Origin: Bacteroidales bacterium
Lineage (GTDB): Bacteria > Bacteroidota > Bacteroidia > Bacteroidales > Tenuifilaceae
NCBI GenBank assembly: GCA_013141385.1
Contig: JABFRB010000002.1
Span: 62,001 to 126,000, forward strand
Length of the DNA stretch: 64,000 nt
Direction: 5' to 3'
Shown: positions 1 through 64,000 of the stretch, one piece after another
How positions within the stretch are numbered: the stretch's first letter is position 1
How the letters are laid out: each line of letters begins with the position of its first letter
Notes under the pieces: generated by a model
Databases searched by the model: none
What the model saw: the letters and a program-made list of their open reading frames with translations, nothing else
Told to the model about the DNA's origin: nothing
Translations under genes and position numbers: made by a program

Positions 1-2
1 TT

Positions 3-1400
3 AACCTTGGACAACATCCTAAGGATTATTCCGATACCGTTACTGTCCTTGAAAAAATTGGACATTTTCTCGATGAAGAAAATCAACAGCTTTTTAGGCA
101 GTATAAAAACGAAGGAATTTCTAATAAGGAAATAACCAACCTGATTGCCGAGCATATTAGCATAAAAAAGACACTACAGGATTCAACTAAAGATTTTGAT
201 GGGGGCTACGCTATTGCGGGTTTATTGGGACATGGCGATGCTTTTGTTCTCCGCGATCCATGGGGCATTCGTCCTGCTTACTACTTTGCTAACGATGAAA
301 TAGTTGTAGTGGCTTCGGAACGACCTGTTATTCAAACCGTTTTGAATATCTCTGTTGATGATGTGAATGAAGTTAAACCTGGGCATGCTCTCATTATTAA
401 GCGTGATGGCACAATAAGCCACGACGAGATAAGGGTTCCTCAAACCCGAAGTTCTTGTTCATTCGAGCGAATTTACTTCTCAAGAGGAACCGATAAGAGT
501 ATATATTTAGAAAGAAAGAAATTAGGAGAATTATTAGCTTTAAAAAGTTTAGAGGCTGTTGATTTTGATTATCGGAATACAGTTTTTTCGTTTATTCCAA
601 ATACAGCCGAAACAGCATTTTATGGAATGGTTAAAGGGGTTGAGGACTACCTAAAGATGGAAAAAAAGAGGTTGATTCTCGAAAAAGGAAAATCTATTAC
701 TGAGGATGAGTTGGACGAAATCATCTCAATGCGTCCACGGGTTGAGAAGGTTGCTGTTAAGGATATTAAACTACGAACTTTTATTTCGCAGGATAGTGGA
801 CGCAACGATTTGGTTGGACACGTATATGATGTAACCTACGGAATTGTCCGTAACGATGTTGATAATCTCGTGGTTATCGACGATTCGATTGTAAGGGGCA
901 CCACCCTGAGGGAGAGCATACTTAAGATCCTTGATCGATTACATCCAAGAATGATAGTAATTGTATCATCATCACCACAAATTCGCTACCCCGATTGCTA
1001 TGGCATTGATATGGCAAAACTCGGAGATTTTGTTGCATTTAGGGCTGCAATCGAACTTTTAAAGGAAACGGGGCACGAGGGTGTAATCAACACAGTATAT
1101 AAAAACTGTAAAGCGCAACAAAATCTACCCAAAGAAGTGATTATTAACTACGTAAAGGATATCTATAGGCCATTCACCGATGAGCAAATTTCCGATAAAA
1201 TCGCTCAAATCTTAACCCCTAAAGGGATGAAAGCTCAGGTGAAAATAGTATTTCAAACAATTGAAAATCTTCATATTGCATGCCCAAACGATTTGGGCGA
1301 TTGGTATTTTACAGGAAACTACCCAACGCCAGGCGGCAATAGGGTGGTAAACACCTCATTTATTAACTATATTGAGGGGCGGAATCAGAGAGCCTACTGA
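3..1400 (+). CDS. PurF-like amidophosphoribosyltransferase, 5' end outside window
   Basis: The reading frame is open from base 3, so the gene starts before the window; the first ATG at 225 is internal. The visible part covers the end of an N-terminal glutamine amidotransferase (class II) domain (G-D-A-F-V-L-R-D-P-W-G-I-R-P near 230-270) and a phosphoribosyltransferase domain with the PRPP-binding loop VVIDDSIVRGTT near 870-905. The family transfers glutamine-derived ammonia to PRPP, the first step of purine synthesis. Bacteroidota often carry a second, longer PurF-like protein with a C-terminal extension ending in a T-G-N-Y-P-T-P-G-G-N-R segment like this one, so I do not assign purF itself. 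The stop overlaps the convergent 3' end of the downstream acyltransferase by 7 bases. Truncation here is a window effect, not decay. Confidence 0.9.
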   Translation, partial: NLGQHPKDYSDTVTVLEKIGHFLDEENQQLFRQYKNEGISNKEITNLIAEHISIKKTLQDSTKDFDGGYAIAGLLGHGDAFVLRDPWGIRPAYYFANDEIVVVASERPVIQTVLNISVDDVNEVKPGHALIIKRDGTISHDEIRVPQTRSSCSFERIYFSRGTDKSIYLERKKLGELLALKSLEAVDFDYRNTVFSFIPNTAETAFYGMVKGVEDYLKMEKKRLILEKGKSITEDELDEIISMRPRVEKVAVKDIKLRTFISQDSGRNDLVGHVYDVTYGIVRNDVDNLVVIDDSIVRGTTLRESILKILDRLHPRMIVIVSSSPQIRYPDCYGIDMAKLGDFVAFRAAIELLKETGHEGVINTVYKNCKAQQNLPKEVIINYVKDIYRPFTDEQISDKIAQILTPKGMKAQVKIVFQTIENLHIACPNDLGDWYFTGNYPTPGGNRVVNTSFINYIEGRNQRAY

Positions 1401-2380
1401 TCCTTTTTCCGAAGTTTTGATTCGTGTTTAATGAACTTTCGGAGTTCATATTTTTCCTTGATATTTTTGAAGAAGCTAGCGATATGCCTTTCTACTTTAT
1501 GATCATAGATATCGGAAATGGTAATCATAATTCCTGTTTCCTCAACATCACCAAAGAAAGGATTAATAACTGTTCCAAAAACCTTCATCGAGGGGCTGAT
1601 ATTCATATATGAGTTAATCAAGGGTGGAATTTTCTCACCTAAATGACGGATTTCGTGGGAGAGTATCTTATAATCCTCCTTGTATGAACTTCCATTAAAT
1701 ATTTTTGCAAGTTTCTCCCTATCCATTTCAACAACCATAGGATAGATAGGTGTTATTAGACCCTCTGTATCGCTAAAGTACTTTTCGAAAAAATAGAGTA
1801 GTAGATTACGGGAATCAAGGTTATAGTTACGGTACATTGTCACCTTCCCAAAGAAATATTTAATATGCGGATTTATGACAATCAATGCACCCAAACCATC
1901 CCACAGATTATCCAAAGCGTATATACCCTTTCCAAGCCTATAAATAGATTGATATTTTGGCTGTACGAATGACCGACCCAACTCTATCATGTGGGGCATA
2001 TATTCTGCTATAAACTTATCGGAGAAATTAAAAAGATGCTTTGTTGATAGGTTTATCTCTTCACCTTTAGAAGGATCGACGCTATGGTAACGATAACCAC
2101 CAACTATCTCCTTATCCTTTGGATCCCAAACAATTAGTTGTTTGTAACAGTTTGTGCAAGTATCGTATTCATCAATATCAATGCTCAGACCAGTACCACC
2201 ACCGGCAGAACGGAAAGTCAATTCGCGAAGTCGACCAACCTCCCTCATAAGATTCGGTGAATCTGCGGCAGTAAAAATATAAAGATCGTTCCCTGCGTTG
2301 TTGGTATGGCGAACAAACTTATCGTGTGTAAGTTCTTGTTCTAGCAACTTTTTATCTACATGTTCAATGATCTGTTCCAT
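1394..2380 (-). CDS. glsB: GlsB-like GNAT N-acyltransferase (glycine-lipid synthesis)
   Basis: About 328 aa, related to the OlsB/hemolysin-type GNAT acyltransferases that use acyl-ACP to N-acylate an amino acid. In Bacteroides the equivalent protein (GlsB) N-acylates glycine with a 3-hydroxy fatty acid, and GlsA then O-acylates the product; these lipids are membrane components. Supporting sequence: the V-G-R-L-R-E-L-T-F-R-S-A-G-G-G-T-G block near residues 48-65 and E-L-G-R-S-F-V-Q near 134-141, both typical of this family. The gene lies directly downstream of a GlsA-like gene on the same strand with about 60 bases between them, as expected for the pair. An upstream in-frame TTG at 2386 exists, but the ATG at 2380 is the more likely start. 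The symbol is by family and neighbourhood, not experiment. Confidence 0.8.
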   Translation of the reverse strand: MEQIIEHVDKKLLEQELTHDKFVRHTNNAGNDLYIFTAADSPNLMREVGRLRELTFRSAGGGTGLSIDIDEYDTCTNCYKQLIVWDPKDKEIVGGYRYHSVDPSKGEEINLSTKHLFNFSDKFIAEYMPHMIELGRSFVQPKYQSIYRLGKGIYALDNLWDGLGALIVINPHIKYFFGKVTMYRNYNLDSRNLLLYFFEKYFSDTEGLITPIYPMVVEMDREKLAKIFNGSSYKEDYKILSHEIRHLGEKIPPLINSYMNISPSMKVFGTVINPFFGDVEETGIMITISDIYDHKVERHIASFFKNIKEKYELRKFIKHESKLRKKDQ

Positions 2381-2439
2381 CAACAAAAATTTGCTAAAAG
2401 TAACACTAATTCATGCTTATTGTTTTCTGCTTATCAAAA

Positions 2440-3288
2440 TTATGAATTTTGAGCCATCTCATAAACACTGCTTTTCACCCAGTTTGCCCATCCTTGTGGG
2501 GGGAGTGAATTATCAAAATTTTTATATGGAATGGGTTTACCAATTTTCACGACAATGTTTTTCCCTTTTTGTTTGAACATCTCATCTACGAGATAAAGCA
2601 TTTCAATATTTGCCTTGATTCCAAAGAAAGCCCTAAGTTTGGCTAGATTATAAAAGAAATTAGAGTTTCGACCGCTAAAATATATGGGCACAATATCGCG
2701 TTGATGTCTTAGCGCCTTTGTGATAAAACTCTTTTTCCATTCCAAGTCTTCAATTTTGCCTTTCTGTTTGCGGGAGCAGAGACCCGCAGGGAAATATAGT
2801 ATTTGAGAACTAGAGGAGTACGCTTGCTCTAATGCACGTGCATTTTGCGATGATTGTGAACCATGTTTATTAACTGGTATAAAAATGCCATGAAGCTGCT
2901 TTAAATGCATTAGTAAATCATTCACAGGAAACTTTACTTCCGGATATTCTTGACCTAAAAGATGTATTAGAATCATACCATCCAGCCCACCAAGGGGATG
3001 ATTTGAAGCGAATAGGTACCTACCATCTTGGCTAATATTTTCAATCCCTTCAACCTGATAGGATACATCCATATGTTTTAATACTGCATCAATAAATTCA
3101 ACGCCCTGTTTTTGTCCATGCTGGGAGAGAATCTCATTAATCTCAGCTTGATGGATGATGCGTTTTATGTATCGAATAATAAAGTGAGGCAGGAATTTAA
3201 TTAGGCGAGGACTTTTGCCTGCTATTACCTTCTCTACATCTATGAAATTCTCTTTTTCTTGCACAGAAACATCATTTATTATTAGCAA
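2440..3288 (-). CDS. glsA: GlsA-like lysophospholipid/O-acyltransferase
   Basis: 282 aa in the PlsC-like glycerolipid acyltransferase superfamily. The acyltransferase motif is SNHPLGGLDG near residues 94-103, the HPLGG-L/M-D variant used by the hemolysin-like/GlsA group instead of the textbook HX4D. A later F-P-A-G block (Y-F-P-A-G-L-C-S-R near 166-174) fits motif III of the superfamily. It presumably O-acylates the hydroxyl of N-(3-hydroxyacyl)glycine made by the next gene. The only upstream in-frame start is TTG at 3288, because a stop follows closely upstream and there is no ATG until far inside the domain; start choice is therefore uncertain by a few codons (a GTG lies about 8 codons in). 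It is the first gene of a two-gene operon. Confidence 0.8.
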   Translation of the reverse strand: MLIINDVSVQEKENFIDVEKVIAGKSPRLIKFLPHFIIRYIKRIIHQAEINEILSQHGQKQGVEFIDAVLKHMDVSYQVEGIENISQDGRYLFASNHPLGGLDGMILIHLLGQEYPEVKFPVNDLLMHLKQLHGIFIPVNKHGSQSSQNARALEQAYSSSSQILYFPAGLCSRKQKGKIEDLEWKKSFITKALRHQRDIVPIYFSGRNSNFFYNLAKLRAFFGIKANIEMLYLVDEMFKQKGKNIVVKIGKPIPYKNFDNSLPPQGWANWVKSSVYEMAQNS

Positions 3289-3328
3289 AGTTAAGAATCA
3301 AAAATTGACAAATGTGATAGAGAAAAAA

Positions 3329-3841
3329 TCACCCAATAATTTTTGCCAACAAACACATATCAAAATATCTATCTCGGGCATAGTAGTAATCACGCATTAT
3401 ACCCTCGTTGATGTAACCATTCTTCTCAAGCACCCTTATTGATGCCTTATTTTGAGGGTCAACCAATCCATTTAAGCGATGCAATTTTAGTTCGGAAAAG
3501 CAATAGTTGGTAATAAAGTTAACTGCTGAGCTGGCAAAACCTTTCCCCCAAGATTCTTTAAGAAATCCATACCCAATTTCGGCTTTATGATTATCCTTAT
3601 CAATACCAAATAGGCCACCATAGCCAATCTCTTTTCCAGTGCTCATTTCACTAAAAACCCACCAAATGGCTGTTTGTTCCGCCATTGATTTTAGGAATTT
3701 AGCAAGAAGTGCTTCAGCTTCATTAATCGTTTGGAAAGGTGTGCGAGGAACAAACTCTAAATTTTCAATGCTTGAGTTAAAGTTAAATAGCAAATTGATA
3801 TCACTAGAATTTAGTAAGCGGAAGTCCAATTTTTCGAACAT
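3329..3841 (-). CDS. GNAT family N-acetyltransferase (RimJ/RimL type)
   Basis: 170 aa, the usual length for RimJ/RimL-like GNATs, which acetylate protein N-termini or small amines with acetyl-CoA. Visible blocks are an N-terminal R-L-L-N-S-S-D strand, the G-Y-G-F-L-K-E-S-W-G-K-G-F-A motif (acetyl-CoA pyrophosphate-binding loop region, about residues 90-104), and the C-terminal N-x-A-S-I-R-V-L-E-K-N-G-Y signature near 131-144. Substrate cannot be told from sequence. It sits between the GlsA gene and a small membrane protein on the same strand and may share transcription with them, but no functional link is implied. Confidence 0.9.
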   Translation of the reverse strand: MFEKLDFRLLNSSDINLLFNFNSSIENLEFVPRTPFQTINEAEALLAKFLKSMAEQTAIWWVFSEMSTGKEIGYGGLFGIDKDNHKAEIGYGFLKESWGKGFASSAVNFITNYCFSELKLHRLNGLVDPQNKASIRVLEKNGYINEGIMRDYYYARDRYFDMCLLAKIIG

Positions 3842-3868
3842 TTTATTGGAGTTAAAAGTTATAAAACG

Positions 3869-4246
3869 TTACTGTTTTGAACGTTCGACCCTAGAAGCAA
3901 AATATTTTGTATTGCCACGCCAAGGAAAGGACATATAGCGTTTAAAATAATGTAAATTTACCCTTTCGCCCGTTAATGCAACAGCCTCCAAATCTTTTAT
4001 CACCTCTTTCTCCTTGCTTTCAACAGAAAAATCAAATGTTTCAGCAATTGGGCTTGCTCCCCTTAATGCGCCGAATGATTCAAGTCCAAGTTTTCCCTCG
4101 TATGTTTTAAAAATCATTCCCTTTTGGCTTATACGTAATATTTTTCCTGCCATTACTCCTTCCTCGTACTTGCCCCAGTATGTAAATGCGCAGATTCCAA
4201 GAAAAACTATTAAGGCAAGTATAATAATTCGTTTAACTATCTTCAT
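3869..4246 (-). CDS. Small single-pass membrane protein, conserved in Bacteroidota
   Basis: 125 aa with one N-terminal hydrophobic segment (about residues 5-25, rich in I, L, V and F) followed by a soluble, probably periplasmic, domain ending in a basic tail. The M-A-G-K-I-L-R-I-S-Q-K-G-M-I-F-K-T-Y-E-G motif is characteristic of a widespread short Bacteroidota family that databases sometimes label 6-phosphogluconate dehydrogenase; nothing in this sequence resembles that enzyme (no Rossmann GxGxxG, far too short), so that label should not be transferred. Function unknown. It lies 27 bases upstream of the GNAT gene on the same strand. Confidence 0.75.
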   Translation of the reverse strand: MKIVKRIIILALIVFLGICAFTYWGKYEEGVMAGKILRISQKGMIFKTYEGKLGLESFGALRGASPIAETFDFSVESKEKEVIKDLEAVALTGERVNLHYFKRYMSFPWRGNTKYFASRVERSKQ

Positions 4247-4339
4247 ATTCAGTAGGCTAAAAGTGTCTTCAAAGATAATAAATTTGGTGGTTTGGCATTA
4301 TATCTTTCAACTAGAAAAACACAAAGAGAACTTAAGGCA

Positions 4340-4699
4340 TTATTTTGCCAACCGCTCTTTAGCCTCATTTACAGAACACACAAATACTACCCTTCCATAC
4401 CTATTACTTTCAAAAATAAAATCCTTTAAGCTCTTACTTGAGTATTTTGTAAAATCGCCAACTAAAGCAAGACGCACGCTATAAGTTGAAAACTTTTGAA
4501 GAATATCTCCGGCTATACCTGTCTTTAAATCAAAAAAAGCAGGAATCAAATTTTTCTCATGAATTATAATTCTGGTTGATCCTTGATAATTACAATTCCC
4601 CATTATATCTAAAACATCCTGCGTACTATTTATAATGATACTCTCAGAAATTATCTCAGCAATACTTATTCCGTTGATTTGGCTAATTTCTATTTTCAT
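4340..4699 (-). CDS. DUF4180 domain-containing protein
   Basis: 119 aa soluble protein matching the DUF4180 pattern from memory: an N-terminal strand, a central segment with H-E-K-N-L-I-P-A-F-F-D-L-K-T-G-I-A-G (about 47-64), a K-F-S-T-Y block and an F-x-x-E-S-N-R-Y-G near the end. DUF4180 proteins are small and of unknown function. They have no obvious catalytic residues, no signal peptide and no membrane segments here. About 90 bases separate it from the small membrane protein downstream; it may be transcribed alone. Confidence 0.8.
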   Translation of the reverse strand: MKIEISQINGISIAEIISESIIINSTQDVLDIMGNCNYQGSTRIIIHEKNLIPAFFDLKTGIAGDILQKFSTYSVRLALVGDFTKYSSKSLKDFIFESNRYGRVVFVCSVNEAKERLAK

Positions 4700-4768
4700 A
4701 GTTTATATTGTTATTGTGAGGATGAAAATGGCAACTACGTTTTTTTACTATAACTATTATTTCTTAAC

Positions 4769-6007
4769 CTATTTATTTTCCAAGGCCAAATTTGAACTCA
4801 ATTTTCCTGCAATAAAACCAGTTGTCCAAGCAGCTTGTAAATTATAACCCCCTGTAATTGCATCAATATCTAAAACTTCTCCGGCAAAATAGAGGTTTTT
4901 GCAAACCTTACTTTGCAGTGTATTATGGTCAATGCTTTGCAAACTAACCCCACCGCAGGTTACAAACTCTTCTTTAAATGTTGATTTTCCGCTTACAGCA
5001 TAAATATCATTTGTTAATACACTAATCAATTTATTGAGTCCTTTCTTACCAAGTTCGCTCCATTTTTTCTTTAGGGAGAGTTCACTTTTCTCTAATAGGT
5101 ACAGCCATAATCTCTCAGGCAGAGCGTAAGGTCGAATATTCGATAATAATTTATTGGAATGTTCATTAATAATGGCATTCATGTAATTAATGACTAAGTC
5201 ATTATTTTGCTCGTAAACCCAATTTACCTGAACATTAAAGTTATAGCTCATCTCATTCAATACCCTTGCCCCGTATGATGATAATTTGAGAATTGCAGGA
5301 CCACTCATTCCCCAGTGTGTAATAAGTAATGGACCTTCTGATTTAATTTTTGTGCCTTGAATACTCACCAAGGTATTTTCAACCACAATCCCCATCAATT
5401 CAGTAATTGGGTCTGACGGAATATTGAATGTAAATAATGATGGAACGGGGTTTTCAATTTTGTGTCCCAAAGATTCTAACCATTCCAATCCATCCCTTTT
5501 TGGAGAACCTCCAGTTGTAACAATTACCTTGTCAAAGATTTTAGGCTGGAATTCATCCTTAAGAAATACAAGTTCTAGCTGATTTTCTATTTGTTTTATT
5601 GCTTTTACACCATGTCCCAGTTCTATTTCAATTCCAAGTCTTTTAGTTTCTCCTATTAAACAATCGATTATACTTTGTGAGTTTTGAGATACTGGAAAAA
5701 CACAATTATCACTTTGAGTTACTAAAGGAACGCCTCGCGATTCAAACCATTCGATTGTATGATTATTATTGAAAATGTGAAAGGCTTTTTTTAATAATCG
5801 TTCACCTCTGGGGTAAGCTTTGCATAATTCATCTATGGAATTGCAACCGTTGGTGACGTTACATCTTCCTCCGCCAGATATTTTAACTTTTGATAAGGGT
5901 TTTAGCGATTTTTCAAAAATTACAACCGTAGCATTTGGATAATTTTCCTTTGCTGCAATTGCAGCAAAAAAACCAGCAGCACCTCCTCCAATTATCCCAA
6001 TTTTCAT
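4769..6007 (-). CDS. HI0933/YhiN-family FAD-dependent flavoprotein
   Basis: 412 aa, the standard length for this BaiN/YhiN/HI0933 flavoprotein family. The N-terminus carries the FAD-binding Rossmann motif GIIGGGAAGFFAA (residues 4-16), then the family marker K-I-S-G-G-G-R-C-N-V-T-N near 42-53 and T-T-G-G-S-P-K near 165-171. The C-terminus has C-G-G-V and L-Y-F-A-G-E-V-L-D-I-D-A-I-T-G-G-Y-N, binding the FAD ribityl chain and closing the fold. Members are predicted NAD(P)H-dependent oxidoreductases; BaiN in gut clostridia reduces bile-acid intermediates, but that substrate should not be assumed here. Cytoplasmic and monocistronic by appearance. Confidence 0.92.
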   Translation of the reverse strand: MKIGIIGGGAAGFFAAIAAKENYPNATVVIFEKSLKPLSKVKISGGGRCNVTNGCNSIDELCKAYPRGERLLKKAFHIFNNNHTIEWFESRGVPLVTQSDNCVFPVSQNSQSIIDCLIGETKRLGIEIELGHGVKAIKQIENQLELVFLKDEFQPKIFDKVIVTTGGSPKRDGLEWLESLGHKIENPVPSLFTFNIPSDPITELMGIVVENTLVSIQGTKIKSEGPLLITHWGMSGPAILKLSSYGARVLNEMSYNFNVQVNWVYEQNNDLVINYMNAIINEHSNKLLSNIRPYALPERLWLYLLEKSELSLKKKWSELGKKGLNKLISVLTNDIYAVSGKSTFKEEFVTCGGVSLQSIDHNTLQSKVCKNLYFAGEVLDIDAITGGYNLQAAWTTGFIAGKLSSNLALENK

Positions 6008-6084
6008 TTAAACTCCCAGACAATTAATTATATACGATTCGCCCATTTCTGTTGCTATTTGTTAATAATATTTTGATTGAATCG

Positions 6085-6495
6085 CTATTGCAGTTCTTTT
6101 TTTATCAGTTCAATTTTAGTATGATTTTCGAAAGAGAAGGTTGAACTTTTCTTTTCAACATGCTCATAGAGAGCTAATATCTTTTTTAAAAGATCTGCCT
6201 TTTTCGCTTTTTCATAATTCAGGTCGTCCAGCATTTCATAAATAATATCTGCATAAACCCCGATAAGTTTATAATCGGGTGTCATTTTTTCAAGTTTCTC
6301 AATTATCTCTTCTTCAGATAAAGACAGAATTTCGGAAAGATCTAAATCGAGTTCTGTTTTAAGCGTTTGGTTTACAATCTCTATTCCCTGTTCGGTTTTT
6401 CCTTGTGTTTTCAGACTTATCAAATCGGCTAAGAGTTTTCCTAAAACTCGCCCAAGTTCATCGATTTGTTTTTTTAGATAATCACGGTATACCAT
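6085..6495 (-). CDS. Small alpha-helical protein, DUF6483-like
   Basis: 136 aa, almost entirely predicted helix with heptad-like L/I spacing and highly charged. The start M-V-Y-R-D-Y-L-K-K-Q-I-D-E-L-G-R-V-L-G-K-L-L resembles the DUF6483 family as I remember it (a short N-terminal helix with Q-I-D/E-x-L followed by helical-repeat-like hairpins). No membrane segment, signal or catalytic motif is visible. Function unknown. It lies 77 bases upstream of the flavoprotein gene on the same strand. The family name is tentative; that it is a real gene is supported by its good composition and lack of a competing ORF. Confidence 0.65.
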   Translation of the reverse strand: MVYRDYLKKQIDELGRVLGKLLADLISLKTQGKTEQGIEIVNQTLKTELDLDLSEILSLSEEEIIEKLEKMTPDYKLIGVYADIIYEMLDDLNYEKAKKADLLKKILALYEHVEKKSSTFSFENHTKIELIKKELQ

Positions 6496-6676
6496 AAGGG
6501 TAAAAAGTGTAAGTTATTTTGACTAATTGGACTGTAATAGCAAGATGTAAAGATCTAAAAGACAATACAAATAGTAACAGTTTACTTACCATAAAAGTAA
6601 GCAATTTTTGATAAATCTATCGAGGATCAGTTTTTAGCCAGAAAAAGAGAGGTTATGTTGAAACGATTTAATGTAT

Positions 6677-7603
6677 TTATTCGAATTCGTTTATTATTTC
6701 TTTAATTCCTTCAGGGATTGTTGTTATTTTAAAATTAGGGAAATGTGTATTGAATTTTGTACAGTCAAAAATATAATCCTGCTCCCATTGGTACAGCAGT
6801 TCAATTATCTCTTTAACAAAGGGATTAAATAACCCCACTATTTTAATCATCTCTTTTTTGAGAATGGTATATTTTAACTCTTTCCCTTTTATAGATGAAC
6901 ACTGAGCAATAAATTGTTTTGTGGTCATTCTATTTGTATCACAAGGTAAATGCCATGTTTGATTATAGGCATCTGGGGTATTTCCTAATAAAGCGGTAGC
7001 TTTAGCTGCATCGGGAGAATAAATCAAGGTTCGTAGAGTGGAATCGTTCAATAGCACTTGCAGTTTTTTACCTTTTTTGATATTGTAAAATATGGTTGAA
7101 TTTGTTCCACTATTAGTATTGTGAGGACCATAGAATTCGGGTGCTCGGCAAATCATTGCCGTAATTTGATTGTTTTTAATTTCATCTAAAAGCATTTGGG
7201 TAATTACACCTCTTACTTTACCCTTGATGCTAACGGCATTAAAAGGTGTTTCTTCGGTCATTGTTCCTTTTACCTTACCGTACATGTAAACGTTATCGAA
7301 AAATACCAATTTAGCATGGTGTAACTTACAAGCATCAATAACATTTCGCATCACTATAGGCCACTGTTCGTGCCATATTTTTGAGTTGTACGGTAAACCA
7401 GCAGTGAGATAAACAATTTCGGATCCTTTTACAGCAATTGAAGTTTGACTGGGGTTTAGTAGATCAGCAGACACCAGTTCGTCCGTATCATTAATCTTTT
7501 TGGGATTTCTGCTTACCAAGCGAATATCCTTTGTGTATTTTGAATGAAGTTCTTTTGCAAGCTCACTTGCAATAATGCCATTGGCACCGAGTATTGTTTG
7601 CAT
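6677..7603 (-). CDS. NAD(P)-dependent epimerase/dehydratase-like (extended SDR)
   Basis: 308 aa of the atypical/extended short-chain dehydrogenase class. The N-terminus has a Rossmann dinucleotide loop (T-I-L-G-A-N-G-I-I-A at 3-12), an R-N-P adenosine-ribose segment near 31-33, V-Y-L-T-A-G-L near 64-70 and F-D-N-V-Y-M-Y-G near 101-108 with the Tyr expected near the active site; the canonical YxxxK is not obvious. C-R-A-P-E-F-Y-G-P near 153-161 is typical of NAD-epimerase family members. The substrate is probably a sugar nucleotide or small ketone but cannot be inferred. It runs 14 bases downstream of the small membrane protein 7618-7860, so the two are likely cotranscribed. Confidence 0.85.
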   Translation of the reverse strand: MQTILGANGIIASELAKELHSKYTKDIRLVSRNPKKINDTDELVSADLLNPSQTSIAVKGSEIVYLTAGLPYNSKIWHEQWPIVMRNVIDACKLHHAKLVFFDNVYMYGKVKGTMTEETPFNAVSIKGKVRGVITQMLLDEIKNNQITAMICRAPEFYGPHNTNSGTNSTIFYNIKKGKKLQVLLNDSTLRTLIYSPDAAKATALLGNTPDAYNQTWHLPCDTNRMTTKQFIAQCSSIKGKELKYTILKKEMIKIVGLFNPFVKEIIELLYQWEQDYIFDCTKFNTHFPNFKITTIPEGIKEIINEFE

Positions 7604-7617
7604 GGGGTTATTTATTT

Positions 7618-7860
7618 TTATTCAGTGGAGTTGTTGGTTGGCTTTGCTTTCCAGAAAATCAACCTATTTTTTATTTTAGCTATAAAATCCTTACCAATTA
7701 AGAATATGCTTAGATAAAACAGAATTTCTCCGGCAACTAAAAGCCCTGTAATTACCCCTGCAATTGTACCTTTTGAAAAACCAAACCAGGGAACAACCAG
7801 TATCAACCCAAATAAAATACAGGAAATAGCTAATAGTATATAACCAATTGTTTTAGTCAT
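7618..7860 (-). CDS. Two-helix membrane protein (transporter-suffix-like)
   Basis: 80 aa with two predicted transmembrane helices (about residues 4-24 and 36-57) and a basic cytoplasmic tail (K-x-K-N-R-L-I-F-W-K). The arrangement G-Y-I-L-L-A-I-S-C-I-L-F-G-L followed by E-I-L-F-Y-L-S-I-F-L-I-G-K-D resembles the short membrane domain that databases call transporter suffix domain. Stand-alone copies are common and of unknown function. First gene of a probable two-gene operon with the SDR protein, transcribed from the 264-base divergent region shared with the GH99-like gene. Confidence 0.75.
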   Translation of the reverse strand: MTKTIGYILLAISCILFGLILVVPWFGFSKGTIAGVITGLLVAGEILFYLSIFLIGKDFIAKIKNRLIFWKAKPTNNSTE

Positions 7861-8124
7861 TTTTTAGGCGTGCCATAAATTTTAAAGGATCCTTATATCA
7901 ACATAATTTAAGTAGTTAAGTTTATTCGAGGAATAAAAAATTTTATAAATTTCTTCTTGTTAATAGTGAGATTCTATTATAAATAGTAAAATATACTTAA
8001 ATTGCAGTAGTATATTTAGATACAGGGTAGAATTGCTAACAAAAAATCAACCTGTTTTATTATAGGATAATTGATCTCATAAATTACTGTTAAATCAAGC
8101 ATCAATAACGTTAAACACGCACCC

Positions 8125-11100
8125 ATGTATACAATTAGTAAAGGCCATCTTTTAGCTAATTATTGTTTATTAATTATGCTTCTGCTAGTTGCAAAAACCA
8201 TAACTATGGCTCAATCTGTAGATCTTGGTTGGAAAGGATCAGCGATGATGCCTCTAAATTTATTTACAGATAAAGATAGATGGATTTGCAACTTTAATCA
8301 GGGGGCAAGAGATTCTGGCTATATAACCACCAATGATACCTGTGTTTTTCTACACTGGAAATTTGGTTCAGGGAAAAGAGACAAGTTTGTACAGTTTTAT
8401 CAGGTAATGAGTCCAACCATCTCATTATCCGATAAGGATATATTTGGCTTTGATGTTAAAGGATCAAAGTGTGATACAAGACGTAACATTCAACTCAAAT
8501 TTGAAGATGGTACCATTCAGGGCACCTATAAATGGGACGGATTAGCTAGTATTACCAGATGGTGTGAGAGCGTTTCAGTTCTTAAAAAACAAATAGGGAA
8601 TGGCGGAAGCATTAGCTGGAATGCCGTAAAGGTTATATCGTTCGAGGTTAATTCTGGAGCATCAGATAATGATATATTGCCCGATTCGGGTACGATAGCA
8701 TTCAAAAAACTTAAAACCGATTCTGCTGCATCTTGGGTACGTGCAACCTCCTTTGAAACGCTTAACGATTCCAGTGTGTTACCTATAATTGCTAAGCAAG
8801 CCTTAAAAGCAATTCTCAATCGTCAAAATAGCAATACAGGCCTTTTTTGTACCTGGCTCGCGGATAAAGTCTCCTATCTATATGGGCAAGGACTTGTTCT
8901 AAAAATACTTTCTTCGGAGGGGCAGTGGGAGAATTCAAAACCAGTAGATTCATGCTCCAGAGCTGCAGAAAAATTGGCGCTATTTCTAGTTAAAAATCAA
9001 GATAAACTTGGTTTCTGGCCAAGAGCTTGGAAAACCGAAACAGGGGATATTATTTATAATCTTGAGGGTGATGGAACAGTATGGATGGGTGATTTTCCCT
9101 GGATTATTACAGGTTTACAGAATTACTATAATAAGTCAAAAGATAAAAGGGTAATAATTGCCATTGAAAAAGCAAAATTCTTCCTGTATAACTTAATAGA
9201 CAGCGATGGGAAATTCTACACAATCAACCCGCTAACTAAGGTGAAGTATGAGGTTTCAAGCGGCGAAGCTTATACCGCGGCAATACTCAGTGTCAACGAA
9301 CTTGGCGACTCGTCTAAAGCGAATAAAATGTTGCAATATATTGACAGTAAAACATGGGATACAGAATTAAAATACTGGCAGGAAGCAATAAATGCTCCTC
9401 GTGTAGTGCTATTTGCCAACACATGGCTTTCTGCATTTTTTAAGAAAACGTCTGATGCACAAAAGTCTCTGGATGCACTTTCCTTTTCGGGGAAAGTACT
9501 TTATACCAAGGGACCAAGTGATCCTGCCGGATTTGATGGGATTGGGCCAATTGCAACGTGGTATGAAGGAACGTTATCTTACATCTGTGCAGGAGGAACT
9601 GGTAGTCGTTCACTCTTCTACAATTTAGTTAACCATCGCTATCCCGATGGAACAGTACCTCATTATAACGACTCTGTTAGTGTAGCCGGAATTTGGGCGG
9701 TTAAATGGTCGAGTCTTGATGGTACATCATGGCTCTACTATGCAGCATCAAGAAAATCCCCATTCGACAGGTTAACCACTTTAGATACTTGCAAAACTGA
9801 ACCAAAAAAAGTATTAATGCACTACATGGGATGGTTTGGTACTGGTATAACAGGCCAACATTGGTCATGTGGTCAGCCCAGAAAACCTCTTATCGATTAT
9901 TACGATTCAAGAAGTTGGACAACATCGCTTTACCATATATTATTGTCTTGGTCATGCGGAATTGATGGGTTGGTTATTAACGTAAAAGATGACTTTGACG
10001 AGCAAAGCCTTAAGGTACTAATGCCTACAATTAATAAAATCAGGGATATTGATAGTACAGATTTTAAATATGAATTTGCTATCAGCTATGATGATCAGGG
10101 AATGGATAAAAAAGAACCATTGGATACTGCTTTAAGAAAAATTTCGTACTTACGTGATTATATCCTTCCGAATACATCAAATTACCTGTATTATTATGAT
10201 AGACCGGCAGTTTTTGTATTTAATTATCCAAATAAATTTTTAACTGCAAAAAATTTTTATGACGTTACAAGTAGCATATTTACTGAAAAACAACCAATTA
10301 TTCTGTGGAATGAAATAGAAGCAGATGCTATCGATTATATTAATTCTTCATATCCTTGGGTTGGCCCTGATAATACCGGATGGTATGCAAATGGCAAGAA
10401 CTGGGGGAGAAAATATTTGCAGTGGTACTATCCTGAAGTAAATCAATATGGTTTAAACCTCAATTTTACTACCGGAGGCGTTTGGCCTGGTTTTGATGAC
10501 AAGAGTAATAATTGTTGGGGAGAAAAGAATAGATGGATGGATAGGCAGAATGGAACTATATACGATTCAACATGGACATTTGTGAATAATTACCAGTCCC
10601 CCTTACCATTAAAATGGGTAATTATTGAGACCTGGAATGATTGGAACGAGGGTACTGAAATTGAGCCTAGCAATGAATTCGGTTATAAATATCTTAAATC
10701 GACAATTAAAAGCATTAATGATTTTAAAAACACAAATATTTCCTTAGATACTTGTAAATTTGAGGCTGCAAGAAAAATCTATGAAGCATCAAGATTGATT
10801 GAACTTAAATTACGTGATTCGGTAAAACATTATCCCGATCTTAAACTTGCAATTAAAAATTTAATACTAAAAGATTGTTCCAATGCCATATCTTTTGCTG
10901 AAAATATAATATCGAACATCAATGAAAACAGCATTAGCGGAATAAAAATATACCCAAATCCATCTAACAATAAACTTAATATTGAGTTAAATGATATTAA
11001 GCAATCAACAATGCGGGTTATTGGTATTAAAGGGGATATTATGCTTACCAAAATAATAAATAGGCAATTTGAAACTATTGATATATCTAATTTGCCGAAA

Positions 11101-11166
11101 GGGGTTTACTTTATTCAAATATTACAAGAACATAAATCTTTCGTAAAAAAGATAGTTCTAAACTAA
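8125..11166 (+). CDS. Secreted GH99/GH71-like glycoside hydrolase with T9SS sorting domain
   Basis: 1013 aa. A signal peptide occupies about residues 1-30 (hydrophobic L-L-I-M-L-L-L-V-A, ending M-A-Q-S). Residues about 35-200 look like a beta-sandwich carbohydrate-binding or substrate-docking module. About 215-540 resemble an alpha/alpha toroid (Q-x-K-L-G-F-W-P-R-A-W, E-G-D-G-T-V-W-M-G-D, A-Y-T-A-A-I, G-F-D-G-I-G-P). About 570-880 is a GH99-like (beta/alpha)8 domain beginning V-L-M-H-Y-M-G-W-F and ending with the hallmark W-N-D-W-N-E-G-T-E-I-E-P. GH99 enzymes cleave alpha-mannose linkages (endo-alpha-mannosidase/mannanase); substrate here is inferred only. The last 80 residues (I-Y-P-N-P-S-N-N ... 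L-P-K-G-V-Y-F-I-Q) form a type A T9SS sorting domain, so the protein is exported to the cell surface. Stand-alone gene. Confidence 0.88.
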   Translation: MYTISKGHLLANYCLLIMLLLVAKTITMAQSVDLGWKGSAMMPLNLFTDKDRWICNFNQGARDSGYITTNDTCVFLHWKFGSGKRDKFVQFYQVMSPTISLSDKDIFGFDVKGSKCDTRRNIQLKFEDGTIQGTYKWDGLASITRWCESVSVLKKQIGNGGSISWNAVKVISFEVNSGASDNDILPDSGTIAFKKLKTDSAASWVRATSFETLNDSSVLPIIAKQALKAILNRQNSNTGLFCTWLADKVSYLYGQGLVLKILSSEGQWENSKPVDSCSRAAEKLALFLVKNQDKLGFWPRAWKTETGDIIYNLEGDGTVWMGDFPWIITGLQNYYNKSKDKRVIIAIEKAKFFLYNLIDSDGKFYTINPLTKVKYEVSSGEAYTAAILSVNELGDSSKANKMLQYIDSKTWDTELKYWQEAINAPRVVLFANTWLSAFFKKTSDAQKSLDALSFSGKVLYTKGPSDPAGFDGIGPIATWYEGTLSYICAGGTGSRSLFYNLVNHRYPDGTVPHYNDSVSVAGIWAVKWSSLDGTSWLYYAASRKSPFDRLTTLDTCKTEPKKVLMHYMGWFGTGITGQHWSCGQPRKPLIDYYDSRSWTTSLYHILLSWSCGIDGLVINVKDDFDEQSLKVLMPTINKIRDIDSTDFKYEFAISYDDQGMDKKEPLDTALRKISYLRDYILPNTSNYLYYYDRPAVFVFNYPNKFLTAKNFYDVTSSIFTEKQPIILWNEIEADAIDYINSSYPWVGPDNTGWYANGKNWGRKYLQWYYPEVNQYGLNLNFTTGGVWPGFDDKSNNCWGEKNRWMDRQNGTIYDSTWTFVNNYQSPLPLKWVIIETWNDWNEGTEIEPSNEFGYKYLKSTIKSINDFKNTNISLDTCKFEAARKIYEASRLIELKLRDSVKHYPDLKLAIKNLILKDCSNAISFAENIISNINENSISGIKIYPNPSNNKLNIELNDIKQSTMRVIGIKGDIMLTKIINRQFETIDISNLPKGVYFIQILQEHKSFVKKIVLN

Positions 11167-11171
11167 TATCA

Positions 11172-11210
11172 TACAACAGACTTTATATAGATTAAGCATC
11201 AACTGTTGTA
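11172..11210. repeat. Short palindrome-bounded repeat, deletion form of the 12771/34879 element
   Basis: TACAACAG (11172-11179) and CTGTTGTA (11203-11210) bracket a core whose 23 bases AGACTTTATATAGATTAAGCATC occur identically at 12783-12805 and with one mismatch in the 34879-34979 copy on the opposite strand. This looks like one half of the larger element with new inverted ends, or an independent short member of the family. It lies just after the GH99-like stop codon. Confidence 0.6.
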
Positions 11211-11260
11211 CCTAAAGTTTACTCAAAAACTTTATCCTTCGGAAAAGAAGGTAAACCCTA

Positions 11261-11292
11261 GAGTTCCGAACTTTTTAAAAAGTTCGGAACTC
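11261..11292. terminator. Bidirectional terminator hairpin
   Basis: A perfect 32-base palindrome: arm GAGTTCCGAACTTTTT followed immediately by its reverse complement. It contains its own T/A runs in both directions and sits between the convergent GH99-like gene (ends 11166) and the M28 peptidase (ends 11415), so it can stop transcription from both sides. Confidence 0.8.
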
Positions 11293-11414
11293 TTATCAAA
11301 CTCAAACGGCTTAATCTGTATAATGGCTAATACTACTTTTGTAAGTTTTAAACTAGCGTGATTATTAATTGATTTAAGATTACTACTAATCGAGAATTGG
11401 GTTGGTGGATACCA

Positions 11415-12692
11415 TTAAAAGTTATTGAAAAAATCTATCATTAACTTTGAATAATTAGTAAATCCTGTTAGCGGTAATGTTTCCGATTTGTCATAAATGT
11501 CATGATATGCTTGAATTCCGCCTAGGGTATAAATATAATAAGAGGGTACACCTTTATCATAAAACAGACAATGATCGCTATTGCATGCAGCACCCCTGAT
11601 TTGAACAGATTTCAAATAGCTATTCTTTTCATTTAAGCGTGTAAGTATATCAAAATAGGTCTTAAATACACTACCGTTTACAACTTTAATACCATCGTCA
11701 CCTGTACCTGCAAGATCAAAATTGACTAAAAACTTTATCTTCTTCAAATCGAATAATGGGTTATCGACAAAATATTTTGCTCCAACAATGCCAATCTCTT
11801 CAGCCGATAATGCAATAAATACAATAGAGTATTTGGGAGGATTGGCTTTAAAATGTTTGGCTAAGGTTAGCAGCATTGCTACGCCACTTGAATTGTCATT
11901 AGCTCCCGGGAAATATGTTTCTGATCCCATTTTTCCTAAATGATCATAATGCGCCAGTACTACTAGAAATGAATCAGGCTTTTCCTTCCCTTCTACATAG
12001 CCAATTATATTTTGTGTTTTATATTTTATTAATGATGCATCGATCTCTATTTTTCCCTTCTTTAAAGTAGCGATGTCATACCCATTATTAACAGTAAATG
12101 ATGGTTTGGATGATTGAGTTGTTGAGGTGCTCCACGTTAATTTCTCACTTGTTACTATAATTGTCCCTGAAGAAGGAACGTTAGGGCTGTATTTTAGAAA
12201 ATTTATGATATCTTCTACTTTTTGTTTCTCTTCTTTTTTAACAGTTTTAAAATCTCTTTCATTTATAATCAAAATCTTACCTGTTGAGGATTGTATAGCA
12301 TTTCGAACCTTATTGTCGTCTAACAGGTCTTGTTTGTTGATAATATATACTGAAAATTCACCATTCAATGATGGGGATGATGGATCTACAATAAAATCCT
12401 TCCCTGCCACTAATTTAGAGTTGTCAAATGCTAGTTTCATGCTTTTGGGGAAAGTATTTACATCAATCTTAAAGGGTTGAAAATAACCCTTCTTAAATGG
12501 GTTTAATCCAATTTGAGAATATTGATCTTTAATATAATTTGCAGCAATTCTATTTCCATCCTCAACATAGCCTCGTCCTTTAAACTCAGGAGAAGCGAGT
12601 GTCTTTACAACCTCTTTAGGGTAATCAACATCTTGACCTATCAAATTAAGAAAGATAGAAAGAGCTAATGAAACTGCAATAATTTTTTTCAT
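11415..12692 (-). CDS. Secreted M28 family zinc aminopeptidase
   Basis: 425 aa with an N-terminal signal peptide (residues about 1-18, K-K-I-I-A-V-S-L-A-L-S-I-F-L). A PA-like insert (about 90-215) precedes the peptidase domain. The co-catalytic zinc motifs of M28 are present: A-H-Y-D-H-L-G (first His), G-A-N-D-N-S-S-G-V-A (bridging Asp), S-A-E-E-I-G-I-V-G (catalytic and ligand Glu), N-F-D-L-A-G (Asp) and a late S-D-H-C-x-F (His). The family removes N-terminal residues from peptides in the periplasm or outside the cell. There is no T9SS sorting domain, so periplasmic location is likely. Ends against the terminator palindrome at 11261; it is the only gene in its transcription unit. Confidence 0.93.
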   Translation of the reverse strand: MKKIIAVSLALSIFLNLIGQDVDYPKEVVKTLASPEFKGRGYVEDGNRIAANYIKDQYSQIGLNPFKKGYFQPFKIDVNTFPKSMKLAFDNSKLVAGKDFIVDPSSPSLNGEFSVYIINKQDLLDDNKVRNAIQSSTGKILIINERDFKTVKKEEKQKVEDIINFLKYSPNVPSSGTIIVTSEKLTWSTSTTQSSKPSFTVNNGYDIATLKKGKIEIDASLIKYKTQNIIGYVEGKEKPDSFLVVLAHYDHLGKMGSETYFPGANDNSSGVAMLLTLAKHFKANPPKYSIVFIALSAEEIGIVGAKYFVDNPLFDLKKIKFLVNFDLAGTGDDGIKVVNGSVFKTYFDILTRLNEKNSYLKSVQIRGAACNSDHCLFYDKGVPSYYIYTLGGIQAYHDIYDKSETLPLTGFTNYSKLMIDFFNNF

Positions 12693-12770
12693 ATTTTAAC
12701 TATTCATAATTCAATTTGCCATAAAGGTAAATTATTTCCATTAAATCGATGAGGAGTATTTTTTATCTCT

Positions 12771-12868
12771 ATATTAGACATTAGACTTTATATAGATTAA
12801 GCATCGGTTGATAAATTTAGCATTGATAATCAGCATGGTTATAATCTAATCAATATAATGTCTAATAT
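12771..12868. mobile_element. MITE-like palindromic element (copy 1)
   Basis: 98 bases bounded by perfect 13-base terminal inverted repeats ATATTAGACATTA / TAATGTCTAATAT, with the interior also an imperfect inverted repeat. The same sequence, reverse-oriented and diverged, occupies 34879-34979, and a short derivative lies at 11172. It has no coding capacity. It lies in the upstream region of the M28 gene, between that gene's start and the cyd terminator. Confidence 0.7.
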
Positions 12869-12869
12869 G

Positions 12870-12912
12870 AACACCCACGTTTTTAAAGTTGTATTTAAAA
12901 ACTGTGGGTGTT
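12870..12912. terminator. Hairpin downstream of the cytochrome bd operon
   Basis: AACACCCAC (12870-12878) pairs with GTGGGTGTT (12904-12912), and the inner bases TTTTTAAA/TTTAAAAA extend the stem. It is 67 bases past the last codon of the small CydX-like ORF on the minus strand and probably ends the cyd transcript; it directly abuts the MITE-like element. Confidence 0.65.
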
Positions 12913-12978
12913 TATTATTGTCTAAACCTTAAACCTTCCCTGAATACTTTTCAGGGTTATCACCAAAACTTGTAATAT

Positions 12979-13083
12979 TTAATGTTGCTTTTTCTCAAAG
13001 TAAGTAAGCGATAAAGCAATTAACTTGTAGGAAACATATAAAATTACTGGAAGGCATGCCAACCAAAGGATTTGAGTAATCAT
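12979..13083 (-). CDS. cydX: CydX-like 34-aa single-helix protein
   Basis: A 35-codon ORF starting at an ATG 18 bases after the cydB stop codon, on the same strand. The product begins MITQILWLACLPVILYVSYK and continues L-I-A-L-S-L-T-Y-F-E-K-K-Q-H: a short N-terminus, one hydrophobic helix containing Trp, and a charged C-terminal tail. CydX/CbdX proteins in other phyla are 30-40 aa single-helix subunits, encoded immediately after cydB, that stabilise the haem sites. Position, size and topology match; sequence similarity to E. coli CydX is not claimed. Shorter than usual gene-calling cut-offs, so it would normally be missed. Confidence 0.6.
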   Translation of the reverse strand: MITQILWLACLPVILYVSYKLIALSLTYFEKKQH

Positions 13084-13101
13084 AATTTTTAATTTTAATG
13101 G

Positions 13102-14238
13102 TTAATAAACATGTTCCTTTTCCATATCGTTAGCATCTAACTTTTTACTGTTCATTGCTCTCCATACGTATACTATGTAAGCTAACACGAAAGGGATAAA
13201 CAATGAAACATAGCTCATTGCAGTGAGCGTATAGTGACTCGAAGAGCTATTAGCAATGGTTAGAGAGCTCTGTAATTCGGCAACTGAAGGGTAGTAAGCA
13301 GTGTTATTGAAACCAGCCAAAAGGAACAATGAAAAAACGGCTAAAACAGTACCAATTCCTGCAAACCATATAGCTTTGTTGCTATATTTTACAAACGAAA
13401 CTATTGGCATAATTATGCCCATTAAAACTAAAACTACACCTGCTAAAAATAATAAGGCTACTAAAGGCATATCAATTAAATTGATAAAATACTTGTAGGA
13501 TTGCATAAATACTTCACCCGTTACTGGGTTTACCGCAAAACCATCTTTAAGCATTAGCATTCCTGTAAATAGCAGAAAAAATACTAGGAATGGAATTGCG
13601 TTATACCATAGCTGTTTTTTTACCTTCTCAATAATTTCAGAATTGTCAATAGCATTCATGAAATAGAGTAAAGCCAAAACGCGTGATAAAAAGAATACTG
13701 CCAAACCCAACGACAGGTTTTGAATATTTAAAGCAGCCTCAAGACCACGCGAAGCCATTGTCCATTGCGAATGATGTTCGTTATCAATAGTGAAGTTTGA
13801 ACCAGTAAAAAATGTGCTAACCGCTGCACCCAAAAGTATAGTGCCTAATAGTCCATTCAAAAAGAGGAAAGCGTCGAAAACCCTTTTGCCAAGAACGTTT
13901 TCAGGTTTTGAGCGGAACTCATAGGCAACGGCCTGAATAACAAAAGCAAATAGGATAACTATCCATACCCAATAAGCACCACCAAAGCTTGTGCTATAAA
14001 ATAAAGGGAAAGATGCAAAGAAAGCCCCTCCAAATGTTACCAATGTAGTAAAAGTGAATTCCCATTTACTGCCAACGGTATTAATTATAAGACTTCTGGT
14101 AGTGTCCGTTTTACCCAATTGGTAAATGAGTGTTTGTCCGCCTTGTACAAATAGTAAAAATACAAGTAGGGAGCCCAGCAGAGATACTAGAATCCACCAG
14201 TATTGCTGTAATGCGATATGTGATAAAGTTTCAAACAT
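13102..14238 (-). CDS. cydB: Cytochrome bd quinol oxidase subunit II
   Basis: 378 aa with about eight to nine transmembrane helices, the typical length of CydB. It starts with the Y-W-W-I-L-V-S-L-L-G-S-L-L-V-F-L-L-F-V-Q-G-G-Q block and ends with Y-I-V-Y-V-W-R-A-M. CydB pairs with CydA to form the bd-type terminal oxidase, which oxidises quinol and reduces oxygen with high affinity, allowing growth under microoxic conditions. Its start codon overlaps the cydA stop by one base (14238), so translation is coupled. A CydX-like ORF follows 18 bases downstream. Confidence 0.95.
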   Translation of the reverse strand: MFETLSHIALQQYWWILVSLLGSLLVFLLFVQGGQTLIYQLGKTDTTRSLIINTVGSKWEFTFTTLVTFGGAFFASFPLFYSTSFGGAYWVWIVILFAFVIQAVAYEFRSKPENVLGKRVFDAFLFLNGLLGTILLGAAVSTFFTGSNFTIDNEHHSQWTMASRGLEAALNIQNLSLGLAVFFLSRVLALLYFMNAIDNSEIIEKVKKQLWYNAIPFLVFFLLFTGMLMLKDGFAVNPVTGEVFMQSYKYFINLIDMPLVALLFLAGVVLVLMGIIMPIVSFVKYSNKAIWFAGIGTVLAVFSLFLLAGFNNTAYYPSVAELQSSLTIANSSSSHYTLTAMSYVSLFIPFVLAYIVYVWRAMNSKKLDANDMEKEHVY

Positions 14239-15782
14239 TATTCGTTTCCTCCATCTTTAGGACCAATTTTAATTTGTTTTAGCATAATCTTGATTTCTGC
14301 AATTAGCAATATCGTGAAAATGATGGCAAAAAGGGCGAAAGTTATTTTTACCGAACCAACATTTATATTTGAAACAGCAGTTATGGCAGGCATTAAATCC
14401 TGAATAACCCAAGGTTGGCGACCAACCTCTGTAACTGCCCATCCAAGTTGTGATGCAAGATATGCTAATGGTATACTGATAATAGCAGCACGGAAGAACC
14501 AGCGTTTATTTTCCAAGCGATTGCGAAATAGAAAAATCAAAACAAGTACAAAAAGAACAACAAACCAGAAACCAAGGGCAACCATTATACGGAATGAATA
14601 AAAAGTTAATTTAACAGGAGGTACTATTTGTTTGGCATCGGTAAGGTAGCCATAGCCAAAGTAATTGTAATTTGCATTTAATATGGAAAGAGATTCTTTC
14701 GCTTTATCATAATCTTTAGTTTTTTTGGCAGTATTATAATCTCTTAAAGTTTGTATTGCTATTTTACCTTTTTGGATTTTTTCAGAGGCAGATATAATGC
14801 CGTGTTCGCTATTGCCTTGCACTATATCTTTAATACCTGGAACATATGCATTAGCATCGAGAAATGCCATAGAAGACAAGAAGTTTGGTATTTCGAGTTT
14901 AAATGCAAAATCTTCTTTAGCCAAACTATCGGTATTATTGTTTTTAAGAACCCCAAAAACTACAAGCGGAGCCTTACGTTGTCCCTGATAGATATTTTCC
15001 ATTGCAGCGAATTTCATGGGTTGATGCTTTGCCATTAATCGTGCAGAATGGTCGCCTGTAAGGATGATGAATAATGACGTAATTAAACCAAAAACTGCGG
15101 CAACCAAAATGCTAAGCTTAGCAAAACGTATTTCGCGATTTTTTAGCATATACCAAGCGCTAACTCCTATTACAAAAACAGCGGATAATACATAACCAGA
15201 CGAAACGGTGTGTAAAAATTTGTTGATAGCCACTGGTGAAAAAAGCACATCCCAGAAATTGGTCATCTCGTTACGGGTCATATCGGGATTGAAGTGCATG
15301 CCAACAGGGTATTGCATCCACGAGTTTGCAACCAGAATCCATAGTGCAGAAAGATTTGCGCCTATAGCGGCAAGCCATGTAGAAACCAAATGAAATTTTT
15401 TGCTGACTTTGTTCCATCCAAAGAACATAACTGCAACAAAGGTGCTTTCGATGAAAAATGCCATTATCCCTTCAACAGCAAGCGGAGCACCAAAAATATC
15501 GCCAACAAACCATGAATAGTTTGACCAGTTGGTACCAAACTCGAATTCGAGTATAATACCAGTTGCCACACCAATAGCGAAATTTATACCGAAAAGGGTC
15601 ATCCAAAACTTGGTAATTCGTTTCCATTCTTCGTTTCCAGTTTTAACGTAGAGTGTTTCCATAAAGGCAACAATAAACGAAAGTCCTAGAGTTAGAGGCA
15701 CAAAACACCAGTGATAAATGGCCGTAAGGGCAAATTGAGCCCGAGACCAATCAACCAGAGTAGGGTCATAAAGTTGTGTCAT
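14238..15782 (-). CDS. cydA: Cytochrome bd quinol oxidase subunit I
   Basis: 514 aa, nine-helix CydA. Diagnostic features are the N-terminal W-S-R-A-Q-F-A-L-T-A-I-Y-H-W (His ligand region of haem b595), the early glutamates in L-E-F-E-F-G-T-N-W and V-E-G-I-M-A-F-F-I-E-S, N-K-F-L-H-T-V-S-S-G-Y (haem b558 His near 190), the Q-loop between about 250 and 390, F-R-I-M (Met ligand of b558) and the G-R-Q-P-W motif near 450. The Q-loop is of the short type. First gene of cydA-cydB-small-ORF; the 405-base upstream region carries a long inverted repeat (15911-15950) that may be a control site. Confidence 0.97.
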   Translation of the reverse strand: MTQLYDPTLVDWSRAQFALTAIYHWCFVPLTLGLSFIVAFMETLYVKTGNEEWKRITKFWMTLFGINFAIGVATGIILEFEFGTNWSNYSWFVGDIFGAPLAVEGIMAFFIESTFVAVMFFGWNKVSKKFHLVSTWLAAIGANLSALWILVANSWMQYPVGMHFNPDMTRNEMTNFWDVLFSPVAINKFLHTVSSGYVLSAVFVIGVSAWYMLKNREIRFAKLSILVAAVFGLITSLFIILTGDHSARLMAKHQPMKFAAMENIYQGQRKAPLVVFGVLKNNNTDSLAKEDFAFKLEIPNFLSSMAFLDANAYVPGIKDIVQGNSEHGIISASEKIQKGKIAIQTLRDYNTAKKTKDYDKAKESLSILNANYNYFGYGYLTDAKQIVPPVKLTFYSFRIMVALGFWFVVLFVLVLIFLFRNRLENKRWFFRAAIISIPLAYLASQLGWAVTEVGRQPWVIQDLMPAITAVSNINVGSVKITFALFAIIFTILLIAEIKIMLKQIKIGPKDGGNE

Positions 15783-15910
15783 AAATTAACTGTATTAGGT
15801 TTAGGTTGAAAAAATTGTATAAAGGAATAATTCGAAATTCAAATTGATTTCAAAAGCCTAAAGTATATAATAGGTGTGTAATAATTTAAATTAGAGATAT
15901 TACAAAACTA

Positions 15911-15950
15911 TTACATGTATCAAATCTATATTTTGAATTGATACATGTAA
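15911..15950. promoter_or_regulatory. Long inverted repeat upstream of cydA
   Basis: TTACATGTATCAA (15911-15923) and TTGATACATGTAA (15938-15950) are perfect 13-base arms separated by 14 bases. A second small inverted repeat, GTATTGA/TCAATAC, lies just beside it at 15958-15974. The site sits about 130 bases upstream of the cydA start and about 240 bases beyond the end of the PAS-regulator gene. It could be the operator of an oxygen or redox regulator, or the terminator of the PAS gene's far side; only the symmetry is directly seen. The rest of 15783-16187 shows no gene. Confidence 0.5.
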
Positions 15951-16187
15951 GTATTACGTATTGATTTTCAATACAATATCGGATTATTGTTTTGTCATGC
16001 TGAACGAAGTTAAGTATCTAACTTTTAGATAATTAAATCCTTCACTTCGCTCAGAACCGAGCTTGCGAGTTCGGCGGAGCCAATAACACCTTACATAGAA
16101 TTGACGTTAATTACCTTCTATTTTGGCCGAGCGATTAAACGAGTAAAGCAATCAAAGGGTGATGGGAAATAAATGGAGTGGATAAGT

Positions 16188-18179
16188 TTAGAAACTCAAA
16201 ATATAACTTCTTAAATCAATTGAATCGGATAGATTCATTTTTTTCTTTAACCGAACCCTGCTAATTTGAACCGATGAGGCTTTAATATTAAAGAAACGTG
16301 CAATCTCTTTTGTTTCGAAATTCATTTTTATGCAGGCACAATGTTTGATATCGTTTGATGATAACATTGGGTGTATTTTCTTGAGTTTACTAAAAAAATC
16401 AGGATGTACCTCTTCAAAGTTGGCTATAAGCATTTTCCAGTCTTTATCCAATTGTTTATAGCTGTTAATGATATCAAATATCTTCTTGAACTCCTTTTGG
16501 CTTTTTGAGAATTTCTTATCGGTGAGAGTTTTAGTTAAAACACTTTCTATTTCGGACAGGATTGTATTCTTTTGATTCATGTATAAAGCATCAGCAGCAA
16601 CCTGCTTCTGTTTTTTCTCTTTTAGAACATCGGAGGTAATATCGATTAATACGGTTTGCACATATTTCTGGCAATTAATCGTATTGTTTACTAAATCGAG
16701 TCTGATATAACGAATATCACCATTGCTATTTAAAATCCTTAGTTTTTTAACTAACGGTGAAGGAACGTTGTTGTCTTTTAATTTTAGGGATAGCTCTTCG
16801 GCAATTTTTCTATCATTTGGGTGGAATAATCCAACAAAACCAATCTTCTCGAAATCTAATAAGGATTTGAGTCCAAGCCAACTCATAGTGGTTTTATTGA
16901 TGTAAACAGGTTTGTTGTTCTGCGTTAGAATAAGCCCTAACGGAGCATTTTCGGCAAGCATTTTATATTTCTGACGCTCATCAAATATTTGCTTCTCAAG
17001 ATTTGAGATATGGGTTATATCCTGTAATACGCCAAAGAATTTTTTGTTTTTAGTTACTGGATCTATTCTGACTTCGCCAATTCCGCGAACAGTTTTCTCC
17101 TTATCATTGGCATCGATAATTCTGAAGATAAAATCAAATTTTTTCTTTCCGTTATAGGTAAGTTGAAGCAATTGCTTAACCTGCTCGGAATCCTCATGGT
17201 GAATATATTTGACAAAATTTTCTTTGTGCGATGTTTGATTTTCGCTGTAGCTATGCCCAAAGATATTATAAGCTCCGTGCGACCATATTTGAAGCCCTGT
17301 GGTTAAATCGCTTTCTATATGACCAAATGAATTGGCAATTTCAGCACGAATTTGTCGAGCATGACTCCGCTCCAGTTCATTCTTTGTGTTTTCTTTTTCG
17401 GTAATATCAGATCTGTACTCGACAAAACCTGTTAGGGTTCCATTATCATCGAATAATGGGGTGTGCCTTACCATCCATATTCTATTATCATTAAGGGTAA
17501 CAATCCTCTCTGTAGGTACGAATACACGGCTAACTACGGGGCAATTCATACAGGGCTTATTATTGTTAAACCATACATTATGACATAATTCACCAATGTA
17601 AGAATCATCCTTTATGTTAAGTTGCTCCTTACCAGCATCGTTGAGCCATATAATGTTGTGGTTGATGCTATAAAAAGCAATAACTTCTTTAAATGAGTTG
17701 AGAATATCGGTGCGAAGTTTTTCTTCAACCTGTAATGCCGTATTATACTCCAAATCGGGAGTAATATCGCGACTTATAATGAGCGTTGCTGGTTTTTTAT
17801 TGTAAACAAAAGGAATCAGATTACTCTCAGTATCGAAAAAAGTCTTATCGAATCGGATATTTTTTAGGTGTACAGGCGTAATGGGTAAATTAGATGTAGT
17901 TGCCAGACGATCGATTACGATATATTGATGATCGGCATGTATTGTATCAAGAATATTTTTTCCAATAATATCAGCAGAACTTGTGCAGCGCAATAATTTT
18001 AAGCCTTTTGAGTTTATAAAAACAAACTTCCCTTCCTGAATAACTGCTATATAATTTGTGGAGTTTTCAACAATAGAATTATAAAACTCTTTGTTTTCTT
18101 TCTTTAGTTGGGTGCTTACTATTTTAAGCTCTTTGTTTAAAGACTCAAAATTATTTATCAGTAAATTGAAGCGTTCCAT
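16188..18179 (-). CDS. Multi-PAS sensor protein with C-terminal LuxR-like helix-turn-helix
   Basis: 663 aa, no membrane segments. Four PAS-like modules can be followed: about 32-130 (F-Y-N-S-I-V-E-N-S-T-N-Y-I-A-V), 155-260 (with a C-H-N-V-W-F-N-N-N-K-P-C-M-N-C-P cysteine cluster), 270-385 (G-H-I-E-S-D-L-T-T-G) and 395-510 (M-L-A-E-N-A-P-L-G-L-I-L). A helical stretch leads to a C-terminal DNA-binding domain (L-S-S-N-D-I-K-H-C-A-C-I-K-M-N-F-E-T-K-E-I-A, then S-V-Q-I-S-R-V-R-L-K-K-K-M), resembling the LuxR/GerE-like HTH seen at the end of many Bacteroidota sensory regulators. There is no kinase domain, so it is a one-component regulator. The C-x-C-x-x-C type cluster in PAS2 could bind a metal or sense redox; inferred. 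It is next to the cyd operon but transcribed in the same direction upstream of it. Confidence 0.85.
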   Translation of the reverse strand: MERFNLLINNFESLNKELKIVSTQLKKENKEFYNSIVENSTNYIAVIQEGKFVFINSKGLKLLRCTSSADIIGKNILDTIHADHQYIVIDRLATTSNLPITPVHLKNIRFDKTFFDTESNLIPFVYNKKPATLIISRDITPDLEYNTALQVEEKLRTDILNSFKEVIAFYSINHNIIWLNDAGKEQLNIKDDSYIGELCHNVWFNNNKPCMNCPVVSRVFVPTERIVTLNDNRIWMVRHTPLFDDNGTLTGFVEYRSDITEKENTKNELERSHARQIRAEIANSFGHIESDLTTGLQIWSHGAYNIFGHSYSENQTSHKENFVKYIHHEDSEQVKQLLQLTYNGKKKFDFIFRIIDANDKEKTVRGIGEVRIDPVTKNKKFFGVLQDITHISNLEKQIFDERQKYKMLAENAPLGLILTQNNKPVYINKTTMSWLGLKSLLDFEKIGFVGLFHPNDRKIAEELSLKLKDNNVPSPLVKKLRILNSNGDIRYIRLDLVNNTINCQKYVQTVLIDITSDVLKEKKQKQVAADALYMNQKNTILSEIESVLTKTLTDKKFSKSQKEFKKIFDIINSYKQLDKDWKMLIANFEEVHPDFFSKLKKIHPMLSSNDIKHCACIKMNFETKEIARFFNIKASSVQISRVRLKKKMNLSDSIDLRSYILSF

Positions 18180-18414
18180 CCGGCATTATTTAATGTCAAA
18201 AATAATTGAAATAATTAAAAAATAAGTTTATTTTACATGAAGAATGGTTTAATGTTTGTGTACGAAAATACCATTCAGATAAATGGATTTGGAGGTTGAA
18301 GTTAGTTTCCGACAACTTTTTTACCTGCCGTTTCCTCTTTGGATTAACTGTCGTTGGGCATTATAAAGTTTTATGTTTTATTTTAATTTTGATAATTCTT
18401 AAACACTAAAAGGT

Positions 18415-19923
18415 ATGAAATTCATAATCTCAATAATTACATTGGTATTTACCTTGCAAGGTTTTTCTCAGGATAATTATTATGATTATTCACAGAGAGA
18501 GAAAGAGGTGGTATTCTTAGATAATTTTGATAACAATAATAATCGTTGGTGGCTTGGTGACAATTCTGAAGCGCTTTCTAGTGTTGAAAATGGATACCTT
18601 ACTTTAGAATGGAGAGGAAAATCTCCTATTTGGTATAGCCTTAACGGAATTATTTTTGATTTGACTCAGGATTTTGAAATTGAAACCCTTATAAAACAAA
18701 CAGGCGGGACTAAGGGAAATCTATTTGGGTTAATATTTAACAAATCGGATAAAGGTGAATGTGGGTTTATTGTAAACTGCAACAGCGAGTCGGTTGTTTA
18801 TCAGGATAAAATTAACGAAACCAGAAGGTTTATAAAAGATGGGGGAGAGTTTATTCCTAATATTAGCGTTGTATATAATGAATTTACTAAGCTAACTATT
18901 AGAAGAACAGGCGACCAATTCTCCTTTTTTGTAAATGAAGTCTTACTAAAATCTGGCCCTATTACTGAATTTAATTCAAATCGTATTGGTTTCCAGATAT
19001 GGTATAACTCAAGAATTTGTGTTGATTATTTGAAAGTATCATATTTAAGAAAGGCAAAGGAAATAATTGTACCTGAAATTGCAGATAACCTAAAGAATAA
19101 AGGCAATAAGCAATCCATAATAAAATCTGATGTTGATGTAAATATTCCAGAAGTTGCAAAGCAAAACTCCGATAGGTTTGCCCTGATTATAGGTAATGAG
19201 GACTACTCATCAAAGCAAAAGGAGATAAACACCGAGGCTAATGTTGAATTTGCTCGAAACGATGCAACCATCTTCAAGGAACATGCTATTAAAGTGCTGG
19301 GCATCCCTGAGGAAAATATTACATTCCTACTTGATGCAACACTTGGGGAGATGAGCCAAGGAATTGACAAGCTAAATAAGATTATTAAAGTAACCGAAGG
19401 AACTGCTGATGTATTTGTTTACTATGCCGGACACGGGCTACCCGATGAGAATACTAAAGAGGCCTATTTAATACCTGTTGATGTGAATGGTACCAATTTG
19501 ATCTACGCAATTAATTTAAACACTTTATACTCAAAGCTAACTGAATTCCCAAGCAGAAGAGTTACAGTATTTTTGGATGCCTGTTTTAGTGGAGGAGCCA
19601 GAAATCAAGGATTGCTTTCGGCTCGTGGAGTTAAAGTAAAGCCCAAAGAGGATGTTCTAAAAGGTAATTTAGTTGTGTTTACTGCGAGTTCAGGTGAGCA
19701 AAGCTCTTTACCCTACAAAGCCAAAAACCATGGCTTATTCACCTATTTTTTGCTAAAAAAGTTTCAAGAAACAAAGGGGGATGTAACATACAAGGAGCTA
19801 TCCGATTATTTGAATAAATCCATTAAGTTGAATTCAATTCTAATTAACGATAAAGAGCAGCTTCCACAAACAAATACAAGCATAGATATTCAAGCCGAAT
19901 GGATGAATTGGAAACTTAATTGA
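18415..19923 (+). CDS. Secreted caspase-family (C14) protein with N-terminal beta-sandwich
   Basis: 502 aa. A signal peptide covers about residues 1-19 (F-I-I-S-I-I-T-L-V-F-T-L-Q-G-F-S-Q). Residues about 35-210 form a concanavalin/laminin-G-like beta-sandwich (V-F-L-D-N-F-D-N-N-N-N-R-W-W-L-G, then L-Y-D-Y-L-K-V-S-like end). The caspase-like p20 fold spans about 255-495, with F-A-L-I-I-G-N at its start, catalytic His340 in Y-Y-A-G-H-G and catalytic Cys390 in L-D-A-C-F-S-G-G. The dyad is intact, so it is probably an active clan CD protease, cleaving after an acidic or basic residue (specificity unknown). Export implies a periplasmic or surface role rather than cell-death signalling. A two-TM protein gene begins 7 bases downstream. 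Confidence 0.88.
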   Translation: MKFIISIITLVFTLQGFSQDNYYDYSQREKEVVFLDNFDNNNNRWWLGDNSEALSSVENGYLTLEWRGKSPIWYSLNGIIFDLTQDFEIETLIKQTGGTKGNLFGLIFNKSDKGECGFIVNCNSESVVYQDKINETRRFIKDGGEFIPNISVVYNEFTKLTIRRTGDQFSFFVNEVLLKSGPITEFNSNRIGFQIWYNSRICVDYLKVSYLRKAKEIIVPEIADNLKNKGNKQSIIKSDVDVNIPEVAKQNSDRFALIIGNEDYSSKQKEINTEANVEFARNDATIFKEHAIKVLGIPEENITFLLDATLGEMSQGIDKLNKIIKVTEGTADVFVYYAGHGLPDENTKEAYLIPVDVNGTNLIYAINLNTLYSKLTEFPSRRVTVFLDACFSGGARNQGLLSARGVKVKPKEDVLKGNLVVFTASSGEQSSLPYKAKNHGLFTYFLLKKFQETKGDVTYKELSDYLNKSIKLNSILINDKEQLPQTNTSIDIQAEWMNWKLN

Positions 19924-19930
19924 AAATTCT

Positions 19931-20398
19931 ATGGTAAACGAAAATCCATATTTGAACGAATTGAATAAGAAAACCGATGATGAATTATTCGATATTATAG
20001 CAAATACAGATGAATCCGAGGATCCATTTATGCATGAAGCGGCTATAAGCATTGCATTAGAACGTGAATTAATTACTGAATATCAAGCAAAACATCTACT
20101 TGAAGGAAATATTGCAGTATTAGAGTACAATCCTGAAAATATTGATAACCAGGAATTAGAAAAGGAAGCACAGGAAAGTCATGAAAAATCTAAGGAGAAG
20201 AATAATGTAAGATTTGGGTTATCATTAATGGGAGGAGGGGCACTTCTTATATTGTATTTTTATAACGGTGGATTGATATTTCCTGTTAAAACGCTAATAA
20301 TTGGAATAACTTCCATGTTTGTGGGAATAGTTCTTTTAATTATTGGTCTTATTGAAAAGAATAGAAGAAAAAACAATACCGAAGAGAACATTGACTGA
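19931..20398 (+). CDS. Membrane protein with acidic cytoplasmic N-terminus
   Basis: 155 aa. The first 95 residues are hydrophilic and acidic (P-Y-L-N-E-L-N-K-K-T-D-D-E-L-F-D-I, L-E-R-E-L-I-T-E-Y-Q-A), followed by two hydrophobic helices (about 97-112 and 120-140) and a basic tail N-R-R-K-N-N. No known domain is recognised. It starts 7 bases after the caspase-family gene and is almost certainly cotranscribed with it, so it may anchor, regulate or partner that protease; this is inferred from position only. Confidence 0.7.
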   Translation: MVNENPYLNELNKKTDDELFDIIANTDESEDPFMHEAAISIALERELITEYQAKHLLEGNIAVLEYNPENIDNQELEKEAQESHEKSKEKNNVRFGLSLMGGGALLILYFYNGGLIFPVKTLIIGITSMFVGIVLLIIGLIEKNRRKNNTEENID

Positions 20399-20438
20399 AC
20401 CCTTTTTGCTGAAATTTAATTTACAAGAACCTCTAAAC

Positions 20439-22202
20439 TTAGCTTTCTATTTTTTCATTTAGAAGTAGGTTAACGGCATCCTTGAATGAACCTGCTAGAA
20501 TAACATTGCCTGTATTGACAAAGAAAATCTCATCTGCATTTTCAATGGTGTTTAAGCGGTGGGCAATTATTACCCGGGTGGTCGATGATGGAAGTTTCCT
20601 TAGTATTTCGTCAAGCAATTGTTCTGTAATAGTGTCGATATTTGCAGTGGCTTCATCAAGAATAAGTAATTCTGGTTTTCGAAGTACAGCTCGCATGAAT
20701 GCGATTAGCTGTTTTTGTCCTAGACTGATACCATCTCCAGTAGTTTGAACCTTTGTATCAAGCCCTTGATCGAAACGTTCCAATAAGCCCGCCAGTCCAG
20801 CTTCTGAAATAACTTCTGCCAACTGTTTGTTAGAGAGATTTTTGTATTCGACATTTCCGTATAGAATATTATCACGCACAGTTCCTGAAAACATAAAAGG
20901 GTCCTGAAGAATAAATCCAATCTTATGACTACGTTCTTCGGGTTTATATGATCGTATATCTTTGCCATCAAGAAGGATAGAGCCCTTTGTGGTATCATAT
21001 AATCTTGCAATAAGTGATGCTATGGTAGTTTTACCCCCACCTGTAGGGCCTACAAACGCATAGGTTTTCCCTTGTTCCAAATCGAAATTTACTTCATACA
21101 ATACCTCTTTACCATTTGGATATTGAAATGATACATCTCGAAAAGTTAGGTATGATTTACTCTCCTCGTTTTTAACATCTTCCACGATATCTAAATTGTT
21201 TTCGAATGATAATAGCAGTGAAATTCGATCCCAGCCGGCCAAGGCTACCTGAAAACTGGCCCACAAAGTTGCTAATTGACGTAATGGGTTGTAAAAATTA
21301 TTTATATAAGCAATAAAACTAATAAGCAGACCAAGGGTAAATAGTCCTTTTGTAATTAAATAAATCCCAAAAGAAAGCACAATCATCTGACCAATATTAG
21401 CAGCCAAAGTATATATAGGCATAAAAACAGTATTGGCAAAACCTGTTTGAATCGACTGTGCATAATTTTCTTTATTAACCTTTTCGAAACGTTTACGGAA
21501 ATAATCGCGACGATTGAAAGCGATAATTACCTTAAAATTTGCGAGACTCTCCTGCACCTCTGCGCTAAGAGTCCCGGTTGTTTTCATGCTGGCCGCATTT
21601 CGGCTTTTTACCCAGGGCGAAATACTCTTGGTAACGAACCACATCATTAATGCTGGCGATAATGCTGCAATACCTAAGGGGAGATTTATGCTTAGTAGAA
21701 AAATCCCTGCCCCAATCATTATAATAAGACTTCCAATAAATTGCATTAATGATTGTGAGAAAAATTGGTTTACCTTATCGGTATCATTATTAATACGAGA
21801 TATAAGATCGCCGCTCTGGTTTTGATTAAAAAAATCAACTGGAAGTTCTTGGAGTTTGTTAAACACTGCGTTACGCAAGCTGAATAGCATACGTTGCCCG
21901 ATGCCTCCCATCATACGCATTTGAATATAGTTTAAAGCAAAAGCAACTATGTAAACTGATAATAGAATTGAGGCAAACACCAGTACTCCATGGAACTGTT
22001 TGGTTTGAATATATTTGTCGATAGTATGTCCAATTAGGTATGGCCCAAGCAAACTGAATCCAGCATTGATAAGAATAGCAATAAAGGCTATAGTTAAGTT
22101 GCGACGCTCTTCACCAATAAGAGCAATCAATTTTCGGAGCGATGCAAGGTTCGATTTCTTTTGCTCCGTTTTATTTGATGCTTGGTGTAGGTTATAGTTC
22201 AT
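20439..22202 (-). CDS. ABC exporter half-transporter, canonical Walker B partner
   Basis: 587 aa: an N-terminal six-helix type-1 exporter domain (about 25-310) and an ATPase domain (about 345-580). The Walker A motif is G-P-T-G-G-G-K-T-T, Walker B is L-L-I-L-D-E-A-T-A-N-I-D with the catalytic Glu, and the H-loop His is in I-I-A-H-R-L. The signature loop is degenerate (G-D-G-I-S-L-G-Q-K-Q instead of LSGGQ). Together with the partner encoded just upstream (overlap 11 bases), whose defects are complementary, this is a heterodimeric multidrug/lipid exporter of the LmrCD/BmrCD/TmrAB type with one working and one degenerate ATP site. Substrate unknown. Confidence 0.92.
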   Translation of the reverse strand: MNYNLHQASNKTEQKKSNLASLRKLIALIGEERRNLTIAFIAILINAGFSLLGPYLIGHTIDKYIQTKQFHGVLVFASILLSVYIVAFALNYIQMRMMGGIGQRMLFSLRNAVFNKLQELPVDFFNQNQSGDLISRINNDTDKVNQFFSQSLMQFIGSLIIMIGAGIFLLSINLPLGIAALSPALMMWFVTKSISPWVKSRNAASMKTTGTLSAEVQESLANFKVIIAFNRRDYFRKRFEKVNKENYAQSIQTGFANTVFMPIYTLAANIGQMIVLSFGIYLITKGLFTLGLLISFIAYINNFYNPLRQLATLWASFQVALAGWDRISLLLSFENNLDIVEDVKNEESKSYLTFRDVSFQYPNGKEVLYEVNFDLEQGKTYAFVGPTGGGKTTIASLIARLYDTTKGSILLDGKDIRSYKPEERSHKIGFILQDPFMFSGTVRDNILYGNVEYKNLSNKQLAEVISEAGLAGLLERFDQGLDTKVQTTGDGISLGQKQLIAFMRAVLRKPELLILDEATANIDTITEQLLDEILRKLPSSTTRVIIAHRLNTIENADEIFFVNTGNVILAGSFKDAVNLLLNEKIES

Positions 22203-23940
22203 AGTGATGTGTGCTTCGTTGTGAGCTATAAATTTGAATATATTCAGGCGAACTCTTCTTTAACTCCTCGTGCGTACCAGTTGCAATAACTTCACCCTCC
22301 ATTAAAAGAATGATTTGTTCGAAATTCTTTACCGATGCAATTTTTTGAGTAATTGATACAAGGGTCAAATCCGGGTAATTATTTTCAAGGTTACAAAGAA
22401 TTTTATTTTCTGTGGTTCTATCAACGCGTGAGGTAAAATCGTCGAGTAAAAGAATTTTAGGATTTATAGCAAGCGCACGTGCCAACATGATACGCTGCTT
22501 TTGTCCACCAGAAAGGCTGGTACCGCGCTCCGATACAATTGTATCAAGCTTTTGAGGGAGCGATTCAATAAAGTCTGTTAGTTCGGCAGTGGCAATGGCT
22601 TTCTCCAATGACTCGTTTGTTACCCTATCGTTGAAAGCAATATTTTCACGAAGGCTCATGTTAAAAATCACGCTATCCTGAAAAACAAAACCAATTTGAC
22701 TGTGGAATAGTTCCTTTGTATACTTATCCATATTTATACCATCAAATTCTATTGAGCCTGAACTAGGAGAAATAAGATTTGTAAGTAAATATAGCAGTTG
22801 ACTTTTGCCTGCTGCTGTGGGTCCTAATATGGCGGTTCTGCTTCCTGTTTTTATCGAAAATGAAACATCCTTCAATATAGGTTTTTCCTTATAAAACAAT
22901 GAAACGTTTTTAAGCTCAATATCACCCTTTATATCGCTATTAATAGTTCCAGTTTCAACTTCTTCGGGTGCTTTAAGAACCTCGTATACCCTCATATAGG
23001 AGGCCGAAGCTTGAGCAATGATATTACTCATAAAACCAATCATTAGAATAGGGAAAATTAATAGCATAATATAACTGTAGAATGCAGCAAAATCTCCTAA
23101 TGACATACTACCAACCATTACAAAATGTCCACCCATAACCAGTATTGTAACCAAAGACAGATTGGCTACAAACTGAATTACCGGGACTAATGTGGCAAAT
23201 AAGCGTAGAATGGATAATCCCAAATTACGAGATTCCATATTTGTCTCCAGAAATCTCATGCTCTCTGGTTGTTGCGAGTTTAGCACCCGTATTAATGCGG
23301 AACCTAAAATACTTTCGTTAATTATCTTGTTAAGCGAGTCAATAATCTCCCTACTTCGTTTATAAAGCACTCTCACCTTCTTTAGTACAATATAAAAGGT
23401 TCCGCCAATAATTGGTACAATTAGAATAACCGCTAATGCCAACTTCCAGTTGATAAGAATAAGCAAAATACATGTGCCCACAATTACAAAGATTGATGAA
23501 ACAATAACGACAAAAGCCTGGGAAACAAACGTTTTTATTGAATCAATATCCGATGTGAGGTTCGTTAAAAGTTTAGATGGGTTCGAACTAAGAATATACG
23601 TATAACTCTGGCGTGAAATTTTTTCGGATAGCTGTGTTCGCAAATTTCTAGCAACTCGCTCCGAGGTATAAATTTGAATAATGTTTTGCAAAAAAACGAT
23701 TATAAATATTGCAACAGCAGCCACCAGAAACTCAAGAATCACAGTTTCCATATTATAGCTCTTTGATGAAAAAGCATCGATACCACGAGCAATAATTTTC
23801 GGAATCAACATGTTAATTCCGTTGCTAATTAACGCCATGGCAATCAGTATCGATACCATTCCAGAATATGGTTTCAGCAAGCTGAATATACTGGGTTTAA
23901 GATTTTTGCCTTTTGTAGGTTGAGAGGTAGGTTTGTTCAT
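22192..23940 (-). CDS. ABC exporter half-transporter, degenerate Walker B partner
   Basis: 582 aa with the same layout as the downstream subunit: six-helix membrane domain (about 20-310) and ATPase domain (about 340-575). Walker A is G-P-T-A-A-G-K-S-Q, the signature is intact (T-S-L-S-G-G-Q-K-Q-R), but Walker B reads L-L-L-D-D-F-T-S-R-V-D with Asp in place of the catalytic Glu, and the H-loop is S-I-T-Q-K with Gln for His. Both changes mark the non-hydrolysing site of heterodimeric exporters. First gene of the pair, with 11 bases of overlap. Inner-membrane efflux of drugs, lipids or peptides is possible; substrate cannot be told. Confidence 0.92.
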   Translation of the reverse strand: MNKPTSQPTKGKNLKPSIFSLLKPYSGMVSILIAMALISNGINMLIPKIIARGIDAFSSKSYNMETVILEFLVAAVAIFIIVFLQNIIQIYTSERVARNLRTQLSEKISRQSYTYILSSNPSKLLTNLTSDIDSIKTFVSQAFVVIVSSIFVIVGTCILLILINWKLALAVILIVPIIGGTFYIVLKKVRVLYKRSREIIDSLNKIINESILGSALIRVLNSQQPESMRFLETNMESRNLGLSILRLFATLVPVIQFVANLSLVTILVMGGHFVMVGSMSLGDFAAFYSYIMLLIFPILMIGFMSNIIAQASASYMRVYEVLKAPEEVETGTINSDIKGDIELKNVSLFYKEKPILKDVSFSIKTGSRTAILGPTAAGKSQLLYLLTNLISPSSGSIEFDGINMDKYTKELFHSQIGFVFQDSVIFNMSLRENIAFNDRVTNESLEKAIATAELTDFIESLPQKLDTIVSERGTSLSGGQKQRIMLARALAINPKILLLDDFTSRVDRTTENKILCNLENNYPDLTLVSITQKIASVKNFEQIILLMEGEVIATGTHEELKKSSPEYIQIYSSQRSTHHYEL

Positions 23941-24543
23941 AGCTATGTGTACTGTTATGCAAAGGAATTTAAAAAAAATGATTATTCATTCGACTAATCG
24001 GCAAAGTCATAAAATTTATCGGTAAGTATACTCATAAGATGCTTAGATTTTAATTTTGGTAAATGCCGTTAATACTTAAACATAGCCCAATGAGGCTATG
24101 CAGATATTGGACTATAGGGAATCTCAATACGGTATAAGTATAGCATTGAAATATTTCTATTATTGAAATCATTTTATTTTAATCAAGTAAAACAAATATC
24201 TCCTCACATAAGGCAAGAAAAATTTACCTTTTTTTCAACATTGAATCTACTCCTAATCTGCTGTGTGGAATTGCCTAAATTGGTCGAATAGCGAAAAACA
24301 TAGATAATTGGTTTTGTTGATTAGTGTTGCAAGAATAGCTCTTAGATTATCTTATCCTAATAAAAATTAATATCCGTTTTATTGTAGTACCTTACAAAAT
24401 AATTTCTTAAAGCTAAAACGATCATCCCAAATTTGGCAATGGAAAACACAATTGTCGAATCGACTTATAAAATCTGCATAAATAACTATTGATAAAAACT
24501 TTATCAACCTAAAGCGTCAAGTATTAATAGAAAGGGACAATAT
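23941..24543. other. 603-base intergenic region between divergent genes
   Basis: No credible ORF. It contains a small hairpin, CATAGCC (24081-24087) with GGCTATG (24094-24100), and near its right end the inverted repeat TTGATAAAAACTTTATCAA (24489-24507; 8-base arms, 3-base spacer) located 37 bases before the DUF6629 start, which could be an operator. Otherwise AT-rich sequence without further structure that I can support. Confidence 0.5.
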
Positions 24544-25239
24544 ATGTGTTTTTCACCAGAAGCAAGTTTTGCAGGGGGTATAATCATTTCATCTGTCGGT
24601 ATTGCCACTGTTAGGAAAGTGCATAAACCTTCTCAACTAGTTTTTGCATGCATTCCACTATTCTTTGGCATTCAACAAATTGCCGAAGGTTTTTTGTGGT
24701 TAACCATACCTCTTCCAGAGTATATAATCGTTCAAAAACTTTCTACCTATATATTTTTAATAATGGCGGTTGTTATTTGGCCCATGATGATTCCTCTTTC
24801 TGTGCTATTCATGGAAGAGAATAAAAAAAGAAAGAAATTTCTATGGATTCTATTGACTATTGGAACATCCTTATCATTGTATTATACTTTCTGTTTGCTG
24901 TTCTTTAGTGTTAATCCGCAGGTAATGGAATACCATATTCAGTATAATACCAATTTTCCTAAATCTATAGCTATTGTAGTTTTTATTACTTACCTAATTG
25001 CAACCATTACCCCTCTATTTGTATCGAGTATTAAAAGAACACATCTATTAGGTATTTTGATGTTCCTATCGTGCTTGGTTACAGCAATATTTTTCACCCG
25101 ATTTCTTACTTCGGTATGGTGCTTTTTTGCTGCGTTGATTAGTGGGGTTATCTATTGGATTCTTAGAGACTCAAAAATAAAATTCAACTTTGATAAACTT
25201 AGCCTATTGAGGAGTCAATTCAAAATACATGGGAATTAA
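24544..25239 (+). CDS. DUF6629 family membrane protein
   Basis: 231 aa with about seven hydrophobic helices. The N-terminal M-C-F-S-P-E-A-S-F-A-G-G and the downstream F-F-G-I-Q-Q-I-A-E-G-F-L-W-L are the signatures of the DUF6629 family of integral membrane proteins, seen in many phyla and functionally uncharacterised. The nearly invariant MCFS start supports the chosen ATG. Monocistronic, with a palindrome (24489-24507) upstream that may be a control site. Confidence 0.85.
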   Translation: MCFSPEASFAGGIIISSVGIATVRKVHKPSQLVFACIPLFFGIQQIAEGFLWLTIPLPEYIIVQKLSTYIFLIMAVVIWPMMIPLSVLFMEENKKRKKFLWILLTIGTSLSLYYTFCLLFFSVNPQVMEYHIQYNTNFPKSIAIVVFITYLIATITPLFVSSIKRTHLLGILMFLSCLVTAIFFTRFLTSVWCFFAALISGVIYWILRDSKIKFNFDKLSLLRSQFKIHGN

Positions 25240-25279
25240 ACCAAGCATATAGGATATGCACACTAATCTTAGTGAATGG

Positions 25280-25996
25280 TTACGTACTCATTGGCACTTC
25301 CATTAAGAGAATTTCCGAATCGCTATCGGCGGTGATAGTTAATATTTCAGTATCCCAAACCCCTAACCCATCGCGTTTATTCAACTTAATTTGATTGATC
25401 GTTGTATCACCGCTGATGATAAATGCATACACCCCATTTCCAATTTTTTTGACTCTGTAGCTATCCGAGACTCCTTTATCCAAATGGCCTAAATGAAACC
25501 ATGCATCCTGATATATCCAAACACCCTCATCGTTGGCATTGGGAGAAAGTATTTGTTGAAATCTATTTTTCCTGTCCGATTCGTGTAATGTAATCTGATC
25601 GTATCGGGGAGTAACGTTCTTTTTGTTGGGGAAAATCCAAATCTGCAAGAATTGTACAAGTTTATCCTTATTCTTGTTGTATTCGCTATGGGTAATACCT
25701 GAACCAGCGCTCATCACCTGGACATCTCCCTTTTTAATAACAGCGATATTTCCCATGCTATCCCGATGTTCCAAATCGCCTTCTAAGGGAATGCTGATGA
25801 TCTCCATATTATCATGCGGATGCGTATCGAACCCCATTCCAGCACTTACCTGATCGTCATTTAAAACCCGTAATGTCCCAAAGTGGACTCTTTCGGGATT
25901 GTAGTAATTAGCAAAGCTAAAAGTATGGTAGCTATTGAGCCATCCATGGTTGGCATGACCCCTCGAAGATGACTTGTGTAAAACGGTATTTGCCAT
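25280..25996 (-). CDS. Pirin family protein (YhhW-like)
   Basis: 238 aa bicupin, the usual bacterial pirin length. The N-terminal cupin has the iron-binding pattern: H-P-H in F-D-T-H-P-H-D-N-M-E-I, and H-S-E in S-G-I-T-H-S-E-Y-N. The start region S-S-R-G-H-A-N-H-G-W-L-N-S-Y-H-T-F-S-F-A is strongly conserved in the family. Characterised members such as E. coli YhhW show quercetin 2,3-dioxygenase activity in vitro; physiological substrate unknown. Cytoplasmic, single gene, convergent with DUF6629 (41 bases apart). Confidence 0.95.
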   Translation of the reverse strand: MANTVLHKSSSRGHANHGWLNSYHTFSFANYYNPERVHFGTLRVLNDDQVSAGMGFDTHPHDNMEIISIPLEGDLEHRDSMGNIAVIKKGDVQVMSAGSGITHSEYNKNKDKLVQFLQIWIFPNKKNVTPRYDQITLHESDRKNRFQQILSPNANDEGVWIYQDAWFHLGHLDKGVSDSYRVKKIGNGVYAFIISGDTTINQIKLNKRDGLGVWDTEILTITADSDSEILLMEVPMST

Positions 25997-26126
25997 AATC
26001 TTTGAAGCTATTAGTATTGATGGCTAAACCATAATTTGTCAGAAAAGTTCATTGAACCAACTGGTGTATACGAGAGATGCTATTTAACAAAGCATGACTT
26101 TAAATTTACCCTCAAAACATTTCCTA

Positions 26127-27275
26127 TCACATTATCAACGATACTAAAATACCTCCTAGAATTATCCAAACAACATCTACTTTTCGCATCAGAAGAACAA
26201 ATGCAACAAGTGTGAATATAATGGGGAAGATACTCCAATGGATACCGATGGCAAAACGGCAGGTAACTATTGCTAGCAGACCCACGAAAGAGCATAAAAT
26301 ACCATTTATAACCCTATTGAACTGAGGATACGAGCTGAGTTTATCGAAAAATGGAATGATGCCTACAAGCACAAGGAATGATGGGGTAAATACAGCAAAA
26401 GTTGCAAGTAAACTTCCCAATACCCCAAAGTGCATATACCCAAAAAATGTAGCAGCAATAATGATCGATCCAGGGGTTACCTGCCCAAGAATAACGCCAT
26501 CCATGAATATTTTTTCGTTAAACCAACCGAATAGATCAACCAGCTCGTGGTACATGATAGGCATTGAGGCTAAACCTCCACCAAACGAAAAAAGATCGAT
26601 TCGTAACATGATGGTTGCCAGTGTAAAATATTCTTTATTTACAAAGAATAGGATGCCTATACCAGCAACAACTGAAGCTAATGCCCAAAGAAAGAATCGA
26701 AAGGTTTTTACACTCTCAAGTTTTTGAAATGGGGGGGAATCTTTTTTTGTAAAAATAAGACCTAACAGCGCAGCAGAAACCAATACTAGCGCAGGGTGCA
26801 ATTTGGTTAAGAATAGCCCAGCAGCAATGGCTGCAATTACCCAATCGTTCCAATTGTGAAAATTCTTTTTTCCAAAGGTATATGCGGCATTTGCAACAAT
26901 GGCAACAATAACCACCCTTAAACCACTTAAAACTTTTTCAACACCCGAAATATTTTTGGAATGCTTATACAATACTAAAAGAATAAATATGATAAAAAAT
27001 GCAGGAAACCCAAACCCAACAAAACATATAATAGCACCCGGAACTCCTTTAATTTTCAAGCCAATATAGGCAACCAGCTGCATTACAATTGCCCCTGGAA
27101 TAATTTGACAAAGTGCAAGACCCGAATCAAATGTGTTTGCCTCCAACCACTTTTTATTATCAACAATATGTTTTCGGATATGGGCCATCATAGCAGGACC
27201 ACCAAAGGCTGTAAGCCCCATCCAAAAGAAAACACGGAACAAATCAAAATAGTTAGGACTTTCCTTCTGCTGCAT
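26127..27275 (-). CDS. chrA: Chromate transporter, ChrA family (two-domain)
   Basis: 382 aa with about ten to twelve helices and two homologous halves. The first half has F-W-M-G-L-T-A-F-G-G-P-A-M-M-A-H-I-R and the second D-L-F-S-F-G-G-G-L-A-S-M-P-I-M-Y-H-E, the paired F-G-G motifs of the CHR superfamily. ChrA proteins expel chromate from the cytoplasm, although many homologues act on unknown anions. Length fits the long-chain CHR proteins. Monocistronic; the 791-base region upstream has no gene. Confidence 0.93.
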   Translation of the reverse strand: MQQKESPNYFDLFRVFFWMGLTAFGGPAMMAHIRKHIVDNKKWLEANTFDSGLALCQIIPGAIVMQLVAYIGLKIKGVPGAIICFVGFGFPAFFIIFILLVLYKHSKNISGVEKVLSGLRVVIVAIVANAAYTFGKKNFHNWNDWVIAAIAAGLFLTKLHPALVLVSAALLGLIFTKKDSPPFQKLESVKTFRFFLWALASVVAGIGILFFVNKEYFTLATIMLRIDLFSFGGGLASMPIMYHELVDLFGWFNEKIFMDGVILGQVTPGSIIIAATFFGYMHFGVLGSLLATFAVFTPSFLVLVGIIPFFDKLSSYPQFNRVINGILCSFVGLLAIVTCRFAIGIHWSIFPIIFTLVAFVLLMRKVDVVWIILGGILVSLIM

Positions 27276-28066
27276 ACTTTGGGGTTAATATGAAATGTCT
27301 AAATTACAATATACTCTCTTCGGGCTTACCCTAAGGAATGAAAATTATTTACTTTTCTTCATTTTATTGATAGTGGAATACAAAACATGAACATATAGCA
27401 GGTTTTGCAATGCAAAAGCATAATATTGCATAGTGTTAATTAAGCTATCGCAATTTGTAATGTACAGTTTCATACCCATCAATTGCAAAGTTCATGCAAA
27501 ATAAATTGGTCGGCATCGGGAAAGATCGTTTTTGGAAATGAACAGTGGTAATTAGAATCAGCAAGTTTTCATAGAGGATTTGCATTTAAGTTCTTTAAAG
27601 ACTGTGGGAATAGAATAAAGCACCCTTAAAAAAGCCAAAACAGTTTTGACAAAATGAAGAATTCGACTCCCTATAGACGACATCTTTAATTTAATGGGAC
27701 TCTATTTATTTTGATTAATAGTATTCTCAATGATTATTAACAATTTAAACAGCAAAAAAATAATAATCTTTCATTTTTAAACATTCATTTTATTTATTTG
27801 GTTAGAAAAAATGATTAATAAAATGTGCTCTCGAAAATAAAAAATTAATTTTGATTCATATTATTACCATTTTATGGAACAATATGAATTTTAAACTCAG
27901 TCATTTTATAATGATGTTTTATTTGCTGAATATTTTAACGAATTCGTTCATTTTTGGTTATGCCAACCGATAAATTGGCTAGGTATTTATCCGAGTTATT
28001 AGGCGTTATTATCGTCTAAATTATAGAATAGAGAACTTAATTAGATGTTGATTTAATTTTATAACT
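27276..28066. other. 791-base gene-free region, very AT-rich on its right side
   Basis: No ORF with coding character is visible on either strand. The left part (27276-27700) has ordinary composition for this genome; from about 27700 the sequence becomes strongly AT-rich (long A/T runs), coinciding with the entry into the peptide-maturation locus. It must hold the promoter(s) of the divergent chrA gene and of the 28067 gene, but I cannot place them with confidence. Confidence 0.5.
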
Positions 28067-28729
28067 ATGAAAATAAGTACTTTACAGATTCTTGCTTTAA
28101 TTGGAATTTTAGGGGGTCTTTTAATGTTTATCGGAGATATGTTTTTCTATTTAGTACCTATTGACGGTAATTCATTCTTCAAAGGGACTATTTTTATTAT
28201 GAGCCAAAGGCAAAATTTATGGTTGGTAATGGGTGCATTGGTTGGTCCATTAGCTGGATTATTACTATCAATATCATCAATATCAATTTATATAGCCTTA
28301 AAACCTTATAATAAATTTTTACCGATAATTATTTCAATATCATTCATCATCATTTTCACTTTCGGAGGTGCTTTTCAGACATTATATGCGCTACAAGGTT
28401 CTTATTACAGAATTGGAGATCCCCAAATTAAAGCTGATGTTTTTTATTATTTAGGGCAAATTATGAACCCAATTCAAAAAATAATGTTAGTTTTTGGTAG
28501 TTTAGGCAATTTTCTATTTATTTTATTTATTTTATTGAAAAAAACATTATATCCAAAATGGGTTATATTTTTCACACCCCTTACAGCCTTGTTAATTGTA
28601 TATATATACATGATTGTTCCATATCCTTTGGGTGCGTTTATCGTAGGTGGATGGACCAATATCTGTTTGATTTTATTTTTTACAATTAACTACATAGTTT
28701 TTAAAAAAAGTTTAACAAAAACAATCTAA
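28067..28729 (+). CDS. DUF6796-like multi-pass membrane protein
   Basis: 220 aa with about six hydrophobic helices (starts near 5, 55, 85, 135, 168 and 190). The overall pattern (L-G-G-L-L-M-F-I-G-D-M near the N-terminus, G-A-F-Q-T-L-Y-A near the middle) resembles DUF6796 as I recall it; the name is tentative and the function unknown. It is 10 bases upstream of the GIN-domain gene and 14 more separate that from the radical SAM gene, so it may be the first gene of the maturation operon. Confidence 0.65.
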   Translation: MKISTLQILALIGILGGLLMFIGDMFFYLVPIDGNSFFKGTIFIMSQRQNLWLVMGALVGPLAGLLLSISSISIYIALKPYNKFLPIIISISFIIIFTFGGAFQTLYALQGSYYRIGDPQIKADVFYYLGQIMNPIQKIMLVFGSLGNFLFILFILLKKTLYPKWVIFFTPLTALLIVYIYMIVPYPLGAFIVGGWTNICLILFFTINYIVFKKSLTKTI

Positions 28730-28739
28730 GAGTTTTAAT

Positions 28740-29375
28740 ATGAAAAAAAAGCACTTAGCAATTTTAATAGTATTATTTATGAGCATAAATTTAAATTTCT
28801 CATGCGATAGTAGAAATAATTATAATGATAGTAATTCTGATATAATAATAGGCATCGGGGAACTTGTGGAGCAAACTGTTGATTCGGCTAGTTTTACAAA
28901 AATTAACCTTATTGGACAATCAAATATTTCCATTACAAAAGGCGATACTCAAGTAATTAAAATTAAAGCGCAACAAAACATTTTAGATATTATGACTCAT
29001 AGAGTATCAAATGGTGTATTTATAGTTGGATTTGAAAACAACCACAAGATTGGAACAAATAAAGGCATTTTTGTTGATATTATAACACCTTCAATCATTT
29101 CTGATGTTTCCATCTCAGGTGTTGGAAACATAAAGGCATACAAGGGACAACAAGAAGCATTTAATATTACAATGTTGGGAACTGGTAACGTAGATGCCTT
29201 TGATTTAATTGCTGATAATTGCTCAATAGTAATATCTGGAACTGGAAATTGCAACGTATGTGCAAATAAAAAATTAAACGTTACAATTGCTGGGGTGGGT
29301 AAAATTTCCTATAAAGGACATCCAGATATTTCTCAAAACATTTCAGGTACAGGTAATATTAATAATGCAAATTAG
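28740..29375 (+). CDS. GIN-domain (DUF2807) lipoprotein-like protein
   Basis: 211 aa. Residues 1-22 form a signal peptide ending in a cysteine (N-F-S-C-D), suggesting a lipoprotein. The rest matches the head GIN domain (DUF2807): repeated short beta-helix turns with S-G-V-G-N-I, L-G-T-G-N-V, S-G-T-G-N-C and a final S-G-T-G-N-I, i.e. a right-handed beta-helix with G-x-G-N at each turn. Such proteins are common Bacteroidota surface or periplasmic proteins of unclear role. Here the gene is closely spaced between DUF6796 and the radical SAM maturase, so it may be co-expressed with that system. Confidence 0.85.
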   Translation: MKKKHLAILIVLFMSINLNFSCDSRNNYNDSNSDIIIGIGELVEQTVDSASFTKINLIGQSNISITKGDTQVIKIKAQQNILDIMTHRVSNGVFIVGFENNHKIGTNKGIFVDIITPSIISDVSISGVGNIKAYKGQQEAFNITMLGTGNVDAFDLIADNCSIVISGTGNCNVCANKKLNVTIAGVGKISYKGHPDISQNISGTGNINNAN

Positions 29376-29389
29376 CTTACAAGGTATTT

Positions 29390-30787
29390 ATGAAAAAATC
29401 AAAGTATTGTTATTTTTTTGAAGAGGGTGATGAACTAATTGCATATTCGGCTCTATGTAACGAATTTGAAGAATTTCACATAAATCAAAAAGGAAAAATC
29501 GATGATATTCTTAAGTTTCCTGATGAGATAATTACCAACAACGATAATATCATCTATAAAAAATTAGCGGATAAACTTTTTATAATCCCTGACTATATAG
29601 ATGAATATAAGCAAATGGTGGAAATGCATCGAAAGACAATTTATAGACAAGATAAAATAATGTTTACAATTTGCCCAACAATGGCGTGCAATTTAAGATG
29701 TAAATATTGTTATGAGGCTCATGCAGAATTATCCGAATCCACCATTTCACGTGAGGTTATTGACAACATTAAGAAACATATTGAATCAAAAATTGAGCAT
29801 TTGAAAGAATGCACTATTTCATGGTTTGGTGGTGAACCTTTATATTGCCCTGAGATAATTGAAGAAATAAGTACATTTTGTATTGATCTTTGTGAAAAGA
29901 ATAAAGTACAGTATACTAGTGGTATGACTTCAAATTTTGCCTTAGCTACCAAGGAGGTAACTTCAATACTCACAAAATCAAAAATTCATAATGTACAAGT
30001 AACGCTTGACGGCTATAAAGAGAATCATGATTTATTCAGGGTAACTAAAAATAATAAGGGAACTTGGGATTTGTTAGTTAAAAATATTTTATACTATCTC
30101 AATTTTGACAAGAGTAACAGCATAATTCTTAGAGTACACTTCCCTAATACTGCTAATGAAATATACTTGAATAATACATTAAGAGATTTGCAGGTTTTCG
30201 ATAAAGAATTGCGCAATCGGATTGGTGTTTACCCTCATGCCGTTTTTAGCAGTTGTACAGATACATGGGACAACAATGATAATAGTACAAATAAAAAGAA
30301 AGTTGAGACTAAAGTATCGTCTGTTGTATTTAATAAGTTGCTAGAGAAATTTAGAAAAGAAGTTTTTCAATTAGGATTTCAATCCAACGTTTTCAATATT
30401 AAACCCTACAATTGTGAGGCGGATTTAGATTATTTCTGGACAGTGCGCCCTGATGGTTATCTTTCAAAATGTACCGTTGCACTTGAAAAGGAACGTGCAC
30501 AAGCCGTTATTAATAAAACAGGTATAAAAATACTGAATAATAAAATATTGGATTTTCATCAAAAAGACCATTCCATGTACTTATATAAGGAATGTTCAGA
30601 ATGTAGTTATTTGCTATTTTGTTGGAGAGGATGTGCTTATTCACTTGCTGAAGAAAAAGAGCATCCTAAAGATATTGAGCGAAAATGTGGTATAAAGCAC
30701 AATAACTGGATGATGGAAAGGCAAATAGATAATATCAGATATAAATATTTACAGCAAAAAAGAAATTTATTAAATCATGAGAATTGA
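29390..30787 (+). CDS. Radical SAM/SPASM peptide maturase
   Basis: 465 aa. A short N-terminal segment (about 1-80) resembles the peptide-recognition region found before many maturases. The catalytic radical SAM motif C-N-L-R-C-K-Y-C is at Cys100, Cys104 and Cys107 (CX3CX2C), followed by W-F-G-G-E-P-L near 145, the SAM-binding G-G-E. The C-terminus is a canonical SPASM domain: G-Y-L-S-K-C, then C-S-E-C-S-Y-L-L-F-C-W-R-G-C (CX2CX5CX3C) and a final Cys, which bind two auxiliary [4Fe-4S] clusters. Such enzymes make Cys-alpha-carbon thioethers (sactipeptides), other C-S bonds (ranthipeptides) or C-C links. The gene overlaps the pseudo-SAM partner by 11 bases and precedes a Cys-rich precursor, so the peptide at 32073 is the expected substrate. 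Confidence 0.93.
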   Translation: MKKSKYCYFFEEGDELIAYSALCNEFEEFHINQKGKIDDILKFPDEIITNNDNIIYKKLADKLFIIPDYIDEYKQMVEMHRKTIYRQDKIMFTICPTMACNLRCKYCYEAHAELSESTISREVIDNIKKHIESKIEHLKECTISWFGGEPLYCPEIIEEISTFCIDLCEKNKVQYTSGMTSNFALATKEVTSILTKSKIHNVQVTLDGYKENHDLFRVTKNNKGTWDLLVKNILYYLNFDKSNSIILRVHFPNTANEIYLNNTLRDLQVFDKELRNRIGVYPHAVFSSCTDTWDNNDNSTNKKKVETKVSSVVFNKLLEKFRKEVFQLGFQSNVFNIKPYNCEADLDYFWTVRPDGYLSKCTVALEKERAQAVINKTGIKILNNKILDFHQKDHSMYLYKECSECSYLLFCWRGCAYSLAEEKEHPKDIERKCGIKHNNWMMERQIDNIRYKYLQQKRNLLNHEN

Positions 30788-31796
30788 TCCATTTACCGAT
30801 ATTGTTGAATTTGAGCAAAAAGTATATATTATTAATCTCCGCACAGGAGCCATTGATGAAATTGACACAGAGCTTAAAACCAATATTGTCAAGCTAAAAG
30901 CTAAAGGCAGTTTTTCTGACGAAGATTCATTAGTTAAGGGAAGTATTTTGTTAAACCTTATTGATAAAGGATATATTACAAGTTTCACAGATAAGGACTT
31001 AGAAATATCAAAAGTCAACACTTTTGAGGGTTATAAAGAAACCCGTAAAAAGAGGGAGAAAATACCCTCTTTGGTTTTGGACAACAATATCTCTCAAACC
31101 TTTTGTACACCATTAGAAAGCGATAGAAATCCTACAATTTCTATGGCAATGGAAAAATTTAAAGATATTGTTAGCCATCTAAAGAATAATGACTCTGTGA
31201 ATGAAATAAACATATTCAAAACACATATAAGCAATAATGATTTATCAAGTATTCTGGAAATTCTAAGAGAATTTGATTTAAGACTTAAAAGTATATATAC
31301 AAGCGTTAAGAATGCTTCCGAAATAAATTCACTTTTGGATACTATAAGCAAAAGTAATATTCAAACTGAAGTTAATATTCGGGATAAGAATAATCCGCAA
31401 TACTATTCCTGTCATATCTTTAATAATAAGCAAAAAGATATTACTGGGCAAAAGAAACTATATTATTGTGATGATGATTATTTTATTTGTCAGTTTTTAT
31501 ACAACACATATTTTATTGATAATACAGGAAACATAAACTATTGTATTAAAAAATCATATACTGACGAAAAAATAAGAAATATATTTAACGAGGATCAAAA
31601 CATTTCAAATTGGAGTCTTAACATGTTTGATACCTTATGCAATAATGAGAAAAAAAATTGCAAATATTCCCTATACTGTAGAAAAATGTGTGGTTTTTTA
31701 GAAAATATACGAGAAACTAAAGCAAATGATGAGTGCCCAATACCTGTTGAATTAGATAAATATATAAAAGAAAAGGTCAAAACACTGACTAGTTAA
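30777..31796 (+). CDS. Pseudo-radical-SAM partner protein with SPASM-like C-terminus
   Basis: 339 aa. The first 70 residues (K-V-Y-I-I-N-L-R-T-G-A-I-D-E-I-D, L-L-N-L-I-D-K-G-Y-I) look like a PqqD-type RiPP recognition element. The middle third resembles a half radical-SAM barrel (V-N-E-I-N-I-F-K) but has no CX3CX2C. The C-terminus retains SPASM-like cysteines: G-N-I-N-Y-C, then C-N-N-E-K-K-N-C-K-Y-S-L-Y-C-R-K-M-C and a last Cys in E-C-P-I. This resembles the pseudo-rSAM component of the Bacteroidales GG peptide systems. It probably binds the leader and presents the core to the true maturase encoded just upstream (11-base overlap). Its catalytic inertness is inferred from the missing motif. 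Confidence 0.8.
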   Translation: MRIDPFTDIVEFEQKVYIINLRTGAIDEIDTELKTNIVKLKAKGSFSDEDSLVKGSILLNLIDKGYITSFTDKDLEISKVNTFEGYKETRKKREKIPSLVLDNNISQTFCTPLESDRNPTISMAMEKFKDIVSHLKNNDSVNEINIFKTHISNNDLSSILEILREFDLRLKSIYTSVKNASEINSLLDTISKSNIQTEVNIRDKNNPQYYSCHIFNNKQKDITGQKKLYYCDDDYFICQFLYNTYFIDNTGNINYCIKKSYTDEKIRNIFNEDQNISNWSLNMFDTLCNNEKKNCKYSLYCRKMCGFLENIRETKANDECPIPVELDKYIKEKVKTLTS

Positions 31797-31815
31797 CACT
31801 TTTAAAATTGAGCAT

Positions 31816-31875
31816 ATGAAAAAGATTAAAAAACCTAATTTATTTGAGTCTTTTGAGATAATTATTCTTGTATAA
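31816..31875 (+). pseudogene. Truncated leader of a second precursor peptide
   Basis: An ATG ORF of 19 codons plus stop: M-K-K-I-K-K-P-N-L-F-E-S-F-E-I-I-I-L-V. It matches the leader of the intact precursor (M-K-E-V-K-K-A-N-A-F-E-A-F-E-I-I-D-L) with K-K-x-N-x-F-E-x-F-E-I-I shared, then a stop replaces the rest. It starts 20 bases after the pseudo-SAM stop. The following 197 bases (to 32072) have no matching Cys-rich core in any frame that I could find. It is best read as a decayed paralogue of the precursor gene, and it marks the recognition part of the leader. Confidence 0.7.
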
Positions 31876-32072
31876 ATTCTTGAGCTTTGCTTAGGGTATA
31901 ACAATTATAGATATCAATGACTTCATGTTTGAATCATTATTTTGTGAGTTATTAATTTAATGAAGGCTATAGAGTCATTTAATAAATAACGGAATTTGTT
32001 GTATCTTAAGGATAATGTTTTTTTTGTTTTTTGTTTTATATATTTTAATTATTAACTTAAAAATTTACTATT

Positions 32073-32264
32073 ATGAAAGAAGTAAAAAAAGCTAATGCTT
32101 TTGAAGCATTTGAGATTATTGATCTCGAAGAAAAATTAGAATTCTGTAATTTCATTTGTGCCAATGTTGATGTTGCTTGCGGAAGTGATATAGGATGTGG
32201 TGCTGTTGTCAATGGTGCTTGTGGAAATCAGGTAGCTTGTGGTGGTGCTGGTTGTTCAGAGTAA
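32073..32264 (+). CDS. Cys-rich RiPP precursor peptide
   Basis: 63 aa. Leader: residues 1-24, charged and amphipathic, with the F-E-A-F-E-I-I-D-L-E-E-K motif, which the truncated copy at 31816 shares in part (K-K-x-N-x-F-E-x-F-E-I-I). Core: residues about 25-63 with seven Cys at 25, 29, 36, 42, 50, 56 and 61; four of these are followed by Gly (Cys36, 42, 50, 56), and V-A-C-G occurs twice (34-37 and 54-57). Gly, Ala, Val and Asn fill the spacing. The composition is that expected for thioether crosslinks from Cys to nearby residues by a SPASM maturase. A strong terminator follows 14 bases after the stop. The peptide has no signal sequence, so processing and export depend on the neighbouring genes. 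Confidence 0.88.
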   Translation: MKEVKKANAFEAFEIIDLEEKLEFCNFICANVDVACGSDIGCGAVVNGACGNQVACGGAGCSE

Positions 32265-32277
32265 TGAATTAAGTGAT

Positions 32278-32315
32278 GAGGGTGTCCAAAAAGTAGAGGA
32301 CACCCTCTTTTTATT
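32278..32315 (+). terminator. Rho-independent terminator after the precursor gene
   Basis: GAGGGTGTCC (32278-32287) pairs with GGACACCCTC (32298-32307), loop AAAAAGTAGA, followed by TTTTTATT. It ends the precursor transcript and separates it from the acyltransferase gene. This arrangement would let the precursor be made in excess over the enzymes. Confidence 0.9.
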
Positions 32316-32409
32316 GATGCATTTTTCGAGAAGTCTTCTGAATATTCAATTTTCAGAGACTTAATTTTTATTTTTAGACAGTTCTATCATTTTTATAATT
32401 TACTTGTTA

Positions 32410-33651
32410 ATGCGAATAGATAATAATATGTTAACGATAAAGAAGTTAGTATTCAGATTTATCTTTCGGATAGTATACTTTGCTGTTTACTTTTCAATTG
32501 ACCTTAAGTTTAGGTTAAATAAACAAAAACACTTTGTTCAAAGAAACACCATTGTTTCCATAATAAAAAGACTTTTAGATGTTGAAAAGAGAGTTGTTGC
32601 AGATAATATCTATCGAAAAAATTTAGCTTATGCTCATTCTTACTTGGTAGTTTATAAATTGTATCTCTTTTTGTTGTCTAAACATTTACACAAGAATACA
32701 CAGATAAAAAATATTCACAACAAGATTGATTTTGAAAAAGGAACAATTTTTTTAACTTTTCATTTTATAGGCAATATTGAAAATTTAGTACGTTGGATAT
32801 CTTTGAATAATAATGAATTGCATATAATTTACGGTAAGAATTTCTTCACCAAAGATGCAGAACGATTGCTAGGCAAAAAAAAAGATGACACATTTGAAAA
32901 TTTAAAATATATTCATCAATATAATAAATTATTTAAACTGAAATTGATATCTTTTGATGAACCCAATATTTTCTATGAATTATCTAACATTCTAAAAAGT
33001 GGAGGTAAAGTTCTCTTTATGTTTGATGAGTTTCCTAAAACTACTAAAAATGAAACACATTTTTTTAAATACAGAATAAATGACTATTTTGCAGCCCGAG
33101 TACCAAAAACAATATTTTATTTACTTAAAAAAACCAATTGTCAATTAGTACCTATAATAAATGTGAGGGAAAATATTATTAATAATTCAGTACATATTTT
33201 GGGCAATATAAATTACAATTATGCTCTGCCTAATGTATCATTTGAGGTAGAGAGTGAAAGAGTTTTAAAAATAGTATATGATTTTTTTGTTTCACATTTG
33301 AGGGAAACACCTGAACTTTTAATGCCCTCCGTTTGGCTTCGATTTTACTATTATGTTAAAAGTAGTTCCAATATCAGGAATAATACAATTACAACACTAA
33401 TAGATTCTAATAAAAGCTATAAACCTGAGGGTGATTTTATTTGCTATTTAAATAGAAGAAAAAATTTTGGTTACATATTTAGAGAAAATGACTTAAAATG
33501 CGCAAAAGTAAGTGCTATAAGTGTTAAAATATTCAGCGAATTAATTCGTAAAAATCATATTTCAAAAAATGAATTGATGATTTATAGAGATGAAATTAAT
33601 GCCATGCTTAGTAACTTTGCTAAAGAAGGCTTTATAAGCGAATTGAAATGA
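32410..33651 (+). CDS. LpxL-like acyltransferase with C-terminal RRE-like domain
   Basis: About 413 aa. The N-terminal 30-90 residues include an amphipathic/hydrophobic stretch (I-F-R-I-V-Y-F-A-V-Y-F) suggestive of membrane attachment. From about residue 105 the sequence resembles the LpxL/HtrB lipid acyltransferase fold: F-L-T-F-H-F-I-G-N-I-E-N (His118 with a Glu downstream, one residue longer than the usual HX4E), then G-G-K-V-L-F-M-F-D-E-F-P near 200 and later L-V-P-I-I-N-V. The last 75 residues (Y-K-P-E-G-D-F-I-C-Y-L-N, then S-V-K-I-F-S-E-L-I-R and F-A-K-E-G-F-I) look like a PqqD-type winged-helix RRE. An upstream TTG at 32404 is possible. It overlaps the M50 gene by four bases. Inference: it may N- or S-acylate the peptide. 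Confidence 0.65.
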   Translation: MRIDNNMLTIKKLVFRFIFRIVYFAVYFSIDLKFRLNKQKHFVQRNTIVSIIKRLLDVEKRVVADNIYRKNLAYAHSYLVVYKLYLFLLSKHLHKNTQIKNIHNKIDFEKGTIFLTFHFIGNIENLVRWISLNNNELHIIYGKNFFTKDAERLLGKKKDDTFENLKYIHQYNKLFKLKLISFDEPNIFYELSNILKSGGKVLFMFDEFPKTTKNETHFFKYRINDYFAARVPKTIFYLLKKTNCQLVPIINVRENIINNSVHILGNINYNYALPNVSFEVESERVLKIVYDFFVSHLRETPELLMPSVWLRFYYYVKSSSNIRNNTITTLIDSNKSYKPEGDFICYLNRRKNFGYIFRENDLKCAKVSAISVKIFSELIRKNHISKNELMIYRDEINAMLSNFAKEGFISELK

Positions 33652-34883
33652 GCAATAATATAAAAGAAAATTCGCCAATATACATTGCGAAACACGAATT
33701 AACTTGTTTAGACACTTCCAGTAAAGAGAAAAGATATCGTTTAGTTTCGAATAAATGCGATATAGAAATTAACGATAATGTAAAATTATTCATTGATTTT
33801 ATAAAAGAAAACGAAGGAGAATTATTCGGAATAATAATCAATAAATCTGTTCAGTACTACAATACAGATGAAAGCACAATAAAAAAATCCCTTGATCAGC
33901 TAATTACTAAAGGGGTAATCGTTCTTGATAAGATCGAAGATGGTGAGGAATTTATACCATTTAGGAATAAGTCAAGCCAACTATGGTTTAGAAAGAAGTT
34001 AATTGAAACAGAAAATCATAAAAAATTCTTTAGTTTTTTTCATTTTGCATTTTCAAAGGCATTTATTATTACAGTAGTGATTTTGCTTTTGGTAATTGAT
34101 ATAATCTTCTGGAAATTACACAGCAACGGAGCATGGAAAAATGAGTTAAAATTTTTCTCATCCTATGATTATGTTTATATTATATTATTCTCCCTTTTTA
34201 TGACTTTTATCCATGAAACAGGTCATATTTCTGCAGCTATGAAATACAATGCAAAAACTGGAGGAATAGGGATAGGTATGTACTTTTATCTTTTAATCGC
34301 TTGGGCTGATATACATGAATCATGGAGTTTGAAAAAGCGACAAAGTATGATGATTTCAATAGGAGGGCTTTATTTTAATGCTATTTGTTTTATTCCGTTC
34401 ACTATTTTGGGTATTGTCTTAAAATCAAGAGCAATTATCGATTTTGTTATATTGAGCCATTTCACTATTTTGTTTTTGTTTAACCCATTTTTGAAAATGG
34501 ATGGATACTGGTTTATTACCGAATGGGTTGGCGTTCCTAATTTACAGACTAAAATTACTATGTTTTTTAAGGAATATCTTCCTTCGCTCGTAAAAAAGGA
34601 AAGGAAGAGAAGCATTTTTAGTAGTTATTCTTTAAAAGTAAAATCATTTTGTGTAATCTATGCTTTTTTAACAGGGGCTTTTATGGTTTACTTTATGTAC
34701 TTTATAATTCACTTTGGGATTACTATGTTATTAAATTTTGATCGCGAATACGTAGGTGTAATTGTTAACTATATTGATGGCTCTCGACAAATGTATTTTA
34801 ATACATTTATTCGAAATACTTTTTTGTTAGTTGCTTGTACTAAAATTTTATGGGGATATTTAAAAAAGGTTATTCAATTATAA
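33648..34883 (+). CDS. M50-family intramembrane metalloprotease with N-terminal RRE-like domain
   Basis: 411 aa. Residues 1-100 resemble PqqD-type winged helices (R-Y-R-L-V-S-N-K-C-D, then S-L-D-Q-L-I-T-K-G-V-I-V-L). About six to seven membrane segments follow from about residue 130. The zinc site is H-E-T-G-H (His189, Glu190, His193) inside a helix, and the third-ligand motif N-P-F-L-K-M-D-G-Y-W is near 285-295, the S2P-type N-P-x-x-x-x-D-G. PqqD-fused M50 proteins accompany several RiPP families and are thought to remove leaders or aid export at the membrane. The stop codon lies in the terminal repeat of the MITE-like element at 34879, which may have been a recent insertion. Confidence 0.85.
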   Translation: MSNNIKENSPIYIAKHELTCLDTSSKEKRYRLVSNKCDIEINDNVKLFIDFIKENEGELFGIIINKSVQYYNTDESTIKKSLDQLITKGVIVLDKIEDGEEFIPFRNKSSQLWFRKKLIETENHKKFFSFFHFAFSKAFIITVVILLLVIDIIFWKLHSNGAWKNELKFFSSYDYVYIILFSLFMTFIHETGHISAAMKYNAKTGGIGIGMYFYLLIAWADIHESWSLKKRQSMMISIGGLYFNAICFIPFTILGIVLKSRAIIDFVILSHFTILFLFNPFLKMDGYWFITEWVGVPNLQTKITMFFKEYLPSLVKKERKRSIFSSYSLKVKSFCVIYAFLTGAFMVYFMYFIIHFGITMLLNFDREYVGVIVNYIDGSRQMYFNTFIRNTFLLVACTKILWGYLKKVIQL

Positions 34884-34979
34884 TAGACATTAAACACTAT
34901 ACCGATTAGGCTATAATCATGCTGATTATTAGTGCTAAATATTATTAACTGATGCTTAACCTATATAAAGTCTATTATA
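34879..34979. mobile_element. MITE-like palindromic element (copy 2, reversed)
   Basis: 101 bases bounded by TATAATAGAC (34879-34888) and GTCTATTATA (34970-34979). Read on the minus strand it matches copy 1 (12771-12868) almost throughout, including AGACTTTATATAGGTTAAGCATC (one mismatch) and AATCAGCATGATTATAGCC. No coding capacity. Its left end supplies the stop codon (34881-34883) of the M50 gene. Confidence 0.7.
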
Positions 34980-35032
34980 TTGAATAAAACATTAATGCGT
35001 TCTTTTACAGATCTTTGTAATCAATAGACACA

Positions 35033-35245
35033 ATGCCAATGGGTTTAAAGTACGACAAAACCACAAAAAACACGACTCAATTTCTGAGCCTTACTGGCTT
35101 TTTCCCTGCGGAGTTAGAAAACCTAGGCATGGAATTTCGTGTGGAATGAGTAAAATTTTCCAACCATTTTACTTTAGAGAAATCCCGGCAACGAATAATC
35201 TTGCCACAAAAAACTGTCAAAGATTGGTACTGTGTCACAAATTAG
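35033..35245 (+). pseudogene. Transposase remnant (IS5-type N-terminus, frameshifted)
   Basis: The frame starting at the ATG at 35039 reads M-G-L-K-Y-D-K-T-T-K-N-T-T-Q-F-L-S-L-T-G-F-F-P-A-E-L-E-N-L, then a stop; a second frame continues N-H-F-T-L-E-K-S-R-Q-R-I-I-L-P-Q-K-T. Both halves match the N-terminal part of IS5-family transposases common in Bacteroidota (F-L-S-L-T-G-F-x-x-E-E-F-E-x-L and Y-T-L-E-G-K-P-R-Q-R). Everything after is missing. It lies between the M50 and TonB receptor genes. Confidence 0.65.
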
Positions 35246-35346
35246 GATTCGGTGGCTTAAGTAATGAATTACTTATTGCACTATTTAAGATTAACAATAC
35301 AATACATTATAAACTAATCTAAACAAAGCCAAATTTTTAATGGGAA

Positions 35347-37713
35347 ATGAAAAATTCAAACTATTTCTTTTACTTAATATTTCTTCTCTTTTTGTATTCA
35401 AGTTCGGTGGAAAGCCAATCTATTAACGGAATTGTGGTTGATGCATCAACTTTATCGCCATTGCCATACGCTAATATAGTTATGAAAGATATCAAAGGCG
35501 GGTATATGTCGGATGCTAACGGGAAATTTGAAATAAAAACTTTAACACCAACAACATTATATACAAGTTATATCGGTTATGAAACAAGTCAAACGGAAAT
35601 TACACCTATAGACTCCTTTGTTCTAATTAAATTAAATAGTAACGCTTATTCGTTGCAGGAAGTTACTGTATTTTCAAGAACTTCTAATCAGGTTGACACA
35701 TTGAGTTTTATGAAATTCAAGAATAAGCAAATAGAATTGCTTTCAGGTTTTTCCAAAGACTTGTACAGATCGCTTCAAATGATGCCAGGTGTAAGTAACA
35801 ATAATGAGTTAAGTGCTAAATATAATGTACGTGGTGGAACATTTGATGAAAATATTACATTTATTAATGGAGTTAATGTTACCGAACCTTTTCACATGAG
35901 ATATGAACCATTAATAAGTGTTGGAATATTTCCCATTGATGTAGTAGATAAAATTAATTTTTCATGTGGAGGTTTTAGTGCCCAATATGGTGATGCTTTA
36001 AGCTCAGTTTTAGATGTTACTTATAAACGTGGAAATAATAAGGCGTTGGCAGGTATTGTTAATGCTAGTTTAATTGATTTTGGATTTTTGCTTGATGGAC
36101 CTATAAACTCAAAATGCACATACCTTTTTGCGGTTCGGAAAGATTATACTAATTATGTTCTGAGAATGGCTAATAGTGATCCCAATAACAATGTTTCATA
36201 CTATGATATACATGCCCAACTTGATTATAATATTACACCAAAAAGTAGTATAAGATTTAATTGCATTTACTCAGCTGATAATTTTAGATACAAGCCCAAA
36301 ACTACTTTTGCATATTATAATGACCAATTTTATGATAACGCAAACCAGTTAATTAAAGCAGAATCTACCCAATCTTATACAAAGGATCTTGATATGAATT
36401 ATTCAAACAAATTAATTTCACTTCAATCTCATAATAAGTTATCTGATAAAATTTCAAATGAATGTATAGTTTCATACTATCAAGCATACGATAATTATAA
36501 AAGTAAAGATCTATATTTTACAACAAGAGATTTTGAAATTAGCAAAAACTATTATTATCAATCTACTTCAAATACTTCAAATAATAAGTATTTAACTACT
36601 GATATTCTTGAGGTGCAAGATCATATTAAATATTATTTGACTGCACATAATTCATTATTGCTTGGAATAGATTATCAAAATTTACATTATAACTCTAATT
36701 TTAGTAATGTTCGAACTAAGATTTCAAGGTGGAATTTTGTCAATTTTCCGGATACAGCAAATCAAACTAATATTTTTATAGATACTTTAAAAGGCAAACC
36801 AATAACTTATAAAATTGGTGGATATATTGAAAATAGATGGCAGATTAATAAGACTATTCAATTGAATATTGGTTTTCGTTTGGATTATTTTAATATGAAC
36901 AGGGAATTTGATATTAACCCGCGGTTAAGTATGGGCTTTAATTTACCTAATAATATTAGCATAAGAGCCGCTTGGGGTATATTTAGTCAAATGCCAATAT
37001 TTAACCAGTTTAGATTTATGTCATCAACTTCAGCTAATACAAAAAATCAAAAGGCACAACATTATATAATAGGTATTAGTAAAAGATTTGACAAAAATGT
37101 TATAATCAAAATAGAACCGTATTTTAAATATTATCAATCCGTAATTCCTGCTCAGCGATTGACTAATACTGATTTGATATATTCTTTGGCGGACTCTTCA
37201 AAAGGAGCTACAGGTTATGCGAAAGGTGTCGATTTTGAATTTCAAAAAAATTACAATAAAGTATCAATATGGCTTAGTTATGGGTATCTAGTAGCGAAAG
37301 AAAAACTTAAAAACGGTATTGAATACCCTAGGTATTCAGATCAAAGGCATACTTTTTCGTTTAGTATGAACTATTATTTAAATAAGAAATGGGAATTTAA
37401 TTTTAAATATTTTTACGGTAGTGGTTATGCCTATACACCTCAGGTGTTAACATCAACACCTCCATATAGATGGATTTTACAAGAAAAAAACTCAGGTAAC
37501 TTTCCCGCTTATAAACGATTGGATATAAGAATTAGCAGAAAAATTGATTTATTTAAGAAACCTTTGTTGATTTACATGGATATTATGAATGTTATGAATG
37601 CTAAAAATATTTATTCGTATGATTACAAGTATGATGCACGAGAAAACCCTTGGATGAAAACTCTAACATTATTACCAATGATTCCATCAATTGGTATGTC
37701 ATATCAGTTTTAG
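35347..37713 (+). CDS. TonB-dependent outer-membrane receptor
   Basis: 788 aa. A signal peptide covers about 1-23 (F-F-Y-L-I-F-L-L-F-L-Y-S-S-S-V-E-S). Residues about 24-105 form a carboxypeptidase-regulatory-like domain (I-N-G-I-V-V-D-A-S-T-L-S-P-L-P-Y-A-N-I-V), followed by a plug (Q-M-M-P-G-V-S-N-N-N-E-L, Y-N-V-R-G-G-T-F-D-E-N) and a 22-strand-like beta-barrel ending in an aromatic Gln-Phe. It should import or bind a large ligand using TonB. It is 24 bases upstream of the ligase/TPR gene and close to the maturation genes, so it may act on the peptide (uptake of competitor product, immunity or signalling) or on an unrelated substrate. Confidence 0.93.
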   Translation: MKNSNYFFYLIFLLFLYSSSVESQSINGIVVDASTLSPLPYANIVMKDIKGGYMSDANGKFEIKTLTPTTLYTSYIGYETSQTEITPIDSFVLIKLNSNAYSLQEVTVFSRTSNQVDTLSFMKFKNKQIELLSGFSKDLYRSLQMMPGVSNNNELSAKYNVRGGTFDENITFINGVNVTEPFHMRYEPLISVGIFPIDVVDKINFSCGGFSAQYGDALSSVLDVTYKRGNNKALAGIVNASLIDFGFLLDGPINSKCTYLFAVRKDYTNYVLRMANSDPNNNVSYYDIHAQLDYNITPKSSIRFNCIYSADNFRYKPKTTFAYYNDQFYDNANQLIKAESTQSYTKDLDMNYSNKLISLQSHNKLSDKISNECIVSYYQAYDNYKSKDLYFTTRDFEISKNYYYQSTSNTSNNKYLTTDILEVQDHIKYYLTAHNSLLLGIDYQNLHYNSNFSNVRTKISRWNFVNFPDTANQTNIFIDTLKGKPITYKIGGYIENRWQINKTIQLNIGFRLDYFNMNREFDINPRLSMGFNLPNNISIRAAWGIFSQMPIFNQFRFMSSTSANTKNQKAQHYIIGISKRFDKNVIIKIEPYFKYYQSVIPAQRLTNTDLIYSLADSSKGATGYAKGVDFEFQKNYNKVSIWLSYGYLVAKEKLKNGIEYPRYSDQRHTFSFSMNYYLNKKWEFNFKYFYGSGYAYTPQVLTSTPPYRWILQEKNSGNFPAYKRLDIRISRKIDLFKKPLLIYMDIMNVMNAKNIYSYDYKYDARENPWMKTLTLLPMIPSIGMSYQF

Positions 37714-37737
37714 TTAATCTTAAATACATACATTATA

Positions 37738-40197
37738 ATGCTGAGTAAACTACATAAAGAAACTTTTATTGATAATGCATTATTCTACCTTCTTTGCGGT
37801 ACAATTGCATTTGCTTTTGTAAATATTAATCTTGCTTTACCCATACTAGTTTTAATTAGTTTGTTTAGTTACTTATTAAGACAAAGAGGTAAAATATCTG
37901 ATAAAAATATTTATGTTAAGAATGTTTTACTTTTTATCATAGTTATTTATGAGTTTTTTAATTATTCTCAAGCAATTAACGAATTTAACTCATTGAATTT
38001 CTTGATAAGAATTATTTTTTTGATTTTCATCTATTATTCGTTGAAGAGTTATTTAGCACTTCCACATTTTAAAACTAAACTATTTTTAATAATTTCAATT
38101 ATTGGGCTTATTTTTGGAATTGTTTCAATCTTAGAATTTATCTATTTCCATTATAATATAGGTCTTACAGGTTTTAGTGATATTGTTGATTTTAAATATA
38201 TTTTTAGACCTTTAAATATTTTGATAAATGAATGGGTGTCTATTTGTTTAATTTTGTTGCCCTTTACAACAGTAAACTACTTTTTATTAGAGAATAAAAA
38301 AAAGTACCGTTTTGTTTTTGCAATATCAATGATTCTTACGGTAGTTTGTATCCTAATCTCATTTTCGAGAGGTGCTTATATTGCATTAGCTTTATTTATA
38401 TTTATTTCATCTGTTTTACTTTTTATTTATAAAGTATTTAATTTAAAAAAATTAATTAGTTTAAACATTGCTGTTATTTTAATTTGTTCCTATTTAATAA
38501 TTCCATATCATAAATCAGTATTATCAACTATTTCATTATTTAAAACAACATCTCAGCAAAGAAGTATTGAAGGGAGAAAAGAATTGTATTCTTCTGGAAT
38601 AGCTATTTTCAAGGATAATTACAAATATGGTATTGGTTCAAACAACTTTGCAATAGCTAATAATACATATAAAGAAAAGAATATAGACACTGTTTTTACT
38701 GGAAGAACGAATAACTCATGGTTGCAAATACTTATTGAAAAAGGTCTTATAGGCTTCTTTTTATATTCAACTGTTTTTTGCTTTGCAATTTTCACCTCAC
38801 TTAATCAACTAAGGAGATACGATACCGATAATTTTAGAAAAATTCAAATTATTATTTTGAATGCCGGTTTTATTGCATTTATAATGAGAGAATTCACTTT
38901 CTCATCTTTATTAACCAATAATATAGTGCTAATATTGACATTTCTTTTGTTAATGTTTATTCTTAATGAAAATCATTTTAAAATTAGATCGAATATATCA
39001 ATTTTTAAGCATGTGTTTTTTGTTGTTTTAATGATAATTGGAATTTACGGTTCAATTATGAGCTATAAAATCTATAGAGCCCAAACTTGTAATTTGAAAT
39101 GTATTGACGAATTTAATAAAGGGAATAATGAATTGGCAGAATATTATAACAATAAATCTATTGAATATTTTCCTAATAATTCAGAATATATGGCTCATAA
39201 GGGGTTTTTAAATTATTTAAAGTATAAAAAGGAGCACAACGATTCTTTATTATTTAGGAACACTAATGGAACTGATGTGAATCTAATAACTTCAAGAGCT
39301 TGTTATAATAAGTCATTTGAGATAAATAATAAGGATGATTTTTATCTATTTAACCTTGGCATCCTTTCTTTTTTAACAGGAGATAAAGAGTTAGGTTTAG
39401 AAGAAATAGATAAAGCAATTCTTGTGGAACCTAATATTGCTATTTATCATATTGTAAAAGGATTGATTCTTGAAAAAAATGGTGATTCTATAAATTCAAT
39501 ATTTAACGAATATACTACTGCTCTTATTTTATCTCCGGAGTTGACCGATTCATATTTTTATAAAGATTTTAGGAGTAGATTTCCTGTTGAAAGCAAACAA
39601 TTAATTCAAAAGGCAATTGAAAGAATAAACAAATTACAATTATCGAACCCTATAATTATGGCGAAATTAGGAAAATTACATTTGGCCAATAATGATACAG
39701 TAAATGCCAATAAATTCTTATTGAGAGTTACACAGATAATGCCGAATGTTAACAGACCATGGCTTTATTTAGGTGATATAGGTAAGGCAAAACAGGATAC
39801 AACAAACATGAAAATTTATTATGAACGTTCGGCATATTTAGATTATGGAGATTTTTTACCTGCAAATTCATTGGCCAATTATTATTATTCGATAAAACGG
39901 AATGAAATAGCAATTGAGTTTTTCAAAAAGACATTGACAAATTGGTTGAATATTCAATCCCAGCATTCTAATACAAGTGAAAATATATATTTAACAAAAT
40001 CAATTTCCAATAATTTACTACCAGTAGGAATTTTGTATTATATCAGACCAATTGTTGATTTTGAAGATATACAGGTTAAACTATTTGAATTGAATTTGAG
40101 TGATGAACAAAAGAAAGAATTTAATCTATTATTTAGTAAAATAAGTGAAAAAATAAATAATGTAAACTCAATTTCAATTAGTTACAAGTGTGACTAA
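37738..40197 (+). CDS. O-antigen-ligase-like (Wzy_C) membrane protein with TPR tail
   Basis: 819 aa. About eleven hydrophobic helices occupy residues 10-450. The Wzy_C features are S-F-S-R-G-A-Y-I-A-L near 210 and G-R-T-N-N-S-W-L-Q-I-L-I-E-K-G-L-I-G-F near 325-345, the large periplasmic loop where the usual His is replaced by Asn. Residues about 470-800 contain five to six TPR-like helix pairs (L-A-K-L-G-K-L-H-L-A-N-N-D, W-L-Y-L-G-D-I). The family transfers lipid-linked glycans to an acceptor (LPS or, in the PglL group, proteins). Acceptor here is unknown. Gap of 24 bases after the TonB receptor suggests cotranscription. Confidence 0.85.
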   Translation: MLSKLHKETFIDNALFYLLCGTIAFAFVNINLALPILVLISLFSYLLRQRGKISDKNIYVKNVLLFIIVIYEFFNYSQAINEFNSLNFLIRIIFLIFIYYSLKSYLALPHFKTKLFLIISIIGLIFGIVSILEFIYFHYNIGLTGFSDIVDFKYIFRPLNILINEWVSICLILLPFTTVNYFLLENKKKYRFVFAISMILTVVCILISFSRGAYIALALFIFISSVLLFIYKVFNLKKLISLNIAVILICSYLIIPYHKSVLSTISLFKTTSQQRSIEGRKELYSSGIAIFKDNYKYGIGSNNFAIANNTYKEKNIDTVFTGRTNNSWLQILIEKGLIGFFLYSTVFCFAIFTSLNQLRRYDTDNFRKIQIIILNAGFIAFIMREFTFSSLLTNNIVLILTFLLLMFILNENHFKIRSNISIFKHVFFVVLMIIGIYGSIMSYKIYRAQTCNLKCIDEFNKGNNELAEYYNNKSIEYFPNNSEYMAHKGFLNYLKYKKEHNDSLLFRNTNGTDVNLITSRACYNKSFEINNKDDFYLFNLGILSFLTGDKELGLEEIDKAILVEPNIAIYHIVKGLILEKNGDSINSIFNEYTTALILSPELTDSYFYKDFRSRFPVESKQLIQKAIERINKLQLSNPIIMAKLGKLHLANNDTVNANKFLLRVTQIMPNVNRPWLYLGDIGKAKQDTTNMKIYYERSAYLDYGDFLPANSLANYYYSIKRNEIAIEFFKKTLTNWLNIQSQHSNTSENIYLTKSISNNLLPVGILYYIRPIVDFEDIQVKLFELNLSDEQKKEFNLLFSKISEKINNVNSISISYKCD

Positions 40198-40312
40198 TTT
40201 TTTTAAAACTAAATTTTATTACTTGGTATCCTGTATAAAATAAATGTAGAAGTTCAATTTAAAAAACTAAAATTGAGAAGGATAGGAAAGTATTTTAAAC
40301 GTAATTGTGAAT

Positions 40313-40987
40313 ATGATACAGCTTAATAATATACATAAAACCTATTTTACAGATAAAACCAGCCTACATGTTTTAAAGGATTTGAATTTATCAATTGAGC
40401 AAGGTGAATTTGTATCAATAATGGGTTCTTCTGGTTCTGGTAAATCTACTTTGCTAAATATTATTGGACTATTAGATAACTATGATAGTGGTGAGTATTA
40501 TTTTAATGGTTTGTTAATGAGGAATTTATCGGAAAAAAAAGCAGCCTATTATCGAAATACCTTAATGGGCTTTGTTTTTCAATCGTTTAATTTAATTAAC
40601 TATCAAAACGCATTAGATAACATATCATTGCCATTATTTTATCAAGGAGTGTCTCGAAAGCAAAGAAATAAAATTGCTTTAGAGTATTTAGAGTTGATGG
40701 GGTTAAAAGATTGGGCGCATCATTTACCTAATGAAATGTCTGGTGGACAGAAACAGAGGGTTGCAATTGCCCGAGCATTAATTACCAACCCACATGTAAT
40801 AATGGCAGATGAACCTACAGGAGCTTTAGATTCTACAACTTCTTTAGAAGTTATGGAATTATTGAAGCAAGTAAACAACAAGGGTATTACAGTTATATTG
40901 GTGACTCATGAAGTTACTATTTCTTCAATGACAAACAGGATAATTTATTTAAAAGATGGAGAAATTCATAAGAATACGGAACTATAA
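40313..40987 (+). CDS. MacB/LolD-type ABC transporter ATP-binding protein
   Basis: 224 aa stand-alone ATPase. Walker A is G-S-S-G-S-G-K-S-T (about 36-44), Q-loop Q-S-F-N-L, signature M-S-G-G-Q-K-Q-R, Walker B V-I-M-A-D-E-P-T-G-A-L-D and H-loop L-V-T-H-E. It belongs to the type VII (MacB/LolD) ATPases that drive mechanotransmission across the periplasm rather than transport through the membrane. The ATG at 40313 is preferred to the GTG at 40307. Followed by two permeases and an adaptor: an efflux or lipoprotein-release complex, plausibly exporting the mature peptide. Confidence 0.93.
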   Translation: MIQLNNIHKTYFTDKTSLHVLKDLNLSIEQGEFVSIMGSSGSGKSTLLNIIGLLDNYDSGEYYFNGLLMRNLSEKKAAYYRNTLMGFVFQSFNLINYQNALDNISLPLFYQGVSRKQRNKIALEYLELMGLKDWAHHLPNEMSGGQKQRVAIARALITNPHVIMADEPTGALDSTTSLEVMELLKQVNNKGITVILVTHEVTISSMTNRIIYLKDGEIHKNTEL

Positions 40988-41015
40988 TAAGAGCAAATAA
41001 GAAGAAAAGACAGAA

Positions 41016-42254
41016 ATGAAAATGTTTTCCTTTTTTAGTTTGCATGAATTACTTGCACCCCTGAAAAATAATAAAGCAAGAACCATACTAACTGGATTTA
41101 GTGTAGCATGGGGTATATTTATATTAATCATTCTATTAGGAGTTACTAATGGTGTTCAAAATGGGATACTTGTGAATTTTGAAAATGAAGCAAAAAATAG
41201 TATCTGGATTTACTCAGGAATAACAAACAAGAGTTATAAAGGACTACAACCAGGGCGTCGAATTAATTTAACAAAGGATGACTATTTAGAACTTTCCAAC
41301 ACTTTAAATTCGTCAATAGAAAAAGGTACGGTACGGTTATATTACTGGAATAACAATATAATAACTTATAAATCACAATTTGGAAAATATAATATTTGTT
41401 TTGTAAACCCAGGTATTAAGGATTTAACGCAACTCCAGATTATAGCGGGGCGTTTTATAAATGAAAATGATGTAAAAACCGAAAGAAAAGTTATTAGCAT
41501 TTGCTATACAATTAAGCAAGAATTGTTTGATAATGAAGAACCAATTGGTAAATACGTTAAAATAAATAATATTAACTACATGGTAGTTGGGGTTCATAAG
41601 AGTCCCTCAGAATATGATAATCACAAAGCCTATATACCTATTAGTGTTGGGCAAATGTTAAACAAAAATTCTCAAAACATCAATGATATTGGATTTCTAT
41701 TGCATAATATTTCTGTACAAAAAACGAAAGAATTAGAACTATGTATAAGGAAACAATTGTCACGTAAACATGATTTTGATGATAAAGATAATAGAGCTAT
41801 TTGGATTAAAAACTCGTTAGAAACCTATGAAAAAACAATAAATATGTTTTCAGAAATAAATATTTTTGTTTTTTTCATTGGAATTGGGACATTGATTGCG
41901 GGAATAATGGGTGTGAGTAATATTATGCTGATAGTTGTTTTTGAACGGAAAAAGGAAATAGGAATTAGGAAGGCTGTCGGGGCCACGCCGTTTGCTATTG
42001 TTGGTCAAATTGTAATTGAGTCTGTGTTTCTAACAAGTGTTTCGGGTTATATTGGCTTAATTACAGGTATAGGTATGTTAGAGTTCATAAATAGAAATGC
42101 AGTAAATGCACAATATTTTAAAAACCCATCTATTGATTTACGTATTGCATTATTGGCCGTTGTTGTTTTAATTATTTGCGGTACAATTGGAGGGTACATA
42201 CCAGCAAAACACGCAGCAGGAATTAAGCCAGTTGACGCATTAAAAGATGAGTAA
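41016..42254 (+). CDS. MacB-like ABC transporter permease (first)
   Basis: 412 aa with one N-terminal membrane helix (about 20-45), a large periplasmic MacB_PCD domain (about 45-270), and the three C-terminal FtsX helices (about 285-310, 330-365, 370-400). The conserved E-R-K-K-E-I-G-I-R-K-A-V-G-A coupling helix is at about 308-321. It should form a heterodimer with the next gene product and pair with the ATPase 28 bases upstream. The gap to the second permease is 11 bases. Confidence 0.92.
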   Translation: MKMFSFFSLHELLAPLKNNKARTILTGFSVAWGIFILIILLGVTNGVQNGILVNFENEAKNSIWIYSGITNKSYKGLQPGRRINLTKDDYLELSNTLNSSIEKGTVRLYYWNNNIITYKSQFGKYNICFVNPGIKDLTQLQIIAGRFINENDVKTERKVISICYTIKQELFDNEEPIGKYVKINNINYMVVGVHKSPSEYDNHKAYIPISVGQMLNKNSQNINDIGFLLHNISVQKTKELELCIRKQLSRKHDFDDKDNRAIWIKNSLETYEKTINMFSEINIFVFFIGIGTLIAGIMGVSNIMLIVVFERKKEIGIRKAVGATPFAIVGQIVIESVFLTSVSGYIGLITGIGMLEFINRNAVNAQYFKNPSIDLRIALLAVVVLIICGTIGGYIPAKHAAGIKPVDALKDE

Positions 42255-42265
42255 TACCAAATAAA

Positions 42266-43537
42266 ATGATTCTGTTCAAAATTGATAATTGGCATGAGAT
42301 ATATAGAATTTTGCGGAGTAATAAACTTCGCACTCTACTAACTGCTTTTGGTATTTTTTGGGGAGTGTTCATGCTAGTGTTAATGGTTGGTGTAGGCAAA
42401 GGTTTTGAATATGGAAGCAGAAAAAAATTTGGAAACTTATCCGTGAACAGTTTTTTTATTTGGCCACAAAGCACAACCAAACCTTATAATGGTTACAAAC
42501 AGGGAAGAAATTATACTTTTTCTCTGGATGATGTTCGTATCATCAAAAGTAATATTCGAAGTGTTGAATTTATAGCTCCTCAGTTAAATGGAAAACCCTA
42601 TGGAAGTTTGTTAGAATACAATAATAAAACTGGGAATTATAGCATGATTGGGAATTATCCTGATTACATGCTTAAAATAGATCCAGTAAACATTATTTAT
42701 GGTAGAATAATAAATAATATTGATATTAAAGAAAAAAGGAAAGTTGTTTTAATTGGTTATAAAGTATATTGTGATGTGTTTGGCAAGAATGAAGACCCGA
42801 TAAACAAACTTGTGAAGATTGGATCTGTATATTTCACTGTTGTTGGTGTTTTTAATTCGCTACATTCAGATTCATGGGCGCTGCATCAGGACAATACTAT
42901 TGTTATCCCGTACACAACATTTCAAAAATTATATGGTATTGGAACAAATGTATGGACAATGGCTCTTATTGCTAAAGATAGTTATGATTGCAAAATCACT
43001 GACGAAAAGGTTAGGGCTTTATTACGAAAACAACACAAAATTCACCCAGAAGATAAATCAGCCATTAATGGATATAATCTTGGCTCGGAATACAAAAAAA
43101 TGAATGATTTTTTTGACAGTATTAATTTGATGATTTGGATAATTGGCATAGGAACATTACTGGCTGGGGTATTTGGTGTTACAAATATTATGTATATAAC
43201 TGTAAGTGAAAGAATTTCGGTATTTGGTATTCAACGGGCTATAGGTGCAGAACCTAAACAAATATTTATTCAAGTTATTGTTGAATCGATGACTTTGACA
43301 TTTATAGCAGGTTATCTTGGTTTATGTGCTGGGATAGTTGTTGTTGAAACTGTTGCATATCTATTGGTAAATAATATAATAACCAATATCACTTTTGGAA
43401 GACCTGAGGTTAATATAAATATTGCATTGATTTCTCTTTTGATTATAATTGTAAGTGGAATAGTAGCAGGATTTATGCCTGCTAGACATGCAACAAAAAT
43501 TAAACCAATTGATGCCATAAGAACTAATAAAGACTAA
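42266..43537 (+). CDS. MacB-like ABC transporter permease (second)
   Basis: 423 aa, same architecture as the upstream permease: N-terminal helix (I-L-R-S-N-K-L-R-T-L-L-T-A-F-G-I-F-W-G), periplasmic domain, and C-terminal FtsX module with S-E-R-I-S-V-F-G-I-Q-R-A-I-G-A (coupling helix) and F-M-P-A-R-H-A-T-K-I-K-P at the end. Paralogous permeases side by side are typical of Bacteroidota MacB operons. It links to the adaptor gene 11 bases downstream. Confidence 0.92.
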   Translation: MILFKIDNWHEIYRILRSNKLRTLLTAFGIFWGVFMLVLMVGVGKGFEYGSRKKFGNLSVNSFFIWPQSTTKPYNGYKQGRNYTFSLDDVRIIKSNIRSVEFIAPQLNGKPYGSLLEYNNKTGNYSMIGNYPDYMLKIDPVNIIYGRIINNIDIKEKRKVVLIGYKVYCDVFGKNEDPINKLVKIGSVYFTVVGVFNSLHSDSWALHQDNTIVIPYTTFQKLYGIGTNVWTMALIAKDSYDCKITDEKVRALLRKQHKIHPEDKSAINGYNLGSEYKKMNDFFDSINLMIWIIGIGTLLAGVFGVTNIMYITVSERISVFGIQRAIGAEPKQIFIQVIVESMTLTFIAGYLGLCAGIVVVETVAYLLVNNIITNITFGRPEVNINIALISLLIIIVSGIVAGFMPARHATKIKPIDAIRTNKD

Positions 43538-43548
43538 TTATACTAGAA

Positions 43549-44631
43549 ATGGAAAAAACACTTAAGTATTTAGGTATCAGTTTTATAATACTGATATTTA
43601 TAGTTCCAATACTCTATTTAAGCACTAAATCAAAAAAGAGATTTGAGATATATAGCACAACCAATGCTGTAATTACCAATGTTGTAAAAAAGACAACTGT
43701 AACAGGCTCAGTAATACCTCGCAAGGAAATACAAATAGTTCCACAAGTGTCTGGGATTATAGAAAATATTTATGTTGAAGCAGGACAAGAGATTAAAAAA
43801 GGGGATTTAATCGCAAAGATTAAAATTATACCGAATATGTTACAACTTAGCGAGGCAGAATCACGCTTTGAAAAAGCTAAATTGATGTTAGATGATATTC
43901 AAAGAAAATTTGATCAACAAGAAGTTCTTTTCAATAAAAAAGTAATACCCGAAAACGATTATTTTCAAAGCAAAATAAGTCTTGAAAATGCTAAAGTTGA
44001 GCGAAATGTTGCTGAAAATAATCTTCAATTGATTAAGGAAGGTGTTGCTAAGAATGCATTGGTTGCAACAAATACACTTATAAGGTCAACTATTAATGGA
44101 ACAATACTCGATGTGCCAGTCAAAGAAGGTAATTCAGTAATTGAAACAAACACTTTTAATGCAGGAACAACAATAGCAACAGTAGCTGATTTGAATGATA
44201 TGATTTTCAAGGGCATGATAGATGAAACCGAAGTAGGAAAAATTAATAAAGGAATGCCAATAAAACTAATTATTGGAGCCATTGAAGGGGTTAAGTATGA
44301 TGCAATTATAGATTATATTTCGCCTAAGGGAGTTGAAGTTTATGGAAGCATTCTTTTCGAAATTAGAGCAAAAGTAAAACTTGCAAATAAGTTTTTTATG
44401 CGGGCAGGTTATAGTACAAATGCAGAAATAGAAATGGAACGAAAAGACAGTGTTATTGCTATTAATGAGAGCCTTTTACAGTACGATAACGACTCTACCT
44501 TTGTTGAAATTGAAACAGCCCCACAAAATTTTAGAAAAAGGTATCTTAAAGTTGGAATAAGTGATGGTGTGAAAATAGAAATTCTAGGAGGACTTAAGTT
44601 AGAGGATAAAATAAAAATTTCAAGTAAATAA
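43549..44631 (+). CDS. Periplasmic adaptor (HlyD/RND-MacA type) protein
   Basis: 360 aa with a single N-terminal membrane anchor (about 5-25) and the MFP layout: barrel-sandwich/lipoyl half (V-P-Q-V-S-G-I-I-E-N-I-Y-V-E-A-G-Q-E-I-K-K-G), coiled-coil hairpin (about 100-160, S-E-A-E-S-R-F-E-K-A-K-L-M-L), second half with I-R-S-T-I-N-G-T-I-L-D-V-P-V-K-E-G, then beta-barrel and membrane-proximal domains. It bridges the two permeases to an outer-membrane TolC-like channel, which is not encoded in this window. End of the 40313-44631 operon; a terminator follows at 44704. Confidence 0.93.
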   Translation: MEKTLKYLGISFIILIFIVPILYLSTKSKKRFEIYSTTNAVITNVVKKTTVTGSVIPRKEIQIVPQVSGIIENIYVEAGQEIKKGDLIAKIKIIPNMLQLSEAESRFEKAKLMLDDIQRKFDQQEVLFNKKVIPENDYFQSKISLENAKVERNVAENNLQLIKEGVAKNALVATNTLIRSTINGTILDVPVKEGNSVIETNTFNAGTTIATVADLNDMIFKGMIDETEVGKINKGMPIKLIIGAIEGVKYDAIIDYISPKGVEVYGSILFEIRAKVKLANKFFMRAGYSTNAEIEMERKDSVIAINESLLQYDNDSTFVEIETAPQNFRKRYLKVGISDGVKIEILGGLKLEDKIKISSK

Positions 44632-44703
44632 ACGCATAATTGATTTAAGTTATTAAAAATAACTCATTGTGCAATTAGATATTTCACAATGCTATAAACA
44701 AGT

Positions 44704-44733
44704 AATGAGTGAGTTTTGCAATACTCACTCATT
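44704..44733. terminator. Bidirectional terminator hairpin
   Basis: AATGAGTGAG (44704-44713) and CTCACTCATT (44724-44733) form a perfect 10-base stem with a 10-base loop. It lies between the adaptor gene and the convergent methyltransferase gene; its right arm overlaps one base of the latter's stop codon. Confidence 0.8.
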
Positions 44734-45602
44734 TAACAAATGGTTAACCAGAATGAACCACCGTGCCTTTCAACATTATCCAGATTTTTATGATTCCAAA
44801 TAGGTTCCAGAATTGTTCTTAATTCCTTATCTTCACTTATAAAGTAATTAGGTAGTAAAGGTTTGTATTTTTTGCTATTCGCTAATAAATACATCGCAAG
44901 GCCATATTGCTCCGAATAAAACCTATCACACATAAATTGTGGATAATCGAATGGTAGGTATATATCATGAATATGTACAATAACCCCTTTTGGAATATTT
45001 GGTAAAACATCTAAATAAAAAACCAGCGAATCGGAATTTGGTAAAATTCGATGGGAGTTATCAATAAAGAGAATATCATTTTCTTTTAGGGAGAAAATAT
45101 AATCAAAGTTTATGTTCTCAAAAGGTTCACGAATAATTTTAGTTGCAAGCTGATCTATTTCTGCCCGAGGAGCAGGGTCAATTGAGATAATGTTTGTATT
45201 CAACCCATTATCCTTTATTGCTTTGTAAGCAACCTTTGTAGAAAAACCAGAACCAACCTCAACGTACGTTTGGGGTTTAAATTTTGAGATTATTGTATAA
45301 ATCCCAACGATATCTAAACCGGGTAAAAATTTATTATTATAAACAGGTTTGGAGTTATCACTTTCCTCATCCATCTTTTTAAACGACTGAAAAACCTCTT
45401 TATACTTTACTGCCTCGTTTAATAGTTCAACATACAACGAACGATTTTCATTTATTATCCCATAAAGCAGATTATGTGCGGGTAGTCCATGCCCATACCT
45501 TGGTTTAAGGGTTACTTTATAGTCTAAAAATAGATTTTGAAACTTTGGAGAAAAAAACCTATAGATATCCTTAATTTTCATGCCCAATAGTTTTAATTTC
45601 AT
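44733..45602 (-). CDS. Class I SAM-dependent methyltransferase
   Basis: About 289 aa. The SAM-binding motif I is Y-V-E-V-G-S-G-F-S-T-K-V near 122-133, followed by I-I-S-I-D-P-A-P-R-A near 150, and I-L-F-I-D-N-S-H-R near 180 with the acidic/His pattern of class I enzymes acting on small or glycan substrates. The C-terminus has H-I-H-D-I-Y-L-P-F-D-Y-P, also typical of this family. The substrate is unknown. Starts at TTG 45623, ATG 45602 and ATG 45581 are possible; ATG 45602 is my choice. It is convergent with the MacAB operon and probably not part of it. Confidence 0.85.
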   Translation of the reverse strand: MKLKLLGMKIKDIYRFFSPKFQNLFLDYKVTLKPRYGHGLPAHNLLYGIINENRSLYVELLNEAVKYKEVFQSFKKMDEESDNSKPVYNNKFLPGLDIVGIYTIISKFKPQTYVEVGSGFSTKVAYKAIKDNGLNTNIISIDPAPRAEIDQLATKIIREPFENINFDYIFSLKENDILFIDNSHRILPNSDSLVFYLDVLPNIPKGVIVHIHDIYLPFDYPQFMCDRFYSEQYGLAMYLLANSKKYKPLLPNYFISEDKELRTILEPIWNHKNLDNVERHGGSFWLTIC

Positions 45603-45716
45603 TACCAATAGAAACGTTGACAATATAAATCCCGCACTAAAATTACTACAATTAATTTCAATTCATTCATTAGGTCAATTTTCCCATGTTTGCAATTCTA
45701 TTTCATGCAAATCCTT

Positions 45717-45839
45717 ATGAAGTATCAGCTCGAAGGTCGTTACCCAGAATACTATCCTAAAGCCCCATCATCCGAGAAAATAAATAATTATCTTTGTCAA
45801 ACAAAAGATTTACTACAATGCTTCAGCAGGATGCTATAA
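45717..45839 (+). pseudogene. HEPN-domain toxin remnant (C-terminal fragment)
   Basis: An in-frame 40-codon segment ends 4 bases after the second codon region of the MNT gene, reading M-K-Y-Q-L-E-G-R-Y-P-E-Y-Y-P-K-A-P-S-S-E then L-C-Q-T-K-D-L-L. This resembles the C-terminal end of HEPN-domain proteins (R-Y-P-E/D-Y-x-x-x followed by a helix). The frame remains open upstream without HEPN similarity, and there is no intact HEPN gene. It overlaps the start of the nucleotidyltransferase gene, the usual layout of HEPN-MNT pairs. Confidence 0.55.
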
Positions 45840-46135
45840 AAATAGTTCGCCAGTACGTTGCAAACCTTAATAACGGAGGAGTTGCAATATTTAAGGCGTA
45901 TTTGTTTGGCAGCTATGCTCGAAACCAAGCAAGTGAAAGTAGCGATATTGATGTTCTGCTAGTATCTGATATTTTCGACACTGATGATGATGCAATTTTA
46001 TCAAAGCCATGGTCGCCAAAATACCGAAACGATTATAGAATTGAACCCATTGCAATTAGTCGCAAACAATTTTTTATTGATGACAGTTCTATTATTTTAG
46101 AGATGGTTCGTAAAGAAGGTCTGGAGATAAGTTAA
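45818..46135 (+). CDS. MNT-type minimal nucleotidyltransferase (antitoxin-like)
   Basis: 105 aa. The nucleotidyltransferase signature is G-S-Y-A-R-N-Q-A-S-E-S-S-D-I-D-V-L-L: the G-S motif followed by D-x-D, which binds two metal ions. MNT proteins pair with HEPN RNases as toxin-antitoxin modules and may adenylylate the partner to silence it. The partner HEPN gene upstream is reduced to a C-terminal remnant. An upstream TTG at 45794 would add eight residues, but the ATG at 45818 is preferred. Confidence 0.85.
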   Translation: MLQQDAIKIVRQYVANLNNGGVAIFKAYLFGSYARNQASESSDIDVLLVSDIFDTDDDAILSKPWSPKYRNDYRIEPIAISRKQFFIDDSSIILEMVRKEGLEIS

Positions 46136-46635
46136 TCTATTTTTAACCAGTCGAATATATACTGCCTTTGCTCTCATATTTTGTTAACAATTCTCAAGCC
46201 ATTCCCCCAAAGCCCCAAACCACCCAATCCTAAACCCACACCCTTGGATTCCACCAAACACATTACACCCTTAGCAAACCCTCATTCCTCCAAAACTATC
46301 CCACCATCATAACAATTCAGCAACCCACACCTGCAAGGATATAAGGGGATGGGCATAATAGGGTAAACATAAAACCTTGGTATCGCAATTTGCGATATCA
46401 TATTAAGTGTAATCCCCTCAGCTATGCCTAAGATTCAAACGATTCTTTCTTATATCCTATCGAACCGAATATGATATTAGGCTCTTTTTGTTATTTGTGT
46501 TTGAAATCCAGCAAAATAGCAACCTTTACTTTTCCTATCAATAAAATAAGATTGCCTTTCTTCTCACAATAGTTAATTTTATCCCCGAACCAAATACCAA
46601 TTCAACGGTTCTATTAGCAACTATTTATAAAACCA
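46136..46635. other. 500-base gene-free region with a pyrimidine-rich stretch
   Basis: Bases about 46190-46330 are unusually rich in C and A with few G (CCC runs). No ORF with coding character is seen. Within it is ATCGCAATTTGCGAT (46382-46396), a 7-1-7 inverted repeat, whose close copy is at 48707-48721; AATATGATAT (near 46466) and ATATCATATT (near 46395) are a further inverted pair. Confidence 0.45.
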
Positions 46636-47037
46636 ATGAAGTTCGATTCATCAATTAAAATTAAATCGCTTTATCAGCTATATGAGATTTTGCCCGAGGA
46701 TGAGAGGATAATTGTGGATGTGCTAAGGCAAATTGTTAAAGAGAACTTGCCCTCAAATTGTAAGGAGAAGATTTCATATAATGTTCCATTTTTTTATGGT
46801 AGGAGAGGGATTTGTATTATTTGGCCTTCAACAATTCCAAGGGGAGGGGTTAAGAGTGGCGTTCTATTGGGATTTTGGTATGGAAACAGACTTATAGATA
46901 TTGATAATTACCTTACGCATGGAACGAACAAGCAAATCTTTTACAAGATCTACAATTCAGTGGATGAAATTGATGAAGAAGCAATAGTAAAACTCCTGCG
47001 AGAGGCTGTTAAACTAGATTTCCGCAAAGTTAAATGA
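46636..47037 (+). CDS. DUF1801 domain-containing protein
   Basis: 133 aa, consistent with the DUF1801 fold (YdhG-like): an N-terminal helix pair, K-E-K-I-S-Y-N-V-P-F-F-Y-G-R-R-G around 43-58, V-L-L-G-F-W-Y-G-N near 75-83 and D-Y/N-L-T-H-G-T-N-K near 91-98. Its members are small, soluble and uncharacterised, sometimes linked to iron or stress responses. No operon partner is visible. Confidence 0.85.
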   Translation: MKFDSSIKIKSLYQLYEILPEDERIIVDVLRQIVKENLPSNCKEKISYNVPFFYGRRGICIIWPSTIPRGGVKSGVLLGFWYGNRLIDIDNYLTHGTNKQIFYKIYNSVDEIDEEAIVKLLREAVKLDFRKVK

Positions 47038-47051
47038 CGATTTATGGCTGA

Positions 47052-47420
47052 TTATTTTGACACACTCTTCCATTCAACCATAGCTTGAGTAAGTTTTGAG
47101 GATATCCTCGCGTAATTGCCACCATAAGCAATCATCTTTTCGGCCTCTGCTTTTTTACCATTTACAGCCAACTCAACCACGTGGGCAGCAGCTTTATGAA
47201 ACTCTGCATGAAGTTCTTTCACGGTTTTATAATGATTCGATGATTTATCAAAAGATGAAAGCGTTGAACCGTAAAGCCATTTTCCGAAAGCGCATTGGTT
47301 ATCCTGACGTATGGTTTCTATATCGGTATCAATTTTTCCCGATTCAATGGTGTTTATTAGTCGGGTTTTCCAAAACCCGTGAGCACCAATTGCCTTATCA
47401 AGTTCCTCAATATTTGCCAT
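47052..47420 (-). CDS. CZB-domain zinc-binding protein
   Basis: 122 aa, a stand-alone chemoreceptor zinc-binding (CZB) domain: H-x-x-W-K near the N-terminus (His14), C-A-F-G-K-W-L-Y-G near 43-51 (Cys ligand), H-A-E-F-H near 72-76 (two His ligands). In other bacteria CZB domains sense zinc or hypochlorous acid and signal to chemotaxis or diguanylate cyclases. With no partner domain here it probably acts by protein contact. Convergent with DUF1801 (14 bases). Confidence 0.9.
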   Translation of the reverse strand: MANIEELDKAIGAHGFWKTRLINTIESGKIDTDIETIRQDNQCAFGKWLYGSTLSSFDKSSNHYKTVKELHAEFHKAAAHVVELAVNGKKAEAEKMIAYGGNYARISSKLTQAMVEWKSVSK

Positions 47421-47538
47421 TGTACACCTCCTTTTTTAGCTGTTATTATTTTTAACTTCTAAAATGAAAGCAGTTTCTTATGAAGAACAGAACAAACTAA
47501 CTAAAAAATAGTTCAAAATGCTGAATAATTACTATTTA

Positions 47539-48576
47539 TTATCCGTTTATTCTCAAAATCGAGCAACCATTTCTTATTCGCCAAAGACCACCACCATAGC
47601 CTGTTAAACTTCCATCCTCACCAATTACTCTGTGGCATGGAATTAAAATCGAAATCCGATTCATCCCATTAGCACCTGCTACAGCCCTTATAGCATCTGG
47701 TCTATTCAGCATTATTGATTGTTGTTTATACGATCGGGTTGTACCGTAAGGAATAGTCTTAAGTAATTCCCAAACCTGTTGCTGAAACTCTGTTCCGGGC
47801 GTTGCTAGGGGAACTGAAAATATTTTTCGTTTCCCATCAAAGTATTCCGCTAATTGCTGGTTAAGCAAATCGAAGTGTTTATGGTGACCCTGAATTAAGT
47901 CGGCATTAAATATTTTTGATAACGATTTAAGCTCCGTTTCGAGCATCTTCCTATCTGTAAACTCCAAAAGGCAAATTCCCTGCTCAACTGCGCCTGCATA
48001 CATAATGCCCAGCGGGGTTTCGATTCGTGTGATATTTATAATCTGCTTATTTTTACTATTGGATGGCGATACTCCAAAAATTGATTTAAACGAATCGTTG
48101 AAACCACTCAGGGATTCATATCCAGAATCGAATGCCACAGCGGTTATTGATTCTCCGTTTTGTATTTTTTTGAAAGCGGAATTAATACGAAACATCCTTT
48201 GGTAGGCGTGGAAGGTAATGCCATGATTTTTCAGAAACCATCGCCGTAGTTTGCTTGGTTCAACGCCTTTTTGGGTTAAATCCCAATCGGAAAACTTCTT
48301 GGATGGATCTGAATTCAGCTCATTAAGAATATCTTTTATATAATCTGGCGTTTCGCCTAGTTTTTCCAATGGTGTACAAACCTTGCAGGGTCTATAGCCA
48401 CTAAGAATGGCCTCCTTGGTGGTTTTATAGAATTCAACATTCTCCTTTTTGGGCTTTCGGGCGGTGCATGTAGGGCGACAAAAAATACCGGTAGTTTTTA
48501 CTGCTACAATAAAAGATCCTTCAAACGATGAATCCTTTTCTACAAGCGCTTTATACATTATATCCTCTGTAAGCAT
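47539..48576 (-). CDS. ada: Ada-type bifunctional DNA methyltransferase/AraC regulator
   Basis: 345 aa. Residues 1-80 are the Ada zinc-binding domain: F-C-R-P-T-C and C-K-V-C supply the four cysteines, one of which accepts methyl groups from phosphotriesters. An AraC-type HTH lies about 85-180 (A-V-A-F-D-S-G-Y-E-S-L-S-G-F). The C-terminal O6-methylguanine transferase domain has the active-site I-P-C-H-R-V-I-G near 310-318 and the R-A-V-A-G-A-N-G-M-N segment. It repairs alkylated DNA and, when methylated, activates an adaptive response. Two starts are possible: 48576 and the internal ATG (M-Y-K-A-L) six codons in. Confidence 0.95.
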   Translation of the reverse strand: MLTEDIMYKALVEKDSSFEGSFIVAVKTTGIFCRPTCTARKPKKENVEFYKTTKEAILSGYRPCKVCTPLEKLGETPDYIKDILNELNSDPSKKFSDWDLTQKGVEPSKLRRWFLKNHGITFHAYQRMFRINSAFKKIQNGESITAVAFDSGYESLSGFNDSFKSIFGVSPSNSKNKQIINITRIETPLGIMYAGAVEQGICLLEFTDRKMLETELKSLSKIFNADLIQGHHKHFDLLNQQLAEYFDGKRKIFSVPLATPGTEFQQQVWELLKTIPYGTTRSYKQQSIMLNRPDAIRAVAGANGMNRISILIPCHRVIGEDGSLTGYGGGLWRIRNGCSILRING

Positions 48577-49113
48577 AATCGATATTTATAACGCAAAGGT
48601 AAATTATCTTGAGTAGGCTAACTACCGAAAATTTGACAAGTAATTTTTAAATATTAGAATCGCTTATGTGCATAAATCACAATTAGGAATTATTTAAAAT
48701 TCTTTTATCGCAGTTTGCGATATTTATTTGTTAATGTTACGGGATTTGAGGATTGCAAAGAAACTACATAGGGCAAAAACATAAGAAAGTTTTTTAGGTG
48801 AATAATAATTGAAACTAATTTAGATTATCATCCTAATTTTCAGAAAAAAATTATCATAAAACAACACTTTTAGAGTTATACAAGAAAGATTGAAAGGAAT
48901 AAGTAGAAAGATGGTTGGCAACATGGGAAATGTTAAATTTTATAAACAAACGTTAAAAATTAAACCATTTTCATAAAAAACTATCAGAATAGTTGTAACT
49001 TTAATAATAGTTGAGGGTACTTATTTTAAAGTAAACATGCATAATCACTTTAATAAATCAAATATGATATCGATTATTTATGCAAAATAAGGGATGAATA
49101 GAACAGCCAACAC
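48577..49113. other. 537-base gene-free region before the IS/MITE block
   Basis: No coding region is seen. It includes ATCGCAGTTTGCGAT (48707-48721), a near-copy of the palindrome at 46382. The rest is AT-rich with no recognisable structure. Confidence 0.45.
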
Positions 49114-49134
49114 AATCAATAACTCCGCCTTTTA

Positions 49135-50813
49135 GAGGCTGTGTGAAAATACAATAACTACCATGACGAATTGAAAAAATGATAAAAATACATAAAACGA
49201 TTTGGGAATTACCTCATAAATTACTATATTTAAGGCAGTTAAGTTCCACGTGAAACAATTTTACAATGGATTTGCACTGTAAACAACCGAAAAACCGAAA
49301 CGAACTTTTACTTTACCCCCATGTCGAGCAGTGGGTGAGCGAAGACAATCCTGTGCGGTTGATCGATAAGGTGGTAGACCTGTTCGTCAAGGAAAATATC
49401 GAAAACATGATCTGTAAGGGTCAGCATGACCAAGGGTGTACCAGCTATGGGCCAGGCAGCATGCTAAAGCTCCTGTTGTACGGGTATTTTAACTGGATAT
49501 CTGGCAGCAGGCGCATAGAAAAGGAAACCTACAGGAACATTGAAGTGATATGGTTGTTGGGCGACCTCAAACCCGACCATTGGACCATTTGCAATTTCAG
49601 GAAGGAAAACAAAGACTTGATCCGCTCGGCGGCCATTGAATTTAGGAGGTTTTTGATGGCCAATGGCTACATCGAAGGCAAGAGGATCATTTTCGACGGG
49701 AGTAAAATGAAAGCCTACGCAAAGCGGGGAATGTATTGCGAGAAAAGCCTGAACGCCCGGATAACCAAGATTGAAGAGCAGCTGGACAAATACCTCGAAA
49801 ACTCAGATCAAACCGATGAATTGGAGGATAGGCTAGAGGCCGAGTCCAAAGAAAACGAAGACCTAAAAGCCAGAATCAAGGAGCTTGAAGAAGAAAAAGC
49901 AAAATTGGGGAAGCTAAAAGGCCAGCTAAAAAAGTTGGACAGGAACTACATCTCGCCAACCGACCCCGATGCCCCGCTGATGAAAAGCAGGGATGGGAAG
50001 ATGCCCTGCTACAATGTCCAAACGGGAGTGGATGCCAAACATCACATGATTATACTGGCCGAGGCCACAGCCGAACCTGTCGACACGGGGTTGTTAATAG
50101 CCAATTTCCAGGACATCAAGTCCCAACTGGGATTGGAGCCCGATTCCGTGGAGGCAGACAAAGGCTATGCAGAGGTAAACCAGATCAAAGAGATCGAAGA
50201 AAACTCCCCTGCCAAATGCATTGTACCCTTACAGGAATCCAACTCAAAAAAGCAAGACCGATCCAATGGCATCGGCTTTGTATACGACCAAGAGAACGAT
50301 CAGTATACCTGTTCAAACAATAAAAAATTAAGGCTCTTCCAAACCAACTATAAACACCGTAACCAGCTCTATAATATTTATAAATGCAATGATTGCGGGG
50401 GGTGTCCCATCAGGGACAAATGCACAAAATCCAAAACTGGGCGGTCGATAAAAGTGAATACCCTCAACCAATGGATAGAAGGGTACAAGCAGCGGCTTTC
50501 AACCGCTGAAAATAGGGAAACAATAAAACAACGAAAGACTATCGTTGAACACCCCTATGGAACTATAAAAATGATAATGGGAAAATTCTGTTTTCTACTT
50601 CGTAAAAAGCACAAAGTACAAATAGAAGTAGACCTTTACTCAACGGTTTACAACTTAAAAAGGTTAATAGATATAGAAAACATGCAAGATTTGTTCAAAA
50701 AAGTAGAACAATACAATTGGAAGGTTGCATAAACCTCCTTGGCATTTTTTGAAAACTAATAAATATGACAGAATTGAATAAAAAACTGATGAAGTTTATT
50801 TTCACACAGCCTC
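49135..50813 (+). mobile_element. Complete IS1182-family insertion sequence
   Basis: 1679 bases with perfect 17-base terminal inverted repeats GAGGCTGTGTGAAAATA at the left and its reverse complement at the right, and TTTA on both sides (49131-49134, 50814-50817) as a probable 4-base target duplication. It holds one intact transposase. The element is visibly more GC-rich than the surrounding genome, in keeping with recent arrival. It sits in the palindromic arm of a MITE-like repeat, in line with the palindrome preference of this IS family. Confidence 0.88.
49266..50732 (+). CDS. IS1182-family transposase
   Basis: 488 aa, full length. The N-terminal part has the D-N-P-V-R-L-I-D-K-V-V-D and Y-G-P-G-S-M-L-K-L-L-L-Y-G-Y-F-N-W-I helices of IS1182 transposases; a charged coiled coil spans about 165-225; D-x-x-Y/K-G-Y-A (A-D-K-G-Y-A, about 298-303) and E-H-P-Y-G-T-I-K near 430 supply DDE catalytic residues, with the first Asp in F-D-G-S-K-M. 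A C-x-x-C-x-x-C-x4-C-type zinc cluster (C-N-D-C-G-G-C-P-I-R-D-K-C) is near 376-388. Frame and stop are undamaged, so it is probably active. Confidence 0.95.
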   Translation: MDLHCKQPKNRNELLLYPHVEQWVSEDNPVRLIDKVVDLFVKENIENMICKGQHDQGCTSYGPGSMLKLLLYGYFNWISGSRRIEKETYRNIEVIWLLGDLKPDHWTICNFRKENKDLIRSAAIEFRRFLMANGYIEGKRIIFDGSKMKAYAKRGMYCEKSLNARITKIEEQLDKYLENSDQTDELEDRLEAESKENEDLKARIKELEEEKAKLGKLKGQLKKLDRNYISPTDPDAPLMKSRDGKMPCYNVQTGVDAKHHMIILAEATAEPVDTGLLIANFQDIKSQLGLEPDSVEADKGYAEVNQIKEIEENSPAKCIVPLQESNSKKQDRSNGIGFVYDQENDQYTCSNNKKLRLFQTNYKHRNQLYNIYKCNDCGGCPIRDKCTKSKTGRSIKVNTLNQWIEGYKQRLSTAENRETIKQRKTIVEHPYGTIKMIMGKFCFLLRKKHKVQIEVDLYSTVYNLKRLIDIENMQDLFKKVEQYNWKVA

Positions 50814-51069
50814 TTTAAGGCGGAGTCAAAGGGAAAAAGGGTATTGGGCTTTAGCCCCAACATCAATTAGATTACAAATGACTGATTAAAATGGACTTAA
50901 TATTTGACATTTTTTAGAAGATTACTTAAAAGGGATAATCAAAATAAAGGGCTAAAGCCCATAGATTTTAATGATTACAGCCTCCGCCTTAAAAGGTGGA
51001 GTTATTGATTCAACCCTTAATTCACACTATTTATATAAGAATACATTCAAAATCTGAAAACCAACATCT

Positions 51070-53703
51070 ATGAAAAAACTAATTCTTTGTTTTATCACAT
51101 TTATTATAACCTTTAGCTGTTTTTCGCAGGAAGTTGAGCGTAGAACCTATCAAACAAATTATACAACAATTGCTCCCGAAATTGATGGATTGATGAATGA
51201 ATCCTGCTGGAATTTGGTTGAATGGAGTGGCAATTTTACCCAAACTCAACCCTATGAGAACAAACCCCCAACCCAGCAAACATCGTTTAAAATTCTTTAT
51301 GATGACGATAATTTGTATGTTTTTATCAGGGCAGATGATACTGAAGCCGATAAAATAAGCAGAATACTTACCCGCAGGGACGATTTTAGCGGCGATATGG
51401 TTGAAATTAATATTGATAGCTATTACGATAAGCAAACTGCTTTTTCATTTACAGCAATGGCCTCTGGGGTTAAAGGAGATGAGGCTGTAAGTCTGGATGG
51501 AAATAATTGGGATTCGAGCTGGAATCCCGTTTGGATATTAAAAACTTCAATAGATAATAAGGGCTGGAGTGCCGAAATGAGCATTCCCTTAACACAATTG
51601 CGGTTTGGGAATAAGGAGGAACATGTTTGGGGAATCCAGCTAATGAGGCATATTTACCGCGAAGAAGAACGTTCAAACTGGCAGTATATTCCTAAAGGAT
51701 CACCGGGTATGGTACATTTATTCGGTGAACTGCATGGTATTAAAAATATCAGACCAAAAAGGCAGGTAGAAATAATGCCGTATATGGTTGCTAAAACCGA
51801 AACGTTTAAGAAGGAGGACGGAAATCCTTTTGCCGATGGAAAGTCAAGTAAAATTACAGCAGGTGTGGATGGGAAAATTGGTATTACTAACGATTTCACT
51901 CTCGATTTTACTGTAAATCCGGATTTTGGTCAGGTTGAGGCCGATCCATCAGAGGTAAATCTTACTGCCTTTGAATCCTATTTTTCGGAGCAACGCCCGT
52001 TTTTTGTTGAAGGGAAAAACATCTACCAGTTCAGACCAAATAATCCTATTGTGATAAATAATATTGGGCAGGATAACCTTTTCTATTCTCGTCGTATTGG
52101 TCGATACCCACAGTATTACCCTGAAATCGCTGACGTGGAATATGTTAAAATGCCTGAGGCAACTACCATTCTTGCTGCCTTTAAACTTTCTGGAAAAACA
52201 AAAAAAGGTCTTTCCGTTGGTGTTTTGGAAAGCACAACTGCTAACGAAAAAGCGGTGATTGATAATAACGGTGATAGAAGGAAAGAGAGCGTAGAGCCTT
52301 TAACTAACTATTTTGTTGCTAGGTTACAACAGGATTTTAACAAGGGCGAAACGGTTCTTGGCGGGATGTTTACATCTGTTAATCGCAATATTTCTAATCC
52401 AGCGATGAATTACCTTCATAAGGCGGCCTATGCAGGTGGAATTGATTTCAAACATAGCTGGAAGGATCGAATCTACTATATCAGCGCAACAAGTACCTTT
52501 AGCAATGTACGTGGCGATAAAAATGCTATTACCGCAACCCAAACCTCTTCCGCTAGGTATTATCAACGCCTGGATGCTAAGCACCTATCTGTTGATTCAA
52601 GCCTAACTTCCCTATCTGGCTATGGTGGTTCGCTTAGGTTTGGAAGGCAAGGGCAGAAGAAAATTCAGTTCGAAACTAGTGTCAACTTTAAATCGCCCAG
52701 TTTGGAGTTTAATGATATAGGATATATGCGTTATTCCGATATTATCCACCATGGAACATGGGTTGGTTACTATTTGCGGGAGCCATTCAGCATTTTCAGG
52801 AACTTTTTTATAAACATGAATTATTGGATGTACTGGAATTTTAATGGCGATTTACTATCGACTAATGCCAATATGAACCTTAACGCCCAGTTTAAAAACA
52901 AATGGAGAATTAATGGTTCTATGGGTCGACAGAATCAAAACCTATCAACAACATTGTTACGTGGTGGCCCTTCAATTATTATGCCCGGCTCATGGGATCT
53001 AAACCTGAATTTAGGTTCCGATTATTCTAAAAAAATATCGTGTTTTATAGGAACTTACTATGGATTTAGTGATGGCAATTTATCCAATGATCGTGATTAT
53101 TTTGTTGAGTTGAATATCCGACCAATTAATTCAGTTTCCATTTCATTGACTCCAGATTTTTATATTGGTAAAAACGAGTTGCAGTATTTAGAAACCGTGG
53201 ATTACAAAGGCGATCCACGATATATATTTGCCCAAATTAATCAAAAAACGCTTAGCCTTACCTTTAGGCTTAACTATACGCTAACCCCCGATTTATCTAT
53301 CCAATATTATGGTCAACCATTTATTTCATCGGGCAAATACTGTAACTATAAGCGTATTACTCAACCCCATGCCACACTCTCTCATGACCGTTATAGCATT
53401 TTCGAGAACAATCAGCTTTCTCCTAATGATGTTGATGGAATCTTTGAAATTGACGAAGATCTAGATGGAACTAAAGACTATAGCATTTCACAACCCAATT
53501 TTAACGTCAGGGAGTTTCGTTCAAACCTAGTTGTTCGGTGGGAGTATAGGAGAGGTTCTACCATATTTTTTGTATGGTCGCAAGGCAGAAGTAATTCAGG
53601 TTCAAATGGAAATTTTTCTTATGGAAAAGATATGCAGGATCTGTTCGGAACTAAAGCGCACAACGTATTCTTAATCAAGTTTAACTACTGGTTTTCACGC
53701 TAA
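51070..53703 (+). CDS. DUF5916 secreted protein with CBM9-like N-terminal domain
   Basis: 877 aa with an N-terminal signal peptide (about 1-20, C-F-I-T-F-I-I-T-F-S-C-F-S-Q). Residues about 30-200 form a family-9 carbohydrate-binding or DOMON-like beta-sandwich (P-E-I-D-G-L-M-N-E-S-C-W, Y-V-F-I-R-A-D-D). The remainder is the DUF5916 domain, beta-rich with many aromatic residues and A-F-E-S-Y-F-S-E-Q-R-P-F-F-V-E-G near 300, probably an outer-membrane beta-barrel. The terminal Trp-Phe-Ser-Arg and barrel-like pattern fit an outer-membrane location. Function is unknown; some relatives occur near proteases or polysaccharide genes. Terminated by the hairpin at 53761. Confidence 0.85.
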   Translation: MKKLILCFITFIITFSCFSQEVERRTYQTNYTTIAPEIDGLMNESCWNLVEWSGNFTQTQPYENKPPTQQTSFKILYDDDNLYVFIRADDTEADKISRILTRRDDFSGDMVEINIDSYYDKQTAFSFTAMASGVKGDEAVSLDGNNWDSSWNPVWILKTSIDNKGWSAEMSIPLTQLRFGNKEEHVWGIQLMRHIYREEERSNWQYIPKGSPGMVHLFGELHGIKNIRPKRQVEIMPYMVAKTETFKKEDGNPFADGKSSKITAGVDGKIGITNDFTLDFTVNPDFGQVEADPSEVNLTAFESYFSEQRPFFVEGKNIYQFRPNNPIVINNIGQDNLFYSRRIGRYPQYYPEIADVEYVKMPEATTILAAFKLSGKTKKGLSVGVLESTTANEKAVIDNNGDRRKESVEPLTNYFVARLQQDFNKGETVLGGMFTSVNRNISNPAMNYLHKAAYAGGIDFKHSWKDRIYYISATSTFSNVRGDKNAITATQTSSARYYQRLDAKHLSVDSSLTSLSGYGGSLRFGRQGQKKIQFETSVNFKSPSLEFNDIGYMRYSDIIHHGTWVGYYLREPFSIFRNFFINMNYWMYWNFNGDLLSTNANMNLNAQFKNKWRINGSMGRQNQNLSTTLLRGGPSIIMPGSWDLNLNLGSDYSKKISCFIGTYYGFSDGNLSNDRDYFVELNIRPINSVSISLTPDFYIGKNELQYLETVDYKGDPRYIFAQINQKTLSLTFRLNYTLTPDLSIQYYGQPFISSGKYCNYKRITQPHATLSHDRYSIFENNQLSPNDVDGIFEIDEDLDGTKDYSISQPNFNVREFRSNLVVRWEYRRGSTIFFVWSQGRSNSGSNGNFSYGKDMQDLFGTKAHNVFLIKFNYWFSR

Positions 53704-53760
53704 AGGAATATTGTCCAAACTAGGCAAGTAGTTGAACTAAATCAGTATGATTAAACATTT

Positions 53761-53794
53761 TTACACCCACTCTCAAATTGGGAGTGGGGTGTAA
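53761..53794 (+). terminator. Hairpin after the DUF5916 gene
   Basis: TTACACCCACTC (53761-53772) pairs, with one bulge, with GAGTGGGGTGTAA (53782-53794). It is 58 bases past the DUF5916 stop and precedes the convergent small membrane gene. Confidence 0.6.
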
Positions 53795-53894
53795 TTGATA
53801 TATCTGATAAGTTTGAAGATTATAACTAAATAAATCCTAGTTTGGATACCAATTTAAGGCGAGCACAAAACTCTATCTATCATTTAGTTTAAAC

Positions 53895-54071
53895 TCAAAA
53901 GTGTTTAAAAGCCTCATAGACAAGAATTGCCGGCCAAACAATAGCTTTTAGAAATCCAAGAACTCCCATCCAAAAGCTTGTTGCATGAGATATGAAAAAC
54001 ACCGCTGCTCCAATTAGCCCTAATGCATATATTGCACCAGAAGGACCGTTATTTTGAATTTCTTTTTTCAT
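53895..54071 (-). CDS. Small two-helix membrane protein, unknown
   Basis: 58 aa from the ATG at 54071 (an upstream TTG at 54089 is possible). Two hydrophobic stretches (about 13-30 and 33-53, A-L-G-L-I-G-A-A-V-F and V-L-G-F-L-K-A-I-V-W-P) and a short charged start K-K-E-I-Q-N-N-G-P-S-G-A. The P-S-G-A-I-Y-A-L-G-x-I-G-A motif is a recurrent feature of short Bacteroidota membrane proteins; nothing more is known. Not obviously in an operon. Confidence 0.6.
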   Translation of the reverse strand: MKKEIQNNGPSGAIYALGLIGAAVFFISHATSFWMGVLGFLKAIVWPAILVYEAFKHF

Positions 54072-54347
54072 GATAATTACTTTAAGCAATGATTTATATT
54101 AATTTCAATTATAAAATTCATCAAATCCTTCATTTTTGTATGGTTGCAAAACTGGAGTAGTTCAGTTTTTAGTGAGAATTCCTTCTATGGAGGAGATGCA
54201 GGATTTTTTTAGAATCAAAGTGTACAATGTTTTTTGAATCAGTTACTAGTTTGTTGTTTTACAGCATCTTGTTTTTCGTAGGTTTTACTCTTTTTCAATC
54301 AAATTGTCAGCAATCAGCAATTAATATCTAGCAATTAGAATAAAATA

Positions 54348-55277
54348 TTAGAACCCCTTTAGCAATTCAATCCTCTTCTTGATGGGTGGATGGGTAGCAA
54401 AAATTGAAGCTATAGAGTTTGACACTTTACTTTTCTCTTTTTCTTGAGGGTTGTCAATAAAAAGTTGCGCAACATCTTTACGTTCAACTGCCTCAATACG
54501 AGAATCCTTGGCAATCTTCTCTAACGCTGAAGCCAGTGCCCATGGTTTTTTTGTCATCTCGGATGAACCGGCATCGGCCATGTATTCTCTACTCCTTGAG
54601 ATTGCAAACCGGAAGATACTTGACAATAAATATCCCACTGCAACCAGCAGCAATGCAATTAAGATTGCTTTTCCATTCTTTTTTCCCCTTCCGCTAAACC
54701 TGATTGAACGCAAAAGCATCTCGGTAAGAAAAGCAAATATCCCAACAAAAATAATTGATACAATAAGTAATCTTACATCACGGTTTCTGATATGAGTAAG
54801 CTCGTGGGCAATCACCGCTTCAAGTTCTTCATCGTTAAGTTTATTGATAATACCTCTTGATAAGGAAACGGTGTAGGAGTTTGAATCTATTCCGCTGGCA
54901 AAAGCATTGAGGGAATCATCTTCAATTAGATTGATCTTGGGCATTTGCATTCCACATCCAATACATAGATTCTCAACAAGATTGTAAACTCTTTTATTCT
55001 CAGTTCGCGCCAGAGGTTTAGATCCTGTTGCTTTCTTTATCATTGATGAGTGAGAAAAATATGCAATTATAAACCATAGGATTACACCAATGGAGATCCA
55101 AGGAATAAACTGAATGAAACTCCCATTAACGATATCGATTTGTTGTTCTGGTTCCTCATTGATAAAAAATAAAAAGAGCCACACTAGTACAAAGATTAAA
55201 GAAGGAAATAAAATCAACAATATCAACGATTTGATATTGTTTTTCCAAATTTGTGTCTGAAGCCCAATATACTCCAT
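54348..55277 (-). CDS. M48-family (HtpX-like) membrane zinc protease
   Basis: 309 aa. Two N-terminal membrane helices (about 18-38 and 55-75) precede a cytosolic-facing protease domain with V-I-A-H-E-L-T-H-I-R-N-R-D (HExxH zinc site near 155-165) and a second pair of helices (about 176-194 and 204-226). The third zinc ligand is in E-Y-x-A-D-A-G-S. HtpX-like enzymes degrade misfolded membrane proteins. It is 7 bases downstream of a LemA gene, a pairing seen in many bacteria. Confidence 0.93.
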   Translation of the reverse strand: MEYIGLQTQIWKNNIKSLILLILFPSLIFVLVWLFLFFINEEPEQQIDIVNGSFIQFIPWISIGVILWFIIAYFSHSSMIKKATGSKPLARTENKRVYNLVENLCIGCGMQMPKINLIEDDSLNAFASGIDSNSYTVSLSRGIINKLNDEELEAVIAHELTHIRNRDVRLLIVSIIFVGIFAFLTEMLLRSIRFSGRGKKNGKAILIALLLVAVGYLLSSIFRFAISRSREYMADAGSSEMTKKPWALASALEKIAKDSRIEAVERKDVAQLFIDNPQEKEKSKVSNSIASIFATHPPIKKRIELLKGF

Positions 55278-55283
55278 TATGAC

Positions 55284-55841
55284 TTAGAAGTTAAGTTTTG
55301 GCGCCTCTTCGGCTTTTTCACGCTGATTGGTTCCCAAATCGAACATTGGCTCACGTTTGAATCCAAACATATCTGCCAAAAAATTGGATGGAAAAGTTTC
55401 AACAGCATTGTTGAGCTCTTTGGTGGCTGAATTGAAGAATCTGCGAGCAGCTGCCAGCTTATTTTCAATATCTGATATCTCTCCCTGAAGATGAATGAAA
55501 CTTTGGTTTGCCTTTAAGTCAGGATATGCTTCAACAGCAACCCTAAGTCCTTGTAAAGCACTAGATAGCTGAGATTCAGCAACGATTTTATCGTTAATAG
55601 TTGCGGCTTGCATCGCATTTGTGCGTGCTTTGGTAATATCGGTAAGTACCGAACTCTCATGCTTCATATACGCCTTAACAGCCTCAACCAGTTGCGGGAT
55701 AAGATCTAGTCGTTGTTTTAGTTGCACATCAATATCAGCAAAGGCATTTTCACGGTTATTCCTTAATACCACTAACCTGTTATACAGGCTAATAGTAATT
55801 AAACCAAGAATAACTAGTATGACAATAATTATAATAGCCAT
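55284..55841 (-). CDS. lemA: LemA family protein
   Basis: 185 aa, typical of LemA: one N-terminal membrane helix (about 2-20), then a long helical bundle with Y-N-R-L-V-V-L-R-N-N-R-E-N-A-F-A-D-I-D-V-Q-L-K-Q-R (residues about 20-44), the family signature, and F-N-x-A-T-K-E-L-N-N-A-V-E-T-F-P near 135. LemA proteins form membrane-attached helical bundles of unknown function and are often cotranscribed with M48 or TPM/phosphatase genes. The two genes here form a clear operon (7-base gap). Confidence 0.95.
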   Translation of the reverse strand: MAIIIIVILVILGLITISLYNRLVVLRNNRENAFADIDVQLKQRLDLIPQLVEAVKAYMKHESSVLTDITKARTNAMQAATINDKIVAESQLSSALQGLRVAVEAYPDLKANQSFIHLQGEISDIENKLAAARRFFNSATKELNNAVETFPSNFLADMFGFKREPMFDLGTNQREKAEEAPKLNF

Positions 55842-56032
55842 AGTTTTTATTTTATTGAATTAGACTGCTAATTTATCATAAAATCATTACAATTTGGTTA
55901 CAGTACAGTAAAAAATCAGCATTTTCCGAACGATTTATAATTCTTTTGTTAAAATGACATCGACCAAGTTTGGAAACAAAATTACATCACCACTGTTTAT
56001 GTTAAGATGATTATTGTATAAAATTATAAAAA

Positions 56033-56164
56033 ATGAGAAAAAGGAATCAATTTGGAGAAACTGTGGAAGGATATAGCATTCCTTTGTTAAATGAACGAGA
56101 AATCAGGGTTGGATTAGGAGTAATTCCATCTTTAGATTATAAAAAACAATTTCATTCGATATAG
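56033..56164 (+). pseudogene. DUF4395 N-terminal remnant
   Basis: A 43-codon ORF, M-R-K-R-N-Q-F-G-E-T-V-E-G-Y-S-I-P-L-L-N-E-R-E-I-R with a stop shortly after. The F-G-E-x-V-E-G-Y-x-I-P-V/L-L-N-E-R-E-I-R string is the start of DUF4395 membrane proteins of Bacteroidota; the remaining transmembrane part is missing here. The rest of 55842-56463 shows no gene. Confidence 0.55.
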
Positions 56165-56463
56165 ATTTTCGCCCACATCGGTATATACTAGCAAATTGTT
56201 TGGTGGTTTAGGTAAAAGACTTTATTTTCGCCTCTTAGGTGAAGTTTGAAAAGATATACCCGACTTAAACAGCCTATTGCGAACAGGGAAACTCAGAATT
56301 AAATGGATTAAAACACCATTTTTGAAATATCTTCTCTTTGCACTCTGCTTGAACAAACTTACTTTTAAGGTTATGAATATTATATAAAATTAAAAATCAG
56401 GTTTTTAACCTGAACTCACAGAATTAGATTTAAGTAGATTCTTACAAAATAATAAATGGAAAA

Positions 56464-58191
56464 ATGTTTACAAATAAAAATATTATTGAACCAATCCAAC
56501 AGAAGCCATTAAGATTATGGCTAGGTGTAGTCATCGTAATATTGCAGTGGTTGGTTAGATTTGGTATCCCCCTTTTTGTACCTGAAGCAAGTATAATTGG
56601 CCTATTTGTAGGAATTCTTTTAGGGTTGGCTGTAGTTATCTGGTGGGTATTCTTTAGCAGAGCACCCCTGTTCGAACGCTGGTTCGCAATCGCTTTAATG
56701 ATAGTAGCACTGGTTGCAACAGCACAAATACTCCACAAGTCGATTGCAGAAGCGATGGGGGGAATTATGTTCGTCTTCTATTCAATCCCAATATTAAGCC
56801 TAGTTTTTGTTGCATGGGCTGTGGTTAGCCGTCGTTTTACTGTAAAACTCCAACGTGCAACAATGGTTGTAACTATCTTGCTTGCATCAGGATTTTGGGC
56901 ATTTCTCCGTACCAATGGGATGAGTGGCGATATCCATCAGGATTTTGCATGGAGGTGGGTTAAGACAGCCGAAGAACGATTATTAGCCAAAAACAATGAT
57001 AAACTAGTAACAATATCTTTGGATTCAGCAGCAATGCAAACGGAGGCCGAATGGCCCGGATTTCGTGGACTTAATCGGGATGGAATCATACATGGTGTAC
57101 GAATTAAAACCGATTGGTCTAAAACTCCACCGGTTGAGATGTGGCGTCGATCTGTAGGACCAGGTTGTTCGTCCTTTGCAGTACATGGTTCTTTGCTTTA
57201 TACGCAGGAACAGCGTGGTGAATACGAGATGGTTACCTGCTACAACCTGAATACTGGTGATCCGATTTGGAGGCATAGCGATTCAGCCCGTTTCTGGGAT
57301 TCACATGCAGGTGCTGGTCCTCGTTCTACACCAACCCTCAGCAATGGTTGTGTTTACACATTAGGTGCAACAGGTATTCTGAATGTACTTGATGAACGTA
57401 ATGGCTCTGTTGTGTGGTCTCATAATGTCGCAAAAGATACTGATGTAAAAATACCTGGGTGGGGATATGCCAGTTCTCCTTTGGTTGTTGACAGTACCGT
57501 TTTTGTAGCAATATCAGGACAACTCCTTACCTATAATATTGTGACTGGAAAACGGCAATGGTTTGGTTTGGATGGTGGTGAAAGTTACAGTTCTCCACAC
57601 TTATTGACAATAGATAATGTTAAACAGGTTTTGTTTATGAACAATACAGGTATTTATAGCTACAATCCGTCCGATGGCAAAATACTTTGGGATCTTTCGA
57701 TGTCAGGTGCTCCAATTGTTCAGCCCGCTTCAATCAATAAAAGCGATATCCTTATTAGCGATGGTAATATGAAAGGAATGAGACGTATTGCAATCAAAAA
57801 TACATATGACAAATGGGTTATTGAAGAGCGCTGGGCATCTGATAAGTTAAAACCCAACTTTAACGATTATATTATTCATAAAGGTCATGTTTACGGTTTT
57901 GATGGTTCTAGTCTCGCTTGCATCGATATAGAGAAAGGCGAACGAAAATGGAAAGGAGGACGATATGGAGGTCAAATTCTACTTCTTGCCGATCAAGATT
58001 TGTTGCTGGTGCTATCGGAAAAAGGGGAGGTAGCATTGGTTAGAGCTACTCCAGATGAATTTAAAGAACTTGCTCAAATTACTGCAATTAAGGGAAAGAC
58101 TTGGAATCACCCAGTATTAGTTGGTAATATTCTATTAGTTCGCAATACTCAGGAGTTGGTAGCATTCCGATTGCCTCTTGCAGATAGCTAA
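56464..58191 (+). CDS. Membrane protein with PQQ-like beta-propeller
   Basis: 575 aa. The N-terminus has four to five hydrophobic helices (about 18-148). Residues about 190-570 carry six to seven beta-propeller blades with the tryptophan-docking pattern ([43 protein letters not shown]). It resembles PQQ-dependent dehydrogenase-like proteins that have lost known cofactor motifs in many relatives; whether it binds quinone cofactor is not clear. Location: inner membrane with periplasmic propeller. Terminated by the hairpin at 58240. Confidence 0.88.
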
Positions 58192-58239
58192 TAGAAGTTA
58201 CCTGCGTATCTGCTAGATAGCAAAGTCAATGAAGTATAA

Positions 58240-58280
58240 TACAATGACAAACTTCCGCTTTACGGAAGTTTGTCATTGTA
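58240..58280. terminator. Strong bidirectional terminator
   Basis: TACAATGACAAACTTCCG (58240-58257) and CGGAAGTTTGTCATTGTA (58263-58280) are perfect 18-base arms with a five-base loop. It lies between two convergent genes (PQQ propeller and the giant endonuclease). Confidence 0.9.
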
Positions 58281-58316
58281 ATAGAATCCAAGATTAGACT
58301 AACTGATAATAGCATC

Positions 58317-58336
58317 CTAAGAGTTATAACTCTTAG
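58317..58336. repeat. Perfect 20-base palindrome near the 3' end of the endonuclease gene
   Basis: CTAAGAGTTATAACTCTTAG is a complete palindrome, 16 bases beyond the stop codon of the giant T9SS gene. It may be a second terminator arm or a binding site; function not known. Confidence 0.4.
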
Positions 58337-58351
58337 AAACCTTACAAATGC

Positions 58352-61300
58352 TTATTCCTTTATGAATTTCTTAAATATAAAAGTCTTTCCATTCTCAAGT
58401 TTTAAAATGTATAGACCCGAGGAGAAACTTTTTGTTTGAACAACTGTTTTTTCTAACAAACTGCCTTTAAAAACTATATTTCCGGTAGAGTTTAAAATCT
58501 CAAAACCAGTTCTGTTTACATTACCCTTAATTTCAATAACAAGTTCATTTGAAACAGGGTTTGGGTATACTTCAATTGATTTATTACTAATAGGATTGTC
58601 AATGCCACTGAGAACTACAACTATTGAGTTTGATGGGTCGGAACTACATCCATTAATTGTTACAATATCATAATACGTACCACTAGTAAGTACTGCATAC
58701 ATTTGTTCTGTGGCATTATTTAACAACCCGGTTAAATTATACCACTGGTTTCCCGTTGTGGCATTTGAACGTAAATAGTACCCACTTTTAGTTGTTTGAT
58801 ATAATTCAATTATTGGAGTTGCTGGCTTTTCTTTAACTGTTATTGCCAATGTTGATTCTACTCCATTACCACAACCATTATTTCCTTTTACTTTAATATC
58901 TCCTGATAATGCAGTTAACCCATAATTCACTGTAATTTCATTGGCTGTACTAGTGCCAATTACACCTGTAGGTAATGTCCATAAATACGAAGTAGCATTA
59001 CCAATTTGTGTTACCGAGTAGGTTATTGAATTTTGCCCCTGACAAACAGTTGTTATTCCCGATATTATTCCAGCATCCGATGGTAGGGGATTAATAGTTA
59101 GTGAAACAGTATTTGAAGTTGCAGGACTATCAGAAGCACATATTTCACTTGAAGTCATAGTGCATGTAACCAAATCACCATTAACAAGTGTATTTGAAGT
59201 GTAAGTACTACCAGTTTGACTGACAATGTCCAAATTATTAAGTTTCCATTGGTATGTTGGCGTACTACCCCCATTTACAGGAGTTGCTGTAAAAGTTATT
59301 GAAGTTCCTATGCATGCAGGATTTGCTGAAGGAGCAATACTAATACTTGCAGCAAGAACTGGATTCACCGTCATTGTAACGGTATTGGATGTAGCAGGAG
59401 AACCAGAAGTACAAGTTTCACTAGAAGTCATAATACATTTAACCAGATCACTATTAGCAAGCGTGTTAGAGGAGTATGTACTACCTGTTTGACCGATAAT
59501 GTCTGATCCGTTAAGTTTCCACTGATATGTTGGTGTGCTACCCCCATTTACAGGAGTGGCTGTAAATGTTACTGAGGTTCCTGCACAGATAGGATTCGCA
59601 GAAGTTGCAATACTAACATTGGCAGCAAAAGTAGGATTCACTGTCATTGTAATTGCATTGGATGTAGCAGGAGAGCCAGAAGCACAGGCATCGTTTGAGG
59701 TCATAATACATTTAACCTGATCAGCAGTTGCAAGCGAACAGGATGAATAGGTACTGCCTGTTTGACCAATAATGTCCGAACCATTTAGTTTCCACTGATA
59801 TGACGGTGCATTCCCAACGTTGGTAGGAGTGGCTGTGAAGGTTACTGAAGTTCCTGTACAGGCTGGATTTGCAGAAACACCAATACTAACGCTAACAGCA
59901 AGATCAGAGCTAACTGTCATGGTAATTATATTGGATGTTGCGGGAGAACCAGTAACACAGGTTTCGCTTGAAGTCATAATACATTTTACCTGATCACCTG
60001 TTACAAGCGAACTTGACGAATAGGTATTACTTGTTTGACCAATAACATCAGATCCATTAAGTTGCCATTGGTAAGATGGCGTGAGCCCTCCGTTTGTTGG
60101 AGTGGCCGTGAATGTTACAGAAGTCCCCTGACACGCAGGATTTGAAGAAACTCCAATTAAAACGCTTGCAGTTCCTTTGGGTTTAACGTTTACAGTTACA
60201 CTTGTACAAGCAGAGTTGCCGCAGGCGTGTTCCCAACGAGCATAGTAAGTAGTTGTTGATGAAGGCGAAGCAATATTTAAAGGACTTCCAGTACCAATTA
60301 ATGTACCTCCGCAGCTGGATGTATACCACGATAAAGTTGTTCCAGAACCTCCTGTAACGCTGAGATCGATAGTTCCACCATCATCTTCGCAGAAATTATC
60401 TCTACTCGTTAAAGCACTTGCTGGGGCTGTTGGAGGAGTGTATAGGCTAATTTCAAATGAATTAGAATTTGTGCCAGTAATGGATGGACCAGTGCTTATA
60501 ACTCTTATCAAATATCCAGTTCCACTTGGCGTATTTGCTGGAATTGTACAATTAATCGTTCCGCTATTCAGATTACTCGTTAATGTTCCAATATTAACAG
60601 GTGATGCAAAAGAGCCAGTAGAATTTGAAAGTTGAGCCGTATATGTATTTCCTGTAAATGGACCAGTTGAAGTAAAGCCAATAGTTGTAGCAGATCCTGT
60701 GGATGAAGTAACACAATACTTGCTATTTGGTGTTGTTCCAGTTGATAATGAGCAGGTAATTTGACTCGATGTTGTTGCTGGGGTCAGGTAAATCTCTGCT
60801 CCGGGCAAACAGCTGTATTCAAAAATCGATATGTAATAGGTTTGACCTGCAATAAGATTGCTAACTGTTGCGGATGAACCAGAATTATTATAGATCACAA
60901 ACTCATCAGGACTTAACTCATCTCCTAAACCAAAAGTTGAGCTGGCGGCATAGGTGATTCCTGTGATTGGCACACCAGAAACTTGACTTCCTTGACGCAT
61001 CACTACAAATCGATTCGAACCATTGCCATTTGTCCAATTAATGGTCATTGAGGTTTGATTCACAGATGCGAAAGTAATATTACTAGCCTTTACTGTGGGC
61101 GCAGAACAGGTTGCACAAGCCATAGTGTGAGCACCTAAGTTCGACACATCATCCTGGTTATATTGTGTCCATTCAGTTGCTAGGGTAGGGAAACCCGATG
61201 TTGGATTTGAAGTAACTCCGGAAGTTACATTGGCGTTTCTTACTAAAGTTTTATTTATAGTAGTAAAAGATCCACTAGTCCAAGCAGTTCCAGGATCTTC

Positions 61301-63148
61301 ACCAATTCTACCAAAAATATCTACATAAGAACCAGTTGATATTTTATACAAAGCAATAGCATCATTTCCATTAAAATTGACAGCACCACTAACTGTAGCA
61401 GTACCTCCATATATTGCTGCTAAACTGTTTTTGTATACAATTGTAGATTGGTCATTTAGTGTACCAGTTAGCTGGAAACTTGCGATAGCAACGGATCCAT
61501 TATTAAATGGTCGTAACTCATAATCAGCAAGATCTACTGATACCCCTGTATTATTTGATATTTCTAAATACTTATTGTTTGATGAACCTTCAACATATTC
61601 CGATATTATTAAATCGGTAGCACAACTACCGGTTCCACCTGCCAAAGTAATTCCGCTAATACTTGGGGGCGTTGCAGATGTTTTATAGTTGATATTTGCT
61701 AAGGAATTTGTGTAGGAATAAAACTTAAAATAGTAGGTTGTCGATGGGTTTAACCCAGAAAACTTAATCGTTTGTAATCCTTGTGCCACATTTTTAACCA
61801 ACAGGCTATTCGCAACTACAATGCCATCAACAGGATCAGTAATAGCAGCAAAACTTACTGTACTTGCTTTAATTAAGTATCCATCAGGTGTTACTGAGGT
61901 TGATGCATCTGTCCAATTTAAAGTAATAGATGTGCTGGTTGATGTTCCTGTATTTATTGATGTTGGATAATTAGTTGGCTCATCCTTAACTACATTGTAG
62001 CTGTATGCTACTGAAGTTGTTGAGTTAGCATCATTATCAACAGCAACTATCCTGTAGGTTACTGTCGTCCCAGCTGGTTGGGCTGGAATTGATGAGGCGG
62101 TCACATAATTTGGTGCTCCACTTACATTCATTGTAATAGAATTCCCAAAACTAGTTCCATTGGTGCACCATTGTAAGGTTACAGATGTTACAGAAATATT
62201 ATCGGTTACATTTGCAGATACTGAAACTGTACTAGCAGCATTTGGTGCAGCAGGAGTATTAATAATGCCTGTGATTGTTGGTGATGTTGAGCATCCCCAT
62301 ACCTGACATACATACTCTGGATGATCGACATAAGGATTCCTATTATGCTGAGGTGTGCTGTAATAGATACTATCGTTTCGATTAATTTCCTTCTGGCTTA
62401 CAGGATCGCTATTATGCCATGATATTAACATATCGATATACCATTGCTTATAATTTCCACCAGTGGTATTAATAATATACTGAGAATCATAGTAACCGTA
62501 AGTAGTAACCCAATCACTTAGTTCGTTCATATACCGGGTTGCTAAATACAGATATGCTCTAGCAAAATCGCCTTTATACTCATTAATGGGTTCAAAAACA
62601 GTTCCTGTATATCCGGGGAAAGTGCATGGTCCCAATTTACTCCCATTGGTTGAAGTCCATGTGGGTGTTGAGGTTTGCCCTACTACATAATTGCTTTTTC
62701 TGCTATTAACGTATTGATCCGCAGGAAATAAATGGTGTAAGTCCGTATACTGTGGGTTGAAATCATCATCTTTTCCTCCCCACCATGAATTGGGCATGCA
62801 GTGCTCCCTTGAGTAACAATCGCCTTCACCCGATGCTGTTCCACACTGATTCGTATAAATTGTATAAGTGTATGCCGGTGTTCCACCAGGAATATCAGAA
62901 TACATATCCCAAATTATGGTGTTATTTGGAGCTGGCCTTACATCGGTAACTGCATAGGCATTCCAAACATCAAATGATGCACTGGTGTATGGAAGCTTAA
63001 CATGTCCCGTGGTTGTGATATCGCGAAGTGCGGCACGTAAAGTTTCTCCTGATTTCCCTCCTGCTAAATCATAGTAGCCTGCTGGGATTTGAGCAATGCT
63101 CGAAAAAAATAAAAAAATCCCCGCCAATAGTAATAATCCTTTTTTCAT
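58352..63148 (-). CDS. Giant secreted endonuclease-I protein with LTD, FnIII, Ig-like repeats and T9SS domain
   Basis: 1598 aa. A signal peptide covers about 1-19 (L-L-L-L-A-G-I-F-L-F-F-S-S-I-A-Q). The endonuclease I domain (about 20-290) has the catalytic R-E-H-C-M-P-N-S-W-W and D-L-H-H-L-F-P-A-D (beta-beta-alpha metal site). Then an Ig-like/FnIII region (about 290-500), a lamin-tail domain (D-L-I-I-S-E-Y-V-E-G-S-S-N-N-K-Y-L-E-I-S-N, about 515-670), another FnIII, and four tandem Ig-like repeats of about 91 residues encoded by 59095-60185. A PKD/Ig-like module and a T9SS type A sorting domain (V-Y-P-N-P-V-S-N-E-L, G-L-Y-I-L-K) finish the protein. It should cut extracellular DNA on the surface or outside the cell. 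Confidence 0.9.
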   Translation of the reverse strand: MKKGLLLLAGIFLFFSSIAQIPAGYYDLAGGKSGETLRAALRDITTTGHVKLPYTSASFDVWNAYAVTDVRPAPNNTIIWDMYSDIPGGTPAYTYTIYTNQCGTASGEGDCYSREHCMPNSWWGGKDDDFNPQYTDLHHLFPADQYVNSRKSNYVVGQTSTPTWTSTNGSKLGPCTFPGYTGTVFEPINEYKGDFARAYLYLATRYMNELSDWVTTYGYYDSQYIINTTGGNYKQWYIDMLISWHNSDPVSQKEINRNDSIYYSTPQHNRNPYVDHPEYVCQVWGCSTSPTITGIINTPAAPNAASTVSVSANVTDNISVTSVTLQWCTNGTSFGNSITMNVSGAPNYVTASSIPAQPAGTTVTYRIVAVDNDANSTTSVAYSYNVVKDEPTNYPTSINTGTSTSTSITLNWTDASTSVTPDGYLIKASTVSFAAITDPVDGIVVANSLLVKNVAQGLQTIKFSGLNPSTTYYFKFYSYTNSLANINYKTSATPPSISGITLAGGTGSCATDLIISEYVEGSSNNKYLEISNNTGVSVDLADYELRPFNNGSVAIASFQLTGTLNDQSTIVYKNSLAAIYGGTATVSGAVNFNGNDAIALYKISTGSYVDIFGRIGEDPGTAWTSGSFTTINKTLVRNANVTSGVTSNPTSGFPTLATEWTQYNQDDVSNLGAHTMACATCSAPTVKASNITFASVNQTSMTINWTNGNGSNRFVVMRQGSQVSGVPITGITYAASSTFGLGDELSPDEFVIYNNSGSSATVSNLIAGQTYYISIFEYSCLPGAEIYLTPATTSSQITCSLSTGTTPNSKYCVTSSTGSATTIGFTSTGPFTGNTYTAQLSNSTGSFASPVNIGTLTSNLNSGTINCTIPANTPSGTGYLIRVISTGPSITGTNSNSFEISLYTPPTAPASALTSRDNFCEDDGGTIDLSVTGGSGTTLSWYTSSCGGTLIGTGSPLNIASPSSTTTYYARWEHACGNSACTSVTVNVKPKGTASVLIGVSSNPACQGTSVTFTATPTNGGLTPSYQWQLNGSDVIGQTSNTYSSSSLVTGDQVKCIMTSSETCVTGSPATSNIITMTVSSDLAVSVSIGVSANPACTGTSVTFTATPTNVGNAPSYQWKLNGSDIIGQTGSTYSSCSLATADQVKCIMTSNDACASGSPATSNAITMTVNPTFAANVSIATSANPICAGTSVTFTATPVNGGSTPTYQWKLNGSDIIGQTGSTYSSNTLANSDLVKCIMTSSETCTSGSPATSNTVTMTVNPVLAASISIAPSANPACIGTSITFTATPVNGGSTPTYQWKLNNLDIVSQTGSTYTSNTLVNGDLVTCTMTSSEICASDSPATSNTVSLTINPLPSDAGIISGITTVCQGQNSITYSVTQIGNATSYLWTLPTGVIGTSTANEITVNYGLTALSGDIKVKGNNGCGNGVESTLAITVKEKPATPIIELYQTTKSGYYLRSNATTGNQWYNLTGLLNNATEQMYAVLTSGTYYDIVTINGCSSDPSNSIVVVLSGIDNPISNKSIEVYPNPVSNELVIEIKGNVNRTGFEILNSTGNIVFKGSLLEKTVVQTKSFSSGLYILKLENGKTFIFKKFIKE
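59095..60185. repeat. Four tandem repeats of about 272 bases (Ig-like)
   Basis: Within the giant endonuclease gene, four consecutive units of about 272 bases encode repeated ~91-residue domains beginning S-x-N-P-A/I-C-x-G-T-S and containing Y-Q-W-K/Q-L-N-G-S-D-x-I-G-Q-T. Corresponding points in the four units (CTGTTTGAC-like, near 59213, 59486, 59758 and 60029) keep constant spacing. The units are similar in DNA as well as protein, suggesting recent duplication or homogenisation. Confidence 0.8.
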
Positions 63149-63598
63149 CTTTTTATTTTTTTCAAATGTAACGCAACTTTGAAGAAAATTGTCAAATTAG
63201 CATGCAATTGATCATACAACTGAATAAAACAAAAAAAACGAAGCCAAAACGGTAAAATGTTGTAACAAAGTTCTATTAAATTGAGATTGTTCTTCGTAAG
63301 TTGACTTTGAACGGGGAATAGTATGATTGATTTACAACCCCAACAAACGATGATTTTAATTTTGTAATACTGATTACAGAAAAAAATGATATATTTGTCT
63401 GATTTTAAACTTTTTCAGTAATTGCTTGTTATCATCTAACAACACTTTCCTTTTTTAATTACTGGTTTCTGGCAAAACCAGATCATCTCTTTTAAAATCA
63501 CGTATCGATCTATACTGACCAAATAGGTAGATTATTGCTTTGGTTGCATTTATTTCAGTTAAATAATAACGGTTATACTAAACGAAAACAGCAATTCT
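63149..63598. other. 450-base gene-free region
   Basis: No ORF, tRNA or hairpin of note is visible. It should hold the promoter of the giant secreted gene on the minus strand and of the small ORF at 63599. A-rich runs are the only feature. Confidence 0.4.
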
Positions 63599-63796
63599 AT
63601 GTACGAAAAAAGACCTACCACTATTAATACTAAAACACCCGATCTTTCGAAGATGAAGGCAGTAGTTATCGATTTCAAAACAGTAATATATATTGAAGTA
63701 GGTGCCAGCGAAGAAGAGGCCAGAAAACGTTACTCAACACGAGGAGAATATTCCAAGGAGCTGATAAAGGGTAAAAAATCAGTTGGGGTAAAATAA
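63599..63796 (+). CDS. Small uncharacterised protein
   Basis: 65 aa. Soluble, basic and charged, with M-K-A-V-V-I-D-F-K-T-V-I-Y-I-E-V-G (strand-like, about 19-34) followed by a helix A-S-E-E-E-A-R-K-R-Y-S. No known domain is recognised. It has reasonable composition and a plausible ATG, with no competing ORF, so it may be a real gene; there is no other support. Confidence 0.45.
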   Translation: MYEKRPTTINTKTPDLSKMKAVVIDFKTVIYIEVGASEEEARKRYSTRGEYSKELIKGKKSVGVK

Positions 63797-64000
63797 AAAA
63801 ACAAACAGATCATGTCCTGTGATGCCTAATGATCTCCCTGTTACATTGTAAATACTGATTGTACTACACCATAAAAGGCATACCGTAAAATAGCACATAG
63901 ACCGCAAGTCCACGCTGGCAAGGCATAATATAGCAGTTGTTGGCGTGTTTTTATTTACCCTTTATTTAATCATCGGCAAGTACTTTTCCCTATTCTCAAA

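What the first reader, a model, noticed from the sequence alone, without database searches (positions are those of the whole stretch)
28067..44631. Candidate peptide-natural-product locus with radical SAM, acyltransferase, M50 protease and MacAB exporter
One block contains a SPASM radical SAM enzyme, a pseudo-radical-SAM partner overlapping it, a Cys-rich 63-aa precursor followed by a strong terminator, an acyltransferase and an M50 protease that both appear to carry RRE-like domains, and a receptor, ligase and MacAB-type exporter after them. The block is clearly more AT-rich than its flanks and starts after a gene-free AT-rich stretch, which suggests transfer. Known parts: SPASM maturases and PqqD-type RREs modify peptides. 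The particular combination of acyltransferase plus pseudo-SAM plus Cys-Gly precursor is not one I can name.
Basis: partly seen in the sequence, partly recalled or inferred. Interest (0 to 1): 0.92.

Follow-up and report, generated by a model that had tools for sequence, protein, structure and literature searches.

The report
Candidate lipid-tagged ribosomal peptide gene cluster
A 16-kilobase block of bacterial genes appears to make a small cysteine-rich peptide, cross-link it, attach a fatty chain with an enzyme of the kind that builds lipid A, trim it in the membrane and export it; relatives in several phyla suggest a little-known family of lipid-bearing ribosomal peptides.

Summary
Beyond the finding: (1) The acyltransferase falls in a family whose profile, built without it, recovers it (E 5.5e-5). 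The family is LpxM/PatA-like: profile to LpxM 1.7e-14; all 14 Foldseek hits at E<=1e-3 are LpxM or PatA. It ends in an RRE-like domain. (2) The M50 protease is site-2-like with an RRE-like head. (3) Of 90 distinct M50 loci, 59 have a small ORF with leader motif LExRLE (shuffled mean 1.6); the window precursor has it. (4) In 70 of 90, M50 lies near an acyltransferase (23), an isoprenoid-type enzyme (31) or an O-antigen-ligase/TPR protein (17); only the window has two of these. The first two never co-occur and swap on the M50 tree. Isoprenoid-partnered precursors mostly carry Trp; acyltransferase-partnered ones all carry Cys. Best reading: a lipidated, cross-linked Cys-rich RiPP, acylated by an LpxL-type enzyme, a route I did not find in print. 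No chemistry is shown. Against: three M50-free relatives of the acyltransferase; its catalytic Glu is not conserved.

The parts
28067..28729 (+). DUF6796 membrane protein; membership in the cluster uncertain
   Evidence: PF20599 E 4.4e-16; 10-bp gap to the next gene
28740..29375 (+). DUF2807 (head GIN) protein; possible surface or immunity part (inference)
   Evidence: PF10988 E 5.5e-24; a DUF2807 protein follows M50 in L058 (PF10988 2.9e-7) and a relative lies about 2 kb from M50 in L130 (phmmer 1.2e-10)
29390..30787 (+). radical SAM/SPASM peptide maturase
   Evidence: best NCBIfam TIGR04463 E 5.9e-43, 147 bits against a cut-off of 525; catalytic and SPASM Cys present
30777..31796 (+). pseudo-radical-SAM partner: N-terminal region and SPASM-like C-terminus kept, radical SAM core and CX3CX2C missing
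   Evidence: colinear with rSAM profile at 10-143 and 149-334, 26 bits in all; hhalign SPASM region E 8.8e-5, probability 60%; no CX3CX2C
31816..31875 (+). degenerate second precursor: leader-like start then stop
   Evidence: read directly; resembles the leader at 32073 by inspection
32073..32264 (+). precursor peptide, 63 aa: leader with motif LEEKLEF, core with 7 Cys and Cys-Gly repeats
   Evidence: one of 92 motif ORFs in 59 of 90 M50 loci
32278..32307 (+). intrinsic terminator, perfect 10-bp stem, 10-nt loop, T5 tail
   Evidence: -20.2 kcal/mol, z -4.65
32410..33651 (+). LpxL/LpxM/PatA-type acyltransferase with C-terminal PqqD/RRE-like domain
33648..34883 (+). M50 (site-2-type) intramembrane protease with N-terminal RRE-like domain; start overlaps the acyltransferase stop (ATGA)
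35347..37713 (+). outer-membrane TonB-dependent-receptor-like protein (CarboxypepD_reg + Plug)
   Evidence: relatives near M50 in other loci
37738..40197 (+). O-antigen-ligase (Wzy_C) plus TPR protein
   Evidence: PF04932 2.2e-18; relatives right after M50 in 16 other loci, up to 164 bits
40307..40987 (+). ABC ATPase of MacB/DarD type
   Evidence: NF038007 2.7e-76, 256 bits against a cut-off of 375
41016..42254 (+). MacB-type permease 1
   Evidence: PRK10535 7.9e-33, below cut-off
42266..43537 (+). MacB-type permease 2
   Evidence: PRK10535 1.4e-35, below cut-off
43549..44631 (+). MacA/HlyD-type periplasmic adaptor
   Evidence: TIGR01730 5.1e-35, above its cut-off

Best explanation
The block is a RiPP pathway that makes a lipidated, cross-linked Cys-rich peptide. 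Shown by sequence or model: a precursor with a family-wide leader motif (LExRLE); an rSAM/SPASM maturase and a dead copy of it; an LpxM/PatA-fold acyltransferase with an RRE-like tail; a site-2-type protease with an RRE-like head; a MacAB-type exporter. Inferred: the leader docks on these RRE-like domains; the rSAM enzyme, helped by the pseudo-SAM, installs cross-links on the Cys-Gly core; the acyltransferase moves a fatty acyl group onto the peptide, most likely onto a Cys (thioester, or the amine of a Cys freed by cleavage), which places it at the membrane; the M50 enzyme cuts the leader there; MacAB and adaptor export the product. The ligase/TPR protein may add a further lipid-linked group on the periplasmic side; its role is the least certain.
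For: AT (acyltransferase) family profile from 7 members without the window recovers the window AT over residues 96-409 of 415 at E 5.5e-5. 15 of 21 members match Lip_A_acyltrans at E<=1, best 1.9e-19; profile against PDB: LpxM 1.7e-14, PatA 4e-10; the 14 Foldseek hits at E<=1e-3 are all LpxM or PatA. AT lies on the M50 strand in 23 of 23 loci, within 100 bp or overlapping in 7 (L103, over-long ORF, set aside), in Bacteroidota, Pseudomonadota, Myxococcota, Gemmatimonadota and Eiseniibacteriota. Leader motif in 59 of 90 loci, shuffled mean 1.6, max 5; in 22 of 23 AT loci. AT and isoprenoid enzyme share 0 of 90 loci (Fisher 1.7e-5) and replace one another on the M50 tree (starred branches force at least 4 changes for AT, 5 for isoprenoid; quick tree), as expected if both fill one slot, lipid attachment. 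Cores follow the partner: Trp in 25 of 27 isoprenoid loci against 7 of 21 AT loci (Fisher 2.5e-5; two ORFs dropped as chance); Trp is the target of the isoprenoid-synthase-fold prenyltransferases ComQ and PalQ (PMC10853753, passages). Cys after the motif in 33 of 33 AT-class precursors. The only two further M50 loci met in 30 relatives' genomes fit: L158 (same genus, isoprenoid) and L159 (same family, AT), both with a motif ORF. Two of three M50-free AT relatives have a Cys-containing small ORF 11-13 bp upstream.
Against: No chemistry shown. Only H118 and D206 are invariant in the AT family; the Glu of LpxM is present in the window (E124, spaced HX5E) but not conserved, so activity is not assured. 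Reverse search of AT: of 4 same-phylum genomes hit, only the known L058 has M50 beside it, 0 of 3 new ones (one lies 0.7 kb from a contig end). The window AT has no single-sequence relatives (0 of 294 other order genomes; none in genome contigs). Cys separates the classes poorly: 21 or, with two ORFs dropped, 22 of 27 isoprenoid loci also have Cys in all precursors (Fisher 0.029 and 0.059). AT-Wzy exclusion is not significant (Fisher 0.06). Only 2 to 4 independent pairs exist for the Trp test, too few for significance. AT model mean pLDDT 63. Wzy-like proteins occur without M50 (7 of 7 non-own loci). No TolC-type gene was named in the block.
Confidence: 0.6

Rival explanations
1. The locus makes a cross-linked but unlipidated Cys-rich RiPP. 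The acyltransferase modifies a membrane lipid (for example lipid A or phospholipid) as self-protection, and the RRE-like tail is a relic or serves to localise it.
For: The AT fold is that of lipid A and PIM acyltransferases. Surface change as immunity is a common theme (recalled). No obvious immunity gene was named in the block apart from the DUF2807 and DUF6796 proteins as candidates.
Against: RRE-like tail; AT overlaps or lies within 100 bp of the leader protease gene in 7 of 23 loci; in L097, L143 and L159 my profiles found only motif ORF, AT and M50 (other neighbours not fully annotated); exclusion of and swapping with the isoprenoid enzyme, whose precursors carry Trp.
Confidence: 0.2
2. 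The ligase/TPR protein is the lipid-slot enzyme here as in Bacteroidales, linking the peptide to an undecaprenyl-linked glycan in the periplasm, and the AT only supplies an extra modification.
For: Wzy follows M50 in 16 other loci, which have neither AT nor isoprenoid enzyme within 6 kb; 14 of these 16 score 81-164 bits with the window Wzy against 33-60 bits for the seven M50-free ones.
Against: In the window a receptor gene lies between M50 and Wzy; the other two of the 16 (L073 61, L077 59 bits) score about as the best M50-free one (59.5); no glycan gene was named in the block; reverse search in 247 order genomes gave 7 non-own loci in 6 genomes, 0 of 7 beside M50, and at E<=1e-15 only the own genome of 296 in the phylum.
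Confidence: 0.12
3. Chance assembly: an rSAM peptide locus happens to lie beside an unrelated acyltransferase and exporter on a transferred AT-rich island.
For: Block composition suggests import; no exact relative of the whole arrangement was found among the 90 loci.
Against: AT near M50 in 22 other loci of several phyla; ATGA overlap; shared leader motif.
Confidence: 0.04

Closest known systems
Daptides (MpaP protease; PMC10036551, two passages)
   Same: RRE-dependent intramembrane peptidase removes the leader; the window M50's best NCBIfam match is the daptide model (E 1.8e-16, 60 bits against a cut-off of 300).
   Different: No daptide tailoring genes named in the block; rSAM, acyltransferase and MacAB instead; Cys-rich core.
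Epipeptides (EpeX/EpeP; PMC10885120, passages)
   Same: M50 protease; YydH/LiaK model E 3e-9. That epipeptides also use an rSAM enzyme is recalled.
   Different: Below cut-off; SPASM maturase, Cys-rich core, acyltransferase.
SPASM RiPP maturases (TIGR04463, CefB, Clo7bot, PapB models)
   Same: rSAM architecture and Cys-rich peptide context.
   Different: 147 bits against 525 for the best model; own leader motif; acyltransferase and protease.
GNAT-acylated RiPPs: microvionin, goadvionins, lipoavitides, selidamides, nostolysamides (PMC13060382, passages)
   Same: Fatty acylation of a ribosomal peptide.
   Different: Acyltransferase of the GNAT fold there, LpxM/PatA fold here.
DAG-RiPPs (PMC12636315, abstract and one passage)
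   Same: Lipidated RiPPs, lipid on Cys; Bacteroidetes among the paper's key words.
   Different: They use Lgt/LspA/Lnt and a signal peptide; here a clustered acyltransferase and no signal peptide by inspection.
LpxL/LpxM and PatA acyltransferases
   Same: Fold and sequence profile.
   Different: C-terminal RRE-like domain, gene context, Glu not conserved.
ComQ/PalQ tryptophan prenyltransferases (PMC10853753, passages), likeness for the isoprenoid-partnered sister loci
   Same: Isoprenoid-synthase-like enzyme (weak match) with Trp-bearing precursors.
   Different: Most sister enzymes looked at carry an extra squalene-cyclase-like domain; M50 and a different leader.
TMcins (PMC13252029, abstract and passages)
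   Same: Site-2-type protease removes the leader in the membrane.
   Different: Gram-positive, DUF3267 protease, transmembrane precursor; acyl is not mentioned in that text.

Membership tests
RiPP pathway in general | short genetically encoded precursor with leader next to modifying enzymes | tested here: met
RiPP pathway in general | RRE domains on the enzymes | tested here: inconclusive
   predicted RRE order of strands and helices on AT tail (pLDDT about 52-80) and M50 head (about 85-93); Foldseek of M50: ThcOx probability 0.96 but E 0.65, TbiB1 0.35; PqqD in 1 of 21 AT members at E 0.024, lasso PqqD in 1 of 21 at 5.6e-4
RiPP pathway in general | modified mature peptide | not testable with these tools
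   needs expression and mass spectrometry
Radical SAM/SPASM maturases | CX3CX2C plus SPASM cysteines | tested here: met
TIGR04463, CefB and other NCBIfam rSAM RiPP equivalogs | score above the curated cut-off | tested here: not met
   best 147 bits against 525 (the best 25 of 50 families are shown, none reaches its cut-off)
Daptides | M50 protease above the NF041824 cut-off | tested here: not met
   60 bits against 300
Daptides | oxidative decarboxylation, transamination and N-methylation genes | tested here: not met
   none among the families named for the block's proteins
Epipeptides | YydH/LiaK protease above the NF058609 cut-off | tested here: not met
   36.9 bits against 225
LpxL/PatA (lysophospholipid) acyltransferase fold | fold and family sequence profile | tested here: met
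   the window protein alone has no Pfam or NCBIfam match
LpxL/PatA (lysophospholipid) acyltransferase fold | conserved catalytic His and Glu | tested here: inconclusive
   His invariant; Glu present in the window with HX5E spacing, not conserved in the family; HX4E as the usual spacing is recalled
GNAT-acylated RiPPs (selidamides and others) | GNAT-type acyltransferase | tested here: not met
   no GNAT family among the 17 listed for the AT family; fold is LpxM/PatA
DAG-RiPPs | lipoprotein signal peptide on the precursor | tested here: not met
   by inspection of the precursor only: charged N-terminus, no hydrophobic stretch before Cys25
Site-2 (M50) proteases | HExxH and distal Asp in membrane helices | tested here: met
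   SpoIVFB is the top fold match, E 5.6e-3
MacAB-type exporters | ATPase, FtsX-like permease, adaptor | tested here: met
   permeases split from ATPase; TolC partner not named in the block

The most novel reading that the evidence does not exclude
A new class of lipidated RiPPs, defined by the LExRLE leader and an RRE-bearing site-2-type protease, in which a lipid-attaching enzyme of one of several unrelated folds is plugged into a common slot: LpxL/PatA-type acyltransferases (Cys cores), isoprenoid-synthase/cyclase enzymes (Trp cores) or O-antigen-ligase-like proteins. The window would be a hybrid with two of them plus rSAM cross-linking, and LpxL-type enzymes would be new as peptide acyltransferases in RiPP biosynthesis.
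Probability: 0.5. Interest if true: 0.87.

Novelty: new variant of a known kind. Interest (0 to 1): 0.75.

Why it matters
If the acyltransferase works on the peptide, lipid A-type acyltransferases join GNATs and the lipoprotein pathway as a route to lipidated ribosomal peptides, in at least five named phyla. The exchange of acyl, isoprenoid and ligase partners around one leader protease would make the logic of RiPP lipidation testable by swapping parts, and the leader motif gives a handle to mine for more. Lipidated, cross-linked Cys-rich peptides are candidate antibacterials or signals (inference).

Tried and rejected
Single-sequence searches for AT relatives: 294 other order genomes and one genome-contig scan, nothing; relatives were reached only through M50 neighbours. 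hhalign of window AT against the M50 profile, to see whether their RRE-like parts match: no (probability 0.2%). GG-Bacteroidales rSAM system (recalled): no such family among the matches of pseudo-SAM or precursor, nor among the 25 of 50 shown for the rSAM. tRNA and Rfam: nothing. Wzy as an M50-bound marker: 247 order genomes gave, besides the own, 7 loci in 6 genomes, 0 beside M50 in the stretches read. AT as an M50-bound marker: two relatives as queries in 296 and 198 phylum genomes (overlapping draws) gave G484, G541, G296 and the known G311; 0 of the 3 new ones beside M50. G541 has two identical 50-aa Cys-containing ORFs, the nearer 13 bp upstream of AT, G484 a related 58-aa ORF 11 bp upstream (0 of 1000 shuffles align as well); for G296 I picked out none. 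M50 tree: the window sits on a long branch (2.36) with no starred placement, so its nearest class cannot be told; 10 of 90 loci with M50 ORFs over 520 aa were left out; it is a quick tree, whose stars deserve less trust. Phylogenetic pairs for Trp: too few. Duplicates L080, L081, L138 were dropped before the counts (still has them: 93). One search dropped two ORFs (L132 5146, L094 13432) as chance. The plasmid locus L047 counts as having no partner, though its circular record begins with Wzy-like ORFs (39 bits) that may follow M50 across the record start. Paper searches saw listings only, capped at 12-20 rows (15 of 3,037); the leader motif itself was not searched for in print.

Full report
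WHAT IS THERE. In order on the + strand: DUF6796 protein, DUF2807 protein, rSAM/SPASM enzyme, pseudo-SAM, a broken second leader (31816), precursor (32073), terminator, acyltransferase (AT, ATG 32410), M50 protease, TonB-type receptor, O-antigen-ligase/TPR protein, ABC ATPase, two MacB-type permeases, adaptor. rSAM and pseudo-SAM overlap by 11 bp, AT and M50 by 4. The block has GC 0.286 against 0.358 around it. Among 30 relatives' genomes (4 of the genus, 14 of the family, 12 of the order) only G688 and G693 have an M50 match, both 28%. In 59 other relatives the rSAM is matched at 37% at most over part of its length and about 31% over most of it. So no orthologous cluster was seen.

THE ENZYMES. 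The rSAM keeps the catalytic and SPASM cysteines but reaches no NCBIfam cut-off among the families shown. The pseudo-SAM aligns with the rSAM profile at its start and its SPASM-like end, with the radical core gone (26 bits in all; the database there was two sequences, so the E-value flatters). The M50 model is good (pLDDT 85, pTM 0.84) with an RRE-type head; Foldseek puts SpoIVFB first (E 5.6e-3) and shows RRE-bearing RiPP enzymes by probability (ThcOx 0.96, TbiB1 0.35); no hit reaches 1e-3.

THE ACYLTRANSFERASE. Alone it has no Pfam or NCBIfam match at E<=1. L058, found through M50, has an unannotated ORF before its M50; iterating from it gave a family in which the window protein appears at E 5.5e-5 before being included. 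15 of 21 members match the lipid A acyltransferase family at E<=1, best 1.9e-19. The AF2 model (pLDDT 63) matches LpxM and PatA, as does the profile by sequence. The tail is predicted as three strands and three helices, the PqqD/RRE order (order recalled); it is largely missing in nine members, most of them beta- or gammaproteobacterial (my reading: L087, L095, L098, L100, L103, L105, L107, L116, L129).

THE FAMILY OF LOCI. I compared 90 distinct M50 loci: window, 1 plasmid, 11 genome stretches, 80 genome-contig loci, less 3 duplicates. A small ORF with the motif [LIVMF]E.[RKH][LIF]E lies near M50 in 59 of 90 (92 ORFs of 1932 considered); shuffling gives 1.6 loci on average, at most 5 in 200 trials. 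By partner within 9 kb: AT 22 of 23 (window included), isoprenoid-type 27 of 32, Wzy 6 of 16, none 4 of 19. Within 6 kb: AT 23, isoprenoid 31, Wzy 17; AT with isoprenoid 0, isoprenoid with Wzy 0, AT with Wzy 1, the window; 20 have none. Exclusion is significant for AT-isoprenoid (1.7e-5) and isoprenoid-Wzy (4e-4), not for AT-Wzy (0.06). rSAM is near in 33 of 90 and in 7 of 23 AT loci, so it is optional. In L097 and L143 my profiles find only motif ORF, AT and M50. The isoprenoid partner has a squalene-cyclase-like C-terminal domain in 3 of 4 looked at (PF13243 to 7e-21; PDB 4.6e-29) and a weakly polyprenyl-synthetase-like N-terminal domain (E 0.011 and 0.093; PDB 0.096) with invariant DDxxDxxxD in 5 of 5.

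ONE SLOT, SEVERAL ENZYMES. On the M50 tree (80 rows) AT needs 6 changes, at least 4 forced by starred branches; isoprenoid 9, at least 5; Wzy 2. One starred clade mixes L048, L049, L051, L068 and L094 (isoprenoid) with L050 and L092 (AT). Partners that exclude and replace each other suggest a common role. The cores agree: Trp in 25 of 27 isoprenoid loci against 7 of 21 AT loci; ComQ and PalQ prenylate Trp, PalQ a C-terminal one (passages), and L108 and L118 precursors end in Trp. All 33 AT-class precursors have Cys after the motif, as do the window's and L159's, but Cys is common in the other classes too. Two loci used to build nothing fit: L158 (same genus) has motif ORF, isoprenoid enzyme and M50; L159 (same family) has motif ORF, M50 and AT.

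HOW IT LIKELY WORKS. Leader docks on RRE-like domains; rSAM with pseudo-SAM cross-links; AT acylates, probably a Cys; M50 cuts; MacAB exports. Parts, predicted folds, motifs and gene order are shown; every chemical step is inference.

RESULTS AGAINST. Three AT relatives without M50 beside them; weak Cys signal; the LpxM Glu not conserved in the family; Wzy proteins without M50 (7 of 7 non-own loci); long-branch M50; too few independent pairs; M50-based, capped sampling.

IN PRINT. Ten searches of the held open library (listings only) showed no title or abstract start that describes an LpxL-type enzyme in RiPP biosynthesis. Term look-ups found 'acyltransferase' and 'M50' 0 times in RRE-Finder (PMC7470986), in PMC12710340 and in a Bacteroidales RiPP survey (PMC10352776). 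The acylated RiPPs named in the passages seen use GNATs or the lipoprotein enzymes. Most subscription papers are not held, and the leader motif was not searched, so this is not proof of novelty.

VERDICT. A real, coherent RiPP locus and a hybrid member of an apparently undescribed lipid-RiPP family. New variant of a known kind; interest 0.75.

Noticed in passing
31816-31875: A broken second precursor leader before the intact precursor.
   Followed up: partly
L174 7871-8023 and 8085-8237; L173 1807-1983: Two identical 50-aa Cys-containing ORFs directly upstream of an AT-family gene, and a related 58-aa ORF upstream of another, in loci without M50: perhaps a second substrate family of these acyltransferases.
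   Followed up: partly
L158 4275-9087: The same genus has an isoprenoid-partnered version of the cluster: motif ORF, receptor-like protein, isoprenoid enzyme, M50.
   Followed up: partly
L048, L049, L052, L054, L056, L108, L122, L126 and others: A large sister group with an isoprenoid-synthase/squalene-cyclase-like enzyme, M50 and mostly Trp-bearing LExRLE precursors: candidate prenylated RiPPs.
   Followed up: partly
L059-L063 (own genome): Six further rSAM matches in the same genome besides this one, five fetched, possibly other peptide maturation loci.
   Followed up: no
L047 13790-18790 and 1-3187: A plasmid typed as mobilizable (Muribaculaceae) carries rSAM, a motif ORF, a 759-aa ORF, M50 and, across the record start, Wzy-like ORFs: a sign that such clusters move.
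   Followed up: no
45794-46135: A small nucleotidyltransferase-like ORF just after the block (label recalled from its look, not searched).
   Followed up: no
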